Source: Siphonodentalium dalli (taxonomy: Eukaryota; Mollusca; Scaphopoda; Gadilida; Siphonodentaliidae). Taken from it: a stretch of 64,000 nucleotides of DNA. Where the stretch lies: NCBI GenBank assembly GCA_032622095.1, contig CP136065.1:63657094-63721093 (forward strand). The letters are read 5' to 3'. The position numbers were made by a program, and so were the translations under genes. The notes beneath the pieces were generated by a model. The model was given only the letters and a program-made list of their open reading frames with translations. It did no database searches and was not told the DNA's origin. Shown piece after piece: positions 1-64,000 of the stretch (position 1 is its first letter; each line of letters opens with the position of its first letter).

Positions 1-433
1 CTTGGCTGGCTTGTCTACTTTCTGTTTCTGCTTATTCGGGTGCGTTGCGATACGATTTGTGGTACGGAATTTACCGATGTGGAGTCTAAAGCTTACCTGG
101 CCGACGTTATCATTGAAGCTAGGGTAGGACGCAACACGCCGGCGACACCTGTTTATAACTTAACATTAAATATTCGCACTATTATTAAAGGTGATAGTTT
201 TTTAAGCCCGGCTGTGAAAACCAACAAGCTTGTCACCGTCGGAAGTTTTGGGAGGACCGACACCGTTAATTGTGTATATAGCATAGATTATAATAATAGA
301 CGTAAAAAGTATATATTTTTCCTGAAAGCGATTCGTAACGGAGCACATCATTTTCATAGGATTTCGGCATTCCCTGAGAAACGCACGAAACGGATTTCAA
401 GCAAAGTGCGGAAAATTGTGCGCAATAAATTAG
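1..433 (+). CDS. Partial first coding exon, neuregulin-like N-terminal domain
   Basis: Frame 1 is open from the window edge to a splice donor. Residues 1-13 are strongly hydrophobic (LGWLVYFLFLLIR), consistent with a signal peptide whose start lies outside the window. A Cys-containing domain follows. The pattern SKAYLADVIIEARV near residue 30, then KGDS, KLVTVGSF, a Cys, and KKYIFFLKA match the conserved points of the N-terminal region of neuregulin-2-type ligands (AYxAxVVVEGKV, VISVGS, RYIFFLE). The C-terminal part is basic with spaced hydrophobics (SSKVRKIVRNKL), as in that family. The agrin NtA module, a related OB/NTR fold, aligns less well at the C-terminus. There is one N-glycosylation sequon (NLT). 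The product would be a secreted or type I membrane ligand precursor for ErbB-type receptors. The exon ends in phase 1. The family call is from memory of motifs; the start codon is not visible. Confidence 0.6.
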
Positions 434-439
434 GTGAGT
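434..439 (+). promoter_or_regulatory. 5' splice donor of the neuregulin-like exon
   Basis: The sequence TTAG|GTGAGT fits the spliceosomal donor consensus at positions +1 to +6. The reading frame continues only seven more codons before a stop, which supports the exon ending here. The intron that starts here is probably very long. Confidence 0.75.
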
Positions 440-1066
440 GTATATAACATTTATCACACACTATAAATCAACCAGTTTCATCTGATATACAGTTGAAATA
501 AATGCTTTTTATTGTTGAACCAAGAAAGCCATGCTGCGTATTCTCAAGCATGTGAATGGAGTCTGCGTTGTGTATATACTGCATATAGCTATGGGGGCGT
601 CGGGCCTAAACCTGCAGAACCCCCGAAATCGATCCAACTCCCCAAGTTCTGACGGAGAACTTTATAACATTACACAAAATATATAAAACAATATATTTCT
701 TAGTTTATCCCTGTTTCTTGAATATATCACCAGCGTTGTTGTTTCAATGTTATATATACATGTATAAACATCCCCGTCAGAACATCTAATATTCCCAGTT
801 TTTGAACTGGTGGAATATCATCTCTACGGGCGTAATCAGAGTAGAGATACATGGAATGATCTACACATTGGTACAATATCTCCGTCAGTATAGATTGCGT
901 TTTTCGTTGTGCACTCGGGCACAATAATATTTTTGCATAAATGCTCCAGGAACCTTTAAAATTGATGCATGCAGTCTCAGCTTCGTACATATTCTAGTCC
1001 CTTCTAGATTTGCTATCCCGTCTACAATGGACAATTCTTCAACCATTGGACACAAGTTTACCTTGT
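440..1066. other. Intron start, no feature seen
   Basis: AT-rich sequence after the donor. A 87-codon minus-strand frame (727-990) has no recognisable motif and is expected by chance. I see no repeats. Confidence 0.5.
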
Positions 1067-2774
1067 GAAGATTATTAAAGATGCATAATCCGAATTAACG
1101 CTCCTAATTTACTATTTCTTTGGCATCGGGAGTAAAAAATATTTGATTCGAATCGAGGAACCCACCCATCAAATATCAGAGTGATCAGATATCGATTCTT
1201 GAAATTTGTTATTTCTCGAGATATGTACTTATTTGTGGCCTGGAAAAAAATCGTCAAGGCGACGGTCTCGGACAAAATTGCGGATGAAGATGGATAACTA
1301 TAAATTCAAGTGGTAATATGGCCAAAATTCGTGATAATCAAGTGATATTACGGCCATATTTCGTTGAACAACATGTTATAAATAACACGTTTTGGTAAAT
1401 TTTATACCATAGTTGACAGTGGTTAGTATTATTTTGTTGTAATTAATCGATTCTGATAACTAAAGCGTATAATATTGTTGTAACTTGATGATATGGGGAC
1501 CGTCTGAACGGATTGAGTACCTTTGATGCAAACCATAAAGTCATACTTTTAGTTTATATTGTATAGGTATATTGCGACAACAAGCCTATTGTGGCCTTTT
1601 CCCGATCGCTCAAATGCCACGGACAACACAAGGCCAAACGGGTTATTACAATGCAGCAATACAACATATAATAGTAATAATAGTATGCGATCATAGATAT
1701 TTGCCGCAATATATCAATAAAATAAAGTATTTCTGATAGTTATATGGGAAATTGCGCCGAATCAACGGTACCCAGATTTGCCATTTTAATCCACATTGCA
1801 TCAGCTTTTTATCAAGACATTCCATCTGTTCGATATTCTATCAATACGTCAGGTTGTCACGAATGTTTTAACATTGGCAATTGGATATCCCACGAATTAA
1901 TGTTAATGAGTGCTAGGTTATGTAAAGGCATGCTTCATTGTCAGCTGTTAGAGCAGGCGCCTTCCACACTCACGCGGTTCCAACCCCTCGTTGAACCATG
2001 ATCAATTAATGACCCCACAACTGGAATATCTCTAGCATATGCATGCCAAGGATGTTGTATATCCCATGCTGATTTCAGGGTGTTTATCTTGTCTAAATTT
2101 TATGTTCTTCCACCACCAAGAATAATATTCGAATACCTGTGTTATGTAACTTACAATTGGAAACAGGGTTCACAGGCCTGATCTTATGAACGATGTCTTA
2201 TGTCGGGTATATGTCTAAAGGAGGGAGGTGATTTTACCCCTCAGTGACATCAACTATATAGATCCCCTCAATTAAAGGTTGATACATTTTTTTGGAGTGG
2301 AAATTGTCGATCCCATCTGATCAATGCATTAGAGTTACATGAACATCTTCTAAAAAGTTTGGGGAAATTTGTGGTTTCTGAAATAGTCTACTAAAGCGAC
2401 TCTTAAGGGCACACAACCCGAGTCGATGGTCCCCATATAATCAGATTACAACAACAACATTTCTTGAAATGTCGCTTCAGTTATCAGAATCGATTATTTG
2501 CCAAAGGATAGTGCTAACCACTGCCAACTATAGCATAAAATTGCCCAACATTTTGTTCAACGCAATTTGGTACCGAGAGCATGTCGGTCGACATTCGTCG
2601 AATATTTGCCAAGCCGAGGTGGTGAAAAATAATAAATTTCAAAACTCATAATCCATAACTCTGGGCTTTGCTGGGTGGGTTCCTCGACTCAGATCTCACT
2701 CTTTTTTTTTACTCCCGAAGCCGAAGAAATAGTAATTTAGGGGCGTTAAATCGGATTACACATCTTTAATCTTC
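1067..2774. mobile_element. Long inverted-repeat element, family F copy 1
   Basis: The segment 1067-~1535 recurs as a diverged reverse complement at ~2395-2774. Matching landmarks include the outer GATTAAAGATG, the ATTTCTTTGG stretch, the TTGACAGTGGTTAG block and the inner ATATGGGGACC block. The arms are ~380-470 bp and the central ~860 bp is unique. A third copy of one arm lies at 20.9 kb, so this is a mobile repeat rather than a local inversion. No transposase-like frame is seen in the centre, so it looks non-autonomous or decayed. No target-site duplication was identified. Confidence 0.6.
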
Positions 2775-4539
2775 AGTGTTAAGATCAAACCGAGTAATTT
2801 GTCACGTCCCGGTGATCAAAATAGCTCGACAAATACATGTACTTATGTACGCCCCTTCGATGTATAAGAGGAAAACTCATTGAATTCATACAATTTATCG
2901 TTTATTAAAGTCCGATCTGACACCAAATAATTCAGAGCCAATTGTCCGTTTAACAGGAAAAAGAAAATGAAAAAATACTTGATCGTTCGTATCACAAAGG
3001 CATAACGAAACTCCAATAAATCATCCATATGTCAATTAATACGTCGAAAGCGATAAATAAATAATTGAGAATGTTCTTTATGATCTACAGATTCGTGTAA
3101 CGGGATCATTGACGTTCTACACAAGAGGCGATCATTAGAATATGTGCAAGACTGACAAAAATTCTTCACTTTATTTATTTTGAAAATCGATAAATGGCCA
3201 TCAAAACCTTATGTTAAGGGCGCATGGGTCCGATCTAATTATTTGCTGGTATATAAAACGTACATATATGTATGGTGGTTGTGTATTGTTAAATCTGCAA
3301 CAGTATTCTTGGCTATGTATGGACATATTTTGATTGCTTCACACGACGTTCTCGACAAAATTCCAGAACAGTTTTATTGCTATAATTCGTTGAAACATAT
3401 TTTATTTGCATAAGACATCAATACGACAGTATACTCGTAATTGCATAGTGCATGATATGTTTTAAACGGACATAGCTCGTTCGAGCTTCCAAATGTATGA
3501 TAGGTTTTCAAATACACTAAATACCGTCCTCGTGTCCTCTAAATGATACCTTCCATGGTCACAGCCATTTTCCATCCTTAAAGTGTGGCAAATGGCATGG
3601 TCGAAATTGGGTGTGATTGACGACAGTCACTGTCCATGTAATTGATATTAGTTGTATTTTGTTAACAAAATGTAATGGTACTCATGCACTATAAAGCTTG
3701 GTTTGTGTTGTGCTTTTGGAAGACAATACAGGTAATTAGACATAATTATATGTTTGGATGGCAGATCTGTCCATTTGTGAGATACATTGTAACTGCCAGA
3801 GAATAAATTGAAAACACAAAATTACATGCATTGAAAGGCAATAACTCTATGATATATGTTTATTCTCTCCTCCAATATACATGGTACAGAGACAGATTAC
3901 AATAACAATACCTATCTCCTGTCACGTGCGGATAACAATTTATATTAAATGGTAATGCATATTTACTTAAAATGTACGTTAGTTTTAGACGATTCGTTGC
4001 ATTCTACAACTCTCGCAATGAATGTACAATAAAGACCTCACTCGATACTCTTGCGACATTCAGGACATTTTTATCTCTGTAACTCTCCCAGAAAGTACTA
4101 TATAATCTCTAGTCTCGATATTCTGCGACATGCTCTCGGATCGTTAACTATATCTGATTAGAACATATATCTAACGTCGCGTAATGAACGTCATTCGTTT
4201 GAGACCCATTTACCTCTCTCGTTTGTCTGCCACATGGGGACATGTCTGATCGAATTATATACAGCTATACCGTAAAACCAGGAGCACGCGAACCCAGATG
4301 TCTGTCACATCATTGATGATAAAATCACCCATTGATTAATAAGATCTCGTCTGGCATTTATATAACTAAGTGAAATGAAATATATAATGTATAATCCTCG
4401 CATATAACCCCACAGTAATGTCTGCTTGTGTTATAACCTCATATTAATCACAACGTTTTGGTGCTTTGAAGAGACGATACAAATGACACCGATATACTTA
4501 ATTATATACTTGTATATCCTGTATATGGGTTATATGGTC
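2775..4539. other. AT-rich non-coding stretch
   Basis: No coding frame above chance and no repeat recognised. Short frames at 2843-3028 and 3180-3413 carry no motif. Confidence 0.45.
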
Positions 4540-4543
4540 TTAA

Positions 4544-4935
4544 CCCTTTACCCAACAAACCGGCCAAAACCGGCCAAATAAAGCTTCAACAGCCTAAAAT
4601 ATCTTCGGTCTGTCTCAATAGAACCATACAAATATGGATATCATTGGAACCGGCTCCTTGACCACATTGTGATAGTTACAGTTATGCCCTGTGCCAATGC
4701 ATTCTCTTATATATGCGAGTCGACCATAGGTCGCCTCGCATATATAAGAGAATGCATTGGCCTAAAAAAAATCTTTTTTTAACACTTTTTACCATTTTTT
4801 CTTACATTCTTTAACAATTTTATAATTTTTAATGTGTTAAGCCAATGCATTCTCTTATATATGCGAGGCGACCTATGGTCGACTCGCATATATAAGAGAA
4901 TGCATTGGCACAGGGCCCTTCTGTTGGGTAAAGGG
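4544..4935 (+). mobile_element. piggyBac-type MITE A1 with paired hairpins
   Basis: The 392-bp element is flanked by TTAA at 4540-4543 and 4936-4939. Its TIRs are CCCTTTACCCAACA / TGTTGGGTAAAGGG. TTAA targets and CCC termini are typical of piggyBac-superfamily elements. Inside are two 69-nt near-perfect hairpins, 4693-4761 and 4841-4909, separated by a T-rich spacer. Each has a 27-nt outer stem (GCCAATGCATTCTC...), an upper stem TCGACC/GGTCGC with one mismatch, and a 3-nt loop. The second hairpin is the reverse complement of the first. No coding capacity. Confidence 0.88.
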
Positions 4936-4939
4936 TTAA

Positions 4940-7240
4940 TGAAATTTAATATGGATATTCACCATCACAAGGGCTTTCAATGAAGTGCTCGAGATATTCG
5001 GGTTTTCCCTTTTTATAGGAAAACTTTAGTATAACAGCTTCGGGTCCGAGTAACTCTTGCAATAATTAAAACAACACAATATTTGTTATCTGTAGCATGT
5101 ATATACTGTATGTTTGTTTCCTTCAACCAATATCATCAAGTTAGACAAAGTGTGTTTGCAAAGTGCCAGCATTTTTTATGTATTTGGAAATTTAATGGGT
5201 AAAAATACTCCACGGTTCAGTCATTATTTCTCATAGGTTGTTAACACCATGCATTCCGCTGGCATGTGTCAGGTGTGAATGTGTAGTTTGCCTCCAACTT
5301 TTAGACTCACCACTGCCACCAGAGCAATATAGCCACGCGTCCCTGTGTGTAATGCATTTAAAAGCTACACGGAGGACCCTCCCCGCCCTTAATTTGCTAT
5401 ATAAACATTTCTTGCTGGTATAAGAAAATCAATGCATTCATTTCGTATGTGTAATAATATTACGATTAAAAAACTAATGCACCACCCCTAAATCGTGTTC
5501 ATAAAGCTATATAAGTACGCACTTGCTGAAAACTTAGTCAGGATCACAAGAGTATTTAATATCCATAATTACACTTTCGCCCCACGGTTTAATCTACGAT
5601 TTTAGTCATGACTGAGAGCGTTAAACATTTTTGAACAATGCATGCATATGTTTATGTATTTACTGTAATGACTTCATGGTATGTGAACATGAAAGGATAT
5701 TGAAACTTTCATGAATGAGCGTCTATAGTCATAAAACTTAATCTGCACATCTCCTTACTAATATGCTAAACATTTCAACGATGTTATCTATGTTTTCACA
5801 ATGATAGCGGAATGTCTTCCCGGTGTTGTTTGTATACAGTCGAGTGCCTTAACATGCTCTATGCATGCGAAAATAATTTAAGAAATGCGTGAGGGTGTCT
5901 TATTGACTCAATATTTGATATATATCGATGTACGTGGGAGGGTTATTTCAAATATGCTGACCCGCAACTTATGCTGTCGCCCACAAACTTTGCACGCCCG
6001 AGATGTTGTAGTTAGGCACATGGTCCAGGATGACTACTTCCCGCCAAAATAGTAATAATAACTCAACAAATAAACAATCAAAACACACAAATTCAATATT
6101 GTTTTGTTTAATCTATGTGCGCGAAGTCTGTATGCATGATAACAAAATTCACGTATATTTCTTTGGATAAAATACATGGCACTTTGTCAGAAATGATTTT
6201 GAATGCTCATGACAATTCAATTTTGCTATCTCATAATGGGCGTTACGTTTGTAGTTTTTGCCACGCTACTTTATTTCCGGTCGCATATACTTAATTTAAT
6301 AAGATGTGTTCCGTTGTTTGGGGATGCATCACAACCGCATTTTCGCGCGCGACTATTTGCTCCTGATGTCATATTCAATTCATGGTCTTGGCAACAGGCC
6401 TGAGGCGTCTCTCCTCCGTGCTTTTAGCCAACATGTTCAACAGTTGGGCTTTTCAATATGCAATATTTATAGATGCATGCATCCAGTATACACCTCATCT
6501 GTATAGTGTACCGGCATCTATGTTTTTTATATATGTATTTACGTTGTACTGTGACTGCAACTGAATTCATTCAATAAAAAACAATTGTATAACCACATCA
6601 GTGTAACATGTTTCCTATGACCACATTATATGGCGTGTGCATGTCTTCAGTTTCCATGGCGACCACAAATTACCCATAAACTATTTGACTCCCATTAATG
6701 ACTTCGTTTTAAAACCAGAAGAGGATGTATTTCCACACAGTGAATGCGTTGACGGAATGGTTAGAGTCCTCATCGATATCTTAGACAGGTCCTACTTGTT
6801 AAAATCAAGCTAATGAGATAATACCTAAATTGCTTCATCATCTTAATGACCAATTACGAATTATCAACCGATCCATATCCCAATTATGCCAGGCAACATG
6901 ATAGGGGAAGCTCCTTGAAATGATGACCTTTGAGACACACCCGGCATGCGTTCACATGCCTATGTTTCCCCACAAGGCCCTTTTGTTAACGGCCTACGGC
7001 TAATTGATTCACCGGGAGCACGTTTCGGTTTTTAATCACTATCAGGGATTTTAAGTGGTTTCGTTTGTGTATAGAACTAAACGGTGCCGTCGGACTATGG
7101 CATCGTTATTATCATCGCTCCGCTTTGGATCTTTTCAAAAACCCTGTCCATTGTTACCCTCGTCGATATTGTCTATATTAGGAAATATTGATACAAACAA
7201 TAAGGTGCAGAATGTACGCTGACAGCGTACTCCAAATGTC
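4940..7240. other. AT-rich non-coding stretch
   Basis: No repeat family recognised. A 66-codon frame at 6203-6403 begins with a hydrophobic run (MGVTFVVFATLLYF) but has no splice donor or homology that I can support, and two other frames overlap it. Confidence 0.45.
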
Positions 7241-7870
7241 GATGTTGCGTGTCAGATGTCTGTTGCTGGACCCATATATCCTCTTGCGATTTACAAAATC
7301 AATTGATGGATCTGAGAATAGTCCACAGCGGATTTCCTGTATTGCAATGCATGGTTTATCATTGGTACACTCATGGGACATTATGTTTTTATGAAAGGCG
7401 ATTGAATTGCGTACTTCATTGCTAACTTTATTAATGTGTGTTGGTTTCAATATTTGGGTATATTATCGAGGATCGTCGATAGGTTTGATGTTGGAAAGAA
7501 CACAGGCTATTGCACAATAGCGGGTAGAAACACCAACTCCCACACAAGCAACAGGAAAATTTACGTGTCCATACGAACACATTGATAGCCTCCATTTGCC
7601 TGGTATAGGAACACCACTGAGTCCAATCTTGTGATGATTCACCTGCATTAGTTGACCTTGACGTATTGATGTAACGTGTCAGGTGCATGCTGCTGGACCC
7701 ATATTTCCTTTTGCGATGTTCACAATCAATTGATGGATCTGAGAATAGTCCACAGCGGATTTCCTGTATTGCAATGCATGGTGTATCATTGGTACTCTCA
7801 TGGGACATTATGGTATTGTGACAATGCGATTTAATTGTGTAGTTCATTGCCAACCTTGTTAATGTTGGCT
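7241..7870. repeat. Direct duplication, two ~203-bp copies
   Basis: 7241-7443 recurs at 7668-7870 (offset ~427 bp). The inner part, including GATCTGAGAATAGTCCACAG, is nearly identical; the edges are diverged. On the minus strand both copies read in one frame as a related peptide (CIAIQEIRCGLFSDPSID), but one copy shifts frame upstream and I recognise no domain. The ~220 bp between copies is unique. The repeat could be a decayed exon duplication or plain repeat DNA. Confidence 0.65.
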
Positions 7871-7916
7871 GAGATTTTATGTTACTTGTAACCGTTGTAT
7901 TCGCATGCCACTACAA

Positions 7917-8020
7917 TCGGCGATGTTATAGTAGAATGCTACATTCCCCAGGTTGGCATAGCACCTGAGAACTAAACAATCAGTTTTCACATACCGTACA
8001 AGTCCATAAGATGTCTTTAA
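7917..8020 (+). repeat. Dispersed repeat ending at TTAA (pairs with 26849-26958)
   Basis: The ~105 bp beginning TCGGCGATGTTA and ending ATGTCTTTAA is similar to 26849-26958. MITE C1 starts exactly after the TTAA in this copy. Confidence 0.6.
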
Positions 8021-8290
8021 ACCTTCCATGACTGGAACTTCCTGAAATTGTGCGAAAACCCTATGCCAATGCATTGTCTTATATATGCGAGTCTCCCACA
8101 GGGAGTCTCGCATATATAAGAGAATACTTTGGCCTAACAATATATATCTTGACTTTATAATCCATTGTATGCTCTTACATATGTATATGCGAGGCTCCTT
8201 GTGGGAGACTCTCATATCTAAGATAACACACTGGCATATGCTATTTAATGTTGCACAAGTGCAACCCCCGTCATAAACCCCATGAAAGGG
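8021..8290 (+). mobile_element. piggyBac-type MITE C1 with paired hairpins
   Basis: The element is flanked by TTAA (8017-8020) and TCAA (8291-8294, one substitution). The ends are ACCTTCCATGACTGG and CCCATGAAAGGG, degenerate class-C TIRs. Two hairpins share the outer stem of class A, but the upper stem is TCTCCCA/TGGGAGTC instead of TCGACC/GGTCGC. They are separated by ~40 bp. No coding capacity. Confidence 0.78.
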
Positions 8291-8294
8291 TCAA

Positions 8295-9352
8295 CGGACT
8301 TTATCTGTCTTGTAAAATAATGGAAAATCCGCCTTTTTGAAGATCCCAAGCCGCATTAAGTTCCGACTCACTGTGCTACTGAGAGCCACGTGTTGGTTTA
8401 ACCTCAATAAAATTCTCATAATTTGCTGCAGCCGCGCCGCCCAAGATGCTAGAAAAGTGAACTTAAGGCCCAGTCAGATGAACTCATTATCTAGGCCATG
8501 GTTGTATGATTCAAAAATTAATTTTTTGTACCTAGTGACATGGCCATTTCTAGGAAGCTCATTACGGTAATTCGCCATCAACAAATCACGCTCTATATAC
8601 TTCGGTCGTCCGCTTCGTGATGAGTGTATCTAAAGCATCGCACCACGATCGTTAAATACCCATAAACCCCAGACAGCCCAGGTTTCGTACTCGATAATCT
8701 TCGTACTAGACGGTGGTTCTGAGTTGCGCTGTTTACCCATTTGGTGGATGTGTTCCAGTAAGTCTACCAAGATCCCATTAATTAGTAAACAATCTTACTA
8801 TCATATACACGGTGCTTAATTGCCGTTCGAAGACACGAAGCCAGCTGCTCGGTCTGACAGCAAAAGCATACTCACAAGTCGTTTTTCGCGCCAAAGGCTG
8901 TTTTGTGATGAGCACCGAACCTTTAGTTTACACACGTTGTATTAGTAGAATGTGTTTGGTGTGCAATGAAGCACCAAGTAGTAACACCAGTTAGTTTTCC
9001 CCAAAGATCGCTCGCGACTCTACTCTCAAAATGCAAGGCAGAGTTCAGTCCAGTGTTACACCGGTCTGACCACTGCCATTACGTGTTGAAGAGTTTTGTC
9101 GGTTACACATCATTCTGATGTGGTTACGTCCGCCCATAAGGACGGTTCTCCTGATACAGGAGGAATGTACAGAGAAGGTAAAGGTAAAGGTCTGATTCTA
9201 TATATCTAGCCAATTTCCAAATTAAAATGGACAGTTCTGTTTCAAAATTTAGTTTCTAAATAAAGAAACATGTTTTTAATTCAGCTTGAGGTGATTATCG
9301 AGGTGCGAAATTCGGACCAGGCAGTAGGTCTTAAATATCCGTTGCATGATAA
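8295..9352. other. Non-coding stretch
   Basis: Nothing recognisable. Frames at 8337-8570 and 8812-8994 have no motif. Confidence 0.45.
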
Positions 9353-9462
9353 CCCTTTTTATACTAAATAGATTCTAAAATATACTCTGGAATAGTCTAT
9401 TATTCATTTCTGAAAAATTTCTAAGGCAAGTATTCGTAAATGAGTATTTAGTAAAGAAAGTG
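9353..9462 (+). mobile_element. piggyBac-type MITE B1, short and degenerate
   Basis: Begins ATAA|CCCTTTTTATACTAAAT and ends ATTTAGTAAAGAAAGTG|TTAA. These are class-B TIRs (CCCTTTCTATACTAAAT) with substitutions. At 110 bp it is shorter than the other B copies, so internally deleted. Confidence 0.65.
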
Positions 9463-9466
9463 TTAA

Positions 9467-10552
9467 TAAAGAGTCACTTGTCACACCCACGAATGTCCCC
9501 TCTGGACTCGTCTTGCTAAATATTGTATACCGGATGTCCTGCCTCTAAACAAATACTTGAGGCAACGCTGGAGCCACAGGTTTGACCCACGACAATTTTC
9601 CAATATTTCATTGATGTCTTCGTTTGAACCTTGGCGTGTTTGGTGACTGTAAATACCTGCTCAACGCCCAACCACCCCCACTATGTAAAGCGTTATCGCC
9701 ATTTAATATCCTCAACACATGACATGAAATAACCTAATGAATATCTCACCAAGATATATGTGGTGTTCTATATTTATTTATATGGGGTGTGAATGTACGT
9801 TAGATATCGACTCCACCGTTGTCGTGCTGTAGTACTCTCACTATCTATTTGCATAATTCATTCATGAATATCTATGAAAGGCCCGACGCATTATACCGCA
9901 GTACGAAACTCTTTTCTCTCTGGCTTTTGTTAACTCTGACGCCCATATTTTCAATACCAATTTGTGGTCTTTACAATTACATGTGTCTGCGTAACTGACA
10001 CCAATCTATATAGTGGTCCATATCATACCATATATCGTGTGTGTGGCAAAATGTGTAGATTTGTTGGGCATTATTTCGCATGTGGTATATCACATATACA
10101 ATAAATATGTGGTCTCGCTTTCTTAAACGTTTATAATTCTAGATTTTATATAATCTTGAATCAGAGACACATGTCAACAAACTTTTAAGAGATGTCATGT
10201 GAAAGTCATACCTTCTCAGTATGTTAAGTTGCTATATCATGAAGCAGTCAACCACGACTAAGATACCCAAGCCTCACAATATAAAACAGCAAAACGTGTT
10301 ATATGCATGTGCTTATTATGTGTATATTGGAAATAAAAGTAATCTATACTATACTTTCAACACGCATTGATATAATTCAGCTCCTTCGCTTATTAATTTT
10401 AAAAAAATTACTATTTTAAAAACATTATACTGTTTGACTCTGATGTGTTCGACTGTTTTTCGATCGAACGTCTAACTTTAATCGTGTTTATGTCGAATAC
10501 GTGAGACACCAGATGTTTACCGTGTGTTTATTTGGATATATACATCTATATC
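9467..10552. other. AT-rich non-coding stretch
   Basis: No coding frame or repeat recognised. Confidence 0.45.
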
Positions 10553-12430
10553 TATATTTGCGAATGTCTGTCTGTCTGTCTGTGTTCTATAGAAATTCAC
10601 AGGGGGCCACCTAGATGGCACAAAAGGGGTCTAATAGGAGTAACATTTTACGAGAAAGATAATGGCGAGGGTTAGAATTTTCTAAAGTGACGCCGTTGTT
10701 GTCAGGGGCAGAAAAGGGGGAGGGCAGAACAAAAATTTGTCGCCGATTGCAACCAAACTTATATATAATCATCCCCATAATATGAGGAATCTAATGGTGT
10801 GGTTTAAATATGTCAAAAGTCGCGCCGTTCGCGTCAGGGATGCTCAGAAGGGGAGAGGGGCACCAACATTGATCAAAATAATTTTAGCGCCGAATTCCAC
10901 CAAATTGATGCACATTCTTCTAAGATCTTCTCCATGATGCAAGGAATCTTATTGCGTGATTTAAAGACGCCAATTGGTGTCGTTGGGATGAGAGATTCGG
11001 GGGGTTGTGGTGCATGGGTGGGTACTAAATATGATAAGAATTCGTTTAGTCGCCGATTGCCACGAAACTCATACAAATTCATCCCCAATGTATGAGGTGT
11101 CTAATGGCGTGGCTTAAAGATATCAAAAGTGGCGTCATTCGAGTCAGGGATGCACTGAAAGGGAGAGGGGCACCAAAATTGATACACAATATTTTTAGCG
11201 CCAATTTCCACCAAATTGATACACATTCTTATCCATGATATGAGGAATCTAATCGTGTGATTTTAAAGACGTCATATTGGTGCTGCTTTGGTGAGAGATG
11301 GGGTGGGGTGGGGTGGGCACTAAATTTGATAAAAATGTGTTTAGTCGCGGATTAATTAGCACCAAATCCCCATGATATTAGGAGTCTAATTGTGTGGTTT
11401 AAAGATGTCAAAAGTGGGGCCTTTCGAGTCAGGGGTGCCTAGATGGTGAGAGCGACACAAACATTGATAAATAATATGTTTAGCGCCGATTTCCACCTGA
11501 TTGATACATATTCTTCTCCGTGATACGAATAATCTAATTGTGTGATTTAAATGCGCCTAATTGGTGCCTTTTGGGTGAGAGATATGCAATGGTGGCCCTG
11601 AATTTGATACGAATTTGTATACTCGCCAATTTTCATAAATTTTATATATATTCATCTCTATAATGAGTCTAAGTGTGTGGTTTAATGATGTCAAAAGTGG
11701 CGCCGCTTGAGTCCGAAATAGGGACAGGAGGGTCACCAAAAACTTATAAAAATATGTTTAGTGCCAATTACCATCAAACTCATACACGTTCTTCTCAAAT
11801 AATATATATACAATGAATCAAATATTTGCGAATATCTGTCTGTGTTCTATATATAACTTTAAGGGTACAATCGAGATGGCACCAAGGCGGTCTAACAGGG
11901 GTAACTTTTTACGAGTAAGATAATGGTGCGGGTTAAAATTTTTGAAAGTGACGTTGTTGGTGTCAGGGGAGGGGCTATTTTTAGCGCATATTTCGACCAA
12001 ATTGATATATTATTTTTCTCCGTGATACGAGGAATATAAACGTGTGATTTAAAGACGCGAAATTGGTGCCGTTTGGGTGAGAGATGGGGGGGGGGGGGTA
12101 ATAACTATGATAAGAATTTGTTTAGTACCACCAAACTTATATATAATATTTCTCCATTAAATAATGCATGCATGAGTCTAATAAACGTGGTTTAAATATG
12201 ACAAAAATGGCGCGGTTCAAGTCATGCATGAGGGGAGTTGCACCAAAGTTGATACAAATATATCTAGCACTGCATCCACCAAATTCATGCACGTTCTTCT
12301 CTAATGATATGATGAATTAAATCACATTTGGGGTCGTTTTGGGTCATGGATGGCGAGAGGAGATTCACTAGCATTTATAATATTGTTCAATTCGCCGATA
12401 TCCAACAAAGTTATATATAGTCATCTCCCA
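10553..12430 (+). repeat. Diverged satellite, ~150-bp monomers in ~300-bp pairs
   Basis: Two alternating monomer types recur. One carries GTTTAGTCGCCGATTGCCAC and the other TAGCGCCGATTTCCACCAAA. Like types are spaced ~290-312 bp apart. A distinct head block (TTTGCGAATGTCTGTCTG, then a GGTCTAATAGGAGTAAC-like motif) appears at 10553-10710 and again at 11820-11970, so two sub-arrays are fused head to tail. Copies are heavily diverged with many indels. Confidence 0.8.
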
Positions 12431-12467
12431 GGCCATCTCCATGTCGTTCTATAATGAGTTTTTAAAA

Positions 12468-12572
12468 ACACTTCTTCAAATATTTCCGTTATTTCGTTAA
12501 AAACACTTCTTCAAATATCTCCGTTATTTCGTCAAAAACACTTCTTCAAATATCTCCGTTTTTTAGTAAAGG
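12468..12572 (+). repeat. 35-bp tandem repeat, three copies
   Basis: Units begin at 12468, 12503 and 12538 with ACACTTCTTCAAATAT followed by CCGTTATTTCG. They differ at only a few positions. Confidence 0.9.
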
Positions 12573-12830
12573 TACATTCTTTATAGAGTTATTACCCTTG
12601 AGATTAAATATGAAGCTAACATGCAGGATTATCTATATATGTCGTAATTTAGTGGACAATCCCAAGCTGGCGTGCCACGCGTGGTCGTATTGACCATTAA
12701 TTAATGAAAATTTTAGGTACGGATTGTCCGTTTATAAATAGACAATCCTTAGAGAATTGCCTGCCAGAACAGAGGAGCAACTGAACATATCTTTAAAACA
12801 TCTGTATCTTCATGAAGATATGATAAACTA

Positions 12831-12853
12831 GATTGATTGATTGATTGATTGAT
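12831..12853 (+). repeat. GATT microsatellite
   Basis: Just under six perfect tetranucleotide units. Confidence 0.95.
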
Positions 12854-13124
12854 ACATCTCTATGTAAAGACAATTGTCGTCTTTTATTTTTTCGAACTAA
12901 TGTGTTTATGATGTCCATGTTTCGTGCTATAACGTCTGAAGTATATACGCAGTTGTAAATAAATAAATACTTCTTTATTGGTGGGAAGGATTAAACGCGA
13001 TAAACAAAATGATAATCGCTCAGACCTGACAAGGTGAGCCACTACTTATATTCCATGTGTAACAATCATGTTTTGTGATGCCATTTGGATATACAATTTA
13101 TGAGAATACGTGTAACACTTTGAG

Positions 13125-13283
13125 AGCAAGGCGAGCAACTTGCCCTGATGCACGAATCAGGTTATCGTCCCTTTGTGAGGATTACAAATCCGCACTTACT
13201 GGTATTCGAACCAGCTTGGTCATAGCTGGACCGCTTATACCGGCCTGAATAATCAGGAATCAACTGAGCTACCGGTACCAATG
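13125..13283 (-). mobile_element. tRNA-derived SINE, copy S1
   Basis: On the minus strand box A is TAGCTCAGTTG (13261-13271) and box B is GGTTCGAATACC (13201-13212), 59 nt apart. The head segment between the boxes matches copies at 21.9, 38.7 and 48.2 kb (AAGCNGTCCAGCNATG). After box B, ~45 bp of body (GGGACGATAACCTGATTCG, then GGGCAAGTT) is shared with the 48.2-kb copy. The 3' end is not defined. The box spacing is too long for a functional type I tRNA. Confidence 0.75.
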
Positions 13284-13806
13284 TCCTGGAAGTAAGAGGA
13301 CGCCTTTCTTAATAATACCTCACCGTAACCAAATCTAATCTCCGTATCATGTTTGTGGTAAGATTTGTAGATTTTGTCGAGCACTAGCACTGATGCGGTG
13401 AATCTTAGAGGCTTTAATTCCGCCTTTGAGATCCACTTCTGGTGGAGATAACCTATCTTAACGATGTCACCCTGACTGCCCGCCCAATCGATTTTTGTTC
13501 ATGGATTTCTCGTATCAAGATAAAATAGTTGACGGCACCGCGATGGAACATGTTTTCCTCAATGTGCAAAAGAAGGCAATTAATGAATCCTGGTTGGTCA
13601 CTGTCTCAGATCCGCGTAATAAGTTAGTGAGGTGTTATAGATTATTCGGAATCTACCGTGTGTTCATGCATTCGTTCATAGGATACATATTTTTAAATGC
13701 CACTTATCTGTAACGCGTCCGTCGAAGCCTTTGCATAATTAATTCAAGAACCAACTGACATTTAAAATGAATTTAAATTTGAAAACACAACTCATCATGG
13801 TGTGAT
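13284..13806. other. Non-coding stretch
   Basis: A 72-codon frame at 13495-13713 has no motif. Nothing else seen. Confidence 0.45.
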
Positions 13807-14260
13807 ATATGTGACCCGCCATATCAAATCCAGTCGTAAGTCGGGATTTTTTTTACCCTGTGCCAATGCATTCTCTTATATATGCGAGTCGACCATAGGT
13901 CGCCTCGCATATATAAGAGAATGCATTGGCCTAACAATTTTAATAATTTTTTCTTGTATTCTTTAACAATTTTATAATTTCACACACACAGAGCCCCAGA
14001 CAAACATGAGCAGACGACACTCTTCTATATGCTTCTATATATGTGTGGGGCTCCCTGCATGGTAATGGATGTTTTTTATTTTATGTCCTAAAAATTGTAA
14101 GAAACATTTATTTAAAAAAAATGATAAAAAATTGTTAGGCCAATGCATTCTCTTATATATGCGAGGCGACCTATGGTCGACTCGCATATATAAGAGAATG
14201 CATTGGCACAGGGTAAAAAATCCCGACTTACTACTGGATTTGATATGGCGGGTCACATAT
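13807..14260 (+). mobile_element. Double-hairpin element D, TIR TATGTGACCCGCC
   Basis: The outer ~45 bp form an inverted repeat: ATATGTGACCCGCCATATC through GTCGGGATTTTTT, mirrored at the right end. This TIR is unrelated to the TTAA classes. Inside lies the class-A cassette: two 69-nt hairpins with TCGACC/GGTCGC upper stems, bounded by CCCTGTGCC and GGCACAGGG. The T-rich spacer is interrupted by ~110 bp of unrelated sequence (about 13980-14090). No clear target-site duplication. Confidence 0.8.
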
Positions 14261-14406
14261 TAACTCTCCTACATGCATTTGCGATGTGGAACCTGAATGG
14301 AGGACGTTGGTTGGTTGAAATAAGGTCATGTGACACGCACGGCCCCCGACTAGTTTTTACATTGCATGTATATCAGAATATAGGTCGCAACGGGCGTTAC
14401 ATGCTC

Positions 14407-14578
14407 TTTTGCTTTGCATGTTGATGGTAAAGATAAGAGATTGATGTTATTTTGCTTTGCATGTTGAGGGTAAAGATAAGAGATTGGTGTTATTTTGCTT
14501 TGCATGTTGAGGGTAAAGATAAGAGATTAATGTTATTTTGCTTTGCATGTTGAGGGTAAAGATAAGAGATTGATGTTA
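14407..14578 (+). repeat. 43-bp tandem repeat, four copies
   Basis: Four head-to-tail units begin TTTTGCTTTGCATGTTGA and end with a GAGATTGATGTTA-type sequence. They differ at one to three positions each. Confidence 0.95.
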
Positions 14579-16718
14579 TTTTGTTGCGTTCCATTGAATA
14601 TGCATGGATGGAATGGAAATTGAACGCTTTCGTGTCAGACCATACTCAATATTACATGGAACGCAAGCACATAAACATCCATTTCTTAAATGACGACCCG
14701 AAACTGTCGATGTTACGATGCTTAATAAGGGCAACAGGTTGCTCTGTTCGGAAGTTCACCAAATGTGCGTAAAATGTCGCCGGTAGCAGTGGTCGTACCA
14801 AAGGTAAACGCTGCATGGAGTTTGCCGAGTACCGAGAACTGCATGTTGAACGGGACTATGCATAATCGCACAAACATGATCATTGCTATTAATCTAATCT
14901 AATCCGAAATTTCTCGCCGAGGAGATTATTAAAAGTTAGACTTACTCGATAAGTTCGTTGGAACTATTTCATCTGCACCTACTCAGAGGAGCATAAGAAG
15001 ATTGTGACTAGAATTTAATTTTTCTCGTATTGCCAAATCTGTTAGATTGGCACAGTGTTCGTGCTACTCAAACGGCCATCAAATGCGCATTTACGAGGAT
15101 AGCTTATATTGATGGGCAAATATTAAACGTTAATACACCGCATGTGGTCGGTGCGAACGAATTCATCATAACCATTCCATTACACCTGTCTGCGAATCCG
15201 AAATCTCCGCAAGGTGGTGAGAGGTAACCGGCATACCCTCGCCGTGCCGGTCTACTGCGAGTCTGCAAATTTGCAATGCAAATGTCGGAAGATAATCGAA
15301 CCACCTGCCGCTGTTCAATACGGGGGATAGTCCCCCCTCCTCCCCGGGATACGGATTACCGGCCTCCTCTGTTGGGTTGGGGACGCTCAGTCTGTAAGTT
15401 GCATACCGCATTATGTGTTAGTAATCAGTCAATTGATGCCAAAGTCCCGATGAGCGTTTGCAAAAGCGACATCTTGTCGGTAGTAGGTGGGTTCTACGTG
15501 CACTTTGGTGGATTTTCTTATTAATTCACTGTACAGTCTTTCCTCCACCAACATAATTGGCAACATATTCATGCTCTTGCGGCTCAGACAACGAGGCAGT
15601 CCAGCAAGCCATACCGACAATGCTGTATGCACGTATGATTCTGGAGGGTCTGTCTAATGACCGCCTGCTACTGAAGCCGACCGTCCAATTCTTATTAAGT
15701 AGTGTCCAGTATTCGCACGCAGTTTACATTCGAATATTCGCCGGTTCCTGTACGATCGAATATGCACATCAGACTATTCGAATATTTCTAAACTATATAT
15801 ACTTAGATGACCCAAACAAAAAAATGGTGTTTGGGCGTTGAATCGATATTTATTATTTAAACTCCCAAATTGCTAACACACAAGGTCGTCCAACAAATTC
15901 CCGATGTTCTACATCTCTATGTTGTAAAACTCTAGACATTTTATTAAAGCTCTGGGTTCAGTCGCAATGGCAAGCCTGTGGTGAACAAACCTTTCGCCAG
16001 ATTGTTAACCAGTATGTTGGTCGACAGTTAATTGTTGACTCCTTTATACCTATATAGGGCGTTAGTATATAATTAGATATCATTCCTTCCCATGACGTGG
16101 CGACAGGGGGTGTCTACCACCGGGAAGTGTCTACCCCATCAACTATGGTAAAATGTTGCAATCAGTTGCAAATTTCATTTGTTAGAAAATTTACGACACT
16201 TGTCAAAATTTTGGTCTAAAATCACTATCAGTTGGAACATTAGAGGGTGTCGTATTGGAAATATCCAACAGTTGGTACCTGTTGGATAATTATTTCAAAC
16301 ATGGGCGTTTGGTCTTGTTCCTTGTGGGTGGGGGTACATTCATAAATGTCAAGGTGGGCCCTCTAGCCACGTCCCCGATTAAAGAATCCTTCCCCGATGG
16401 TCCCACAGCTTGGCTCAATTGTCACCCTATATGATACGAATTCCGATAACGATGAAGGATAGGGAAAGCTATTTAATTCCCTAGCAACCCCTCGAGACAC
16501 TACGGAATGAAGCGTCCGTCTCGCGGGACATGAGATATACACCACTTATTATCGTACACGGCATAGTTCCATTGACAGTTTTGATTTTGGATCAATTTCG
16601 ACAGGAATGTGGGGCGGAAATCTAATACATGTCACATATATAGTACACACCGTGACCCAACAAAAGCAAACAATAGCAGCATGGTACTCTCGGATTAGTT
16701 ATTTGTTTTAGATAAAGG
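14579..16718. other. Non-coding stretch with overlapping short frames
   Basis: Several 60-94 codon frames overlap on both strands at 15.0-15.85 kb, where the sequence is locally less AT-rich. None has a motif. A short piece near 14757 (CACCAAATGTGCGTAAAATG) recurs near 48689. Confidence 0.45.
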
Positions 16719-16722
16719 TTAA

Positions 16723-17178
16723 CCCTTTACCCAACAAACCGGCCAAAAACGCCCAAATAAAGCTTCAACAGCCTAAAATATCTTCGTTCTGTCTCAATAA
16801 CACCATACAAATATGAATATCATTGGAACCGGTTCATTGACCACATTGTGATGGTTACAGTTATGCCCTGTGCCAATGCATTCTCGTATATATGCGAGTC
16901 GACCATAGGTCGCCTCGCATATATAAGAGAATGCATTAGCCTAACAAAATTCTTTTTTAACACTTTTTACCATTTTTTCTTACATTCTTTAACAATTTTA
17001 TAATTTTTTCTTACATTTTTTATAATATTTTTATAATATTTTTCTACATTCTTTGACAATTTTATCATTTTTAATATGTGTTAAGCCAATGCATTCTCTT
17101 ATATATGCGAGGCGACCTATGGTCGACTCGCATATATAAGAGAATGCATTGGCACAGGGCCGTTCTGTTGGGTAAAGG
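16723..17178 (+). mobile_element. piggyBac-type MITE A2 with paired hairpins
   Basis: TTAA at 16719-16722 and 17179-17182. It has class-A TIRs; the right end has lost one G (GTAAAGG). It is 456 bp because the T-rich spacer contains an extra ~60 bp. The two 69-nt hairpins are as in A1. Confidence 0.86.
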
Positions 17179-17182
17179 TTAA

Positions 17183-17712
17183 GCTGGTGTAAATGTGTCC
17201 CATAGACCTCAGTGCAAACGTTCTAGTGTACACTGTTTACAATATAATGCCTATATATGGTCCAGAATGTTCTTTAAATCTGAAAGATTGACATTTGCAG
17301 TAACATTTTATGCAAACAAATCATATCCGATAGGCCGGGAATTCGCCTTTAAATCTTGTGTTTTCATAACTAGTGTCAGAACAGAAGTATATATATATAT
17401 AATATAATGTCATCATTTTTCAGACAATACTACAAAAATCAAAACTTCAATGCAAATTGTTAATTCTTGTGCCAATGGCTATTTTACCTATCGGAATTCA
17501 TATCGAAGAGCTGTGATGTCATTTTTATGCTAAAAACACACAAGACTATTGAACAATCGGGGCTCAGTGTCTATTTTATTCTCTCACGCATCCTCGAGAT
17601 GTCGTTCCTCAACCATATTTACACCAGTGTAACATAAAGACAAACTGATGAGTGGTAGATAAGACTTAGTGTTCGACCGAATAATAAAACATCATGTGAC
17701 TACATGGCTTGG
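17183..17712. other. Non-coding stretch
   Basis: Nothing recognisable apart from a short AT run near 17390-17405. Confidence 0.45.
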
Positions 17713-17716
17713 TTAA

Positions 17717-18108
17717 CCCTTTACCCAACAAACCGGCCAAAACCGGCCAAATAAAGCTTCAACAGCCTAAAATATCTTCGGTCTGTCTCAATAGAACCAT
17801 ACACATATGGATATCATTGGAACCGGCTCCTTGACCACATTGTGATAGTTACAGTTATGCCCTGTGCCAATGCATTCTCTTATATATGCGAGTCGACCAT
17901 AGGTCGCCTCGCATATATAAGAGAATGCATTGGCCTAAAAAAAATCTTTTTTTAACACTTTTTACCATTTTTTCTTACATTCTTTAACAATTTTATAATT
18001 TTTAATGTGTTAAGCCAATGCATTCTCTTATATATGCGAGGCGACCTATGGTCGACTCGCATATATAAGAGAATGCATTGGAACAGGGCCGTTCTGTTGG
18101 GTAAAGGG
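17717..18108 (+). mobile_element. piggyBac-type MITE A3 with paired hairpins
   Basis: TTAA at 17713-17716 and 18109-18112. At 392 bp it has the same length as A1 and is near-identical to it, so both moved recently. It has class-A TIRs and two hairpins. Confidence 0.88.
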
Positions 18109-18387
18109 TTAATATAATCGGTTGGGGCTAAAATTAAGCTTTTGTTTGATACCAAAACGAGTCGTTTATATGTGCTATACATTCTTCGAGATATGACCCG
18201 TTCCACGCCATTACAAATTATGCTGAGCTGTTTGTCGTTTTGTTCCACGTTCCATCTGGTTCCATCCCATAAATTCCCTTTAATTCTTTTGTCTTTATCT
18301 TTCGCTTTGTTTCATCATCGTCTCAGCCCAGAAAGTGCATATCGTTATCAGTTGTATTTGTGGCGGAAGAACATTGCAAATGGATAA

Positions 18388-18707
18388 CCCGTTCTATACT
18401 AAAGCCTCATTGATGAGTAGTTGTCCCATAGGAACTGTTCAGATAATAAGTTTAACCATTCTATACTAAAGCACCATTGATGAGTAGTTATCAAATAGCA
18501 ATTGTTCAGATAATAAGTTTAACAAACGACCATGCACTTATTATCTAAACATTTCCCTCAATAAGTAGGGCTCATTCTGCACTATCGGGTATATGTCGTC
18601 TGCTGTTATCACATTCACATCCCTCCAAATCAATAATAAACTATTCCGATGTACACTTGTTTAACTTAATGGGAGAATCAATTATAGTATAGAATATATA
18701 GTATAGG
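18388..18707 (+). mobile_element. piggyBac-type MITE B2 with duplicated 5' end
   Basis: Begins ATAA|CCCGTTCTATACTAAAG. It restarts at a second TTAA (18452-18455) with CCATTCTATACTAAAG, so two class-B left ends lie in tandem. It ends GTATAGAATATATAGTATAGG|TTAA. The interior holds the class-B words CTTATTATCTAAACAT and GTCGTCTGCT. Confidence 0.75.
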
Positions 18708-18711
18708 TTAA

Positions 18712-19189
18712 TGTCGATGAGAAATCACTCAGCTGAGCGTAGAGGTCACCGATATCCGCCAATCAACTGCATGACCAACTTACAAATATACGAATCTGCT
18801 TGGATCTGTGTACACAATGTTGTCAACCAAAATGTCAAGGCTACTCAGCGTGGAAGAACAATGCCCATGTCCGCTCTGTGTGTTTCAATATATCAATTAC
18901 GCAGCTAATTGGTGTCAACAAGTACACACTCTGGAGAAGTTGCGTATAACAGTCACACAGCACCATATGTATTTATCAATATTATTCAAGTTGTCACAAC
19001 AAATTGGATGCTTTAAGTGCATATTTTATGTAACTAAGGGTTATAGTCCATGACCAGGAATACACATTAACTGACCGTTTTGTCCCAGAGGGGAGGTCAT
19101 TTTATAAATATACTAGTATATGGAAACTGTTTCCCTGGCTTGGAAAACTCAACGAAATGTTGCCTCACAACAACAAACTCGACAGTCGG
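18712..19189. other. Non-coding stretch
   Basis: Two overlapping frames (18711-18908 and 18808-19053) have no recognisable motif. Confidence 0.45.
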
Positions 19190-19590
19190 CCCTGTGCCAA
19201 TGCATTCTCTTATATATGCGAGTCGACCATAGGTCGCCTCGCATATATAAGAGAATGCATTGGCTTAACACATATTAAAAATGATAAAATTGTCAAAGAA
19301 TGTAGAAAAATATTATAAAAATTGTTAAAAAATGTAAGAACAAATTATAAAATTGTTAAAGAATGTAAGAAAAAATGGTAAAAAGTGTTAAAAAAGAATT
19401 TTGTTGGGCCAATGCATTCTCTTATATATGCGAGGCGACCTATGGTCGACTCGCATATATAAGAGAATACATTGGCACAGGGCATAACTGTAACCATCAC
19501 AATGTGGTCAATGAACCGGTTCCAATGCATGATATCCATATTTGTATGGTGTTATTGAGACAGAACGAAGATATTTTAGGCTGTAGAAGG
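19190..19590 (-). mobile_element. Class-A MITE A4, truncated at both ends
   Basis: Reverse orientation relative to A1. It starts at CCCTGTGCC of the first hairpin, keeps both hairpins and the long spacer variant, and continues through the ATATTTTAGGCTG block. Both TIRs and the TTAA flanks are missing. Confidence 0.8.
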
Positions 19591-20160
19591 TTAAAATGCA
19601 CATGGTCCTACATATAAAGTCCGAAAATGCCATAGCGTACATGTAGCGACAGCTGGTTTCCAGATACCGTCTATCCAACATTGCATAACACGCAGACGGA
19701 TACCAATTTCACAAAGCTGCGATTGATCTAAAGCAATGAACTGACCGGTCGGCATGCAGTTGGTCAAATGCTCACGGTCCTATCTACAACATCTGAAAAT
19801 GCATACCGAAACAGTTGTCTGCCATACAGAGGCAGCCTGACCAGCGTTTAAAAACAATATTCCCATTGTTCGACAAGATATGCAATGAAACGCCATGAAT
19901 AATTATGGCAATAATAAAAAAAAGTGTGGCCATATATGGCTTTAAAGCGTTATGGGTTTACTGCAACAACGAACTGACCAGTCGGCATGCAGTTGGTTAA
20001 ATGTTCATGGTCCTACCTATACAACGTCTGAAAATACCTCAATATACATGCAACAATAACTGGTTTCTAGAGGCCTGACCAACGTTGCATAACAGCCGGA
20101 AGCCAATACTCAACCAGATTTGCTATCGCCATGAAACGGGATGATTCTGGTCGCAATGTA
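19591..20160 (+). repeat. Diverged tandem repeat, three copies of ~175-235 bp
   Basis: CATGGTCCTA-type anchors at 19601, 19774 and 20006 are each followed by GTCTGAAAAT and a CTGGTTTC-type block. The phrase GGTCGGCATGCAGTTGGT precedes the last two anchors. Diverged with indels. Confidence 0.65.
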
Positions 20161-20923
20161 GCATTATGTTATTGTTAACATCAGACCACACCGGGCGCTA
20201 CGCGGCCAAATAATCCGCATCAGTAAACGAAGGGAATTTGCATAACAACCTCACAGACAAATACGACATTCGTGGTACGATCTCTGTTCATCCCAACATA
20301 CTAGGATGGTGTGTACAACCTTACTACAGTGTAAATAACGTTATTTGGCCGTCTAATTCGAGCGTAAGACTTGTAATTACACAGCGGTCCGATTTTTCCC
20401 ATCCTAATTATTGGTTAACTCAGACGCGAATGTCAGTCAGATTGCATACATTATAAGATTGTGTATTATAGTGTATAAGGTTTCCTTGATACTACTAAAC
20501 GTGGGCATAAAATACTCACTGCAGTCACTGCAGAAGTCACAATTCCACCTTGCATTGTGGGAATTTTAGTGTCATGTATATTTCACATTTGTTGGCCCAC
20601 TTGTGTAACCATGTGGTCAGGGCATCACCCCCCTCAAACTCAACCAGACATATGCAATTTTCCTGACGCACAACTGGTACCACCCAAGATACCAATCTCA
20701 AGACTAAATTTCTGCTTACTGCATATCACAATTTCATTGTAGGAATACCCACACCGCATCACCGCCAAACAAGGAAATTTAAGATGTGCTGCATGTATAT
20801 TCCCTAATAGACAACACATAACCTTATCTGGAATTATAAAATATAACAAGTATTTGAAACACTACCGCGAACTCTAAAGCTAATTATAGACCCCCCCCCT
20901 TCAACTGTGTCGTTCCACAATTA
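20161..20923. other. Non-coding stretch
   Basis: Frames at 20238-20456 and 20557-20742 have no motif. A 10-nt C run lies near 20891. Confidence 0.45.
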
Positions 20924-21300
20924 AAATGCATAATCTGAATTAACGCTCCTAAATTAATATTTCTTTGTCTTCGGGGGTAAAATATATTTGAATCGACTGG
21001 AGGAATCTCAAAGCTTAGAGGTATTTTTGAAATCTCTTATTTTTCACCACTTTGGCGGCCTAGCAAATATTCGACAAGCCGACCGACATACTCTCGATAC
21101 TAAATTGCTTTGAACAAAATGTTGATATATGACACATTTTTTGAAAATTTAACACTAGAGTTGACAGTGGTTAGCATTATTTTTTGGTAATTAATAATCG
21201 ATTATGATAACTAAACCGTCTTTTGAAGAAATGCTGTTCTTGTTGTTGGAATATGATTATACACGTGGACCATCGAATCGGGTTGTGTACCTTTAAGTCA
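20924..21300 (+). repeat. Family F single arm
   Basis: One arm of the long inverted repeat seen at 1067-2774, in the same orientation as its left arm: GCATAATCTGAATTAACGCT, the TTGACAGTGGTTAGCATTAT block, then GGGTTGTGTACCTTTAAG. It lacks the partner arm. Confidence 0.65.
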
Positions 21301-21939
21301 TGACAAAAGATCACACTGACACCTTTGCAATACGAGTGGCTGAAGTGGCATATCAACGCCAATGAACAGAAGCGTTACAAGAACTTAATGTTGGCATTGG
21401 CCTGATCGTGGGGGTCTTCCTATAGTGGGTCGATAACTGAGCAGTATATTACACCACACAGCGTCTCCCACACACATCGATAAATCGGTGTCGATGCACG
21501 AGTGCGCACGTGCGTATCTATGGCAAAAGAATGAAACATGCACTCCATTATACCATGCACCTATAGCTCAGGTATCGCTACCTTTTGAATTATTCCATTA
21601 AGGGGCATTTAGGTATCGATGTGCATAATACCGTACACGATTTGCGGAATAGAACAACTACGATAGCATGTCACACTCGGATTTGGTTGCGTGCGTAAAT
21701 GTCAGTGGGGATCTAGGTGCATTGCAAAATCCGGAATAGGAAGCGGATTTGTGCGTTTTCCGCGAGATTATTTGTGTCACGAAAGCTGCTCTGATTCGTC
21801 TCATGTAGCACGGAAGGGTGATATTGCCTCGCCACTGTTAGATACACTGTTGTCTGTTGCTGTCATGTTAATACATAAACAGATCGGATGCACTGCATGT
21901 CTTTTATGAAAACTAAACGCATGTAAATTATAATGGTCA
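21301..21939. other. Non-coding stretch
   Basis: A 72-codon frame (21691-21909) has no motif. Nothing else seen. Confidence 0.45.
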
Positions 21940-22035
21940 CACAGTAGCTCAATAGATCAAGTGCATTAGGCCAACACAAGCCGTCCCGCGATGGCAAAGC
22001 TCTTTCGGGTCCCCGTCCGCTATGGCTTGTGAAAA
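21940..22035 (+). mobile_element. tRNA-derived SINE head, copy S4, degenerate
   Basis: Box A-like AGTAGCTCAATAG is followed by ATTAGGCC and AAGCCGTCCCGCGATGGC, shared with S1, S2 and S3. Box B is damaged (CTTTCGGGTCC). No body is recognisable. Confidence 0.6.
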
Positions 22036-22084
22036 GTTAGCCTTTTTCGTCTATATATCTGGGCAAATTTGTTAGTTGCTTTCC

Positions 22085-22111
22085 GGGGGGGGGGGGGGGG
22101 GGGGGGGGGGG
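22085..22111 (+). repeat. Poly-G run, 27 nt
   Basis: An uninterrupted G homopolymer. It can form G-quadruplexes; its exact length may be a sequencing or assembly artefact. Confidence 0.95.
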
Positions 22112-22737
22112 TCGGCGTCGGCTTATACGTATACAGTGGAGATATGTCTCGGTGAAATTAACCCTATGCGCGGTCTTTCCTCTATCATATAAATTGACAA
22201 CGCCTTGATATGGCCTGACTGAAATGACGATAAACTACACACGCACTTCATATCCTTGGATGAGGAATATGTTATCTTTCAAATATTAATGGAAGGGTTG
22301 TGTTGAACTTTAAGAGAATTAATTGGGCTGGGGAAGATGATTTGATGCAACTTAGTATATTCGCGATTAATATTCACTGTGGGCCTCGTAATATTTTAAC
22401 ATTTCGCCGCCTTCAACTGCTTCCTGAGTGTTCTATAACCTAATCATTCAATTGTCGCTTTTACTCGAAACATACGTCCACCAGCTAATGGAATCGTAGT
22501 CCTTAACGCATAGGAGCCTAGCGCTGGGAACACGTCCAATGGAATCGTTACCAAGAACGGAAGAAAATACGGTGACGCCAATGATGTGTGAGAAATTTGA
22601 TTTGTCACGTAAAATGTCCTTCTGTTCAGTTTGATGTTACTATTTTAAACGATTAGCGGCTCAAGATTGAGCCTACGCTTTAAAAAAAATTCTCAGAGTG
22701 ATATTGACACACTCCCCAACTCGAATGATCTTATCAA
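22112..22737. other. Non-coding stretch
   Basis: Nothing recognisable. Confidence 0.45.
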
Positions 22738-22956
22738 ATACAGTAATGCCCTAAATAATCGACTCCTTAAACACAGCATAATTATGGGTAATTTTTCAGG
22801 ATTTAGTCGGAAATATGGCTTGTTGCCATTCATCGGAAAGCTCTCACTGAGAGCTTTCCGATGAATGGCAACAAGCCATATTTCCGACTAAATCCTGAAA
22901 ATTTACCTATAATTCTGATGTGGTTAAGGAGTGTATTATTTAGGGCATTACTGTAT
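22738..22956. repeat. 219-bp near-perfect palindrome, G1
   Basis: The sequence is symmetric about base 22847 (CTCTCA-C-TGAGAG). The arms are ~109 nt, with a few mismatches toward the outside. The same arm recurs at ~38862-38968, so this is a copy of a fold-back mobile repeat. Confidence 0.88.
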
Positions 22957-23872
22957 ACTGCATGGTTGCTCATCTAGCAGTTTTTTAGATTGTATGAACT
23001 TTAACTGAGATGACGCAGCGTGACTGAAATCTTAGTATAAACATTATATTATTCTCAATTATAGGCACATAAAGTCAAATACAAAATACACAATATAATA
23101 AATAAAGAGAAATTCCAAAGGCTTATTGTGAGCGTTTCCGTATCTTGTGACTTACAATAAGAATTGGTCTCGAATGATGCATTGTATGATCCTCAATCAT
23201 TCGCATTCAGATCCGTGGCCGAGCGCTGCAGACCCATTTGCCCCCTTCCCCACCCTCATTGCTTTAAGTACGATAAATTATATTATGCATGAAGTTGAAT
23301 TATAAGTCTGAAATCTTGGCATGGATACATCGGGTTTATTTTTTTTTATCACCGCTCAATGGGAAACTGAGTTCGCTAAGCGTCTAGAATCTCAACTAAT
23401 GTTAATCCGTGGAGGTTTGGCGAGAAAACATTAAATTATTTTTTCTGGCGATAAGCTTATTAATTACCGCGAACAGAACAGCGAAATCAGTTGGTTCGTA
23501 TATACAACATTATATGAGTTTCTTCCACAAACCGGTGGTCGTATGGCGAACTGGCAGCGGGAAGTTGGCATTGCTACTTTTGATACAGTACTTTCGAGTA
23601 CATCATTGCAATACGATTGACAGTAACTCGGCTAGCAGAGTATGTACAAGTACATCACGTATGAACCAATTGAAAGTATACCGGGGGTCGGCGACTAGCT
23701 GTCGATTTATAAGCAATTCTTTTAGTGGGGCCGTGGCGTGATTCATAATATATATGTATGTCCTATAAGACTACTTGGGACGTCAACTGTTGTACAACTG
23801 TGTCTATACATTGTAGTACGAACGGTATATAACATGTGCTGGTCTGGTGACTCAGTCGGGAACGTGTACAGT
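22957..23872. other. Non-coding stretch with an unsupported 110-codon frame
   Basis: The frame at 23409-23741 starts with GTG, has a short hydrophobic run (LFFLAISLLITA) and no recognised domain. Its length is expected by chance in AT-rich DNA of this size. Confidence 0.45.
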
Positions 23873-24255
23873 GCGTTGGGACTCAATAAGCCGATGACTA
23901 TGAGTATATGGATTGGTGTTCATTCCAAGAGAGCTTAATGCTTAACATAATTCATGCATGTATAGTCAAGCTTGTCAGATGTTTACTGAGAGGGTTTTGA
24001 ATACTACACTATATACAATGTACATGTATACGTGCATGTTAAATTTCATAGTGAAATTAACCCCTTGCGCTGGGACTCAATAAGCCGATGACTATGAGTA
24101 TGTGGATTGGTGTTCACTCCAAGAGAGCTCAATGCTTAACCTAATGCATGCATATATAGTCAAGCTTGTCAGATGTCTACTGGGAGGGTTTTGAATACTA
24201 CACTATATACATGTATACGTGCATGTTAAATTTCATAGTGAAATTAACCCCTTGT
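23873..24255 (+). repeat. 194-bp tandem duplication
   Basis: GGGACTCAATAAGCCGATGA occurs in both copies, 194 bp apart. The copies differ by a few substitutions and small indels, and both end at GAAATTAACCCC. Confidence 0.9.
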
Positions 24256-24770
24256 TGGTTCTTTTCCCAGGCAAATAATATGACTGATAACGTCATGATA
24301 TGATCCGAAATGGCGCAAAAGTTCCTCAATAAATAAATAAATAAATCATCATATCAACCCCTGCATGTTAACCCCTAGCGAAGAATACATGCTTTTTTTC
24401 TGATTCGCTTGTTGAGTTGTCTGTCAGTTGCGTAATTAGGGTTGGTGGTGTCTGTGTGCATGCAGTGCCGATGTTTAGTTGGGAAATTAATTAACAGCAT
24501 TCGTGGCCTTTCCTCTGCCATAAAAGTGATATTTTCTGACATGGTATAGAAATTGAAATGAGGCGAAACTATACCAAGCAAACAATCAGTCAACAAACAC
24601 GGCATGTTGAACCAGTGCTTACTTTTTCATCGACCTACAAAGCTGCCCATTCATAATCCATGTACATGAACGTTCACCGCAAACTATCATACGCATACGC
24701 ATACTCAATCTACGTCATAGGGTCACACGTGAGTGCATGCACTGCGAACGGACGTACTAATGTCTGGTGC
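24256..24770. other. Non-coding stretch
   Basis: Contains a short AAAT microsatellite near 24331-24346. The 76-codon minus-strand frame at 24375-24605 has no motif. Confidence 0.45.
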
Positions 24771-24867
24771 ACAGGTCCCCTGATGCGATACAACCACTAC
24801 AAGTATATATACTAATACGGTATTAGTATATATACTTGTAGTGGTGGTATCGCACCAGGGGACCTGT
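24771..24867. repeat. 97-nt hairpin
   Basis: Arms 24771-24818 and 24820-24867 are reverse complements with few mismatches, running from ACAGGTCCCC to the centre TAATACGGTATTA. There is almost no loop. The flanks GTCTGGTGC (left) and GTCTGGTGC (right) form a direct repeat, possibly a 9-bp target duplication with the same spacing on each side. Confidence 0.88.
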
Positions 24868-25989
24868 GGTCTGGTGCTGATAGACATCGTCAAGACAAAC
24901 CGAGTGAAATGTGTCGATACCTCACATAACGCCACAATTGTTCAACTCAATTGTTTAACTGAGTGCGAAGCGAAGTGTCGACGTCCGGTAGCGTGCGCAT
25001 TAATGTTTCGGTTGTCATCGTTCAACACCAGATGTGTGTGTCTGATGACGGCATTTGTGCCACCAGCCAATCGCGTGCGTTAATTTTAGCGCGTATTAAA
25101 ATCGGCGCATGTCTGTGGTTTCTAATTGCCACGCCCAGTGGTTGTTTTATTTCCGCTTGGCAAAGAGGTCACTTAAAAATGCAGACAGGTTCTTTGTCAA
25201 TGAAACACACATTCCAAATAGTCTACGTTTTTCGTACAGATGAATTAGCAATAACTTATACATGCAGAGTCAAACTCCAGGCAGAGTTATCTCCCATAGC
25301 TCCGCTGAGATACCACTGCCATATGGACATTTGGTAAGGATTTCTTACGTGTTCTTAGTTCTTATGTTTTAGGATTAAAATTGTCTATGTCTGGATTAGT
25401 TCATATTGTTCTTATGAATACCGAAAGAATTACCATTGTTGCAAACGGGTGGCCAAAATAAGATAATAGGTGACTAAATATAGTTCCGACGATATGTAAA
25501 AATAGATGTATCGGTCCGCAAAGTACTATCCTTGTGGCAGTACTATATCGCAGTGATAACGACGAGGGCGCTGCGTGGAGTTTGATACAGAGTCTCTCAA
25601 AACGGACATCGGGTTATCCTCGAAGGATCACAAATCCCCATCTTTATAAATGCATGGTTAAACGTTAGCAGTCATACACAAGTTTGCGTCAATTGCCCAT
25701 GCATTTCCCCTTCCGGTGACCAATTAAACTATGCGCCCATTTATAGTAAATGTGTGCCTGTTATCCAAGTTGCAAGATACGTTAAAGGTGCTTGAGATAT
25801 GGCTGCAATAACCAGCAATTTCAATGAAGGGTCAGAACCGCAAATTATCTTAGCGGTGAGAATGGGAATTTTGAATGCTTGGGAATCCATTCCTGTATCG
25901 TGTATCCCGTTGTTATTTACATGCATATAGCCTTCGTACGCCAGACGCAGCATGTAAGTCGTTTGTCCATTTACATGATAGCATGGGTT
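24868..25989. other. Non-coding stretch
   Basis: A 124-codon frame (24963-25337) and an 80-codon frame overlap here. Neither has a recognisable motif or splice signal that I can support. Confidence 0.4.
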
Positions 25990-26570
25990 ACGTCCCTTGT
26001 GATGGCATGAGACAATTCATTCTGTTGAATCAAGCGGTGGAACTGAGTGTGAGCTATCTGGCTACAATGATAATGACAAGCATTGAGTAAATGATAAGAT
26101 CAGTAGATGACAATGTAGCGATGAAGAAGTGTATTTATCTTGTTTGTGTGAACATCCATTCGCGTATTGTATAGTCCGCTGCTCATTGATCTGGTGTTCG
26201 CACGCCGGACGCGTGATATATATATAGGTCGTGTACCCCTTTTTCTTGGAGTGAGAATTATAATCATATAAGACATCAGTAGATGGTCATATTGCGGTAA
26301 CAGATGGGTGTTTATCTTAATTTGTTTGCGCGAAAATCCATTCGTGTATTCCGTTGTTCGTTTATCTGAATAGCCATCGCACGCCGGGCGCGAGATATAT
26401 AGGTCGTGTGACCCTTTTTTATGGACGAGGATTGTAATCTAGCGGTGGAATTGACAGTGTGCGAGCTATGGATATAGAGCATGCAGCGGATGATAAGATC
26501 AGATTGTGGTGGTGAAGATGTGTGTTTATCGTGTTTGCTTGAAAATCCATTCGTGTTTATAGTCCGATGC
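25990..26570 (+). repeat. Diverged tandem repeat, three copies of ~180-220 bp
   Basis: GATAAGATCAGTAGATG-type anchors near 26091, 26269 and 26489 are each followed by GTGTTTATC and then a CATTCGTGTAT-type block. A GCACGCCGG and ATATAGGTCGTGT block repeats between anchors. A further piece lies at ~27340-27440, after unrelated sequence. Confidence 0.65.
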
Positions 26571-26848
26571 TAATTTAAAGTGATGTGAAACACTCCGGTA
26601 TGGTGACCAATCCGAAATTGAGAATAATCTTGTTCAAATTAGTATTTTTTACAAATAGTATAACAATTTTCACAGCACTCACCGTCATTCTTATATATTA
26701 ATTAAATGCAGTGACTCTAGATGGCGAAATCGTTTTCGTTAGTTTATCGCCGATAGATGCGTCCCGAATCAAGTAGTAAATATTTACAATTGAGCGTAGT
26801 TCTGACGATGTTTTCAATGGAGTTTTACGGCCGATTTGCTTAACATTT

Positions 26849-26958
26849 TCGGCGATGTTAGTAGAATGTTATATTCCTTCAGTTGGCATATATTTATAGC
26901 ACCTGAATACTAACTTACCAGTTTCCCGCACCCGAACAACTACATAATATGTCTTTAA
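26849..26958 (+). repeat. Dispersed repeat ending at TTAA (pairs with 7917-8020)
   Basis: Homologous to 7917-8020 and ending at the same ATGTCTTTAA. In this copy no MITE follows the TTAA. Confidence 0.6.
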
Positions 26959-28885
26959 GTGTAGGTAGACCTCGTACGCCCGGTGTGTGCAGAGACAAGC
27001 CTTGCTGTTTCAAATTGGGAGAAGTCACTTATCCCTGTTTGGTTGCTTGGCCAATGTTCATTTTACATCCCAACATCACCCTTCTATTATCCAATAATTA
27101 AGTATCATGCAACACAAGAGCCCATTTATAAAACCATTATTGTGAGTAAGATCACCATTATAATCGGTGAATTATATATATTTAAAGTATCCTGTTGGGA
27201 CATTTATTTGCATATAGTGGTATATAGATAAATATGAGAGAAAAGTCACTTCTCCTTGTGAAATTTAAAAATGGGGAGAAATGGCACATTTGATGGAGAT
27301 TCTCCATTGGAGAACATGTCTCCCAAGTCACACTCTAGGCTGGTCACTGTATTTAGGTCGTGTGCCCATTTCCCGGAACAAGGATTGTAATCATATAAGA
27401 CAATTCGAGCCGGTGAATCTATCGGTGGAATTGACAGAGTGAATTGAACATGATGTGACGAGATTGTATAAACCGCCAGACTGAATGTATTCCGTGAAGT
27501 GTGCGCTATTCATGTGATGTATGAATTGGCAGACAAGGACGAAATTAGTCCACCAAATTTCTCTTTCGTGGCTCGTCATCTTCAAGGGCAATAATGAAGT
27601 CGGACTTGTTTGCGCACCCCTCGATCGAGCGTTATAAGGAGGGTCAAACTAGTGGGTTGGCCACTTGTAGCCAAGTTAGTGTTTGCCTTTCAGGGCAATT
27701 AAATCACGAACAAACTCATCTGCAGTAATCTAATATGACTCGCACACTGTCACTGTCTATTTTCGATATTCCGATAAAGTGAAGAATTGTTCGATAAAAT
27801 TGTACTTTTCTCATAATTGAATAGCCCCGGACCAGGATTTATGCCACGCAATGCGCACTATCGTGGAATCATCCCGAATTGGTTGGCGCTGAATATTCCG
27901 TTGGGCATAGCCATGTCTGCAACAGGTTTGCAGATTTTAATTCTGATTTATGCACTTCAATTCGTATAACGCAGGCTTTTATTAGTCACCCTCACATTCC
28001 GACCCCATCTGTTGCACTATAATCGCACAACGACTTAGTCACGCAACGACTTAAGGGGAAAATCTGCAAGTAAAGACGAGCTGGAGCCATTATATAGTAG
28101 AACACCATGATGCTGGATTTTTACACTGACCAATCGTTGTAAAACGGAACGTTCAGCTTGGTTGTACAAAATACGATATTTAAGAGATACCCTTTCTTAA
28201 AAAGATGCGCTGATAAAACAACAATCTGTATGTTTTCTGTCCCAGAAAATAGCTAGATCGGACCGATACGCGCATTAATAGGAATTTATAATGGCTAGAT
28301 ATCGAATTTCAAAAGGGAAAGTTTTAACAGGTTTTGAATTTGTGTCAGCCTGGCAAAATTAACAATGCTCGCCTCTTATAAAAAAGCGTCAATGCTTCTT
28401 TTGGCAAAACAGCGGAAGATAATAAAGTACGTTCTCAATTATGAAATTTTGTGAACGTTTTCGACGTATTACTTATGTATGAGTGTGTTGATTTACGAGA
28501 TGTCTGCGACATACGAATGTCGTTGATGTCAAATTTGTGATCAAATCAGACAGGGCATCTTCAAAAAAACATTATTTGGCGTATTACTACATGCATATCC
28601 ACCGATCACATCACACATCATGGAAGAGCTTAAGCTTAAGTTAGAGCGGAGTTTAATGTCCTTCCACTCACGAATTCAGGGTTTACGGTCTAACTAGCAC
28701 CAACTTACTGTTACTCTTGAAGATACATCGGGTCCAGGTCTCTATCCAAGATTAAATGGCTAATTATGTCTGAGCCTATCGAACCCAGCATGCCAGACTA
28801 TTACTCGACAATGTGTCCTAACAAGTGTATTGTGTTCTCTTTAGTGGCATGGCTGTCTCCATTACCATAATTTGGACACCATGTG
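26959..28885. other. Non-coding stretch
   Basis: A fragment of the 25.99-kb tandem repeat lies at ~27340-27440. A hydrophobic 82-codon frame at 26983-27231 has no supporting motif. Nothing else seen. Confidence 0.45.
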
Positions 28886-29167
28886 AGACCAACAATAGAT
28901 TGAAATAGCTCTGATAATTTGATTTGCGTACCAGTATTTTGTATTCGATTGATTGTTTTTAGACCAAAAGTGGAATGTTTTCCTAGTCTCTGACAAATCG
29001 TTGGACTGAAAATGGCCATCAGTTGATAAATGTCCAACCATATGGGGGCTGTTAGAACGGAAATGTCTGACATCGTGAAATCTCAATCGACAGGTCCCCA
29101 TTGTTGGCAGCCGGTTCTTGCTAAGACCGAGCGAATAATGAAATGAATCGATTATACCCACTTGGTT
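28886..29167 (+). repeat. Dispersed repeat H1
   Basis: Shares ordered blocks with 32004-32330 and 31646-31735: AACAATAGATTGAAAT, GTTGATAAATGTCCAACC, TCTCAATCGACAGGTCCCC and GATTATACCCACTTGG. Its right edge is replaced by MITE C2. Confidence 0.65.
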
Positions 29168-29385
29168 CATTCTCTTATATGTGCGAGACTCCAATATAGG
29201 GAGTCTCATGGGAGTCTCGCACATATAAGAGAATATATTGGCCTAACAATATTTGCAATTGACCTTGTAAGCCAGTGGATTCTCGTATATATGTGAGGTT
29301 GTCTATGTGAGACTCGCATATATAAGAGCATGTACTGGCACTGGATCTTTAATGCTGCACAAGCGCAGCTCCCGTCATGGAAGGG
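29168..29385 (+). mobile_element. MITE C2, left end missing
   Basis: Starts inside the first hairpin stem (CATTCTCTTATATGTGCGAG), carries both class-C hairpins with GGGAGTC-type upper stems, then CTTTAATGCTGC and the right end GTCATGGAAGGG|TTAA (29386-29389). Confidence 0.78.
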
Positions 29386-29509
29386 TTAAACTACCAACAT
29401 TAAAGAACCGACGCTAAATTCTGCATCACATCGTAAACAACTTCAGGATACAAGCCAAATGCATCTTCAAACAGTGAGGAATTCCGAGGTGGCGTTCGAT
29501 GGCGACCAC

Positions 29510-29839
29510 CTACCAATAGTGTGTACACCTTATTTGTCTTCGTGAAACATCCAATCTAATGTTACATTCACAAGTCCAAATATATCTTTTCGTGGAATGA
29601 GTTGTTGTGTTTCGGGTATTTCGTTTCGCCCAATCAAGCACGGGCCATTCTAAATTAAGTAGAGTAGGAACATCTTTATCATGAACGCTAAAATTCCTTT
29701 CTAATGAATTTACAACGACACTCAAACATTTACTTTCACTAATAGTTTCGCTTCCGTAAACGCCTAAAGAAGATAAATCCCGCATGCATCGTCGCGTGCA
29801 TTTACAAGCGTGATACGCATTCAACGGCGGGAAAAGCAT
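29510..29839 (-). CDS. Unrecognised 109-codon open frame, doubtful
   Basis: Starts with a true ATG in moderate context (G at -3) and runs divergently from the signal-peptide exon at 30038. It has several Cys, including CKCTRRC near the start and CEC toward the end. I recognise no domain. Lengths near 110 codons are expected by chance here, so this entry rests only on its position beside a candidate promoter. Confidence 0.15.
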   Translation of the reverse strand: MLFPPLNAYHACKCTRRCMRDLSSLGVYGSETISESKCLSVVVNSLERNFSVHDKDVPTLLNLEWPVLDWAKRNTRNTTTHSTKRYIWTCECNIRLDVSRRQIRCTHYW

Positions 29840-29968
29840 TTCGCTGGCGACTTCATATATGGAGCTGTTTAGTGTTTTGCAGTGCAGAAAATTTCTTTTA
29901 TTGGATTATGGCCATTCAGTAATATCGTGATATAGATATATGAGTAAATAGTATATAGGCAGCTAGTT

Positions 29969-29974
29969 TATAAA
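29969..29974 (+). promoter_or_regulatory. TATA box candidate
   Basis: TATAAA in the context TTTATAAATCAC, 64 bp before the ATG at 30038. That leaves room for a short 5' leader of roughly 35 nt. Such motifs are common in AT-rich DNA; the call depends on the exon that follows. Confidence 0.3.
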
Positions 29975-30037
29975 TCACTAAATATATACAGATAACGATC
30001 AAGTTTACAGGGTCAACAAACGCAACACGAATTCACA

Positions 30038-30128
30038 ATGGACATCTCGCTAGTTTGGATATGTTCTTGTTGTGTTCTTCTTCTGGCATATATTAGTTGC
30101 ACGGAAATTTCAACGCTTCCAAAATCAG
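30038..30128 (+). CDS. Candidate first exon encoding a signal peptide
   Basis: ATG in strong context (A at -3, G at +4) opens MDISLVWICSCCVLLLAYIS, followed by C-TEISTLPKS. This is a textbook signal peptide: short n-region, ~13-residue hydrophobic core, and cleavage plausible after ISC. The frame then meets TCAG|GTAAAA, a usable splice donor at 30129, leaving the exon in phase 1 (91 nt). Read through, it stops at 30164-30166, giving only 42 residues. Phase 1 matches the exon ending at 433, so it could serve as an alternative first exon of the neuregulin-like gene. It could also be the start of a nested secreted-protein gene or a chance arrangement. No second exon was identified. Confidence 0.42.
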
Positions 30129-30677
30129 GTAAAATATTCTACAATAGATTAGTCTGCCAAGTATAGTTATCACCGTCTACAACGTGTGTACAACGTGCCA
30201 TTTGTGCCACGTTTGTGAATATATATATGTTGGGATACATTCATACCATGATCCAATCAGGATAGTTTTATCATGTTGTTTCCCCTCTTGGCAAAATATT
30301 AATGATGTTATTTCGGTTGTTTACGAATGTAGTAACCTTGAAAATAGCAAAATAACATGTTTTCGTCGCATCCCTATCATTTATGTAGAATCGAATTTCT
30401 TGTATGTATCACAATCGTCAATTGTATTGCGAATCAAGAAATGAACAATGTGTCGACCACGCCCATCTAAATGTCTCTTCTGTTTTAGTCCGTTGCGAAG
30501 AATCTGTGAACTTGCGTGAATGGATTGCACACAAACATCATTGGTTCTAACTCTGTATACATAAGAAATGACTGGAAGATCTATTGGGGTCATGGTATTT
30601 TGACCGGCAAAGTAATTAAACAAAGTGAGGGAAGCACACGACGAAATTACTATTCTGGTCAAAACCAATGACCCTAA
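30129..30677. other. Non-coding stretch after candidate donor
   Basis: Would be intron if the 30038 exon is real. Frames at 30184-30444 (+) and 30381-30668 (-) have no recognised motif. Confidence 0.4.
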
Positions 30678-31190
30678 TCAATCTTTCAGCCATTCGTTAT
30701 AATCATATACCAATACATTTTCATAGAACATTAATACCTTGAACAACTTTTCTAAATGACCTAAAACATTGTATGTAACATATTGTTCAAATTCCAAGAC
30801 AGTCTCCCAAAAACAACACGCAGCTTGAAGTGACGTAGGTGGTTTGTCGCTTTTTATGCTGTGGATGCTGCAGTTATTGATTGGTAAACCTCGGAAACGT
30901 TCGTGTAAACCGTATGGTGATTTGTACTGATTCTTATGGGCGATAATTGTATGGATATAGTGTGTGTGATTAATCAGAAAATATTCAAGGCAAGCATGTA
31001 CGACATGCAACCAGCTATCGAAATTACTGTATATTATCTTCAAGGCTACTGCATCCGAAAACAAAATGAATATGTCAGCCAAAAAGGAAAACGACAATGC
31101 ATCTAGCCGACCGAGACCATCTAAAAGGATGTACGTAGAATATATGCACTGTGCACGAATGCATGACCTGCAAAGAAGCACCGATTGCAC
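30678..31190 (-). CDS. Unrecognised 170-codon frame, longest in window, doubtful
   Basis: The longest open frame in the window. It has hydrophobic stretches near residues 35-55 and Cys scattered without pattern. I recognise no domain. A rough stop-codon estimate for AT-rich DNA makes a frame this long mildly unlikely by chance. Against coding: part of it overlaps a diverged tandem repeat whose other copies (31.2-31.5 kb) do not keep the frame. No splice sites or promoter are clear. Confidence 0.2.
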   Translation of the reverse strand: MQSVLLCRSCIRAQCIYSTYILLDGLGRLDALSFSFLADIFILFSDAVALKIIYSNFDSWLHVVHACLEYFLINHTHYIHTIIAHKNQYKSPYGLHERFRGLPINNCSIHSIKSDKPPTSLQAACCFWETVLEFEQYVTYNVLGHLEKLFKVLMFYENVLVYDYNEWLKD

Positions 31191-31480
31191 ACAATCCTGC
31201 CCATGATTATAACGCTATGTAGACACAGAAATACTGTAGACAAGCAACCCACTATTACAGTTGACGAAAATCAAGTAAACTTTAATACACATCAAGCCGA
31301 CCTCGCCGATATAAAAGTATCTTCGATCCGATTTCGTTACGTCGACTCGGCAAGTGTGCTGTGCATGAAATCCCACGGACGGACTGCAAAGACACAACGA
31401 CTGCACACAAACCTGCCCATGATTATAACGCTGTGTGTCAACAGCAATTTTCTAGGCATGCGTACGACATGCAACCCAAT
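30880..31480 (+). repeat. Diverged tandem repeat, about three copies of ~220-260 bp
   Basis: Anchors GCCCATGATTATAACGCT at 31199 and 31417, and a related sequence near 30937, are followed by TGTGTGT-type sequence. ACGACATGCAACC occurs at ~30998 and ~31467. The TGCAAAGA...GCACACAA block repeats 218 bp apart. Confidence 0.55.
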
Positions 31481-31645
31481 AAAAATCATTCATATAGAGC
31501 TCCAATCCGCGGGGGACCATCGGCAAAAGGTAAAATGGGGAAACTAATATTTACTAATGGACGAGTTCCGACGCCGTTTATATACATTGTGTTAGTTTAT
31601 GCACGGAGTAGAGATTGATTGGTCTACATATTTCGCACGAGAGCG

Positions 31646-32330
31646 TGAACTCTCAATCGACAGGTCCCCATTGTTGGCAGCCGGCTCTTGCTGAGACCGA
31701 ATGAATGGGAGTAATCGATTATACCCACTTGGTTTATCTTGAGATGGGGACATAGCTCCTCTCACGGAAGTCTGATGTGAAAACAGAGCTTTGATAGCAC
31801 ACTTTACGTCAAAAGTCCGTATGACTTTGTTGCAACATGCTAGCATGCTGGCATGCGTTCTTCGATTATGTGGTCACTGTAAAACTTGAGTGGTATACTT
31901 TTGTCATGCGCCCTGACAACCTGAGGTATACAAACTTTGTCCAAAATGTTTAATAAATGGAATTGGAAATTGCATGCCTGACACAACGTTAGCTGAACAT
32001 TTGAGACTAACAATAGATTGAAATTACTTTGACTTACAAATTACTCTGATACACGTAGTTTGCTTTTCGTGCCAGTATTTAGTATGCAATTTATTGGTTT
32101 AGTCCAAATGTGGAATGTTTCCTTAATTTCGGACAACTCTTTGGACTGAAATGGCGATCAGTTGATAAATGTCCAACCTTACAGGGTTGTTAGAATGGAC
32201 ATGGGTAACTTCTATAACAGCTTGAATTCTCAATCGACCAGTGGTGGCAGCCGGAACCGTTTTGATGGCACACTTTATGTCCAAATTATATATGTCTTTG
32301 TTGCAGATGCTAATATGCGTTCTTCGATCA
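31646..32330 (+). repeat. Dispersed repeat H2 and H3 in tandem
   Basis: TCTCAATCGACAGG-type starts lie at 31651 and 32229, each followed by GGCAGCCGG, GCACACTTTA and GCGTTCTTCGAT. H3 also has the AACAATAGATTGAAAT block (32004 on) seen in H1. A C10 run follows at ~32331-32343. A further piece (ACTTGAGTG near 33473) continues the series. Confidence 0.6.
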
Positions 32331-32343
32331 CACCCCCCCCCCC

Positions 32344-33059
32344 CAAACAAAAACTTCAGCCGACATATGATACGACGTTATCTGCAATTTGAAGATCAAT
32401 AAATGGTTGAACTTGTTGTGATAATTTGATTTTGAAAATAATAGTTTTAAGATAAAACGTGCCCAATACTTGGATCTCGACACAGTGATCGTTACTATGG
32501 ATATGACAAAACGATAACTTATAAAAAGAACACTAATTCGAATGATGTTGTACCCAATTCGTAATTCTTATCAGTAGTAGTTCATTGATAAAGATGCGGG
32601 TCCATTATAGACTTGCAATATGTTTTCTGAAAGAAAACAAGTTATTCGTTTCTTGTGTATGGAACACTATGGATCACGTGTCACGTTGCAATTATTTTGT
32701 CGGTTGATTTAGTTAAGCATAATAGTATGCTTTAATGGAAGGTCCATATACGGAGCCGGTTTGTGGTACAAGAGGCCTCAGATTTTTCAAAAGCTAAAGT
32801 GGCTGTATACGCGCTCTCCTGAGTGTGGACACACACTGTAATATGGCCAGAACTCCAAATATAACTTGCACTTGTCATCTGAAGGTTTCATTTCTAAGCA
32901 TTAGTGGAGCGGCCAAATCCCAAAAGTGGCCGGTAGAACAAGTTGAAACCAACTTTTTCTGTGAGGTAAATCTATAAATAATTATGTCCATACTACATGA
33001 TCAAGTCTGAAACATTGTTATTTGACGTTGTACCTATATATGGTGTATGGAATAGCTAA
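32344..33059. other. Non-coding stretch
   Basis: Nothing recognisable. Confidence 0.45.
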
Positions 33060-33945
33060 CACAATTTGCGGTTACAATTAGCATGGTTAGCGTCTATTCA
33101 TATTATTCGATACATTGGTCAAATGTAGCTCGTCATCAGATAACTGACTGTACGTCACATGTAATATCATTATCGGACGAATGAGGTCCTGCGAATGATT
33201 GCGATCCAATTATCGAAAAAAAAACTACGTAAACCATGATGGCGCACAAAACCAACATCGTTCAGATGTCGTACAATTATATGCTTAAATAATAGAGCAA
33301 CAACCACAATGAATTCGAAAAGTTATGGCTCCGTTGGTGAGTATAGGATGAGTAAAATTGACATTCTGGGGCCGGCATCATCGTATTATAGAGACCGATC
33401 GATTACGTATAACCATGTCAATAACCAATATCATGCCCGTATACGTTCTGCGATTCTTTTGTCATTGTAGAACTTGAGTGATGATTTTGCCAAACTCTCA
33501 AAACTTTATATATTATAGACCTTCATAAATATTTCGGCCAGAAAACAAATGATCAGTGTATTACTGTTCATATATACACATGTGCGTATACTGCATTCGT
33601 AAGGTATGCGGTACCAAGATTTTTGGTTTTAGATTTGTCGAAGATTTGAAGACACACGTGTTATCCCGAGAGCTTCCATTTCTGAGTATATATTTTGTTC
33701 ATATAAAATTGTAAGTTTGAGGTTGCAGATACAGATACCAATGCATGGAATCGCTAACACTGTCTATTCATATTACACGAACCTTGGTCAAATTAAGCTT
33801 GTCATCTGATTACCAGACTGAACTGCACAGTTAATAGCATTACCAGACACACGAGGTCATACCAATTATTGATATCCATTCGCATATCGTAAACAGAACG
33901 TAAACCCTGATGCAGTACAACACCAACATATAATATATGTTTAAC

Positions 33946-34163
33946 CCTGTCTATACTAAATGGATTCTCCCACTCAGTTATACAAGTATATATTGGAACT
34001 GTCTATTATTAATTTGGAGGGGCGAGCATTGTGCAGATAACAAAAGCAGACGACAGACAGACAAATATAATATCGACAAGAGCAGAATGGTCGTTTGTTG
34101 AACTTATTATCTGAACATCTCCTAAGGGAACTACTAATCAATGAGTATTTAGTATAGAAAGGG
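33946..34163 (+). mobile_element. piggyBac-type MITE B3 at a dated empty site
   Basis: TTAA (33942-33945), then CCCTGTCTATACTAAATGG; it ends ATTTAGTATAGAAAGGG before GTAA (34164-34167). The paralogous segment at 33285-33288 has a plain TTAA with no insert, so insertion here is directly visible. Interior words GACGACAGACAGAC and CTTATTATCTGAACAT are shared with other B copies. Confidence 0.85.
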
Positions 34164-34167
34164 GTAA

Positions 34168-34271
34168 CCCTTGATTTTCTCAGGAATCAAGCCTGAGTTT
34201 TGTGTGCCTGTCATTTGCAGAATGAGGTTCCCAGAGTGTGAATTTAGTGACGCTATCCCGCATAGGAATGG
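34168..34271 (+). mobile_element. Second TTAA-type insert containing an element E piece
   Basis: Begins CCCTTGATTTTCTCAGG immediately after GTAA and runs to GGAATGG before TTAA (34272-34275), where the paralogous flank resumes. From ~34202 it holds the left part of element E (GCCTGTCATTTGCAGAATG). It may be a short MITE placed next to B3, or a composite with it. Confidence 0.5.
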
Positions 34272-34497
34272 TTAAATAATAGAGCAAAACCACAACCAAG
34301 TCGACAAAGTGTCAAGTCATGGCTCCATTGGAGAGTATATGATGAGGAGTAAGATTGACCTTATGACACCGCCAGCATGTTATTGAAGCCGATCGATGAT
34401 TTGTAACCATATCCATAATCAATAACCAATATCCTCACACCCACAAGATCCGACTCCGCAATTTCCCGGTGTGTTTCATCCAAGTCTGCAAATAGTG

Positions 34498-34908
34498 TGT
34501 CTGTCATTTGCAGAATGAGGTCCTCAGAGGGTGAATTTAGTGATGCTATCCCGCACAGCGGGCTAGCATCACCAAATGCACCCCCTAGGAATCTCTTTCT
34601 GCTTATATCTCAACTGATATGGGAGACCTGGGATCAGATTGAATTCCCCAAAGTTGAAGTTGGTGATGTTCATCCATTAGTAACCTCGCTTATGCATTTT
34701 ATCTTCAGCTAATTAGGGGATATAGAAACTTCCCAGAAGGGAAAAGGTAACTAAAACAATGTTAATTTGAGAACATAAACACTTCCCAGAAGATGAAGCC
34801 TAAGCAGAATGAGGCCCACAGAGGGTGAATTTGGTGATGCTAGTCCGATATTCGGGATAGCATCACTAAATTCACCCTCTGGGCACCTCATTCTGCAAAT
34901 GACAGACA
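34498..34908 (+). mobile_element. Double-hairpin element E1
   Basis: The 411-bp element has a TIR of ~26 bp: TGTCTGTCATTTGCAGAATG and its mirror ending CAAATGACAGACA. Behind each end lies a hairpin built on AGGGTGAATTTAGTGATGCT and its reverse complement. The centre is ~220 bp. There is no TTAA and no coding capacity. Related copies are at 34202-34262 and 59927-60171. Confidence 0.8.
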
Positions 34909-35412
34909 AGCCATTTCCAGGTGTGTTGTGGTTTGTTGAAAAGGCATAAGAAGATCGTCTGGCTAATCCCGTTATTCCCCGCTGTATGTGGTCACGTGGG
35001 GTTTATTGATATTAACCCTACCTCTGTTTGGCTAAGTGCGGTGTTAATGATTATATCGGCAATTATGTAATCACTGGCGTGGACCTTGTATTTACACATT
35101 CTATGTACTTTAGGGAACACAAAAAGATTGAGATGTCAATGACTTCATTAACATGCAGTTTTGTAAGCAATGACCACTGAATTAACATATGATACATTCT
35201 GGATCAGTCAATGGTTTCTGGAAATGACATACGCTCAAATAAACCCTTTGTTTTCTGCTGCATTCAGTCATATGGGGCATACTGTTTAACTCATACATTG
35301 CCAGACTAAGCGATGTGTTAATAACACCATCAACACTTATATAACCAATGGTTACCGAATCAACACACAATACATTTTGATAACTCCAGAAGCGGTGCAG
35401 GAGATATAACCT
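34909..35412. other. Non-coding stretch
   Basis: Nothing recognisable. Confidence 0.45.
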
Positions 35413-35495
35413 AGTATGTGATTAGCATGTGACTAGTGTGTGACTAGTATGTGTCTAGTATGTGACTAGTATGATTGTGACTAGTATGTGATGCA
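35413..35495 (+). repeat. Short tandem repeat, ~10-11 bp unit
   Basis: GTGACTAGTAT-type units repeat about seven times with small changes. Confidence 0.85.
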
Positions 35496-35627
35496 TATTT
35501 CAAACTATTTGATCATTGCATAATTATATTCCTATATAAGCAGGTGCGCGAATATATTAGCACCGCATAATGGGGTTGCCTTCTTGAACCCGTGGCGCGC
35601 AGTCCCATGATGATTATTTCACAATTT

Positions 35628-35800
35628 CTTTACTAAATATATCCTTCCACTCAGTTCTAAACGTATGAATTGGAAGGGTCTATTGGTAATTTGGATGGAT
35701 GTTCAGGACATATGAGCAGACGACAGGCAATATAAAGTGCAGAGGGAATCTTATTCATTGGAGGGAAATGTTCACTATTGTCGTTTGTTGTCACAAGGCA
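35628..35800 (+). mobile_element. Class-B MITE fragment
   Basis: Starts within the TIR (CTTTACTAAATAT), continues TCCTTCCACTCAGTT and GCAGACGACAGGC, then GTTCACTATTGTCGTTTGTTG. The right TIR is absent. Confidence 0.6.
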
Positions 35801-36049
35801 CCGATCACATTCGTAACCATCTTTTTAAATCGATAACAAATGTAGCCAGCGTTACGTATGCGCATGCACTTATGCATTGGATATCACCATTCTGTCGACT
35901 GCTTATTTTCCCTGAATACTACTCCAGGTGAATACCATATCATTCCATTATGACTGTGTGGGTGTAAGAATCCCTTTAGTAAAGAAAAGGGAAAACTTGC
36001 TATCGTCAATGATTAAGGGACGTTTTGCGCTTATAATTGACCGGTTTAA

Positions 36050-36311
36050 CCCTTTCATGGCGGGAGTGTGCTGGTGGTGCATTAAAGAAACTGTGCCAGT
36101 GCATTCTCTTTTAAATGAGTGTTTCATATAGGGATCATCGCATATATAATATAATTCCGATATATAATATAATTCAATGTCAAGGTAAATATAGTTAGGC
36201 CAATGTATTCTCTTATATATGCACGGATCCCTATGGTGGATTCGCATATATAAGAGCATGCATTGGCAAAGGGTTTTTGCAAAATTTCATGAAGCTCCAG
36301 TCATGGAAAGG
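36050..36311 (+). mobile_element. piggyBac-type MITE C3 with paired hairpins
   Basis: TTAA at 36046-36049 and 36312-36315. It starts CCCTTTCATGGCGGGAG and ends CTCCAGTCATGGAAAGG. The first hairpin is damaged by substitutions; the second (36208-36267) is well kept. 262 bp, no coding capacity. Confidence 0.82.
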
Positions 36312-36315
36312 TTAA

Positions 36316-36699
36316 GGCGACGAGTGTGCGTTCAAAAATTCGTTACTTTGACGTTTCATTTTGAACCAGCGTAGTCCGACCTTTGTACTCTGATTCTCAG
36401 ATGGTATGTATGATCAAGTAAAGTTAATGTAAACACCGATAAGAAGCAGCATACTCAGGAACATAGGGCCTCGTTATACGACTGTAGTGCTCATGTGGAC
36501 ATCCTACTGGGAATGGGATGTTTGTTTACGTGAAGCCCCATAGTCCCTTATCAGCCGCCGTAAGACTAAATTGGAGGAGTGTTAGCACCGAAAGCCAGGG
36601 TTTTTTCCTGTTGTGGTTTAAGGAGCCGACGACCTCGTGCAAACGTGTCCGACTTTGAAATAAAATTATAAAACAAAATATTTTCTAGTTGACATCAAT
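36316..36699. other. Non-coding stretch
   Basis: Nothing recognisable. Confidence 0.45.
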
Positions 36700-37310
36700 G
36701 CGTATCGACTCGTATCGGTATCGATGTGTGTCCTATCACCACCATAGTAATTCAGCAGGACACACACACACATAGCAAGACAACTTAACCAGGGGTGATT
36801 ATACTTATTATACTTAAAATAGATGTGTGTCCTATCACCACCATAGCAATTCAGCGGGACACACACACATAGCAAGACAACTTAACCAGGGGTGAGTATA
36901 CCTTATATAGATGTATGTCCATCACCACCATAGCAATTCAGCAGGACACACACACATAGCATGACAACTTAACCGGGGGGTGATTATACCTTATATATCG
37001 ATGTGTGTCCTATCACCACCATAGCAATTCAGCGGGACACACACACATAGCATGACAACATAACCGGGGGTGATTATACCTTATATAGATGTGTGTCCTA
37101 TCACCACCATAGCAATTCAGCAGGACACACACATACATAGCAAGACAACTTAACCGGGAGGTGATTATACCTTATATATCGATGTGTGTCCTATCACCAC
37201 CATAGCAATTCAGCAGGACACACACATACATAGCAAGACAACTTAACCGGGGGTGATTATACCTTTTATAGATGTGTATCCTATCACCACCATAGGAATC
37301 ACTGAACTAA
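36700..37310 (+). repeat. ~90-bp minisatellite, seven copies
   Basis: GATGTGTGTCCTATCACC starts units at about 36724, 36822, 36910, 37001, 37088, 37182 and 37272. Each contains CACCATAGCAATTCAGCGGG, a CA run, and CAACTTAACC followed by GGGTGATTATACC. A separated partial unit lies at 37747-37835. The unit resembles the right end of inverted-repeat element I at 62.5 kb. Confidence 0.93.
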
Positions 37311-38727
37311 ATGGTTTCCCATAGGCGACAGTGTTAACGTTTCGGCCAAATTCACTGAATTGAAGCCTGCAGGCCATACCAGTGATGTTTACCCAGCTAG
37401 ATTGACACCAGTTGATCACGAAAATGTAATAAAAATCATAGATCATGTGTTTACTTTTTAAAATAAATCCCCAAGTCTACGACAGGGCTATCTCACAGCC
37501 AAATTTGATCTGGAAAAACCCAGAACTACAGCAGCTAGTTAAATAAATTTCCCGCTCACAAAAATCCATTCCCCCATTCATTCACCAGTTTAAATTATTT
37601 AGATATTATGTACAAATCAAATAAATGCGATGTCATCCTTTAATAACGTGTCGCATGTATCAGGTGAAGGTCATTCTTCAGTTACCTTCACCTTTAGTAT
37701 TCCACGGTGCACTCGCTCCCCGACTCTAGAACACATTTAGCTACCTGATTCCCATAGCAATTCAGCGGGACACACACACACATGCATAGCAAGACAACTT
37801 AACCACGGGTGATTGTATCTTATATAGATGTGCGTGTTTAACATCAGTTTGGTCGATAGATAATGTAGCGATATCTCCTATGGGGCCCGACCATCACAAA
37901 CAAATTGTGTTTGCCAAAAGGGTCGTTGAGCAATCAGGAACGATCTCTGAACTCCAGTTTCTCACAGTTTCGCGTGTCGGCTTTTCTGCACTGACGGTTA
38001 CAACATAACCTAATATCGACGAAACTTGTTCGATGAGCGCAACGCATATGCTCTGACATTACATTTAATCTGTCTCGCAGTTTGATTTTCATAGACAATT
38101 CTTTCATCCTGATTTGTCATTGGTGTTACGTTATTAGATTGTTGTTGAACTTGAGGGTGCTTTGATTTGATGTACCAGTATGCATACTGACATTATAATG
38201 GAATTGCGTTGACGCAAGAGAAACGTACAGTGAACACTGATGTGTAGTCGATAGAGAATTTCCGATACTTTCATCTGCTTTACTTTAATAATGTAGAGGC
38301 GTTTCCGTTGTTCCTAAATGCATACTGTGTACTCGCTGTCGTGTTTAAAAATTAATAATCTATCAAATAGACAGTGTGCTCAGCCCGTTATTGAAGAATG
38401 TAACATCAAACAATTATTGTTGAACCTTCCCATTGACCTTCCTACAACATAATCGTGTTGTGTACAGCATTATGACGTTTGAACCCGCATGGTATACAAC
38501 TTACAAATTTAGCCATACTCTGGCCCATTGAACATACAATTAGAAGAATGACCATCCAATGCACAACAGTTGTTGTTGAGCATTGCGCCTCCTTACTTTG
38601 ATGGGAAGGGGTCCACGAAACGATTCCAAACACCTGACCGGGGCGAGCGCAAAACACATTTCATGGGTAGAACATAGGGATGCATCTGCTAGAAACAACC
38701 CTATCACCACGGCCCTCATTATGCGAT
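37311..38727. other. Non-coding stretch with one outlying minisatellite unit
   Basis: Apart from the partial unit at 37747-37835, nothing recognisable. Confidence 0.45.
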
Positions 38728-38850
38728 GGTCCCCGGTGGCTCAGTTGGTAAGGAACGTGGCGCATTAAGCCAAGATAAGTCGTCCAGCGATGGCGAAGGT
38801 GGTTCTAATCCCGACCATCGCGGATGTATGATCGACACGCATGGAAAATG
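38728..38850 (+). mobile_element. tRNA-derived SINE, copy S2
   Basis: Box A TGGCTCAGTTGG (38737-38748) and box B GGTTCTAATCC (38801-38811) are 64 nt apart. Between them is GCATTAAGCC...GTCCAGCGATGGC, shared with S1, S3 and S4. The spacing exceeds that of a normal tRNA. The body after box B is short or replaced by palindrome G2. Confidence 0.75.
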
Positions 38851-38861
38851 ACCTGGTTATG

Positions 38862-39195
38862 TACAGTAATGCTCTAATTAATCGACTCCTTAACCACAGC
38901 AGAATTATGGGTAACTATTTAAGATTTAGTCGGAAATATGGCTTGTTGCCATTCATCGGAAAGCTCTCGCCTTATCACTTGAGTCGCGGCCATATTGGAT
39001 CCATCCAGCCCAGATCCGTTCTTTAGTGCTGCAGGTCAAAGTTCTGGAGTAGCATTCCATATATGGAGCTTTTAAATATTCGTGAATTCCACACGGAATG
39101 CTACTCCAGAACTTTGACCTGTAACATTAAGCAAACGGAACGGGGCTGCATGGATGGATCCAATATATATGACCGCGACTAAGTTATAAGGCGTA
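38862..39195 (+). repeat. Palindromic repeat G2, chimera of two fold-backs
   Basis: 38862-38968 is one arm of palindrome G1 in the same orientation. It joins directly to a second inverted repeat, 38968-~39057 with ~39100-39195 (CGCCTTATCACTTGAGTCGC mirrored as CGACTAAGTTATAAGGCG). The loop is ~40 bp. The mirror of the G1 arm is missing on the right, so either the element is truncated or G1 is an internal deletion derivative. Confidence 0.78.
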
Positions 39196-40764
39196 CAGTA
39201 TATAGTCTATATTGTATGATACATGATGTGGTTTGAATGGAATGAATATTATTAAACCAGCTCAGACATTCCTCTGATATCGAGAGCAAAGTGCTTGAGA
39301 TACTGATTTATCTCCTGTATTCTCATCAAGTCATTCGTGTGAAAAATCCAATAAACCAACAATGACAAGCTTGCAATAAACGTCCCCAAAGACCCGAACC
39401 GCGCTTCATGGAACAATCTGTTATGATCCCAGTCAATGAATATTTGAACACCGCCGATGAACTCGAGCTTTTCATTACGTTTTCTGTTTGTTTAATAATT
39501 CATGTTATGCATTCTCTCACTTCGCCGTTCCTTGGTGTTGTATCGTGTTTAGATACATATACGATCGGCCTCTGCTGTTGTTGTGAAGTCCCACACAGTC
39601 ACAAATGACTTATTCATGTTTTCCATCGGATTGTCCGACCAGAACGAAACATCCCCGATCGCGTGTGACGCTCGCTTAACAGGATTTTTCCTGCCTCGGT
39701 CTCAGGAGGGTTGGATATCGTCTAGGTTGAGAGAGGTCAATAACACAGCGACTTGACTGTTGACTTTGTATTAGTAACCTGGCGCTGACTAGAATGGCGA
39801 GGAAGGCTTCCGATAACGAACTTGCTATCCTTGCATGCCAGTTCTAGACGCGTTATATGCGTTATAACATATATGACGGTATATCAGCATGCATGCGCCT
39901 ATATCGAAAACGAACGCTAGATTTGTTACATGTATAAAGTCTCAATGTTTCACTGACGTCAATCTCGCACAGCATGGGTGGATCTGAGACGAATAGAACA
40001 CGCTTCATACATTACAACGCCCATGCACAAAGCTCGCACGAAAAAGACAAACTTGGCAACACTCGTTTCTAAATTGATTGATGTTCCCAATCTCGTAAAT
40101 GTTCAGACTTCAAACGAAAAATCGGCAGTGGGTCTTTTTTATGTCCACGAATGTACCCCAGAATGTAAGTTTAATGGTCGATGGGGAAGTGCTGTGGTCT
40201 GACTTTTGCATAGAATTAACGACAACGACGCCTAAACGTGAGACTTGATGTAAACTGTAGATAACTAAATCGTGATTTTTATACGAATTAGTTCCCTTCC
40301 TCTTTAGTGATTGCTATCTCACAGATTGATTAATATTGCCTAACCAAATAACTGGTGGTGATGGTGCGATCATAGCTGGAAAAGGACTGTAGAATCAAGT
40401 ATAAACATCGTATACAAATCTTTAAAATGTATACACCCCGAATACATGTATATGTTATGTTCGTCATCAACTTTGTATGTGTCCAAATTTTAATGGGAGA
40501 GGGCCGGATGTAAGTTGTGAAAAGCATGTGCCTTAATCCCACTTGTAATATTATATTTTAATTACCATAAGATATGTTTAAATAAAATTTCAAAATGGAA
40601 TATCACCACACTCCATGCAGCGTATGACAAAGAATTGGGAAACGACGACGCAACAATGGAAACACGATGACTGACAATATGTGACACAATAGGACGATAA
40701 ACTTGCGTTTAATATAACCGGATATAATAAACGGGAGCATGTGCTTTCTTCTGGTGGGACTGGG
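39196..40764. other. Non-coding stretch
   Basis: A 74-codon frame at 39978-40202 has no recognisable motif. Nothing else seen. Confidence 0.45.
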
Positions 40765-40933
40765 AGCCTCGCATATACAAGAGAATACGTTGGCTTACAA
40801 GGTCAAGGTAACTATTGCTAGGCCATTGTATTCTCTTATATATACGATGCTCCATATGGGGGACTCGCATCTATAAGAGAATGCATTGGCACAGTTTTTG
40901 GCAAAATTTCAGGAAGCTCCAGTCATTAAAGGG
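40765..40933 (+). mobile_element. MITE C4, left half missing
   Basis: Begins in the second arm of the first hairpin (GGGAGCCTCGCATATACAAG). The second hairpin (~40831-40891) is intact. It ends GAAGCTCCAGTCATTAAAGGG before TTAC. Confidence 0.75.
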
Positions 40934-41765
40934 TTACTATTGGTTTATATATCGCACAATGCTATCGAGATTGCACCAACGGGATGGCTGACGTGGTGGT
41001 GAAGTAAAATCAAAGGAAAAGGCCGGCTGGAAGTTGCCATGATGTCCTGGTTACTAAATCAGCTGCTCCTATCTTCTCCTAGCATCATCCCGTTGGGGTC
41101 ACGAAGGGCATCTTCCCTCGCTGGGTTCCGGCATCCACATCATTATGCAACCGCTTCTGGTGGTCTTCCCTCGCTGGGTTCCGGCATCCACACCTAGCCT
41201 GCAACCAATAGCAGGAGACGGGTAGAGATTCCAGCGAAGTACTTCCCTTCAATCTTTTAACAGAGCCGACCCGACGACAAAAAAAGCCATGATATGGTTC
41301 TTAAGCGTGAAGACACAGCACATCAGATCACGCCAACCACACATAAGGCCAATGTGGACGTGTAGGAGATTACAGTACGCGGGCGCTGAGCCATCGGAGA
41401 TTTGTTTAGTCGGCTCTATTCCATAACAAATCATTTGGCACAGGGATAAACAGTGACTAATATGTTGTTACGAGGATTATCGCAATAACAGATTAACTTT
41501 GTATATATCAAGTATGTCACTAACTCGTATTTACTATGAAGATTAGTGCTCGCTAACTGAAATAATGCACAGTTACTCCAGGCAATTTGGCAACTTCAAT
41601 CACTTTCACTGCGTGATGGGTAAGTGGGTAAGCAGTGGCGTGAAGTTTTACAATGCTTATTCGTGCGTCCCTCTGCCGAATTCTACGCTTCAAAGAAAGT
41701 ATTAAAATATCAATGGAACGGAGCTACTAAACTGCTCCTCGGTGAAACGTATATGCATGAGAATA
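40934..41765. other. Non-coding stretch with a short direct repeat
   Basis: TCTTCCCTCGCTGGGTTCCG occurs at ~41111 and ~41164, a 53-bp tandem step. Nothing else recognisable. Confidence 0.5.
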
Positions 41766-41900
41766 GTTAGTCACGTGCTTGATCATATATATGATGTGTA
41801 TAACATTGTAGGATCAAGCTCGCGATATAAGATATCCTTATGCATATACTCAACCACCAATGTTATACACATCATATGGTCAAGGTCGTGGTTGTTTAAC
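41766..41900. repeat. Imperfect hairpin, ~45-nt arms
   Basis: Arms 41766-41812 and 41854-41900 pair with several bulges (ATGATGTGTATAACATTG mirrored as CAATGTTATACACATCAT). The central loop is ~40 nt. Size and bulging resemble a pre-miRNA or a small MITE; I know of no match. Confidence 0.7.
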
Positions 41901-43199
41901 TATGCTCACTATACAGGTATGTCTTTTTAAGTTAAAGCACAGCGTGTGGTAATCATTCAAAGGGATGTTATCACTTGCCGATTTTCCATGTATAAATGCA
42001 TAGAATGTGCGGAGGATCGAGCGATCGTATAGCGGAGATATGTAAGATTAATGTCAAATATTATTTTGCTACCATGTTTTCCATAAAACATACACGACGA
42101 ATTTTCGAAACTCTTCCGATTCCGTGCTTCTGTTCGACTGTTTCCACCGAACAGGCAATACTAAATACCATAACGTGACACCGGCTTCGATTGATCAGCT
42201 GATTCGGATCTGTGTACATAATAGCTATTGCATATAACAATGTTCTTCTATTGTAAATGTTGTATATATTATGTCTCAATACTCATGAAAATGTAATATG
42301 AGTTTAAGAGAATAAACTAATTGAATTGAAATTGATTGGTTACTGGATAATACACAATTTTAATGGGTCGGCTGGAATGGGTTAATATTCCTAATCTGAA
42401 TCGATACAAACATCACTGCGTGGGGTATGTCATCGTGCACCCAACGAGTAATATGATTACAATATATATGGGCATGGACATACTTGAGAGGACATAATAA
42501 TCTAATCGATTTACGAGGAACGGTTGCTCTATACATTGTTGAACATAAATCGAACAGCTGGACAGTGCATGGTGATCCCTGTATATAGACAATTATTTCT
42601 ATTCAACTCTCTTCATATCGTTTCAAGCCGATCGGATATATGAATCGCTGGAGAGAATACTATTCTCAACAGACCCTGAAATTAATTGGAAATAGAAACC
42701 TTTTCGGGTGAGGATTATCAACGGAAACCCGGAATTGCATCGCTAATCAGCATCGGCGATATAAGCAGGTCGTCATTCCTGCCGCGCGAGGGGGAAATTA
42801 TTGCGTTCTCAATGACGGCTTCGCCTTCCATCTGCTAGCCAATTTGTAAGTGGCCATTCGCTAAATGGCTCGCTGATATTTTATCTGAATCAATCAGTAA
42901 CAGTGCCTGTTTTGAATTGCAAAACGTCGTGAACACGGCGTCGTAACCAGAGAAGTGCAAATAGAACAATATGCCGTCAGATTACCAGCTAAATGAAATG
43001 TTCGATAAAATCTACATATACGGCGAATCAGTGCTGGAATTAAAGATGGCGGAATAATTGGCTGAATTTGTGCAACTAACCCGCAACGGCTCGAGAAAAA
43101 AGGGTGGCCATGGCGGATAGAGACCGTTTAAGGTCGGCGGAATGATTTGCGTTGAGAATACAGAGGCTGACAGGCAATTCTGAACAAGAGCTTCAACGT
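41901..43199. other. Non-coding stretch
   Basis: Short frames only. A 103-codon minus-strand frame at 43012-43323 runs into the satellite that follows and has no motif. Confidence 0.45.
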
Positions 43200-45000
43200 C
43201 TTTATTTGACGTTGACCAATTTAAACTTGGCAATTTTATCAAAAGTAAATCGCAATGGACGGATATGTACGTGCTCAAATTTGATGGGCCACCCCTTGGA
43301 GACCAGTACTTGAGGTCTAACAACTTTATTTAGTACTCAACACTTCTGTGCGACCTCTTGGGGACTATGTTGCCAACGCGTGAAGTTGAGTAATTTAAAC
43401 TTGGCAATTTTCTCAAAACAAATTGTAATAGGCGGATCGGCATGATATCAACACTGATGGGTCACATTATGGAGCCAGTTATTGAGGTCTAACAACTTCA
43501 TTTGGTGCTCAACAATCATTTGTGACATTTTGGAAACCAAGAAAGGTTGAGTGTCTTCACCAGGTTGCCAATGCGTGACGTCTGGCGCCTGAAGTTGAGT
43601 AATTTAAACTTGGCAATTTTCACAAAACAAATTGCAATAGGCGGATCGGCATGATATCAACACTGATGGGTCACATTATGGAGCCAGTGATTGGGGTCTA
43701 ACAACTTCATTTGGTGCTCAACACTCATGTGTGACAATTTGGAAACCAAGAAAGGTTCAGTGTCTTCACCAGGTTGCCAATGCGTGACGTCTGGCGCCTG
43801 AAGTTGAGTAATTTAAACTTGGCAATTTTCACAAAACAAATTGCAATGGGCGGATCGACACGATTTCAACGCTGATGCTTGAAGTGCTTGAAGTCTAACA
43901 ACTTCATTTAGTGCTCAAAACTCGGTGCGACCTTTTGGAGACCAAGAAAGGTTCATTGCCTTCACCAGGATGCCAATGCGTGACGTCTGGCGTCTTAAGT
44001 TGACCAAATTAAACTTGGCAATTTTCTCAAAACAAATTGCATGCAGTGAGCGGATCGGCACAATGCCATGTTCAACGCCCACGTGGAACATCTTGGAGAC
44101 CTAGAGAGCTTCATTGTCTCCACCAGGCTACCAATGGTTGAAGTCTGACCACTGATGTTGCCAATCAGATTATCGCAGGTTTCTGAAAACCAATATGGTC
44201 AACGCTTCTTCGACGCCCATGGTCAACCTCTTGGAGACTATGCTATATCGAATGTCTACATCAGACTTCCATTATGACACCAACTGTTGGACTTGGATTC
44301 GTTCAGCTATTGGCGTGATCATCAATCAGATCCGCCTCATCAGAACAGTATGATGTTTGGAAATAGAACATATCAATACCACTGCTGGATAATATGTTCC
44401 TGCCACAGGCAATAGTCGTTGTGTTCCCGTGCTTGACATATGAGTATGACGCTTGAATCTGACCAATTCTCTGACAAGCAACTTCGTTAAGAGGGTCGAC
44501 ACACATTCACCAATTTTTGGTGCGACACGACAGCTTGCATATATCTACCACGATTACAATGCCTCGCGGCTGACGCTTAACGTTACATTTCTAACCCCGT
44601 TAACCCGTGCTATACTAAATACTCATTGACGGGTAGTTTCCTCCAATGGATATGAATAATTCTTCTCTTCTATTATCTGTTCTTCTGCCTGCATGGCGTC
44701 GGCTTTTATTATCTAAATGAATTATAGACCATTACACTGTATAGTTTTATAACTAAATGTGATAATGCATTTAGTATAGGAAGGGTTAATTGTCTAAACA
44801 AAAATGCATTGGGCGGATGGGTACATATTCAACACTCACGGGCGACCTCTTTTATACCAAGAGGGCTTGACTGTCTTCATCAGACGGCCATTATAACATC
44901 AACCGAATGAAAAGTTCATTATGTTTGCAAGCGATTCGACTTGGAGTCGTTCAGCTATCGGCGTGATCATCAATCAGAGCTGCCTCATCACAGCATTACG
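43200..45000 (+). repeat. ~209-bp satellite, interrupted by a MITE
   Basis: AATTTAAACTTGGCAATTTT anchors lie at 43218, 43392, 43601 and 43810, with AAATTAAACTTGGCAATTTT near 44005. The last full period is 209 bp and adjacent copies are very similar. Diverged units continue to ~44340 and again at 44790-45000 (GTTCAGCTATNGGCGTGATC at 44301 and 44949). MITE B4 sits between. Confidence 0.85.
44604..44785 (+). mobile_element. piggyBac-type MITE B4
   Basis: TTAA at 44600-44603 and 44786-44789. It starts CCCGTGCTATACTAAATAC and ends GCATTTAGTATAGGAAGGG. 182 bp, lying within the region of the 209-bp satellite. Confidence 0.85.
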
Positions 45001-46043
45001 ACCCGGATGAGATCGATCAAAGAGGAAGCACGGGGATGGAACGCACCGTGATCATCCAATCTATTTATCAATCAATAATTCAGCCTTGATAGGGTGCTGA
45101 TCATAGAAAGCTCGTTGGGTCTTCGCGGCTATAATCAGATCAATAATTCTATATCTGCTGAAAAATGCAGTCAAATTCGCTGAATACCGTGCTTTTAACA
45201 TGTGACATTCCCATGTGGTTTGACCCAGACGCACCAACATATGCATGTACGCGTGGTATTTCGAGTATAGCTTTAGTCACAGGGAAGTATGTATGGTATT
45301 GTCAGTAAGTTTCAGATTTATCTGCCAAATATTCAAGTCGTAAGTGGTATTTGGATGATTATGACCTCAAATGCTCAAACTAAACATATACCAGTAATTG
45401 CATACGTTTGTGTGAAAACTATGTCGACATATAATGACAACATGTTGTTAAAGACTTCCATATATACTTTATGGAAATTGTCGCCCAAAAGTACAAATAA
45501 AGAGCGTTCGCCTCATTGGTCTGTATGTTGATAGTAGTAAATTAATTTCCTGATTTTGCGATGTGAATATTATTTATTTTCATCAACATACTTAGACCAC
45601 AAGGACGAGCCTAAATGTAATCTAGAATTATATGGATTTGTAGCTTGACCCACAATTTTCTGCGTCAGCTATTATGAGTGTACGATTGGCATTTGGCAGA
45701 AGTTCGCCTCCCAATATCGGAGAAACATCAATTGCGCAGTCAATAATGGAATTCGTAGGTTGTATCTGCTTTGACCCCCATAAAACAATCATGGCATACA
45801 TACTATGTAGTTCTAAAGTATCTAGATCCAATATATCCTACTGTGATGAATTGCCCGAGCATGCCCTTGTGCTATGTTAACTCACTATTAAAGTATACCT
45901 CATAAAATGAGATTGGCATACACTGCCTTATAAAGCCATCTAATCGACAACTTCAGGCTGAAATAAATACTGTACGCCTTTGGAATCCAAATACTTCGAC
46001 CAATACATAACATATATCTTATATACGAAGATTATTGTTTTAA
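45001..46043. other. Non-coding stretch
   Basis: Frames at 45289-45531 and 45674-45880 have no recognised motif. Confidence 0.45.
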
Positions 46044-46260
46044 TAGTTTGACTGGAGCCTCCTGAAATTTAGCGAAAACCCTGTGCCAATGAATTCTCGC
46101 ATATATAAGAGAATGCATTGGCCTAACAATATTTACCTTGACATTGTAAGCCTGTGCATTGTGTATGCGAGGCTCCCTATGGGAGACTCGCATATATAAG
46201 AGAATGCACTGGCACATGATCTTTAATGCTGCACCAGCGCAGCTCCCATCATAAAAGGAG
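46044..46260 (+). mobile_element. MITE C5 with one shortened hairpin
   Basis: Left TTAA at 46040-46043; the right flank TAAC is decayed. GACTGGAGCCTCCTGAAATT leads into CCCTGTGCC. The first hairpin has lost its upper stem and loop (GCCAATGAATTCTCGCATAT joins directly to the descending arm). The second hairpin is intact. Confidence 0.72.
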
Positions 46261-47441
46261 TAACAAAGGGCGCACGATATTGGTGCCCGCATATATCGCA
46301 GAGAATGAACATGACCACTTGGTTTTATTTTTGAATAATAAATTCTATCGCTGCAATATGTCTCTATGTTGCATGTATTTATTTATTGGCCTATTTTGAT
46401 TCCCGAAACTTGTCAAAATTCAGCAGCTTCTTTGTTGGAGCAGTTAAAACCACACCCGCATCAAATTTGGGCCTGATATTATTTGCAACCTAACTCCCCC
46501 TTCAGAATCAGACCCAAAGTTCTGGAAATGAGAGCTTAAATTATCCAACTGGTACTTGTACTCCAATATTTTGGTATGAGAACAACAAATTTCGCATCGA
46601 TACTCTATTTAGAAAAAGAACTAAAGGAACAATTTCAATCTAATTTGGATGTAACATTTCTTTTTAATCAAACTTTAGAAACAATTCCAAACTATATATG
46701 TTTTGGTTTAAAATATCCAACTATTGTCGACCGAGGCTCGCAATTCCCAACTATTGTAATGTTTGATCCAAGTTGGGTAGGGGTTGAGACACTCCAACTC
46801 ATGTTCCTAATAAACTCGGTACTCCCGAACATAACATATTCATAAAGATTTCGTCCAGCGTCAGGAAATGATGCATATACTATTCTTGTGAACATAATGC
46901 GTTTGAAATAGCTAGAATGTTATTGATATCAATGACAGATTCCTTCCCGGCATGCAGTGACATGGTCAATCACTGAGGAACCAGTCAATAAATGAGGAGG
47001 CTTAGAAGCCTCGTCTTGGCACAACAGAAAGGCAAGCAGTCAACATGTACTTAGAAAGTATGTGTCTTGTGAAATCGTGAACCAAACTAATCGATTAACT
47101 TTGCTGTGATCGCCTTGTCGAGCTTCGTAAATATTCTCCGATAATCGAAGTATTACTCAACTGGTATAACTAGTATAGTGTGTGTCTCTTCCTGCAAAAC
47201 ATAGGCGATACGCCGCATCGAAATGTAGTTTAGCGGCGGTAACACTTTGATATATATACATGTAATTGTCGACAAGTATTATCGGTTTTACACATTGAAA
47301 TTGGCCACATAGAACCAACTATAATGGTACTTTGTTTGGTTACTTGGTATTGTTTTCTTACAGTGTATAATGTACTTCGCATAGCCCCTTTATCTGAGCC
47401 ACATAGTTTATGAGTGACTCCAAACCTCTGACTGCATTATA
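46261..47441. other. Non-coding stretch
   Basis: An 89-codon frame at 46576-46845 contains a short internal repeat (TIVDRGSQFPTIV) and no recognised domain. Confidence 0.4.
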
Positions 47442-47930
47442 TACACGTAGATGTACATCAGTACGTTATGTATATAATATGATTTGATAGCCTTCTCGTG
47501 CATATAGATGTACCTCCTCAGTACGTTATATTAGATGACTTGATAGCCTTCGCATGCACATATATGTACCCCAGTATACGTTATATAGCATGACTTGATA
47601 GCCTTCGCGTGCATATAGATGTACCTGAGTACGTCATATAAGATGACTTGATAGCCTTCGAATACATATATATAGATGTACCTGAGTACGTTATATAAGA
47701 TGACTTGATAGCCTTCGAATACATATAGATGTACCTGAGTACGTTATATAAGATGACTTGATAGCCTTCGAATACATATAGATGTACCTGAGTACGTTAT
47801 ATAAGATGACTTGATAGCCTTCGAATACATATAGATGTACCTGAGTACGTTATATAAGATGATGTATGCATGTAGATGTGCCTCAGTACGTTATATATAA
47901 GATGATTTGATAGCCGTCTCATGCATGCAT
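47442..47930 (+). repeat. 53-57-bp tandem repeat, about nine copies
   Basis: TGACTTGATAGCCTTCG anchors at 47486, 47542, 47597, 47650, 47707, 47760, 47813 and 47909. Each is followed by an ATATAGATGTACCTGAGTAC-type sequence. The middle copies are nearly identical; the outer ones are diverged. Confidence 0.95.
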
Positions 47931-47934
47931 GGTT

Positions 47935-48235
47935 TTATTCTTGAAGTTTATTGTCGTTTCAACAGCTAGGCCATATGACATCTTTGTCAGATTTATTGGC
48001 CTGGGAGAGAACGATCGTTGGGTAATATTCCACTGGAAAACCACCACACCGCTCGTAGAAATAACAGATCCCGAGCTAAACCAACTGGCAAACTTGCCCA
48101 CACGCATCGGGTTACCATCCCGGAAGTTGGAATGCAATCCGAGCTTATATGGAATCGAACCGGCTTTGTCAAAGTCTGGCGGCTTATGTCGGGCTAATCC
48201 CTTCCAATCTCTACCAGAGCGCACCAGTCATACTT
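47935..48235 (-). mobile_element. tRNA-derived SINE, copy S3
   Basis: On the minus strand a box A-like TGCGCTCTGGTAG (48211-48223) and box B GGTTCGATTCC (48151-48161) are 62 nt apart. The head (ATTAGCCCGACATAAGCC) matches S1, S2 and S4. The body GGGATGGTAACCCGATGCG with GGGCAAGTTTGCC matches S1. The tail ends in AATAAACTTCAAGAATAAAA. This is the longest copy. It explains the overlapping ~100-codon frames on both strands here. Confidence 0.75.
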
Positions 48236-48292
48236 CATTTCTGAATCTGTCACCGGTTGGGTACTAGTCTGTGGTTTTCTACATTTAAGCTG

Positions 48293-48648
48293 GGTTTTTC
48301 ATTCAAAATGCCGAACCGATCGCCCCGAAGTAAAATATGTTATGTGCTTTGAGAACTACTCCCGCACTAAAACTTAATGACATAATGGAGAATTAAAGCG
48401 GTAGTTTTGTTGACGATTTTCGCAAAGTATTCTCGTCAAAATTGCAGCAAATTAAAACGCCTGTGTTTCAGTTGCCATGCATGCGTGTTGTCGTGACATA
48501 TTCGTTGGTTCTAGTGGGCTTTCCAAACTTAAGGTAGGGATTTGTCAACGTTGAATTCACGAGGGTGTCACCATCTACCCACATGAATCATGAATACCAG
48601 TTAACAGAGAGAGGTTAGTCCTGAATACCAGTTAACAAAAAGGGTTGA
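48293..48648 (+). repeat. 356-bp duplication, left copy
   Basis: Identical by eye over its whole length to 49475-49830, from GGTTTTTCATTC to AAAAAGGGTTGA. It breaks off inside a ~31-bp repeat built on TGAATACCAGTTAACA, unlike the right copy, so it looks like the derived copy. Confidence 0.93.
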
Positions 48649-48767
48649 TCTGTTCGCTTAGTATATATCTTAATGCCGCGGAAATCCACCAAATGTGAGT
48701 AAAATGTCGCTGATAAACCCTGCATTGAGTTTGAATCCTTTCTGTATCTTACCGGTTGAGCAAAGTG

Positions 48768-49229
48768 GTCTCATCCTGACATAGTCGCATGGTTACGGGG
48801 TCATACTGACGCAGTCGCATAGTTACGGGCCTCATCCTGACACAGTCGCATGGTTACGGGGCTCGTCCTGACACAGTCGTATAGTTACGGGGCTCGCCCT
48901 AGCACAGTCGCATAGTTACGGGCTCGTCCTGACATAGTCGCATAGTTACGGGGCTCATCCTGACGCAGTCGCATATTTACGGGGCTCATCCTGACGCAGT
49001 CGCATAGTTACGGGGCTCGTCCTGACGCAGTCGCATGGTTACAGGGCTCATCCTGACACAGTCGCATTTGTTACGGTGCTCAACCTGATGCAGTCGCCTA
49101 GTTACGGGCCTCATCCTGATGCAGTCGCATAGTTACGGGCTCGTCCTGACATATTCGCATAGTTACGGGGCTCGTCCTGATACAGTCGCATAGTTACGGG
49201 GTCGTCCTGACATAGTCGCATAGTTACGT
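48768..49229 (+). repeat. ~34-bp satellite, about fourteen copies
   Basis: Units read GGGGCTCATCCTGACGCAGT then CGCATAGTTAC with few changes (CTCGTCC/CTCATCC, ACACAG/ACGCAG). It lies between the two copies of the 356-bp duplication. Confidence 0.95.
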
Positions 49230-49474
49230 AGAGTAAGAAACGAGCAGATAATACATGTGTACTAACTATACGCTATACAGTATTAATGCCACCATGGAGT
49301 GGTCGATAGATACACTTTAATGATTGGAGATACGGCGACCAGATAACTAACGCGAACTTCACTGCCTGGTATGTCTCAGAGTGCTCTCAAGCATCAATGC
49401 ACGGAAATTAAAATTCGATTCACCAGTATGATTGCACTGATGGGCAGGTTCAGATAGACGTACGTACGCCGCTT

Positions 49475-49830
49475 GGTTTTTCATTCAAAATGCCGAACCG
49501 ATCGCCCCGAAGTAAAATATGTTATGTGCTTTGAGAACTACTCCCGCACTAAAACTTAATGACATAATGGAGAATTAAAGCGGTAGTTTTGTTGACGATT
49601 TTCGCAAAGTATTCTCGTCAAAATTGCAGCAAATTAAAACGCCTGTGTTTCAGTTGCCATGCATGCGTGTTGTCGTGACATATTCGTTGGTTCTAGTGGG
49701 CTTTCCAAACTTAAGGTAGGGATTTGTCAACGTTGAATTCACGAGGGTGTCACCATCTACCCACATGAATCATGAATACCAGTTAACAGAGAGAGGTTAG
49801 TCCTGAATACCAGTTAACAAAAAGGGTTGA
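49475..49830 (+). repeat. 356-bp duplication, right copy
   Basis: Same sequence as 48293-48648, 1182 bp away. Here the short repeat at its end continues (ATCGTGAACACCATTTAACA), suggesting this is the original site. The ends are not TG/CA, so LTRs are unlikely. Confidence 0.93.
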
Positions 49831-50213
49831 ATCGTGAACACCATTTAACAGAGAGATGTGAATTCAGCGTACCTGTTACGAAAATATAGAATACAAGTCA
49901 TGGTTGTTTCACACTAATATGATAATTTTGCACATTTTATTCATGAAGTAATGCCCATAACTGCAACATGTATGAGACTGAATTACATCAAATGTGATAT
50001 TTTGACAAATTTTATCAATATGGTACATTATAGAAAAAATCCCAAATGTATGTTAATACACCTTATGTATTCAAAACCAATGCTGTTTGATATCTGATTG
50101 CGCACACTCCCTTTAGTCAGAACCTACTATTGTTTGTGCCCTGATCGGGAGCTGGAATAAGGTCTCCGGGCGCTTCGCTCCAGGATAAATGGGAATGCTA
50201 ATTTCCTGTGATG
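49831..50213. other. Non-coding stretch
   Basis: Nothing recognisable. Confidence 0.45.
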
Positions 50214-50900
50214 TTGGTAAACCATAATGATGATGTTAAGAACGAGTACCGTTATTTCTTCTAAAGTTGTAATTTTCGCGGTCTGCCTAATCCGAGCTCT
50301 TTGAGATAAAGCCAGTGTCTGTATGAAACATTCAAAAACATATTTGTCTTAAAATGATTTAGTAATGGCTGCACATATGTCTACACAACCTCAGGAATAG
50401 CCATATTAATTGTCGGCTTTTCCTCGATTTGTTCAGAATTGTTCGATTTGTTCAGGTATATCAATGGACAAAAACAGTACTCTTTTTCGCATTACTCAAT
50501 CTTTCATAGCTAAAAGAAAGCGTTTTGGACAACCCCATGTATGATATCATGGTAAATTTCGCCATTCATCCATCAAACTCACTTAATTCTAGACTTTTCT
50601 TCATAACCGAGTTTGGGATACAGGTGAAAACCCGACATTCGCAGCGCACATACTCTCAGCATTGCTCTCTATAAACACTTTGTGCTATATCTGATATGTA
50701 TGTTTATGTACATTTATGGTGTATGATAAGTGCTGTAATTAACTCGTGCCCCGATCACTATATACATATACATTTCAAGATACATTAAAATATGTTTAAA
50801 GTAAAACAAAAAGTAAAGTTCAGATTAGCCAAAGACCGCGAAAATTACAACTTTAGAACAAAACATTTTCTTAACAGCGTCATTTTGCCTTACCACCATC
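50214..50900. mobile_element. Inverted-repeat element I1
   Basis: The left arm (50214-50300) contains TCTAAAGTTGTAATTTTCGC and the right arm (50818-50900) its reverse complement GCGAAAATTACAACTTTAGA. The same TIRs occur at 62.1-62.6 kb. The interior (~520 bp) is unique and has no coding frame. The right end is followed by TACCACCATCATAACAATTC. Confidence 0.75.
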
Positions 50901-51948
50901 ATAACAATTCAGCATGACACACCAGCATCATATGGAATTAGTAGGACCACTGAAGGCTCCGTCATAACATGGGGTCCTTTGGCCGTCCATCAGTCAATCA
51001 CTGCATGTTCTACAGGGAAATGTTACAATGTATGATGATTACGACCCCGAGAATATCCCCTGTACAGTCATGGCATCTGCAAACATTCCTCTAACTTTTC
51101 AATTACGTAATGGCTAAATTTCATTAAGCGAGTACCGAGGGTGTCCAGAGGCGCTGGAATTCCCTTCAATTACAACTCTCAGATGCTCGCCAAAGCGACG
51201 CAGCAGCCGCTCCTTCTCACCAAGTATTATGTAAGATATATTAGATTCGAAGCCATGTGCTGATCAATGCAATGGCATGTTTTCTCAACGCGGTACTACA
51301 AAAATGGCTGGAGGGATTAAATTATTGTCGCACGCAGTGTGAAACTGGCGAAGAAATTTCCTGTCAAATAATCAGTAGATATTAGTTTATTTTTAGTTTT
51401 AAGTGTTTGAAATTATGGCAGATAACTTAATTAGATAAAATGAACCACATGTGATCGGGTTATTTTAGGACCAGAGACCTTGCGATTAGAGTTTTCTATT
51501 GTTTTCTCAGATGTTATTAGATCGCTATACCCGATGGTATGGTAAAATATTTTTCTTGCAGATACTTCTTGTGCGATTAGCCAATATGAGCTTATTGTAA
51601 ATTGAAGACATCTCGTGTGGTGTGTCGTCGTGTTGTCGGGGTGCATTCTGAACATTGTCATTATACCCATAGGTGGGCCAAACACACACAAATACGATTG
51701 AATCGTAAACAATTTCACGATACACGATTTTTGGTACCCCATCTACAAGGACGGTGTATACTGGACGTTTTTAAGGTATCTACGGTTAGTTCGCGATACA
51801 AAACGCGAAAGTTTCAAGATACCCGAGCTAGGATAGTTCCATCTACAAGACGGGAAAAGTTAGGAGATCACAGAGGCGAACCCAACATACAAAGACGACA
51901 AGTAGTGAAAGCTATTTCTGACAGTTCAAAGTATATACTGTCAATCAG
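50901..51948. other. Non-coding stretch
   Basis: A 130-codon basic frame (51602-51994) runs into the following satellite. No domain recognised; it overlaps a minus-strand frame of similar length. Confidence 0.4.
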
Positions 51949-52289
51949 GGCCAATTCTCACTCACGTCCTGGTCAAATCTCGCTCACATATTGACCAAAT
52001 CTCGCTCACGTATTGACCAAATCTCGCTCACATATTGACCAAATGTCGCTAACCTCATTTCTCCTGGCCAAATTACGACCCTGGTAAAATCTCGCTCACC
52101 CTCTGGCCAAATCTCGCTCACGTCCTTGGCACCTGGCCAAATCACGTCCCGACCAATTCACTCTCACGTCCGGAGCTCCTGGCCAAATCACGTCCCGACC
52201 AAATCTCGTTCACCATCTGGCCAAATCTCGCTCACGTCATGGGCTCATGGCCAAATAAAGTCCTGATCAAATCACGCTCATGTCCTATT
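51949..52289 (+). repeat. ~24-bp degenerate tandem repeat
   Basis: About fourteen units of the type CCAAATCTCGCTCACGTCCT and TGG, diverging to the right (CACGTCCCGACC variants). Confidence 0.9.
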
Positions 52290-52831
52290 TTTGTTCTGTC
52301 GGAACTCCGTAAATGGCGTGGACTAATCCATTTCGTTTCGTTTCCGTCGTCTGTCCACTTCGAAGATAATTCACCAAGAAGCGCCTGGTGGTGCGAACTA
52401 ATATGTTCACAGGAAATTGTCTACAGTGGTCGCCCGGCGTCGTCTGTCTTCAGTTAATTACAGGAATGAGATTCACTTCTGGAGGCAGCGGGAGACCATA
52501 ATACTCTATTAATTTATCCACGCCCGACACGTCAAATCCAACAGGAGAACTATTTTTTGCGCGACGCTGACTTTTTACTCTTTCGGTAATTTTATTACTA
52601 CGTGCAGCTCTCAATTATTCCAGATGTGTCTAGTTTTGGTAGCAGAGCGGGAACATGCAACGATTTTCGAGTTTTATTGTGAGACAACAGATCACAACAC
52701 GTTTCCGTTCTTCTGTGCAACGCGCTGCTATTATTCAGACACGTATCGACATTTTGGAATGGGATATCTCACCCCTTGTGTTAGATCTAATTTCCCGACT
52801 GGTTCTCCACCTATTCTATCTGTTAAAACAT
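52290..52831. other. Non-coding stretch
   Basis: Two overlapping ~70-codon frames at 52624-52861 have no motif. Confidence 0.45.
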
Positions 52832-52835
52832 TTAA

Positions 52836-53084
52836 CCCTTACTTTACTTAATATTCATTGACGAGTAGTTACTTGGGAAAATGTTTAGATGGTATGTTCA
52901 AGAAACGGCCATACTCCGTTAGCCGTTTGTTGAACTTATTAACTGAACATTCCCCACTAATGAATATGAATCCTTAATTGCGCAAGAGGGAAATGTTTAG
53001 ATAATTAGTTCATCAAGAGACCTATCGGAACATTTCCTATATGGAAAATAACTACTCATCAATGATGCTTTGGTACAGAAAGGG
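52836..53084 (+). mobile_element. piggyBac-type MITE B5
   Basis: TTAA at 52832-52835 and 53085-53088. It starts CCCTTACTTTACTTAATATT and ends ATGCTTTGGTACAGAAAGGG. It has inverted subterminal words CATTGACGAGTAGTTAC and TAACTACTCATCAATG, plus GTTTGTTGAACTTATT as in other B copies. Confidence 0.85.
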
Positions 53085-53349
53085 TTAATTGTCTGGATGG
53101 CCATTGTGGCCAACCTATATAGAAAATGTTTACTATAATGCTAAATATTTTGACTAAAATTCATAGACAAACCAATTGAGTCCTTCCAGTAGGTGAGACT
53201 TGGCGCAGAAAAATTCTCTATTTGCCTATACATATCGATAATTCATGGGAAGCTCGTTCTAAAAACCTTTATGCAAAAAAATATAAAGCTAACCCCAACA
53301 AGTATACAGCTAGTGATTCGTTGGCAGATTCTTCAAAACTAGATTTTAA

Positions 53350-53701
53350 CCCTTTACCCAACAGAAGGGCCCTGTGCCAATGCATTATCTTATATATGCG
53401 AGTCGACCATAGGTCGCCTCGCATATATAAGAGAATGCATTGGCTTAACACATTAAAAATTATAAAATTGTTAAAGAATGTAAGAAAATGCATTCTCTTA
53501 TATATGCGAGGCGACCTATGGTCGACTCGCATATATAAGAGAATGCATTGGCACAGGGCATAACTGTAACTATCACAATCTGGTCAAGGAGCCGGTTCCA
53601 ATGATATCCATATTTGTATGGTTCTGTTGAGACAGACCGAAGATATTTTAGGCTGTTGAAGCTTTATTTGGCCGGTTTTGGCCGTTTTGTTGGGTAAAGG
53701 G
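53350..53701 (-). mobile_element. piggyBac-type MITE A5, hairpins nearly fused
   Basis: TTAA at 53346-53349 and 53702-53705, class-A TIRs, reverse orientation. At 352 bp it is the shortest full class-A copy: the spacer and the base of one hairpin are deleted, so the second hairpin begins at TGCATTCTC directly after GTAAGAAAA. Confidence 0.86.
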
Positions 53702-53705
53702 TTAA

Positions 53706-54470
<765 letters not shown>

Positions 54471-54543
54471 CTATTCCATTCTTCACTCAGCAGTCACCTA
54501 CCTCAGAGGAGAGTTTCTTCATTATTTTATAAATATATATATA

Positions 54544-55336
54544 CTAGAAGGTGACCCGACTTCGTCCGGGCTTTGACCTTGAATTGACTATTTTGAAGGT
54601 CAGGGTCAGGTGGGGTCAAACACCAACACCCCAAAAATGGTGGAAATCGGCCCAGCGGATACCGGGAAATCGGCCCGGCGGATACCGAGATACCCTATGC
54701 TATGCATCAAATTTCGTCCGTAAAAATCCGCCAGTTTAACCCGATTTGATTTCCGCCTCATATACACACGCTCATTAATTATCAAGTTTCAACGTAAAGA
54801 TAAATTACCATCGGTGCCCGAGATATCGCCAAGACGTCTGAAACAGTCAAATGCATCGGCCGGTTAAGCGTTAACGTGATCTAACGTTATGACCTCTAAC
54901 GACGTCATAGAAGTTACGCATTGTTTTTATCCTGATGGAAGATATTACCATTTCTTCTTGATAATTGAGGCAGATAACTAAAACGGATACATACGCATTA
55001 TATATCGTTGGAAAGAGGAAACACGAAAGATTCTCACAGTGTCATTATTATGACTGGCATTTTATTATTCGCGCTGTTTCGAATCGATTTGTAAGCACCG
55101 AACTCAAATGAAAGTCCCGTAACACAGCGTAAAAACAGATTTGACCGCGGCACGTGAAAAGTTGACCTCGGATCTGAAAATTGATAGGCCCATGCCACCC
55201 CCGGCCGAAAATACCCCCACATACCAAGTTTCATCGAAATCGGCTCGGTCGTTTTCGAGTCCATCGCGATCACACAGACACACCCCCCCCCCCCCACACA
55301 CACACACACACAAACAGATCTTCCAAAATATATAAT

Positions 55337-55341
<5 letters not shown>
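54544..55341 (+). repeat. Dispersed repeat J, copy 1
   Basis: Starts CTAGAAGGTGACCCGACTTC after an AT run. It ends with the phrase TTTCATCGAAATCGGCTCGG, a CA/CCC microsatellite and CAGATCTTCCAAAATATA. Such a tail (a 'CATCGAAATCGG' motif, then short repeats) is known from SINE/LINE-like repeats of several invertebrates. Not coding. Confidence 0.7.

Positions 55342-55377
<36 letters not shown>
55338..55377 (+). repeat. AT microsatellite
   Basis: About twenty AT units between two copies of repeat J. Confidence 0.95.
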
Positions 55378-55378
<1 letters not shown>

Positions 55379-55738
55379 TAGAAGGTGACCCGACTTCGTC
55401 CGGGCTATTCAAAAACCAAATTTCAAGTCGATAGCTCCACCCGTTTCCGAGATCTGGTCTGCGCATGCGCGAAGCTGGCGTCGCACGGGTTCGGCGACCC
55501 GATAAAATTCGTATCCGGGGCAAGATACATTCACATACCAAATTTTAAGTCGATAGCTCCACCCGTTTCCGATATCTCGTCTGCGCATGCGCGAAGCGGG
55601 TGCCGCACGGACAAATTAATATGCCCATGCCACCCCCCGGCCGAAAATACCACCATTGAAATCGGGTCGGCCGTTTTCGAGTTCATCGCGAACACACACA
55701 CACAGACAGACAGATCTTCCAAAATATAGAATAGATAT
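55378..55738 (+). repeat. Dispersed repeat J, copy 2
   Basis: Same start (CTAGAAGGTGACCCGACTTC) and same end (CAGATCTTCCAAAATATAGA) as copy 1. It also carries an internal ~115-bp direct repeat (AAGTCGATAGCTCCACCCGT at ~55420 and ~55546). Confidence 0.75.
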
Positions 55739-56561
55739 TACTTTCACACTAATACAACCTTTCTGTAATTCTAAGTTTATTTTAAAAAAATCTGAAATAT
55801 CCCATTCCAACCACGCGTGAATATTATGCCATGTTCTTGTCTCCACGTTCCCGATATCAACTGATATCACCAAAAACATCAACAACGACTGACATTTTAA
55901 TATGGCTACTGTCGCGTGGTGGGATGGGGTAAAAATTATCCACGGAAACGACTCATATAAGTATATACGCTTGCTGTCGGATCCGATCCATGAAATCTTG
56001 CTTCATCATATAGTTGTAACTGTATATATAATGAAATTACATGGACTATATACTTTAGAACTAAACGACTACACGACACATGTAACTGCAGAAGTAGTCA
56101 GTGTATCACGAAACAGTACATTGATCAGGATTGGTCACATATATATAGTGATTGTGGTTTACGCCTATTGCATCAGCTATATTACCATGTATGGGATATC
56201 AGTGTTAGTCGCAGAATATATAACAATAAAATGTTTAATTTGACTTGGAAATCACAACACTCTAAATAAAACCACCAAACCTGGTCAGCAACCGAAAAAA
56301 ACTTGCACAGATACACGAAATATGATACTCTCCCTTAACCGAAACATCAATCAAAGCGTATTGAAATTTGAATCAGTTCGGACAGTCTTGTGTGATTTAT
56401 GACGGCTTAATTATCAGGGGACACCAACTGTTTACTAAGATTTCACTCCAGAATAATGGTTGCAACACAAAGTAAACAGAACACAATTGACCACAGAACA
56501 ATTGTCACGTGGTCCAAACAAGTTACCAAATTTCATTGTAAGTATTTGGGTCCTCTGATCC
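55739..56561. other. Non-coding stretch with a doubtful 113-codon frame
   Basis: The frame at 55902-56243 (+) begins with ATG in good context and predicts a hydrophobic C-terminal region (IYIVIVVYAYCISYITMYGI), with AATAAA at its end. No homology is recognised, and the length is expected by chance. Confidence 0.35.
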
Positions 56562-56565
56562 TTAA

Positions 56566-56782
56566 CCATTTCTATACTAAATCATGATTGATGAATAGTT
56601 ATCCCTTAGGACATGTTCATATAATAAGTTCAACAAACAAAATGGAACTTATTATCTAAACATAACCCTCAATAAATAGGGCTCCTTCAATAGGGCCCCT
56701 TCAATGTATCTGTCGTCTGCTTTTATCTAAATCAATAATAGACCATTCCGATGTACACTTTTTAACTGACTGGGATAATCCA
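56566..56782 (+). mobile_element. Class-B MITE B6, right end decayed
   Basis: TTAA (56562-56565), then CCATTTCTATACTAAATCA. The interior has CTTATTATCTAAACAT and GTCGTCTGCTTTTATC as in B2. The right TIR is not recognisable beyond ACTGGGATAATCC. Confidence 0.68.
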
Positions 56783-57688
56783 TATCACGCAACAAGAACT
56801 CATGGTGGCACTTGTTGCCCCCTGAGTGGCTGCCGTCGGCAGCATCACATGCACACACGTGTAACCACTTCTGCATCTTGCGCGTGATTAGTTGACTCTC
56901 GAAGGATTTATCAAATAATCAGCGAAACATCGCGTCTCCCACCTGGCTGAGGCACCGCGCCCACACTGGCTTGATGCTTCGGAGCCGCAGTCATTATGAG
57001 ATATTACAGGTGGCAGTGGTTCATGCGTGAGTCGAGAGCACGGTGATCTTGTCAGGCAGGGCTGATAACAAGTGAACGAATCGGAGTCTCTCCACATGAA
57101 CACATTCCCTGTTGGATCGAATCTCGACACGAAAAGCCACCGTCACGCAATGGCGCGAATGTATGATGTATCGCCGGTAGTTATAATAATTGCTCTACAT
57201 TTAAAGTACTATGCAGGGTTCAAGACCAGATATCCAGTTACAACAACAACATACACACATAAATTTTAAATCGTTTTCTCTTAGTGTAAACATATTTTTA
57301 TTTTCAAATCCAAACAAATAACATAATATATACTGATGACACATATATGCAAAATAGAAGAGTTGATGCATGTAAACGAGGATCAGACAACAAGCCCGAG
57401 GGCTTATATGAAGTCGTTTTCTCTTAGTTATGTTGGTGATCCTATATAATTTACTGATAACTCAATAGTATTATTATGCACAGCATATAGAGTTATATTT
57501 ACAGTGTATGTTCATGAAGTAATATTATTTTGACTATCGAATTCGGGATCATTTTTGTGTAATCATCAGCACACAGAATGTTCCAAACATGTTGACAAGA
57601 AGATATGAATTTTAAACCAGACCTGGAAATACCCAGGAATATAATTGTGTGTAACTGTCCAAGTGGGATAAGTTATATGCATAAAGTG
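56783..57688. other. Non-coding stretch
   Basis: Nothing recognisable beyond a short repeated CGTTTTCTCTTAGT at ~57271 and ~57415. Confidence 0.45.
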
Positions 57689-57950
57689 TTAACACTCATT
57701 GACGCGAGTAATTCCCGTCGGGAAGGTAATACGTCCAACAAAGTGAACAAACGGCTATTGAACTTATTATCTGAACATTTCACACAAATTAATGGGAATG
57801 TTATTTCATAAACATCCCTCCTGACGAACAACATATACCATTGCAATGTATATTTTTTATAACTAACAGGATAATCCATTTTACTCGAGTCATTTTCATT
57901 ATAATTACCACGTTATTTACATCGTTCATAGAGAGATGTTTTATTGCCTC
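57689..57950 (+). repeat. Class-B MITE fragment plus a short dispersed repeat
   Basis: 57689-57800 has B-type words (ACTCATTGACGCGAGTAATT, GAACTTATTATCTGAACATT) without TIRs. 57885-57945 (TCATTTTCATTATAATTACC, GTTCATAGAG) matches 60190-60245. Confidence 0.5.
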
Positions 57951-58116
57951 CTTGGAGGAGAGATATGTGTACAAGTATATACATGTTTATGAATACAATA
58001 GTGACATTCAAACTATATCAATTTCACTTATATAAGGTCGGTTGACCTTTTGCATTGGTCAGATGGAGCAAATGACACACACAAATATGAGACAATGAAT
58101 AAATAAACGTTTCTCA

Positions 58117-58428
58117 TCACACATGAGTTCCAGAGTAGGATGACAGGAATGAAAATGTAGGAATTCCGAATATATTTATGATTTTATACCAGAATTCATT
58201 TCTGAGTTCCTGTATGTGCGGAGATAAGCAATGGAGGTACATGTGTGACATGAGGTCAGAGTATTGGCACCCACAATGCTTGCATAATGCGTTGTTGTCA
58301 TATGTCGTTCTGGAGATGATGTTTGCCATATAGAGAGCTTTAGCTTTGTACTTTGGGAGTTCCCTGCATAGTAGCCAGCCTCTCCAGATCGACATAGGAC
58401 AGAATTTAACCACCCGAAAGAAATTCAG
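58117..58428 (-). pseudogene. C-terminal fragment of a non-LTR retrotransposon reverse transcriptase
   Basis: The minus-strand frame reads RGWLLCRELPKYKAKALYM, then LCKHCGCQYSDLMSHMYLHC. This C-x2-C...H-x4-C arrangement is the zinc knuckle found at the C-terminus of many LINE ORF2 proteins. It is followed by ~30 residues and a stop. The catalytic RT and endonuclease regions are absent: a stop lies just upstream and microsatellite sequence follows. It is a 3'-end remnant, typical of 5'-truncated LINE copies. Confidence 0.6.
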
Positions 58429-58494
58429 TTATTCATTTGTCGAATCACACCATGGTGCTTGATATGCGAAGTTGTTGATCTTCTCTTTTACAAT

Positions 58495-58570
58495 TCTCTC
58501 TCTCCCTCTCTCTCTCTCTCCCTCTCTCCCCCTCTCTCTCTCTCTCTCTCTCTTAGGGGGGGGGGGGGTT
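58495..58570 (+). repeat. CT-rich microsatellite and poly-G run
   Basis: CT units with CCC interruptions to ~58553, then a run of 13 G. It abuts repeat K1. Confidence 0.92.
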
Positions 58571-58905
58571 GACAATTTTTGCCCCAATTTGTTTACATGA
58601 TATATTCTATCAAGGTTGTAACACAGTGTTTTCAGAATATAACTTGCATATACATAAATATAACAAAATATTTTCATATTGACCTATAATATGTATAATT
58701 TGGGAATAAATGTGAAAAATACTGTAATTTGCCATAATTTCCACCTAAAATACCATTCAATTTGCCCGAATTTGACAGAAAATGAATTTTCCCGAAATGT
58801 TGAGCTTTCCAAACTTTTTGGGGGGCTGCAGACCTCCCAACCCCCTCCCATGGCCCGTACGGCTATGTTACTGACAGCCGCCCCCGAGTTCTTCATTGCA
58901 GACAT
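58553..58905 (+). repeat. Dispersed repeat K1
   Basis: A G-run is followed by TTGACAATTTTTGCCCCAAT, GTTGTAACACAGTGTTTT, CCCGAATTTGACAGAAAATG and GGGGGGCTGCAGACCTCCC. A reverse-orientation copy lies at 61425-61733, also with a poly-C/G junction. Non-coding. Confidence 0.75.
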
Positions 58906-59252
58906 GAAATCAGATGGGAAATCATGTTATTTATGTTCTTATTAACGTCTGATCCAGTGTCCATCAGTGGAGGTTAGTTACACGGGTTATTCTGGCCCAA
59001 GAGTCCAGGCTGTGATATTAAAGGCAATGACTATCTCCCAATGAGAATTCAAATGGCTAACCAGTGACCGTCGTCCCACTTCGCACGACGTGGGGTGAAT
59101 ATCATCATGAAGTCCGTCATTAAAAATCACGAACATGGCGTTCCCAATGGATATTATAACAATTCGGAATAAACACCATGAAAATATAATCTGATTTCCA
59201 CCCTGCTGCTCGAGCTATCATAGCGTCGCTAACCTCTCTCGCGTTATATAAA
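58906..59252. other. Non-coding stretch
   Basis: Nothing recognisable. Confidence 0.45.
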
Positions 59253-59484
59253 CCTTTCATGACTGGGGCTTCCAGAAATTTGCGAAAACCCTGTGCCAAT
59301 GCATTCTCTTATATATGTGAGTCCCACGGAGAATGAGAATGCATTGGCCTAACAATATTTACTTTCACATTGTAAGCCAATGCATATCTTATATATGCGA
59401 GGCTCTCTATGGAGACTCATATATATAAGATAATACACTGACACACTTTAATGCTGCACCATCGCAGCTCCCGTCATTAAATGG
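59253..59484 (+). mobile_element. piggyBac-type MITE C6 with degraded hairpins
   Basis: Starts CCTTTCATGACTGGGGCTTC after a decayed flank (ATAA) and ends CTCCCGTCATTAAATGG|TTAA (59485-59488). Both hairpins carry deletions; the first has lost much of its descending arm. Confidence 0.75.
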
Positions 59485-59488
59485 TTAA

Positions 59489-59926
59489 ATGGCTTTTTGT
59501 GGTCTTGAAATCGCGATTTATTTGTAACATTTCGCTTCTCTGCTATCACGTGTCCGACATCCACATCAGATAGTTTGTTCACAAATTATTGTCCACGCTG
59601 CCTTGTGTGCATGCATATCTTTGGTCTTGGTGAACAGAAAATAATTGGAAAAGTCAGATTACATGTTCGCTGCAATGGAAACCTCAATTTCCTTTCATCA
59701 AAAGTGTGGACCGAGATGATTTGCCTGATTACATGCATGGACCTGAACGATAAACTAATTCACGATCAACAGCAGGAAATGGAAAGTTCTCCAACTGAAC
59801 ATGTGCGATCACACAAAATGGATAAGTTCACATAAACAGAATAGTTCGTTTCTCAGGCATTTTCTCATGCAGTTTTGGTTGCTCGAAAGCATGTAAATAA
59901 GTTTCCCAAACAGGTCTGGAAATAGT
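59489..59926. other. Non-coding stretch
   Basis: An 86-codon frame at 59575-59835 has no recognised motif. Confidence 0.42.
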
Positions 59927-60171
59927 TTGTCTGACATTTGAAGAATGAGGTCCCCAAAGGGTGAATTTACTGATGCTAGCTCACTGTGCGGGGTAGCATT
60001 ACTAAATTCACCCTATTTTTCAGAAGATAAATTGCATAATCGAGGTGACTAATGGGTGAACATCACCAACTCCAACTGGGGAACTTCGATCTTATCCTAG
60101 GTCTCCTATAAGAATCTATGCCTAAGCAGAATGAGGTTCCCAGGGGGTGAAATTTGGCGTTCTCATTCCGT
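59927..60171 (+). mobile_element. Element E2, diverged copy
   Basis: TTTGTCTGACATTTGAAGAATGAGG start, hairpin on GGGTGAATTTACTGATGCTA and its mirror, and the right-side phrase CCTAAGCAGAATGAGG as in E1. The terminal right TIR is missing. Confidence 0.7.
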
Positions 60172-60266
60172 AAATTAGTTAATGACTCGAGTCATAAACT
60201 CATTTTCATTATAATTACCATGTTGTTTGGATCGTTCATAGAGCACGTGAATGTATTTTGCATTAA

Positions 60267-60694
60267 CCCTTTACCCAACAGAACGGCCCTGTGCCAATGC
60301 ATTCTCTTATATATGCGAATCGGCCATAGGTCGCCTCGCATATATAAGAGAATACATTGGCTTAACACATATTAAAAAATAATAAAATTGTCAAAGAATG
60401 TAGAAAAATATTATAAAAATTGTTAAAGAATGTAAGAAAAAATGGTAAAAAGTGTTAAAAGAAAGATTTTTTTTAGGCCAATGCATTCTCTTATATATGC
60501 GAGGCGACCTATTGTCGACTCGCATATATAAGAGAATGCATTGGCACAGGGCATAACTGTGACCATCACAATGTGGTCAATGAACCGGTTCCAATGATAT
60601 CCATATTTGTATGGTGTTATTGAGACAGACCGAAGATATTTTAGGCTGTTGAAGCTTTATTTGGGCGTTTTTGGCCGGTTTGTTGGGTAAAGGG
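60267..60694 (-). mobile_element. piggyBac-type MITE A6 with paired hairpins
   Basis: TTAA at 60263-60266 and 60695-60698, class-A TIRs, reverse orientation, 428 bp. It has the long spacer variant of A2 and A4. Confidence 0.87.
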
Positions 60695-60698
60695 TTAA

Positions 60699-61424
60699 TC
60701 CGTTGCTCAAATTCATTCATGTGTTGCATATATATATTCCGTTGAGTATAAAAGGAGATGGTCCCATAAATGGCCGGATTTAGTGTACAGTCATAAGAGA
60801 GCACGATAAGGCTTTCCACGAGAAACGAGCTATTTTGTTTACCTGACCTAACATTGAGAGTGGATGGGGTTCTTACAATTCGGTGCTATAGCGATTGACA
60901 GGATCTGAGAAGCCGTTTATGGAATTAGGAGGCGTTTCGCGTTGACCTTTTTATTGGCCTATCGATTCAGTACTTGGAATCAATATATTTACCGTGATGT
61001 GGGAAAATTACGACCTAATTCTGTCGCCGTTTGTAATATAGGAAGTACAGACTCAGTTCGCACAATACGAAATTTGTCGCCCATTAGTTCTATTGTGTGA
61101 CTGCAGCCGTTTGGGCGCTTAGGGTCCCTCTTTTGCTATATTGGTTATTCCCATTGATTACATGACATCGTTTGTGCATTGAAGTTAGCGAAGTATCCCT
61201 ATTGTGTTGCAGAATAATCGAGTAATTGTCTGTGAGTACTGAGAACGGTTCTGCGAGTGAGAATAGTGGGACTGGTGACGAAATCAATCAGATCGATTAC
61301 TTCACTTGTTCGATCTTGTTTGCTTGAGTATACTCCTCCGTTAGCGCAATTTAATTTGACTATAGGACTGTAGTGCATACAGAAACACTGTCACAATAGC
61401 CGTACACCCCAAGTGGGGTGGCCA
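60699..61424. other. Non-coding stretch
   Basis: A TATAAAAGG motif at ~60758 has no coding start behind it that I can support. Nothing else recognisable. Confidence 0.4.
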
Positions 61425-61733
61425 ATTTGGGCACTTTTCGGGCAAATTGGAGATAATTTTCGGTCAAATTCTTGCAACTTTCGGGCAAACTGAAAGGTAT
61501 TACAGGGGAAAATTTTGTCAAATTACCATTATTTTTTATATTACCCCCCGAATTATACATACTTAAGGTTATTTTTAATCTATTTAGTTATTTTGTGTAT
61601 GTACAAGCTATATTCTACTAAAACTGTGTTACAGCCACGAATACAACATGTAAAACAAATCGGGCAAAAATTATCAGCCCCCCCCCCCATAAAAATTTGG
61701 ATGCCCCTACAGCTATGACTGTCACGTTCTTTT
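61425..61733 (-). repeat. Dispersed repeat K2
   Basis: Reverse-orientation homologue of K1: GGCAAAAATTATCAGCCCCC corresponds to K1's G-run junction, and ACTGTGTTACAGCC to GTTGTAACACAGTG. The far end has TTTCGGGCAAATTGG-type phrases. Confidence 0.7.
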
Positions 61734-62059
61734 CCTAACTTTGAAAACTTAATTTAATTATATACGTGTACATCTAGCTTGCATTCCTGTTTGTTAAATA
61801 ACCTTGCCAGTTTGCGTTAACCACGTGCCACAGAGGTCCGTTAAACGCTCTTTATTTTACCATATAAAGAACAAAGTAATGAATGACGCTCTTTATTACT
61901 ATGTGTTATAGAGAAACGGTGGGGTGTTGTTCTCGGTTACAATGATTTATATTATTCTCAGAAGTCTTTTTTACAGCGTATCCAGTCCGTGCGTGACTAT
62001 ACTATGTATTATTTATCGATATATTGTGATTACAGTAACGTAACAAAAGCGTGTAACCA
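61734..62059. other. Non-coding stretch
   Basis: Nothing recognisable. Confidence 0.45.
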
Positions 62060-62578
62060 ACCTTGGCTAAGTTGTCCTGCTAATTTGATATAGTGTTGGT
62101 GTGTCTTGCTGAATTGTTATGATGCTGTTAGGGCAATTGATGCTGTCAAGAAAAAGTACCGTCAGTTTTTCTAAAGTTGTCATTTTCGCGGTGTTTGGCT
62201 AATATGGACGAATCGAGGAAAAGCCAGTCGCTGTATATGAAACATTCAAGAACCGATGTACATGTACTTCAAAATATTTCAACATTGACTGCGCTATGAC
62301 GTTTGCAAAAGGACAGAAATAGCCATCTTGATTATGTCGCTTTGCAACAACCAAACACGCCCATTATTAAAATATTTTATAACACATATGATTTATACTC
62401 ATAATGGCTTTTCATCGATTCGTTCAAATTAGCAAAACACCGCGAAAATGACAATTTTAAATAAATTAACGGTACTCTTTGTTAACAGCATCAGTTTGCC
62501 CTACCATCATCATAGCAGTTTAGTAAGACCCACCAGCATCATAGCAAATTAGCAGGACCACTTGACCCAGGGGTGGTA
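62060..62578. mobile_element. Inverted-repeat element I2
   Basis: The TIRs are ~165 bp: left 62060-62226, right 62406-62578. Mirrored landmarks are GTCCTGCTAATTTG, GTTATGATGCTG, AAGTACCGTCAGTTTTTCTA, GTCATTTTCGCGGTGTTT and CGAATCGAGGAAAAGCC. The loop is ~180 bp with no coding frame. Its right end (CATCATCATAGCAGTTTAG to CTTGACCCAGGGGTGG) resembles the 36.7-kb minisatellite unit. Confidence 0.82.
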
Positions 62579-63797
62579 AATATCAGTTTTTTAGGACCGG
62601 ATATCGAATCGTCGCTTTGGGCATTTACCATGTAAGTGTAAAATCTCTTCTAATCTACAAGCTAACGATGACACTATCCTTTTACACGCTAGGTTAGTCG
62701 TGTCACTTGTGGTTTTCACCCTAATCATTGCGTGGGAGGCATAAGACGGAATGCGATCAGTAGGTCCGCTTTAGTGGAGTACACCTCAGGTAATTCATAT
62801 ATACTGAGAGCGTCGTATTCATTGATCAGTATTGGCTGAGTTATGTCGGGGGCGTAATACGACATGCATCGTGTCTCGCTACAATGATGAATGACTATCT
62901 GAAAATGGAAACTATCGACTCTAGGTCAAAAATAATTTATTATACCCTCAAACAGCTACAAATGAGTAAACACGATCGTGAATATAAAATCGACTGTTGA
63001 CTAGCACACCTGTCGTGTTTTTCGTCTCAGCAATTAACCCACTTAGAAGACACTTTACCGATATACGATACTAAAAGAAATTAATGATGTATTCCAGGCG
63101 TATGTTACGCCACCTAAGTTACTTTCGCTTTATAAATCCACTTGGCGGTTTGCGCTCCAAAATACACCTAATGATATTCGCTTTTGAATTTTTATCTAAA
63201 TAAAACAGCTGGAAAATAGTTGTGACAATGGCAAGTATTTTTCAAAGAATAGGAAGCCGGTATATCAACATTCCGTGTATTTGTCAATCTATCTTATATG
63301 TATACCTCCTTTCAAATTACGTAGACAAAATTTGGAATCTCGAATGCGCCATGTCCGTTTAAGGTGTCGAGTCGTGACTGGAGCTGCGATCGATGCTCAC
63401 TGATTCTATACACATTGCAAAGAAACCGACATCCCAAAAATAATATGACATTGGATATTTGTAATAGAAACAATACTATAGATGTTAAAGACACATTATA
63501 GACTTGTTCGGGTGCGTGAAACTGATAAGTTTTAAATCGGGCGGTGTATCTTTAAAGGTTTGAACCCGGACTACATCTTCTATCCCCCTTCATTTCCATA
63601 AATTCCCATATAATCACGGATTTTATTTATGCCTTCAAGTTATGTTGCTTTTGAAGCGACCTATCCCTGCACAGATTACAGACTAAGCTGGTGTTAAATT
63701 CTATTTTTTCATCTTCCTGCTTATATATCAGGCAGGGTGCGGAAAATAAGGGCACTAAGGAAAGCAGTCACTGCACGTAGACACTACGCATACGTGG
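62579..63797. other. Non-coding stretch
   Basis: A 60-codon minus-strand frame at 63312-63494 has no motif. Nothing else recognisable. Confidence 0.45.
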
Positions 63798-63801
63798 TTA
63801 A

Positions 63802-64000
63802 CCCTTTATGTACTAAAAGGATTCTCCCAGTCAGTGAATTCGCGAATTTTCCAAAAAATCTCAATTTCAAACTATCAATTTGATGAAAAATATCATTATC
63901 CCTTATAACCCTTTGTATGCTATATTAGTATAACAACAACTCTTTAAACGCACAATATGAGCGATCTGTTCGAATTATGAATTATTTTTTTCGTAATTCG
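63802..64000 (+). mobile_element. Class-B MITE left end (B7), right end not found
   Basis: TTAA (63798-63801), then CCCTTTATGTACTAAAAGG and ATTCTCCCAGTCAGTGAATT, as at the left end of B3. No matching right TIR is seen before the window ends. Confidence 0.55.

Follow-up and report, generated by a model that had tools for sequence, protein, structure and literature searches.

Foldback elements are characterized by a long internal inverted repeat. The closest described counterparts of the elements reported here are the CMITEs of corals, which are a precedent for the TTAA families below (Wang et al., 2010; PMC2872659). In the parts of that paper covered here, CMITEs are described as TTAA-flanked, piggyBac-like MITEs of about 100 bp, with a copy number of about 1,600 in A. 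millepora, that fall into six TIR families with CCCTTT or similar tips and share a single interior, about 75 bp long, in which conservation exceeds that of the TIRs. A single copy carried the interior of another family, tandem arrays were found, piggyBac transposons were present in the genome, and the authors called the origin of the interior "a mystery" (PMC2872659).

Here, elements of comparable organization are described from the 2.2-Gb genome (9 contigs) of Siphonodentalium dalli. In the window, that is, the whole stretch of 64,000 nucleotides that was analyzed, 13 MITE-like elements with a common hairpin interior were located, namely six of class A, six of class C, and one of class D (Table 1), confirming the preliminary description of one hairpin cassette in all of them. 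They resemble CMITEs, by description rather than by sequence, in an interior common to several TIR families, in the TTAA target, and in CCCTTT-type tips. However, an interior more conserved than the TIRs was found here between classes only, as the 14-nt TIR of class A is unchanged in 12 copies. The parts of PMC2872659 covered do not refer to a hairpin or mirror-pair structure of the CMITE interior, to a class with non-TTAA ends, to an arm donor that lacks the cassette, or to a test on source copies. Features that appear to be new are the palindromic nature of the module, the existence of a TA class, a junction that can be read, and the scale. TTAA targets, CCCTTT tips, inverted ends, high copy number, and a genome with piggyBac transposases are also features of piggyBac/TTAA MITEs in general, unlike which the elements described here have an interior common to several families and to a TA-target class. 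The reading developed below is that these elements are probably non-autonomous chimeras, MITEs with four or more classes of ends that captured a common foldback module and were amplified with it.

Organization and abundance of the hairpin module

The module comprises an edge (CCCTGT), a 69-nt hairpin, and CTAACA or a similar sequence, and is present singly in class E, whereas in classes A, C, and D two mirror copies enclose a spacer. In A1 and D, the two 69-nt hairpins are perfect reverse complements of each other, while in the remaining A copies the second departs from the mirror by point changes. The two mirror hairpins of about 69 nt described initially are therefore an accurate account of A and D but not of E, with its one hairpin, or of C, in which hairpins are eroded by truncation or indels (about 11% divergence, C loci outside the window included). 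The cassette edge (CCCTGT) is constant, as had been supposed, except that in C copies one edge is usually altered. The A1 cassette is predicted to fold at -101.5 kcal/mol (DNA parameters), whereas shuffles average -18.25 (z -28), and its internal inverted repeat could form a 75-bp foldback stem. This is the likeness to foldback elements, from which the elements described here differ in having short, distinct TIRs, the size of MITEs, arms that are each a hairpin, and, in class E, one arm.

Table 1. Hairpin-bearing elements in the window (positions are those of the window).
Element	Position	Strand	Flanks and ends	Hairpins	Cassette edges
A1 (392 bp)	4544..4935	+	TTAA both sides	4693-4761, 4841-4909	4687-4915
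A2 (457 bp)	16723..17179	+	TTAA left, TAAG past matched right end	16872-16940, 17085-17153	
A3 (392 bp)	17717..18108	+	TTAA both sides	17866-17934, 18014-18082	
A4	19190..19590 (end approximate)	-	no recognizable TIR on either side	19196-19264, 19408-19476	
A5 (352 bp)	53350..53701	-	TTAA both sides	53376-53444, about 53484-53552	
A6 (428 bp)	60267..60694	-	TTAA both sides	60293-60361, 60477-60545	
D (448 bp)	13810..14257	.	TA both sides; TIR TGTGACCCGCC	13862-13930, 14139-14207	13856-14213
C1	8022..8290 (approximate ends)	+		8065-8133, 8163-8235 (variant)	
C2	29167..29385	+	left end not found	29167-29242, 29271-29339	
C3 (262 bp)	36050..36311	-	TTAA both sides	36095-36154 (partial), 36199-36267	
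C4	40759..40933	-	left end not found	40759-40794 (half), 40822-40890	
C5	46079..46259	+	left TIR eroded	46085-46122 (truncated), 46157-46213	
C6 (233 bp)	59252..59484	+	ATAA/TTAA	59295-59348, 59376-59440	

With up to three mismatches, the stem GCCAATGCATTCTC matched 55 times in the window versus 5.9 expected, a number reached by none of 100 shuffles; 43 matches had at most two mismatches. Genome-wide, the 20-mer spanning edge and stem occurs exactly at least 152,002 times, with the edge preceded by G, in the fashion of class A, in 88,919 of these, and separate exact patterns identified at least 15,871 D edges and at least 14,449 E edges. It should be noted that genome counts are of exact matches and hence are lower bounds, and that the places listed begin at contig C1 (not to be confused with element C1), where tandem repeats are included. 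A 27-mer had no match in viral contigs, a set that may omit records close to this genome.

End classes and target sites

The preliminary description distinguished three unrelated TIR classes. The ends do differ, although at least four classes, three of which have TTAA and CCCTTT in common, better describe the carriers: A, C, and E have piggyBac-like CCCTTT ends at TTAA, and D has TGTGACCCGCC ends at TA. Class E, the fourth, is located outside the window. The CCCTTT tips are alike in A, C, and E, with variation in worn C copies; TTAACCCTTTACCCAACA has 91,612 exact occurrences genome-wide. With the duplicate A copy C1_120966 excluded from the flank tally and from arm searches, TTAA was found on both sides of 11 of 12 A copies. 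Among five C pairs, two of which are one duplicated copy, TTAA was exact in two and matched in at least three of four letters in all five. For E-type elements the figure was six of nine pairs, made up of three of six that carry the cassette (two being one duplicated copy) and three of three that do not. As had been noted for D, TTAA is lacking: TA, followed by TGTGACCCGCC, flanks the element on each side at 7 of 10 unique loci (exceptions TA/AA, TT/TT, and TA/TG), and TTAA does so at none. Classes A, C, and E thus have the TTAA target and the CC[C/T]T tips and short TIRs of piggyBac-type MITEs; class D has neither TTAA nor such tips and shows the TA duplication of TA-target MITEs such as those of the Tc1/mariner type.

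Each of the 66 outer edges matched in the sampled sequence, a set that retains duplicated loci, could be assigned to an A, C, D, or E context, in three cases by visual inspection. Of 10 examined flanks of edges lacking a class, two (L087 and L088) fit none, and a fifth end class based on L088 was rejected since it had two matches genome-wide.

A module common to unrelated ends

The 37 type-A hairpins, drawn from classes A, D, and E and from some C copies, have a single consensus with 28 changes in all (~1% difference). In contrast, flank similarity between classes is about that of shuffled sequence, with the exceptions of A-short/E, a borderline case in which 27 of 500 shuffles were as good, and D/E (66 of 500). 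That unrelated end classes carry the same insert indicates that it has been transferred from transposon to transposon, as opposed to descending from a common ancestor. Further evidence comes from the 44-nt outer arm on the left of E, which recurs, with 91-95% identity, in TTAA elements that lack the cassette: of 16 BLAST hits, 6 were free of the stem, including four full-length arms. These relatives, termed E0, lie at L031:601-807 and in the L016-L018 region. The match between E and E0 stops at the cassette edge, with no sign of target duplication. At the level of sequence, then, the module is common to classes whose flanks appear unrelated beyond chance (A-short/E being borderline), the E outer arm also exists without it, and their match ends at its edge. 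The modular claim of the preliminary description is thereby upheld, and the non-aligning flanks and module-free E arm are not what a single family with merely diverged TIRs would give.

Such a family, an old MITE whose ends diverged by point mutation and whose hairpin was the slowest part to change, would account for TTAA and CCCTTT being kept in A, C, and E, and for C, the most diverged carrier, including copies with an A-type hairpin and T-rich spacer. It is nevertheless extremely improbable and was rejected on the flank comparison and the cassette-free E arms: beyond CCCTTT the flanks cannot be aligned, yet the type-A hairpins differ by ~1%, E0 places E arms in elements devoid of the cassette, and D is unlike the others in both ends and target.

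By sequence alone, the module may have been gained by E or lost from E0. Stem-free matches to the A-long, C, and D arms were not found by BLAST in the sampled sequence, where the stem was always within 460 nt; with cassette-free relatives known for E only, capture in A, C, and D is proposed by analogy. A D-empty pattern had one match genome-wide (L080), with unequal arms, which may be a deletion. The 46 facing pairs listed, from the first part of contig C1, comprised 34 A-A, 11 D-D, and 1 A-E pair, the last 680 bp apart and possibly two elements; with no A-D pair among those listed, A/D hybrid ends as recombination intermediates were rejected.

The cassette had also been suggested to be a mini-transposon inserted in others. 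It would then be, or recently have been, a transposon in its own right. Its edges are defined and symmetrical, TA/TA at the D edges could be a duplication, and TA also precedes the E and L087 edges. However, D is palindromic, so that TA/TA is expected at its edges anyway, and the D-empty pattern matches only once. TTAA lies directly on the edge in 342 cases versus 152,002 edges, V-S-TA precedes it in 102, and neither gave a facing pair among the 100 places listed for each; of five TTAA-adjacent flanks inspected, three belonged to mutated copies of C or D, and the other two were left without a class. Moreover, A and C edges lack a duplication and E is one-edged. A solo two-edged cassette with its own target duplication was not found among the matches listed in exact-edge searches, which would miss old, eroded solos. 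The suggestion was rejected on these edge counts, the D-empty pattern, and the edge contexts, and a mobile cassette of this kind is quite improbable.

Variation and conservation of the hairpins

Hairpin alignments were built from 88 merged hits, of which 70 covered most of the model; removal of nine duplicated loci left 37 type-A and 24 type-C hairpins. The A alignment consisted of 12 copies (13, the duplicate excluded, minus one lacking TIRs). In these, variants common to several copies were found at 0 of 138 hairpin sites versus 10 of 129 arm sites (Fisher p=0.0006, a value that is too small, since some of these arm sites covary), whereas private changes were equal (13 of 1574 hairpin cells versus 11 of 1521 arm cells, p=0.84). 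The earlier proposal that the stem is better conserved than the rest of each element therefore stands for shared variants and fails for private mutations, a combination that points to constraint or re-capture acting on source copies. Two variants, each common to two copies, were found among all 37 type-A hairpins. Of 105 site pairs in A, 33 failed the four-gamete test, indicating that recombination or recurrent mutation is frequent and that subfamilies are not clean. None of the 27 single changes in the 37 type-A hairpins is compensated, and cruciform-driven gene conversion in resident copies, another proposal of the preliminary description, is not supported; 20 of these changes disrupt pairing.

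The same observation bears on whether the stems act as RNA, as a putative source of dsRNA or small RNA selected as such. The near-perfect 69-nt hairpins are very numerous, and the inner stem, CTCCC/GGGAG in C versus CGACC/GGTCG in A, differs by two compensated base-pair changes, both points in favor of this reading. Against it, pairing is broken and not restored in type A, and type C has 16 double changes, 8 of them pairing, versus 9.15 double changes expected by chance. A known RNA family was rejected, with no Rfam family at the gathering threshold. A selected RNA function is very improbable.

Candidate cis-acting sites and the search for a partner

The hairpins might instead be putative cis-acting transposition sites, palindromes bound by a transposase or host factor and needed for mobility, and be shared as a result of selection. 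This is a tenable alternative, although held here as tentative. It would fit A hairpins devoid of shared variants, and a hairpin number that varies, as it may in binding-site arrays, between one (class E) and at least seven (one C array). As described in the parts of the sources covered, piggyBac ends have identical 19-bp palindromic sequences that are bound by the C-terminal domains of the transposase in a cryo-EM complex (PMC11707139), and a role of the internal region was proposed for coral CMITEs (PMC2872659). However, the tip-to-edge distance is inconstant, ranging from 20 to 143 nt inside class A alone, and with its TA target and other ends, class D makes it unlikely that one transposase serves all classes. 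The piggyBac transposase domain PF13843 has 128 matches in the genome, many in open frames, yet an autonomous element with either these ends or the hairpin was not found. Both were missing from the 800 nt lying 3′ of each of nine piggyBac ORFs, although none of these flanks reached a recognizable TIR.

Proposed origin and implications

Under the preferred reading of chimeric MITEs, the module would have been captured as filler during aberrant repair or replication of transposon copies. In A and C its edge, which is reproducible, coincides with the base of the 75-bp foldback stem; if a cruciform or snap-back structure were cleaved there, or if the template were switched at that point, the edge would be defined. 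The chimeras would then have been amplified, each as a unit, by transposases acting in trans, and A, C, and E look piggyBac-mobilized. The hairpin may have stayed unchanged in source copies because it aids amplification or because it was re-captured. A bolder proposal, and an unlikely one, is that the hairpin is a portable amplification aid owned by no single transposase: any cut-and-paste transposon capturing it would be amplified (for example, through template switching or repair at the cruciform), and it would spread between superfamilies through cleavage at its own stem base, as a parasite of transposons with neither enzyme nor target site of its own.

How MITEs gain interiors unrelated to any autonomous transposon is an unsettled question. 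With the E0 arm, the E chimera, and the other carriers in one genome, and a junction readable to the base, capture of an interior becomes testable. Because TTAA and TA classes alike carry the module, a role linked to a single transposase is less likely. Should the module promote amplification, it would be a general booster; otherwise, it would illustrate cleanly how filler can hitchhike to more than 150,000 exact edges.

Cassette architecture and abundance

Within the window (contig C5, 63657094-63721093, of a genome totaling 2,226,750,531 bp in 9 contigs), a search for the stem GCCAATGCATTCTC that allowed up to 3 mismatches gave 55 matches, where 5.9 were expected. All of the elements listed in the preliminary description (six of end (TIR) class A, six of class C, and one of class D) were confirmed, but that description lacked a fourth class, E, which is found elsewhere in the genome. 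Each unit of the cassette runs from its outer boundary (the edge, CCCTGT) through a 69-nt hairpin to CTAACA or a similar sequence. In the hairpin, an outer stem of 27 bp is followed by a T.C mismatch, an inner stem of 5 bp, and a short loop. The mirror-image arrangement of two units is exact in A1 and D, while other A copies carry point changes; class E, with ends TTAACCCTTTGAGTGCCAGG, has one hairpin only. Where the second unit exactly mirrors the first, the whole cassette can take two alternative folds, either two hairpins or one 75-bp stem; for A1, the DNA fold was -101.5 kcal/mol versus -18.25 for shuffles.

Genome-wide counts are of exact matches and hence lower bounds, with old C copies under-counted: GCCAATGCATTCTCTTATAT occurs 156,189 + 156,038 times (reversed control, 0) and the edge followed by the stem 152,002 times, with 88,919 of these edges carrying the preceding G seen at class A edges. 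Counted with separate exact patterns, edges number 15,871 for class D and 14,449 for class E, and the A tip (TTAACCCTTTACCCAACA) occurs 91,612 times. About one fifth of edges fall outside the A, D, and E patterns, class C having no pattern of its own. TTAA was present at both ends in 11 of 12 class A copies. For class D, TA was present at both ends in 7 of 10 unique loci (seven from ten fetched, three of which were duplicated, plus the window copy, L047, and L049), and D tips lack CC[C/T]T, which places D outside the piggyBac type on the features examined.

A module shared among end classes

Among the first 100 exact edges on contig C1, end lists assigned 32 to A, 28 to E, and 19 to D; 16 of the E edges fall at 735-990 kb, where copies recur every ~11.2 kb. 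The remaining 21 included three class C edges (L001, L011, and L019), ten whose flanks were 5 C, 2 A, 1 D, and 2 fitting none of the classes, six A-like edges with a preceding G, and one with the same flank as L088. The sequence examined contained 68 edge matches, two of them inner arms; the other 66 are outer edges, all in A, C, D, or E context, with duplicated loci counted and three placed by eye (a worn C copy and two A copies that lack a TIR at the end in question). The module is shared by carriers whose flanks, compared as a single typed consensus per arm with TTAACCCTTT removed, gave shuffle-like alignment scores between classes. The exceptions were C-left with C-right, both ends of one family (2/500 shuffles as good), and A-short with E (27/500); for D with E, 66/500 shuffles were as good. 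Across 37 non-duplicate type-A hairpins, which occur in A, D, and E elements and in part of the C copies, 28 changes separate the copies from one 69-nt consensus.

The decisive evidence for a module comes from class E. Its 44-nt left arm recurs at 91-95% identity in cassette-free TTAA elements (E0). These palindromic MITEs occupy L031:601-807 and positions 2118-2297 of the L016-L018 region. The match stops at the cassette edge: after ...CAACCCATAT, the cassette-free form reads TTCCTTGATC and the carrier ACCCTGTGCC, and no target duplication was read at this junction. The other E arm occurs without a stem inside 460 nt at 926-966 of the L030 region and near 2225-2266 in the L011-L015 region. 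Since both arms occur cassette-free, E appears to be a chimera that joins two arms already in existence to half of a cassette. Capture of the module by different transposons, as previously proposed, is the likely reading of the E junction, but for A, C, and D we infer it: in the sequence examined, a scan of A-long (26, 14, and 14 matches), D (6), C-left (37), and C-right (29) arms found none cassette-free, the stem always lying at most 460 nt away, and the cassette-free D pattern had one genome-wide match (L080), with unequal arms.

It had also been suggested that the cassette could itself be a mini-transposon. TTAA directly adjoins the cassette edge at 342 places genome-wide and V-S-TA at 102, yet facing pairs of such edges were absent from the 100 matches listed for each. 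Five flanks of TTAA-adjacent edges comprised 2 D, 1 C, and 2 outside the classes. No two-edged solo cassette, that is, one outside any carrier, appeared in the searches made (exact edges, matches listed), and an active solo element is supported by neither the TTAA nor the V-S-TA search; a very old solo element, or one with eroded edges, would be compatible with both.

Constancy of the hairpin

In 12 aligned A copies, substitutions relative to the majority amounted to 0.8-0.9% in the hairpins; for the long arm, they were 2.7% outside the TIR and 0/165 within it. Variants common to several copies occur at 0/138 hairpin sites versus 10/129 arm sites (p=0.0006, a value that is too small because several arm sites co-vary) and at 4/80 spacer sites. 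The reported better conservation of the stem holds for these shared variants but not for private changes, which are equal (13/1574 cells in the hairpin, 11/1521 in the arm, p=0.84), indicating that resident copies mutate freely in the hairpin. The hairpin was held fixed in the source lineage while the arms changed. Two variants, each in two copies, in the whole type-A set show that the lack of shared variants is not absolute beyond the 12-copy alignment.

Selection on active copies and re-capture of a standard module both fit a fixed hairpin. Ongoing correction of resident copies, including the cruciform-driven gene conversion suggested earlier, does not fit this free mutation: 20 of 27 single changes in type-A hairpins break a pair and none is compensated. 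The older type C hairpins (n=24, ~11% diverged) have 16 double changes (9.15 expected), 8 of them pairing, which is a weak signal; the inner stems of the two forms are two compensated changes apart. The four-gamete test fails in 33/105 site pairs among A copies, suggesting frequent recombination or, alternatively, recurrent mutation.

Other repeats and features

In a C-class element at L023-L029 (contig C1, ~540.6-546.2 kb), the hairpin unit is in tandem with a ~97-bp period and at least 7 units, and the segment holding it is itself duplicated. At ~735-985 kb of the same contig, A and E copies are regularly spaced, at ~14.6 kb and then ~11.2 kb, which suggests large tandem repeats. Two pairs of D copies in matching inverted flanks, each ~1.7-1.8 Mb apart (C1:1831470-1831971 with C1:3547719-3548220; C1:1791619-1792128 with C1:3590452-3590950), suggest a large inverted segmental duplication.

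Additional features of the window
Feature	Position	Strand	Remark
Open frame	1-444	+	Sub-threshold Pfam match NRG2_N, 22.7 bits (cut-off 27)
Repeat family CATTTGCAGAATGAGGTCCCCAGAGGGTGAATTT	34212-34901, 59935-60154		Inner GATGCTAGCCCGC palindrome, without cassette stem; also L055, which lies 3' of a piggyBac ORF
Minisatellite array	36719-37299		88/178-bp units
Minisatellite array	43377-44041		209-bp units
Minisatellite array	48770-49228		31-bp units

Possible mechanism and comparison with known systems

The module may have been captured when repair or replication went wrong, with a natural breakpoint at the base of the 75-bp foldback, and would then have been amplified with its carrier by transposases acting in trans. 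The piggyBac transposase domain PF13843 has at least 128 matches in the genome (best E 2.2e-94), many in open frames, and groups of near-identical score and length suggest recent piggyBac activity. Nine 800-nt 3' flanks of piggyBac ORFs contained neither the stem nor the A tip, and piggyBac-type transposases are candidate, unproven movers of the A, C, and E ends. One study reports 19-bp palindromic sequences at piggyBac ends, with a palindrome bound by the transposase C-terminal domains (PMC11707139). By analogy, a transposase-binding role of the hairpin is thinkable in A, C, and E, which leaves class D unexplained.

In the open-access literature, judged mostly from listings, one precedent was recognized and no other paper with a hairpin interior common to TTAA and TA classes. 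The precedent, coral CMITEs, is reported to consist of TTAA MITEs of six TIR families with a common 75-bp interior better conserved than the TIRs, and one copy carries the interior of another family (PMC2872659). As described there, this is the same kind of phenomenon as the cassette shared across end classes in S. dalli.
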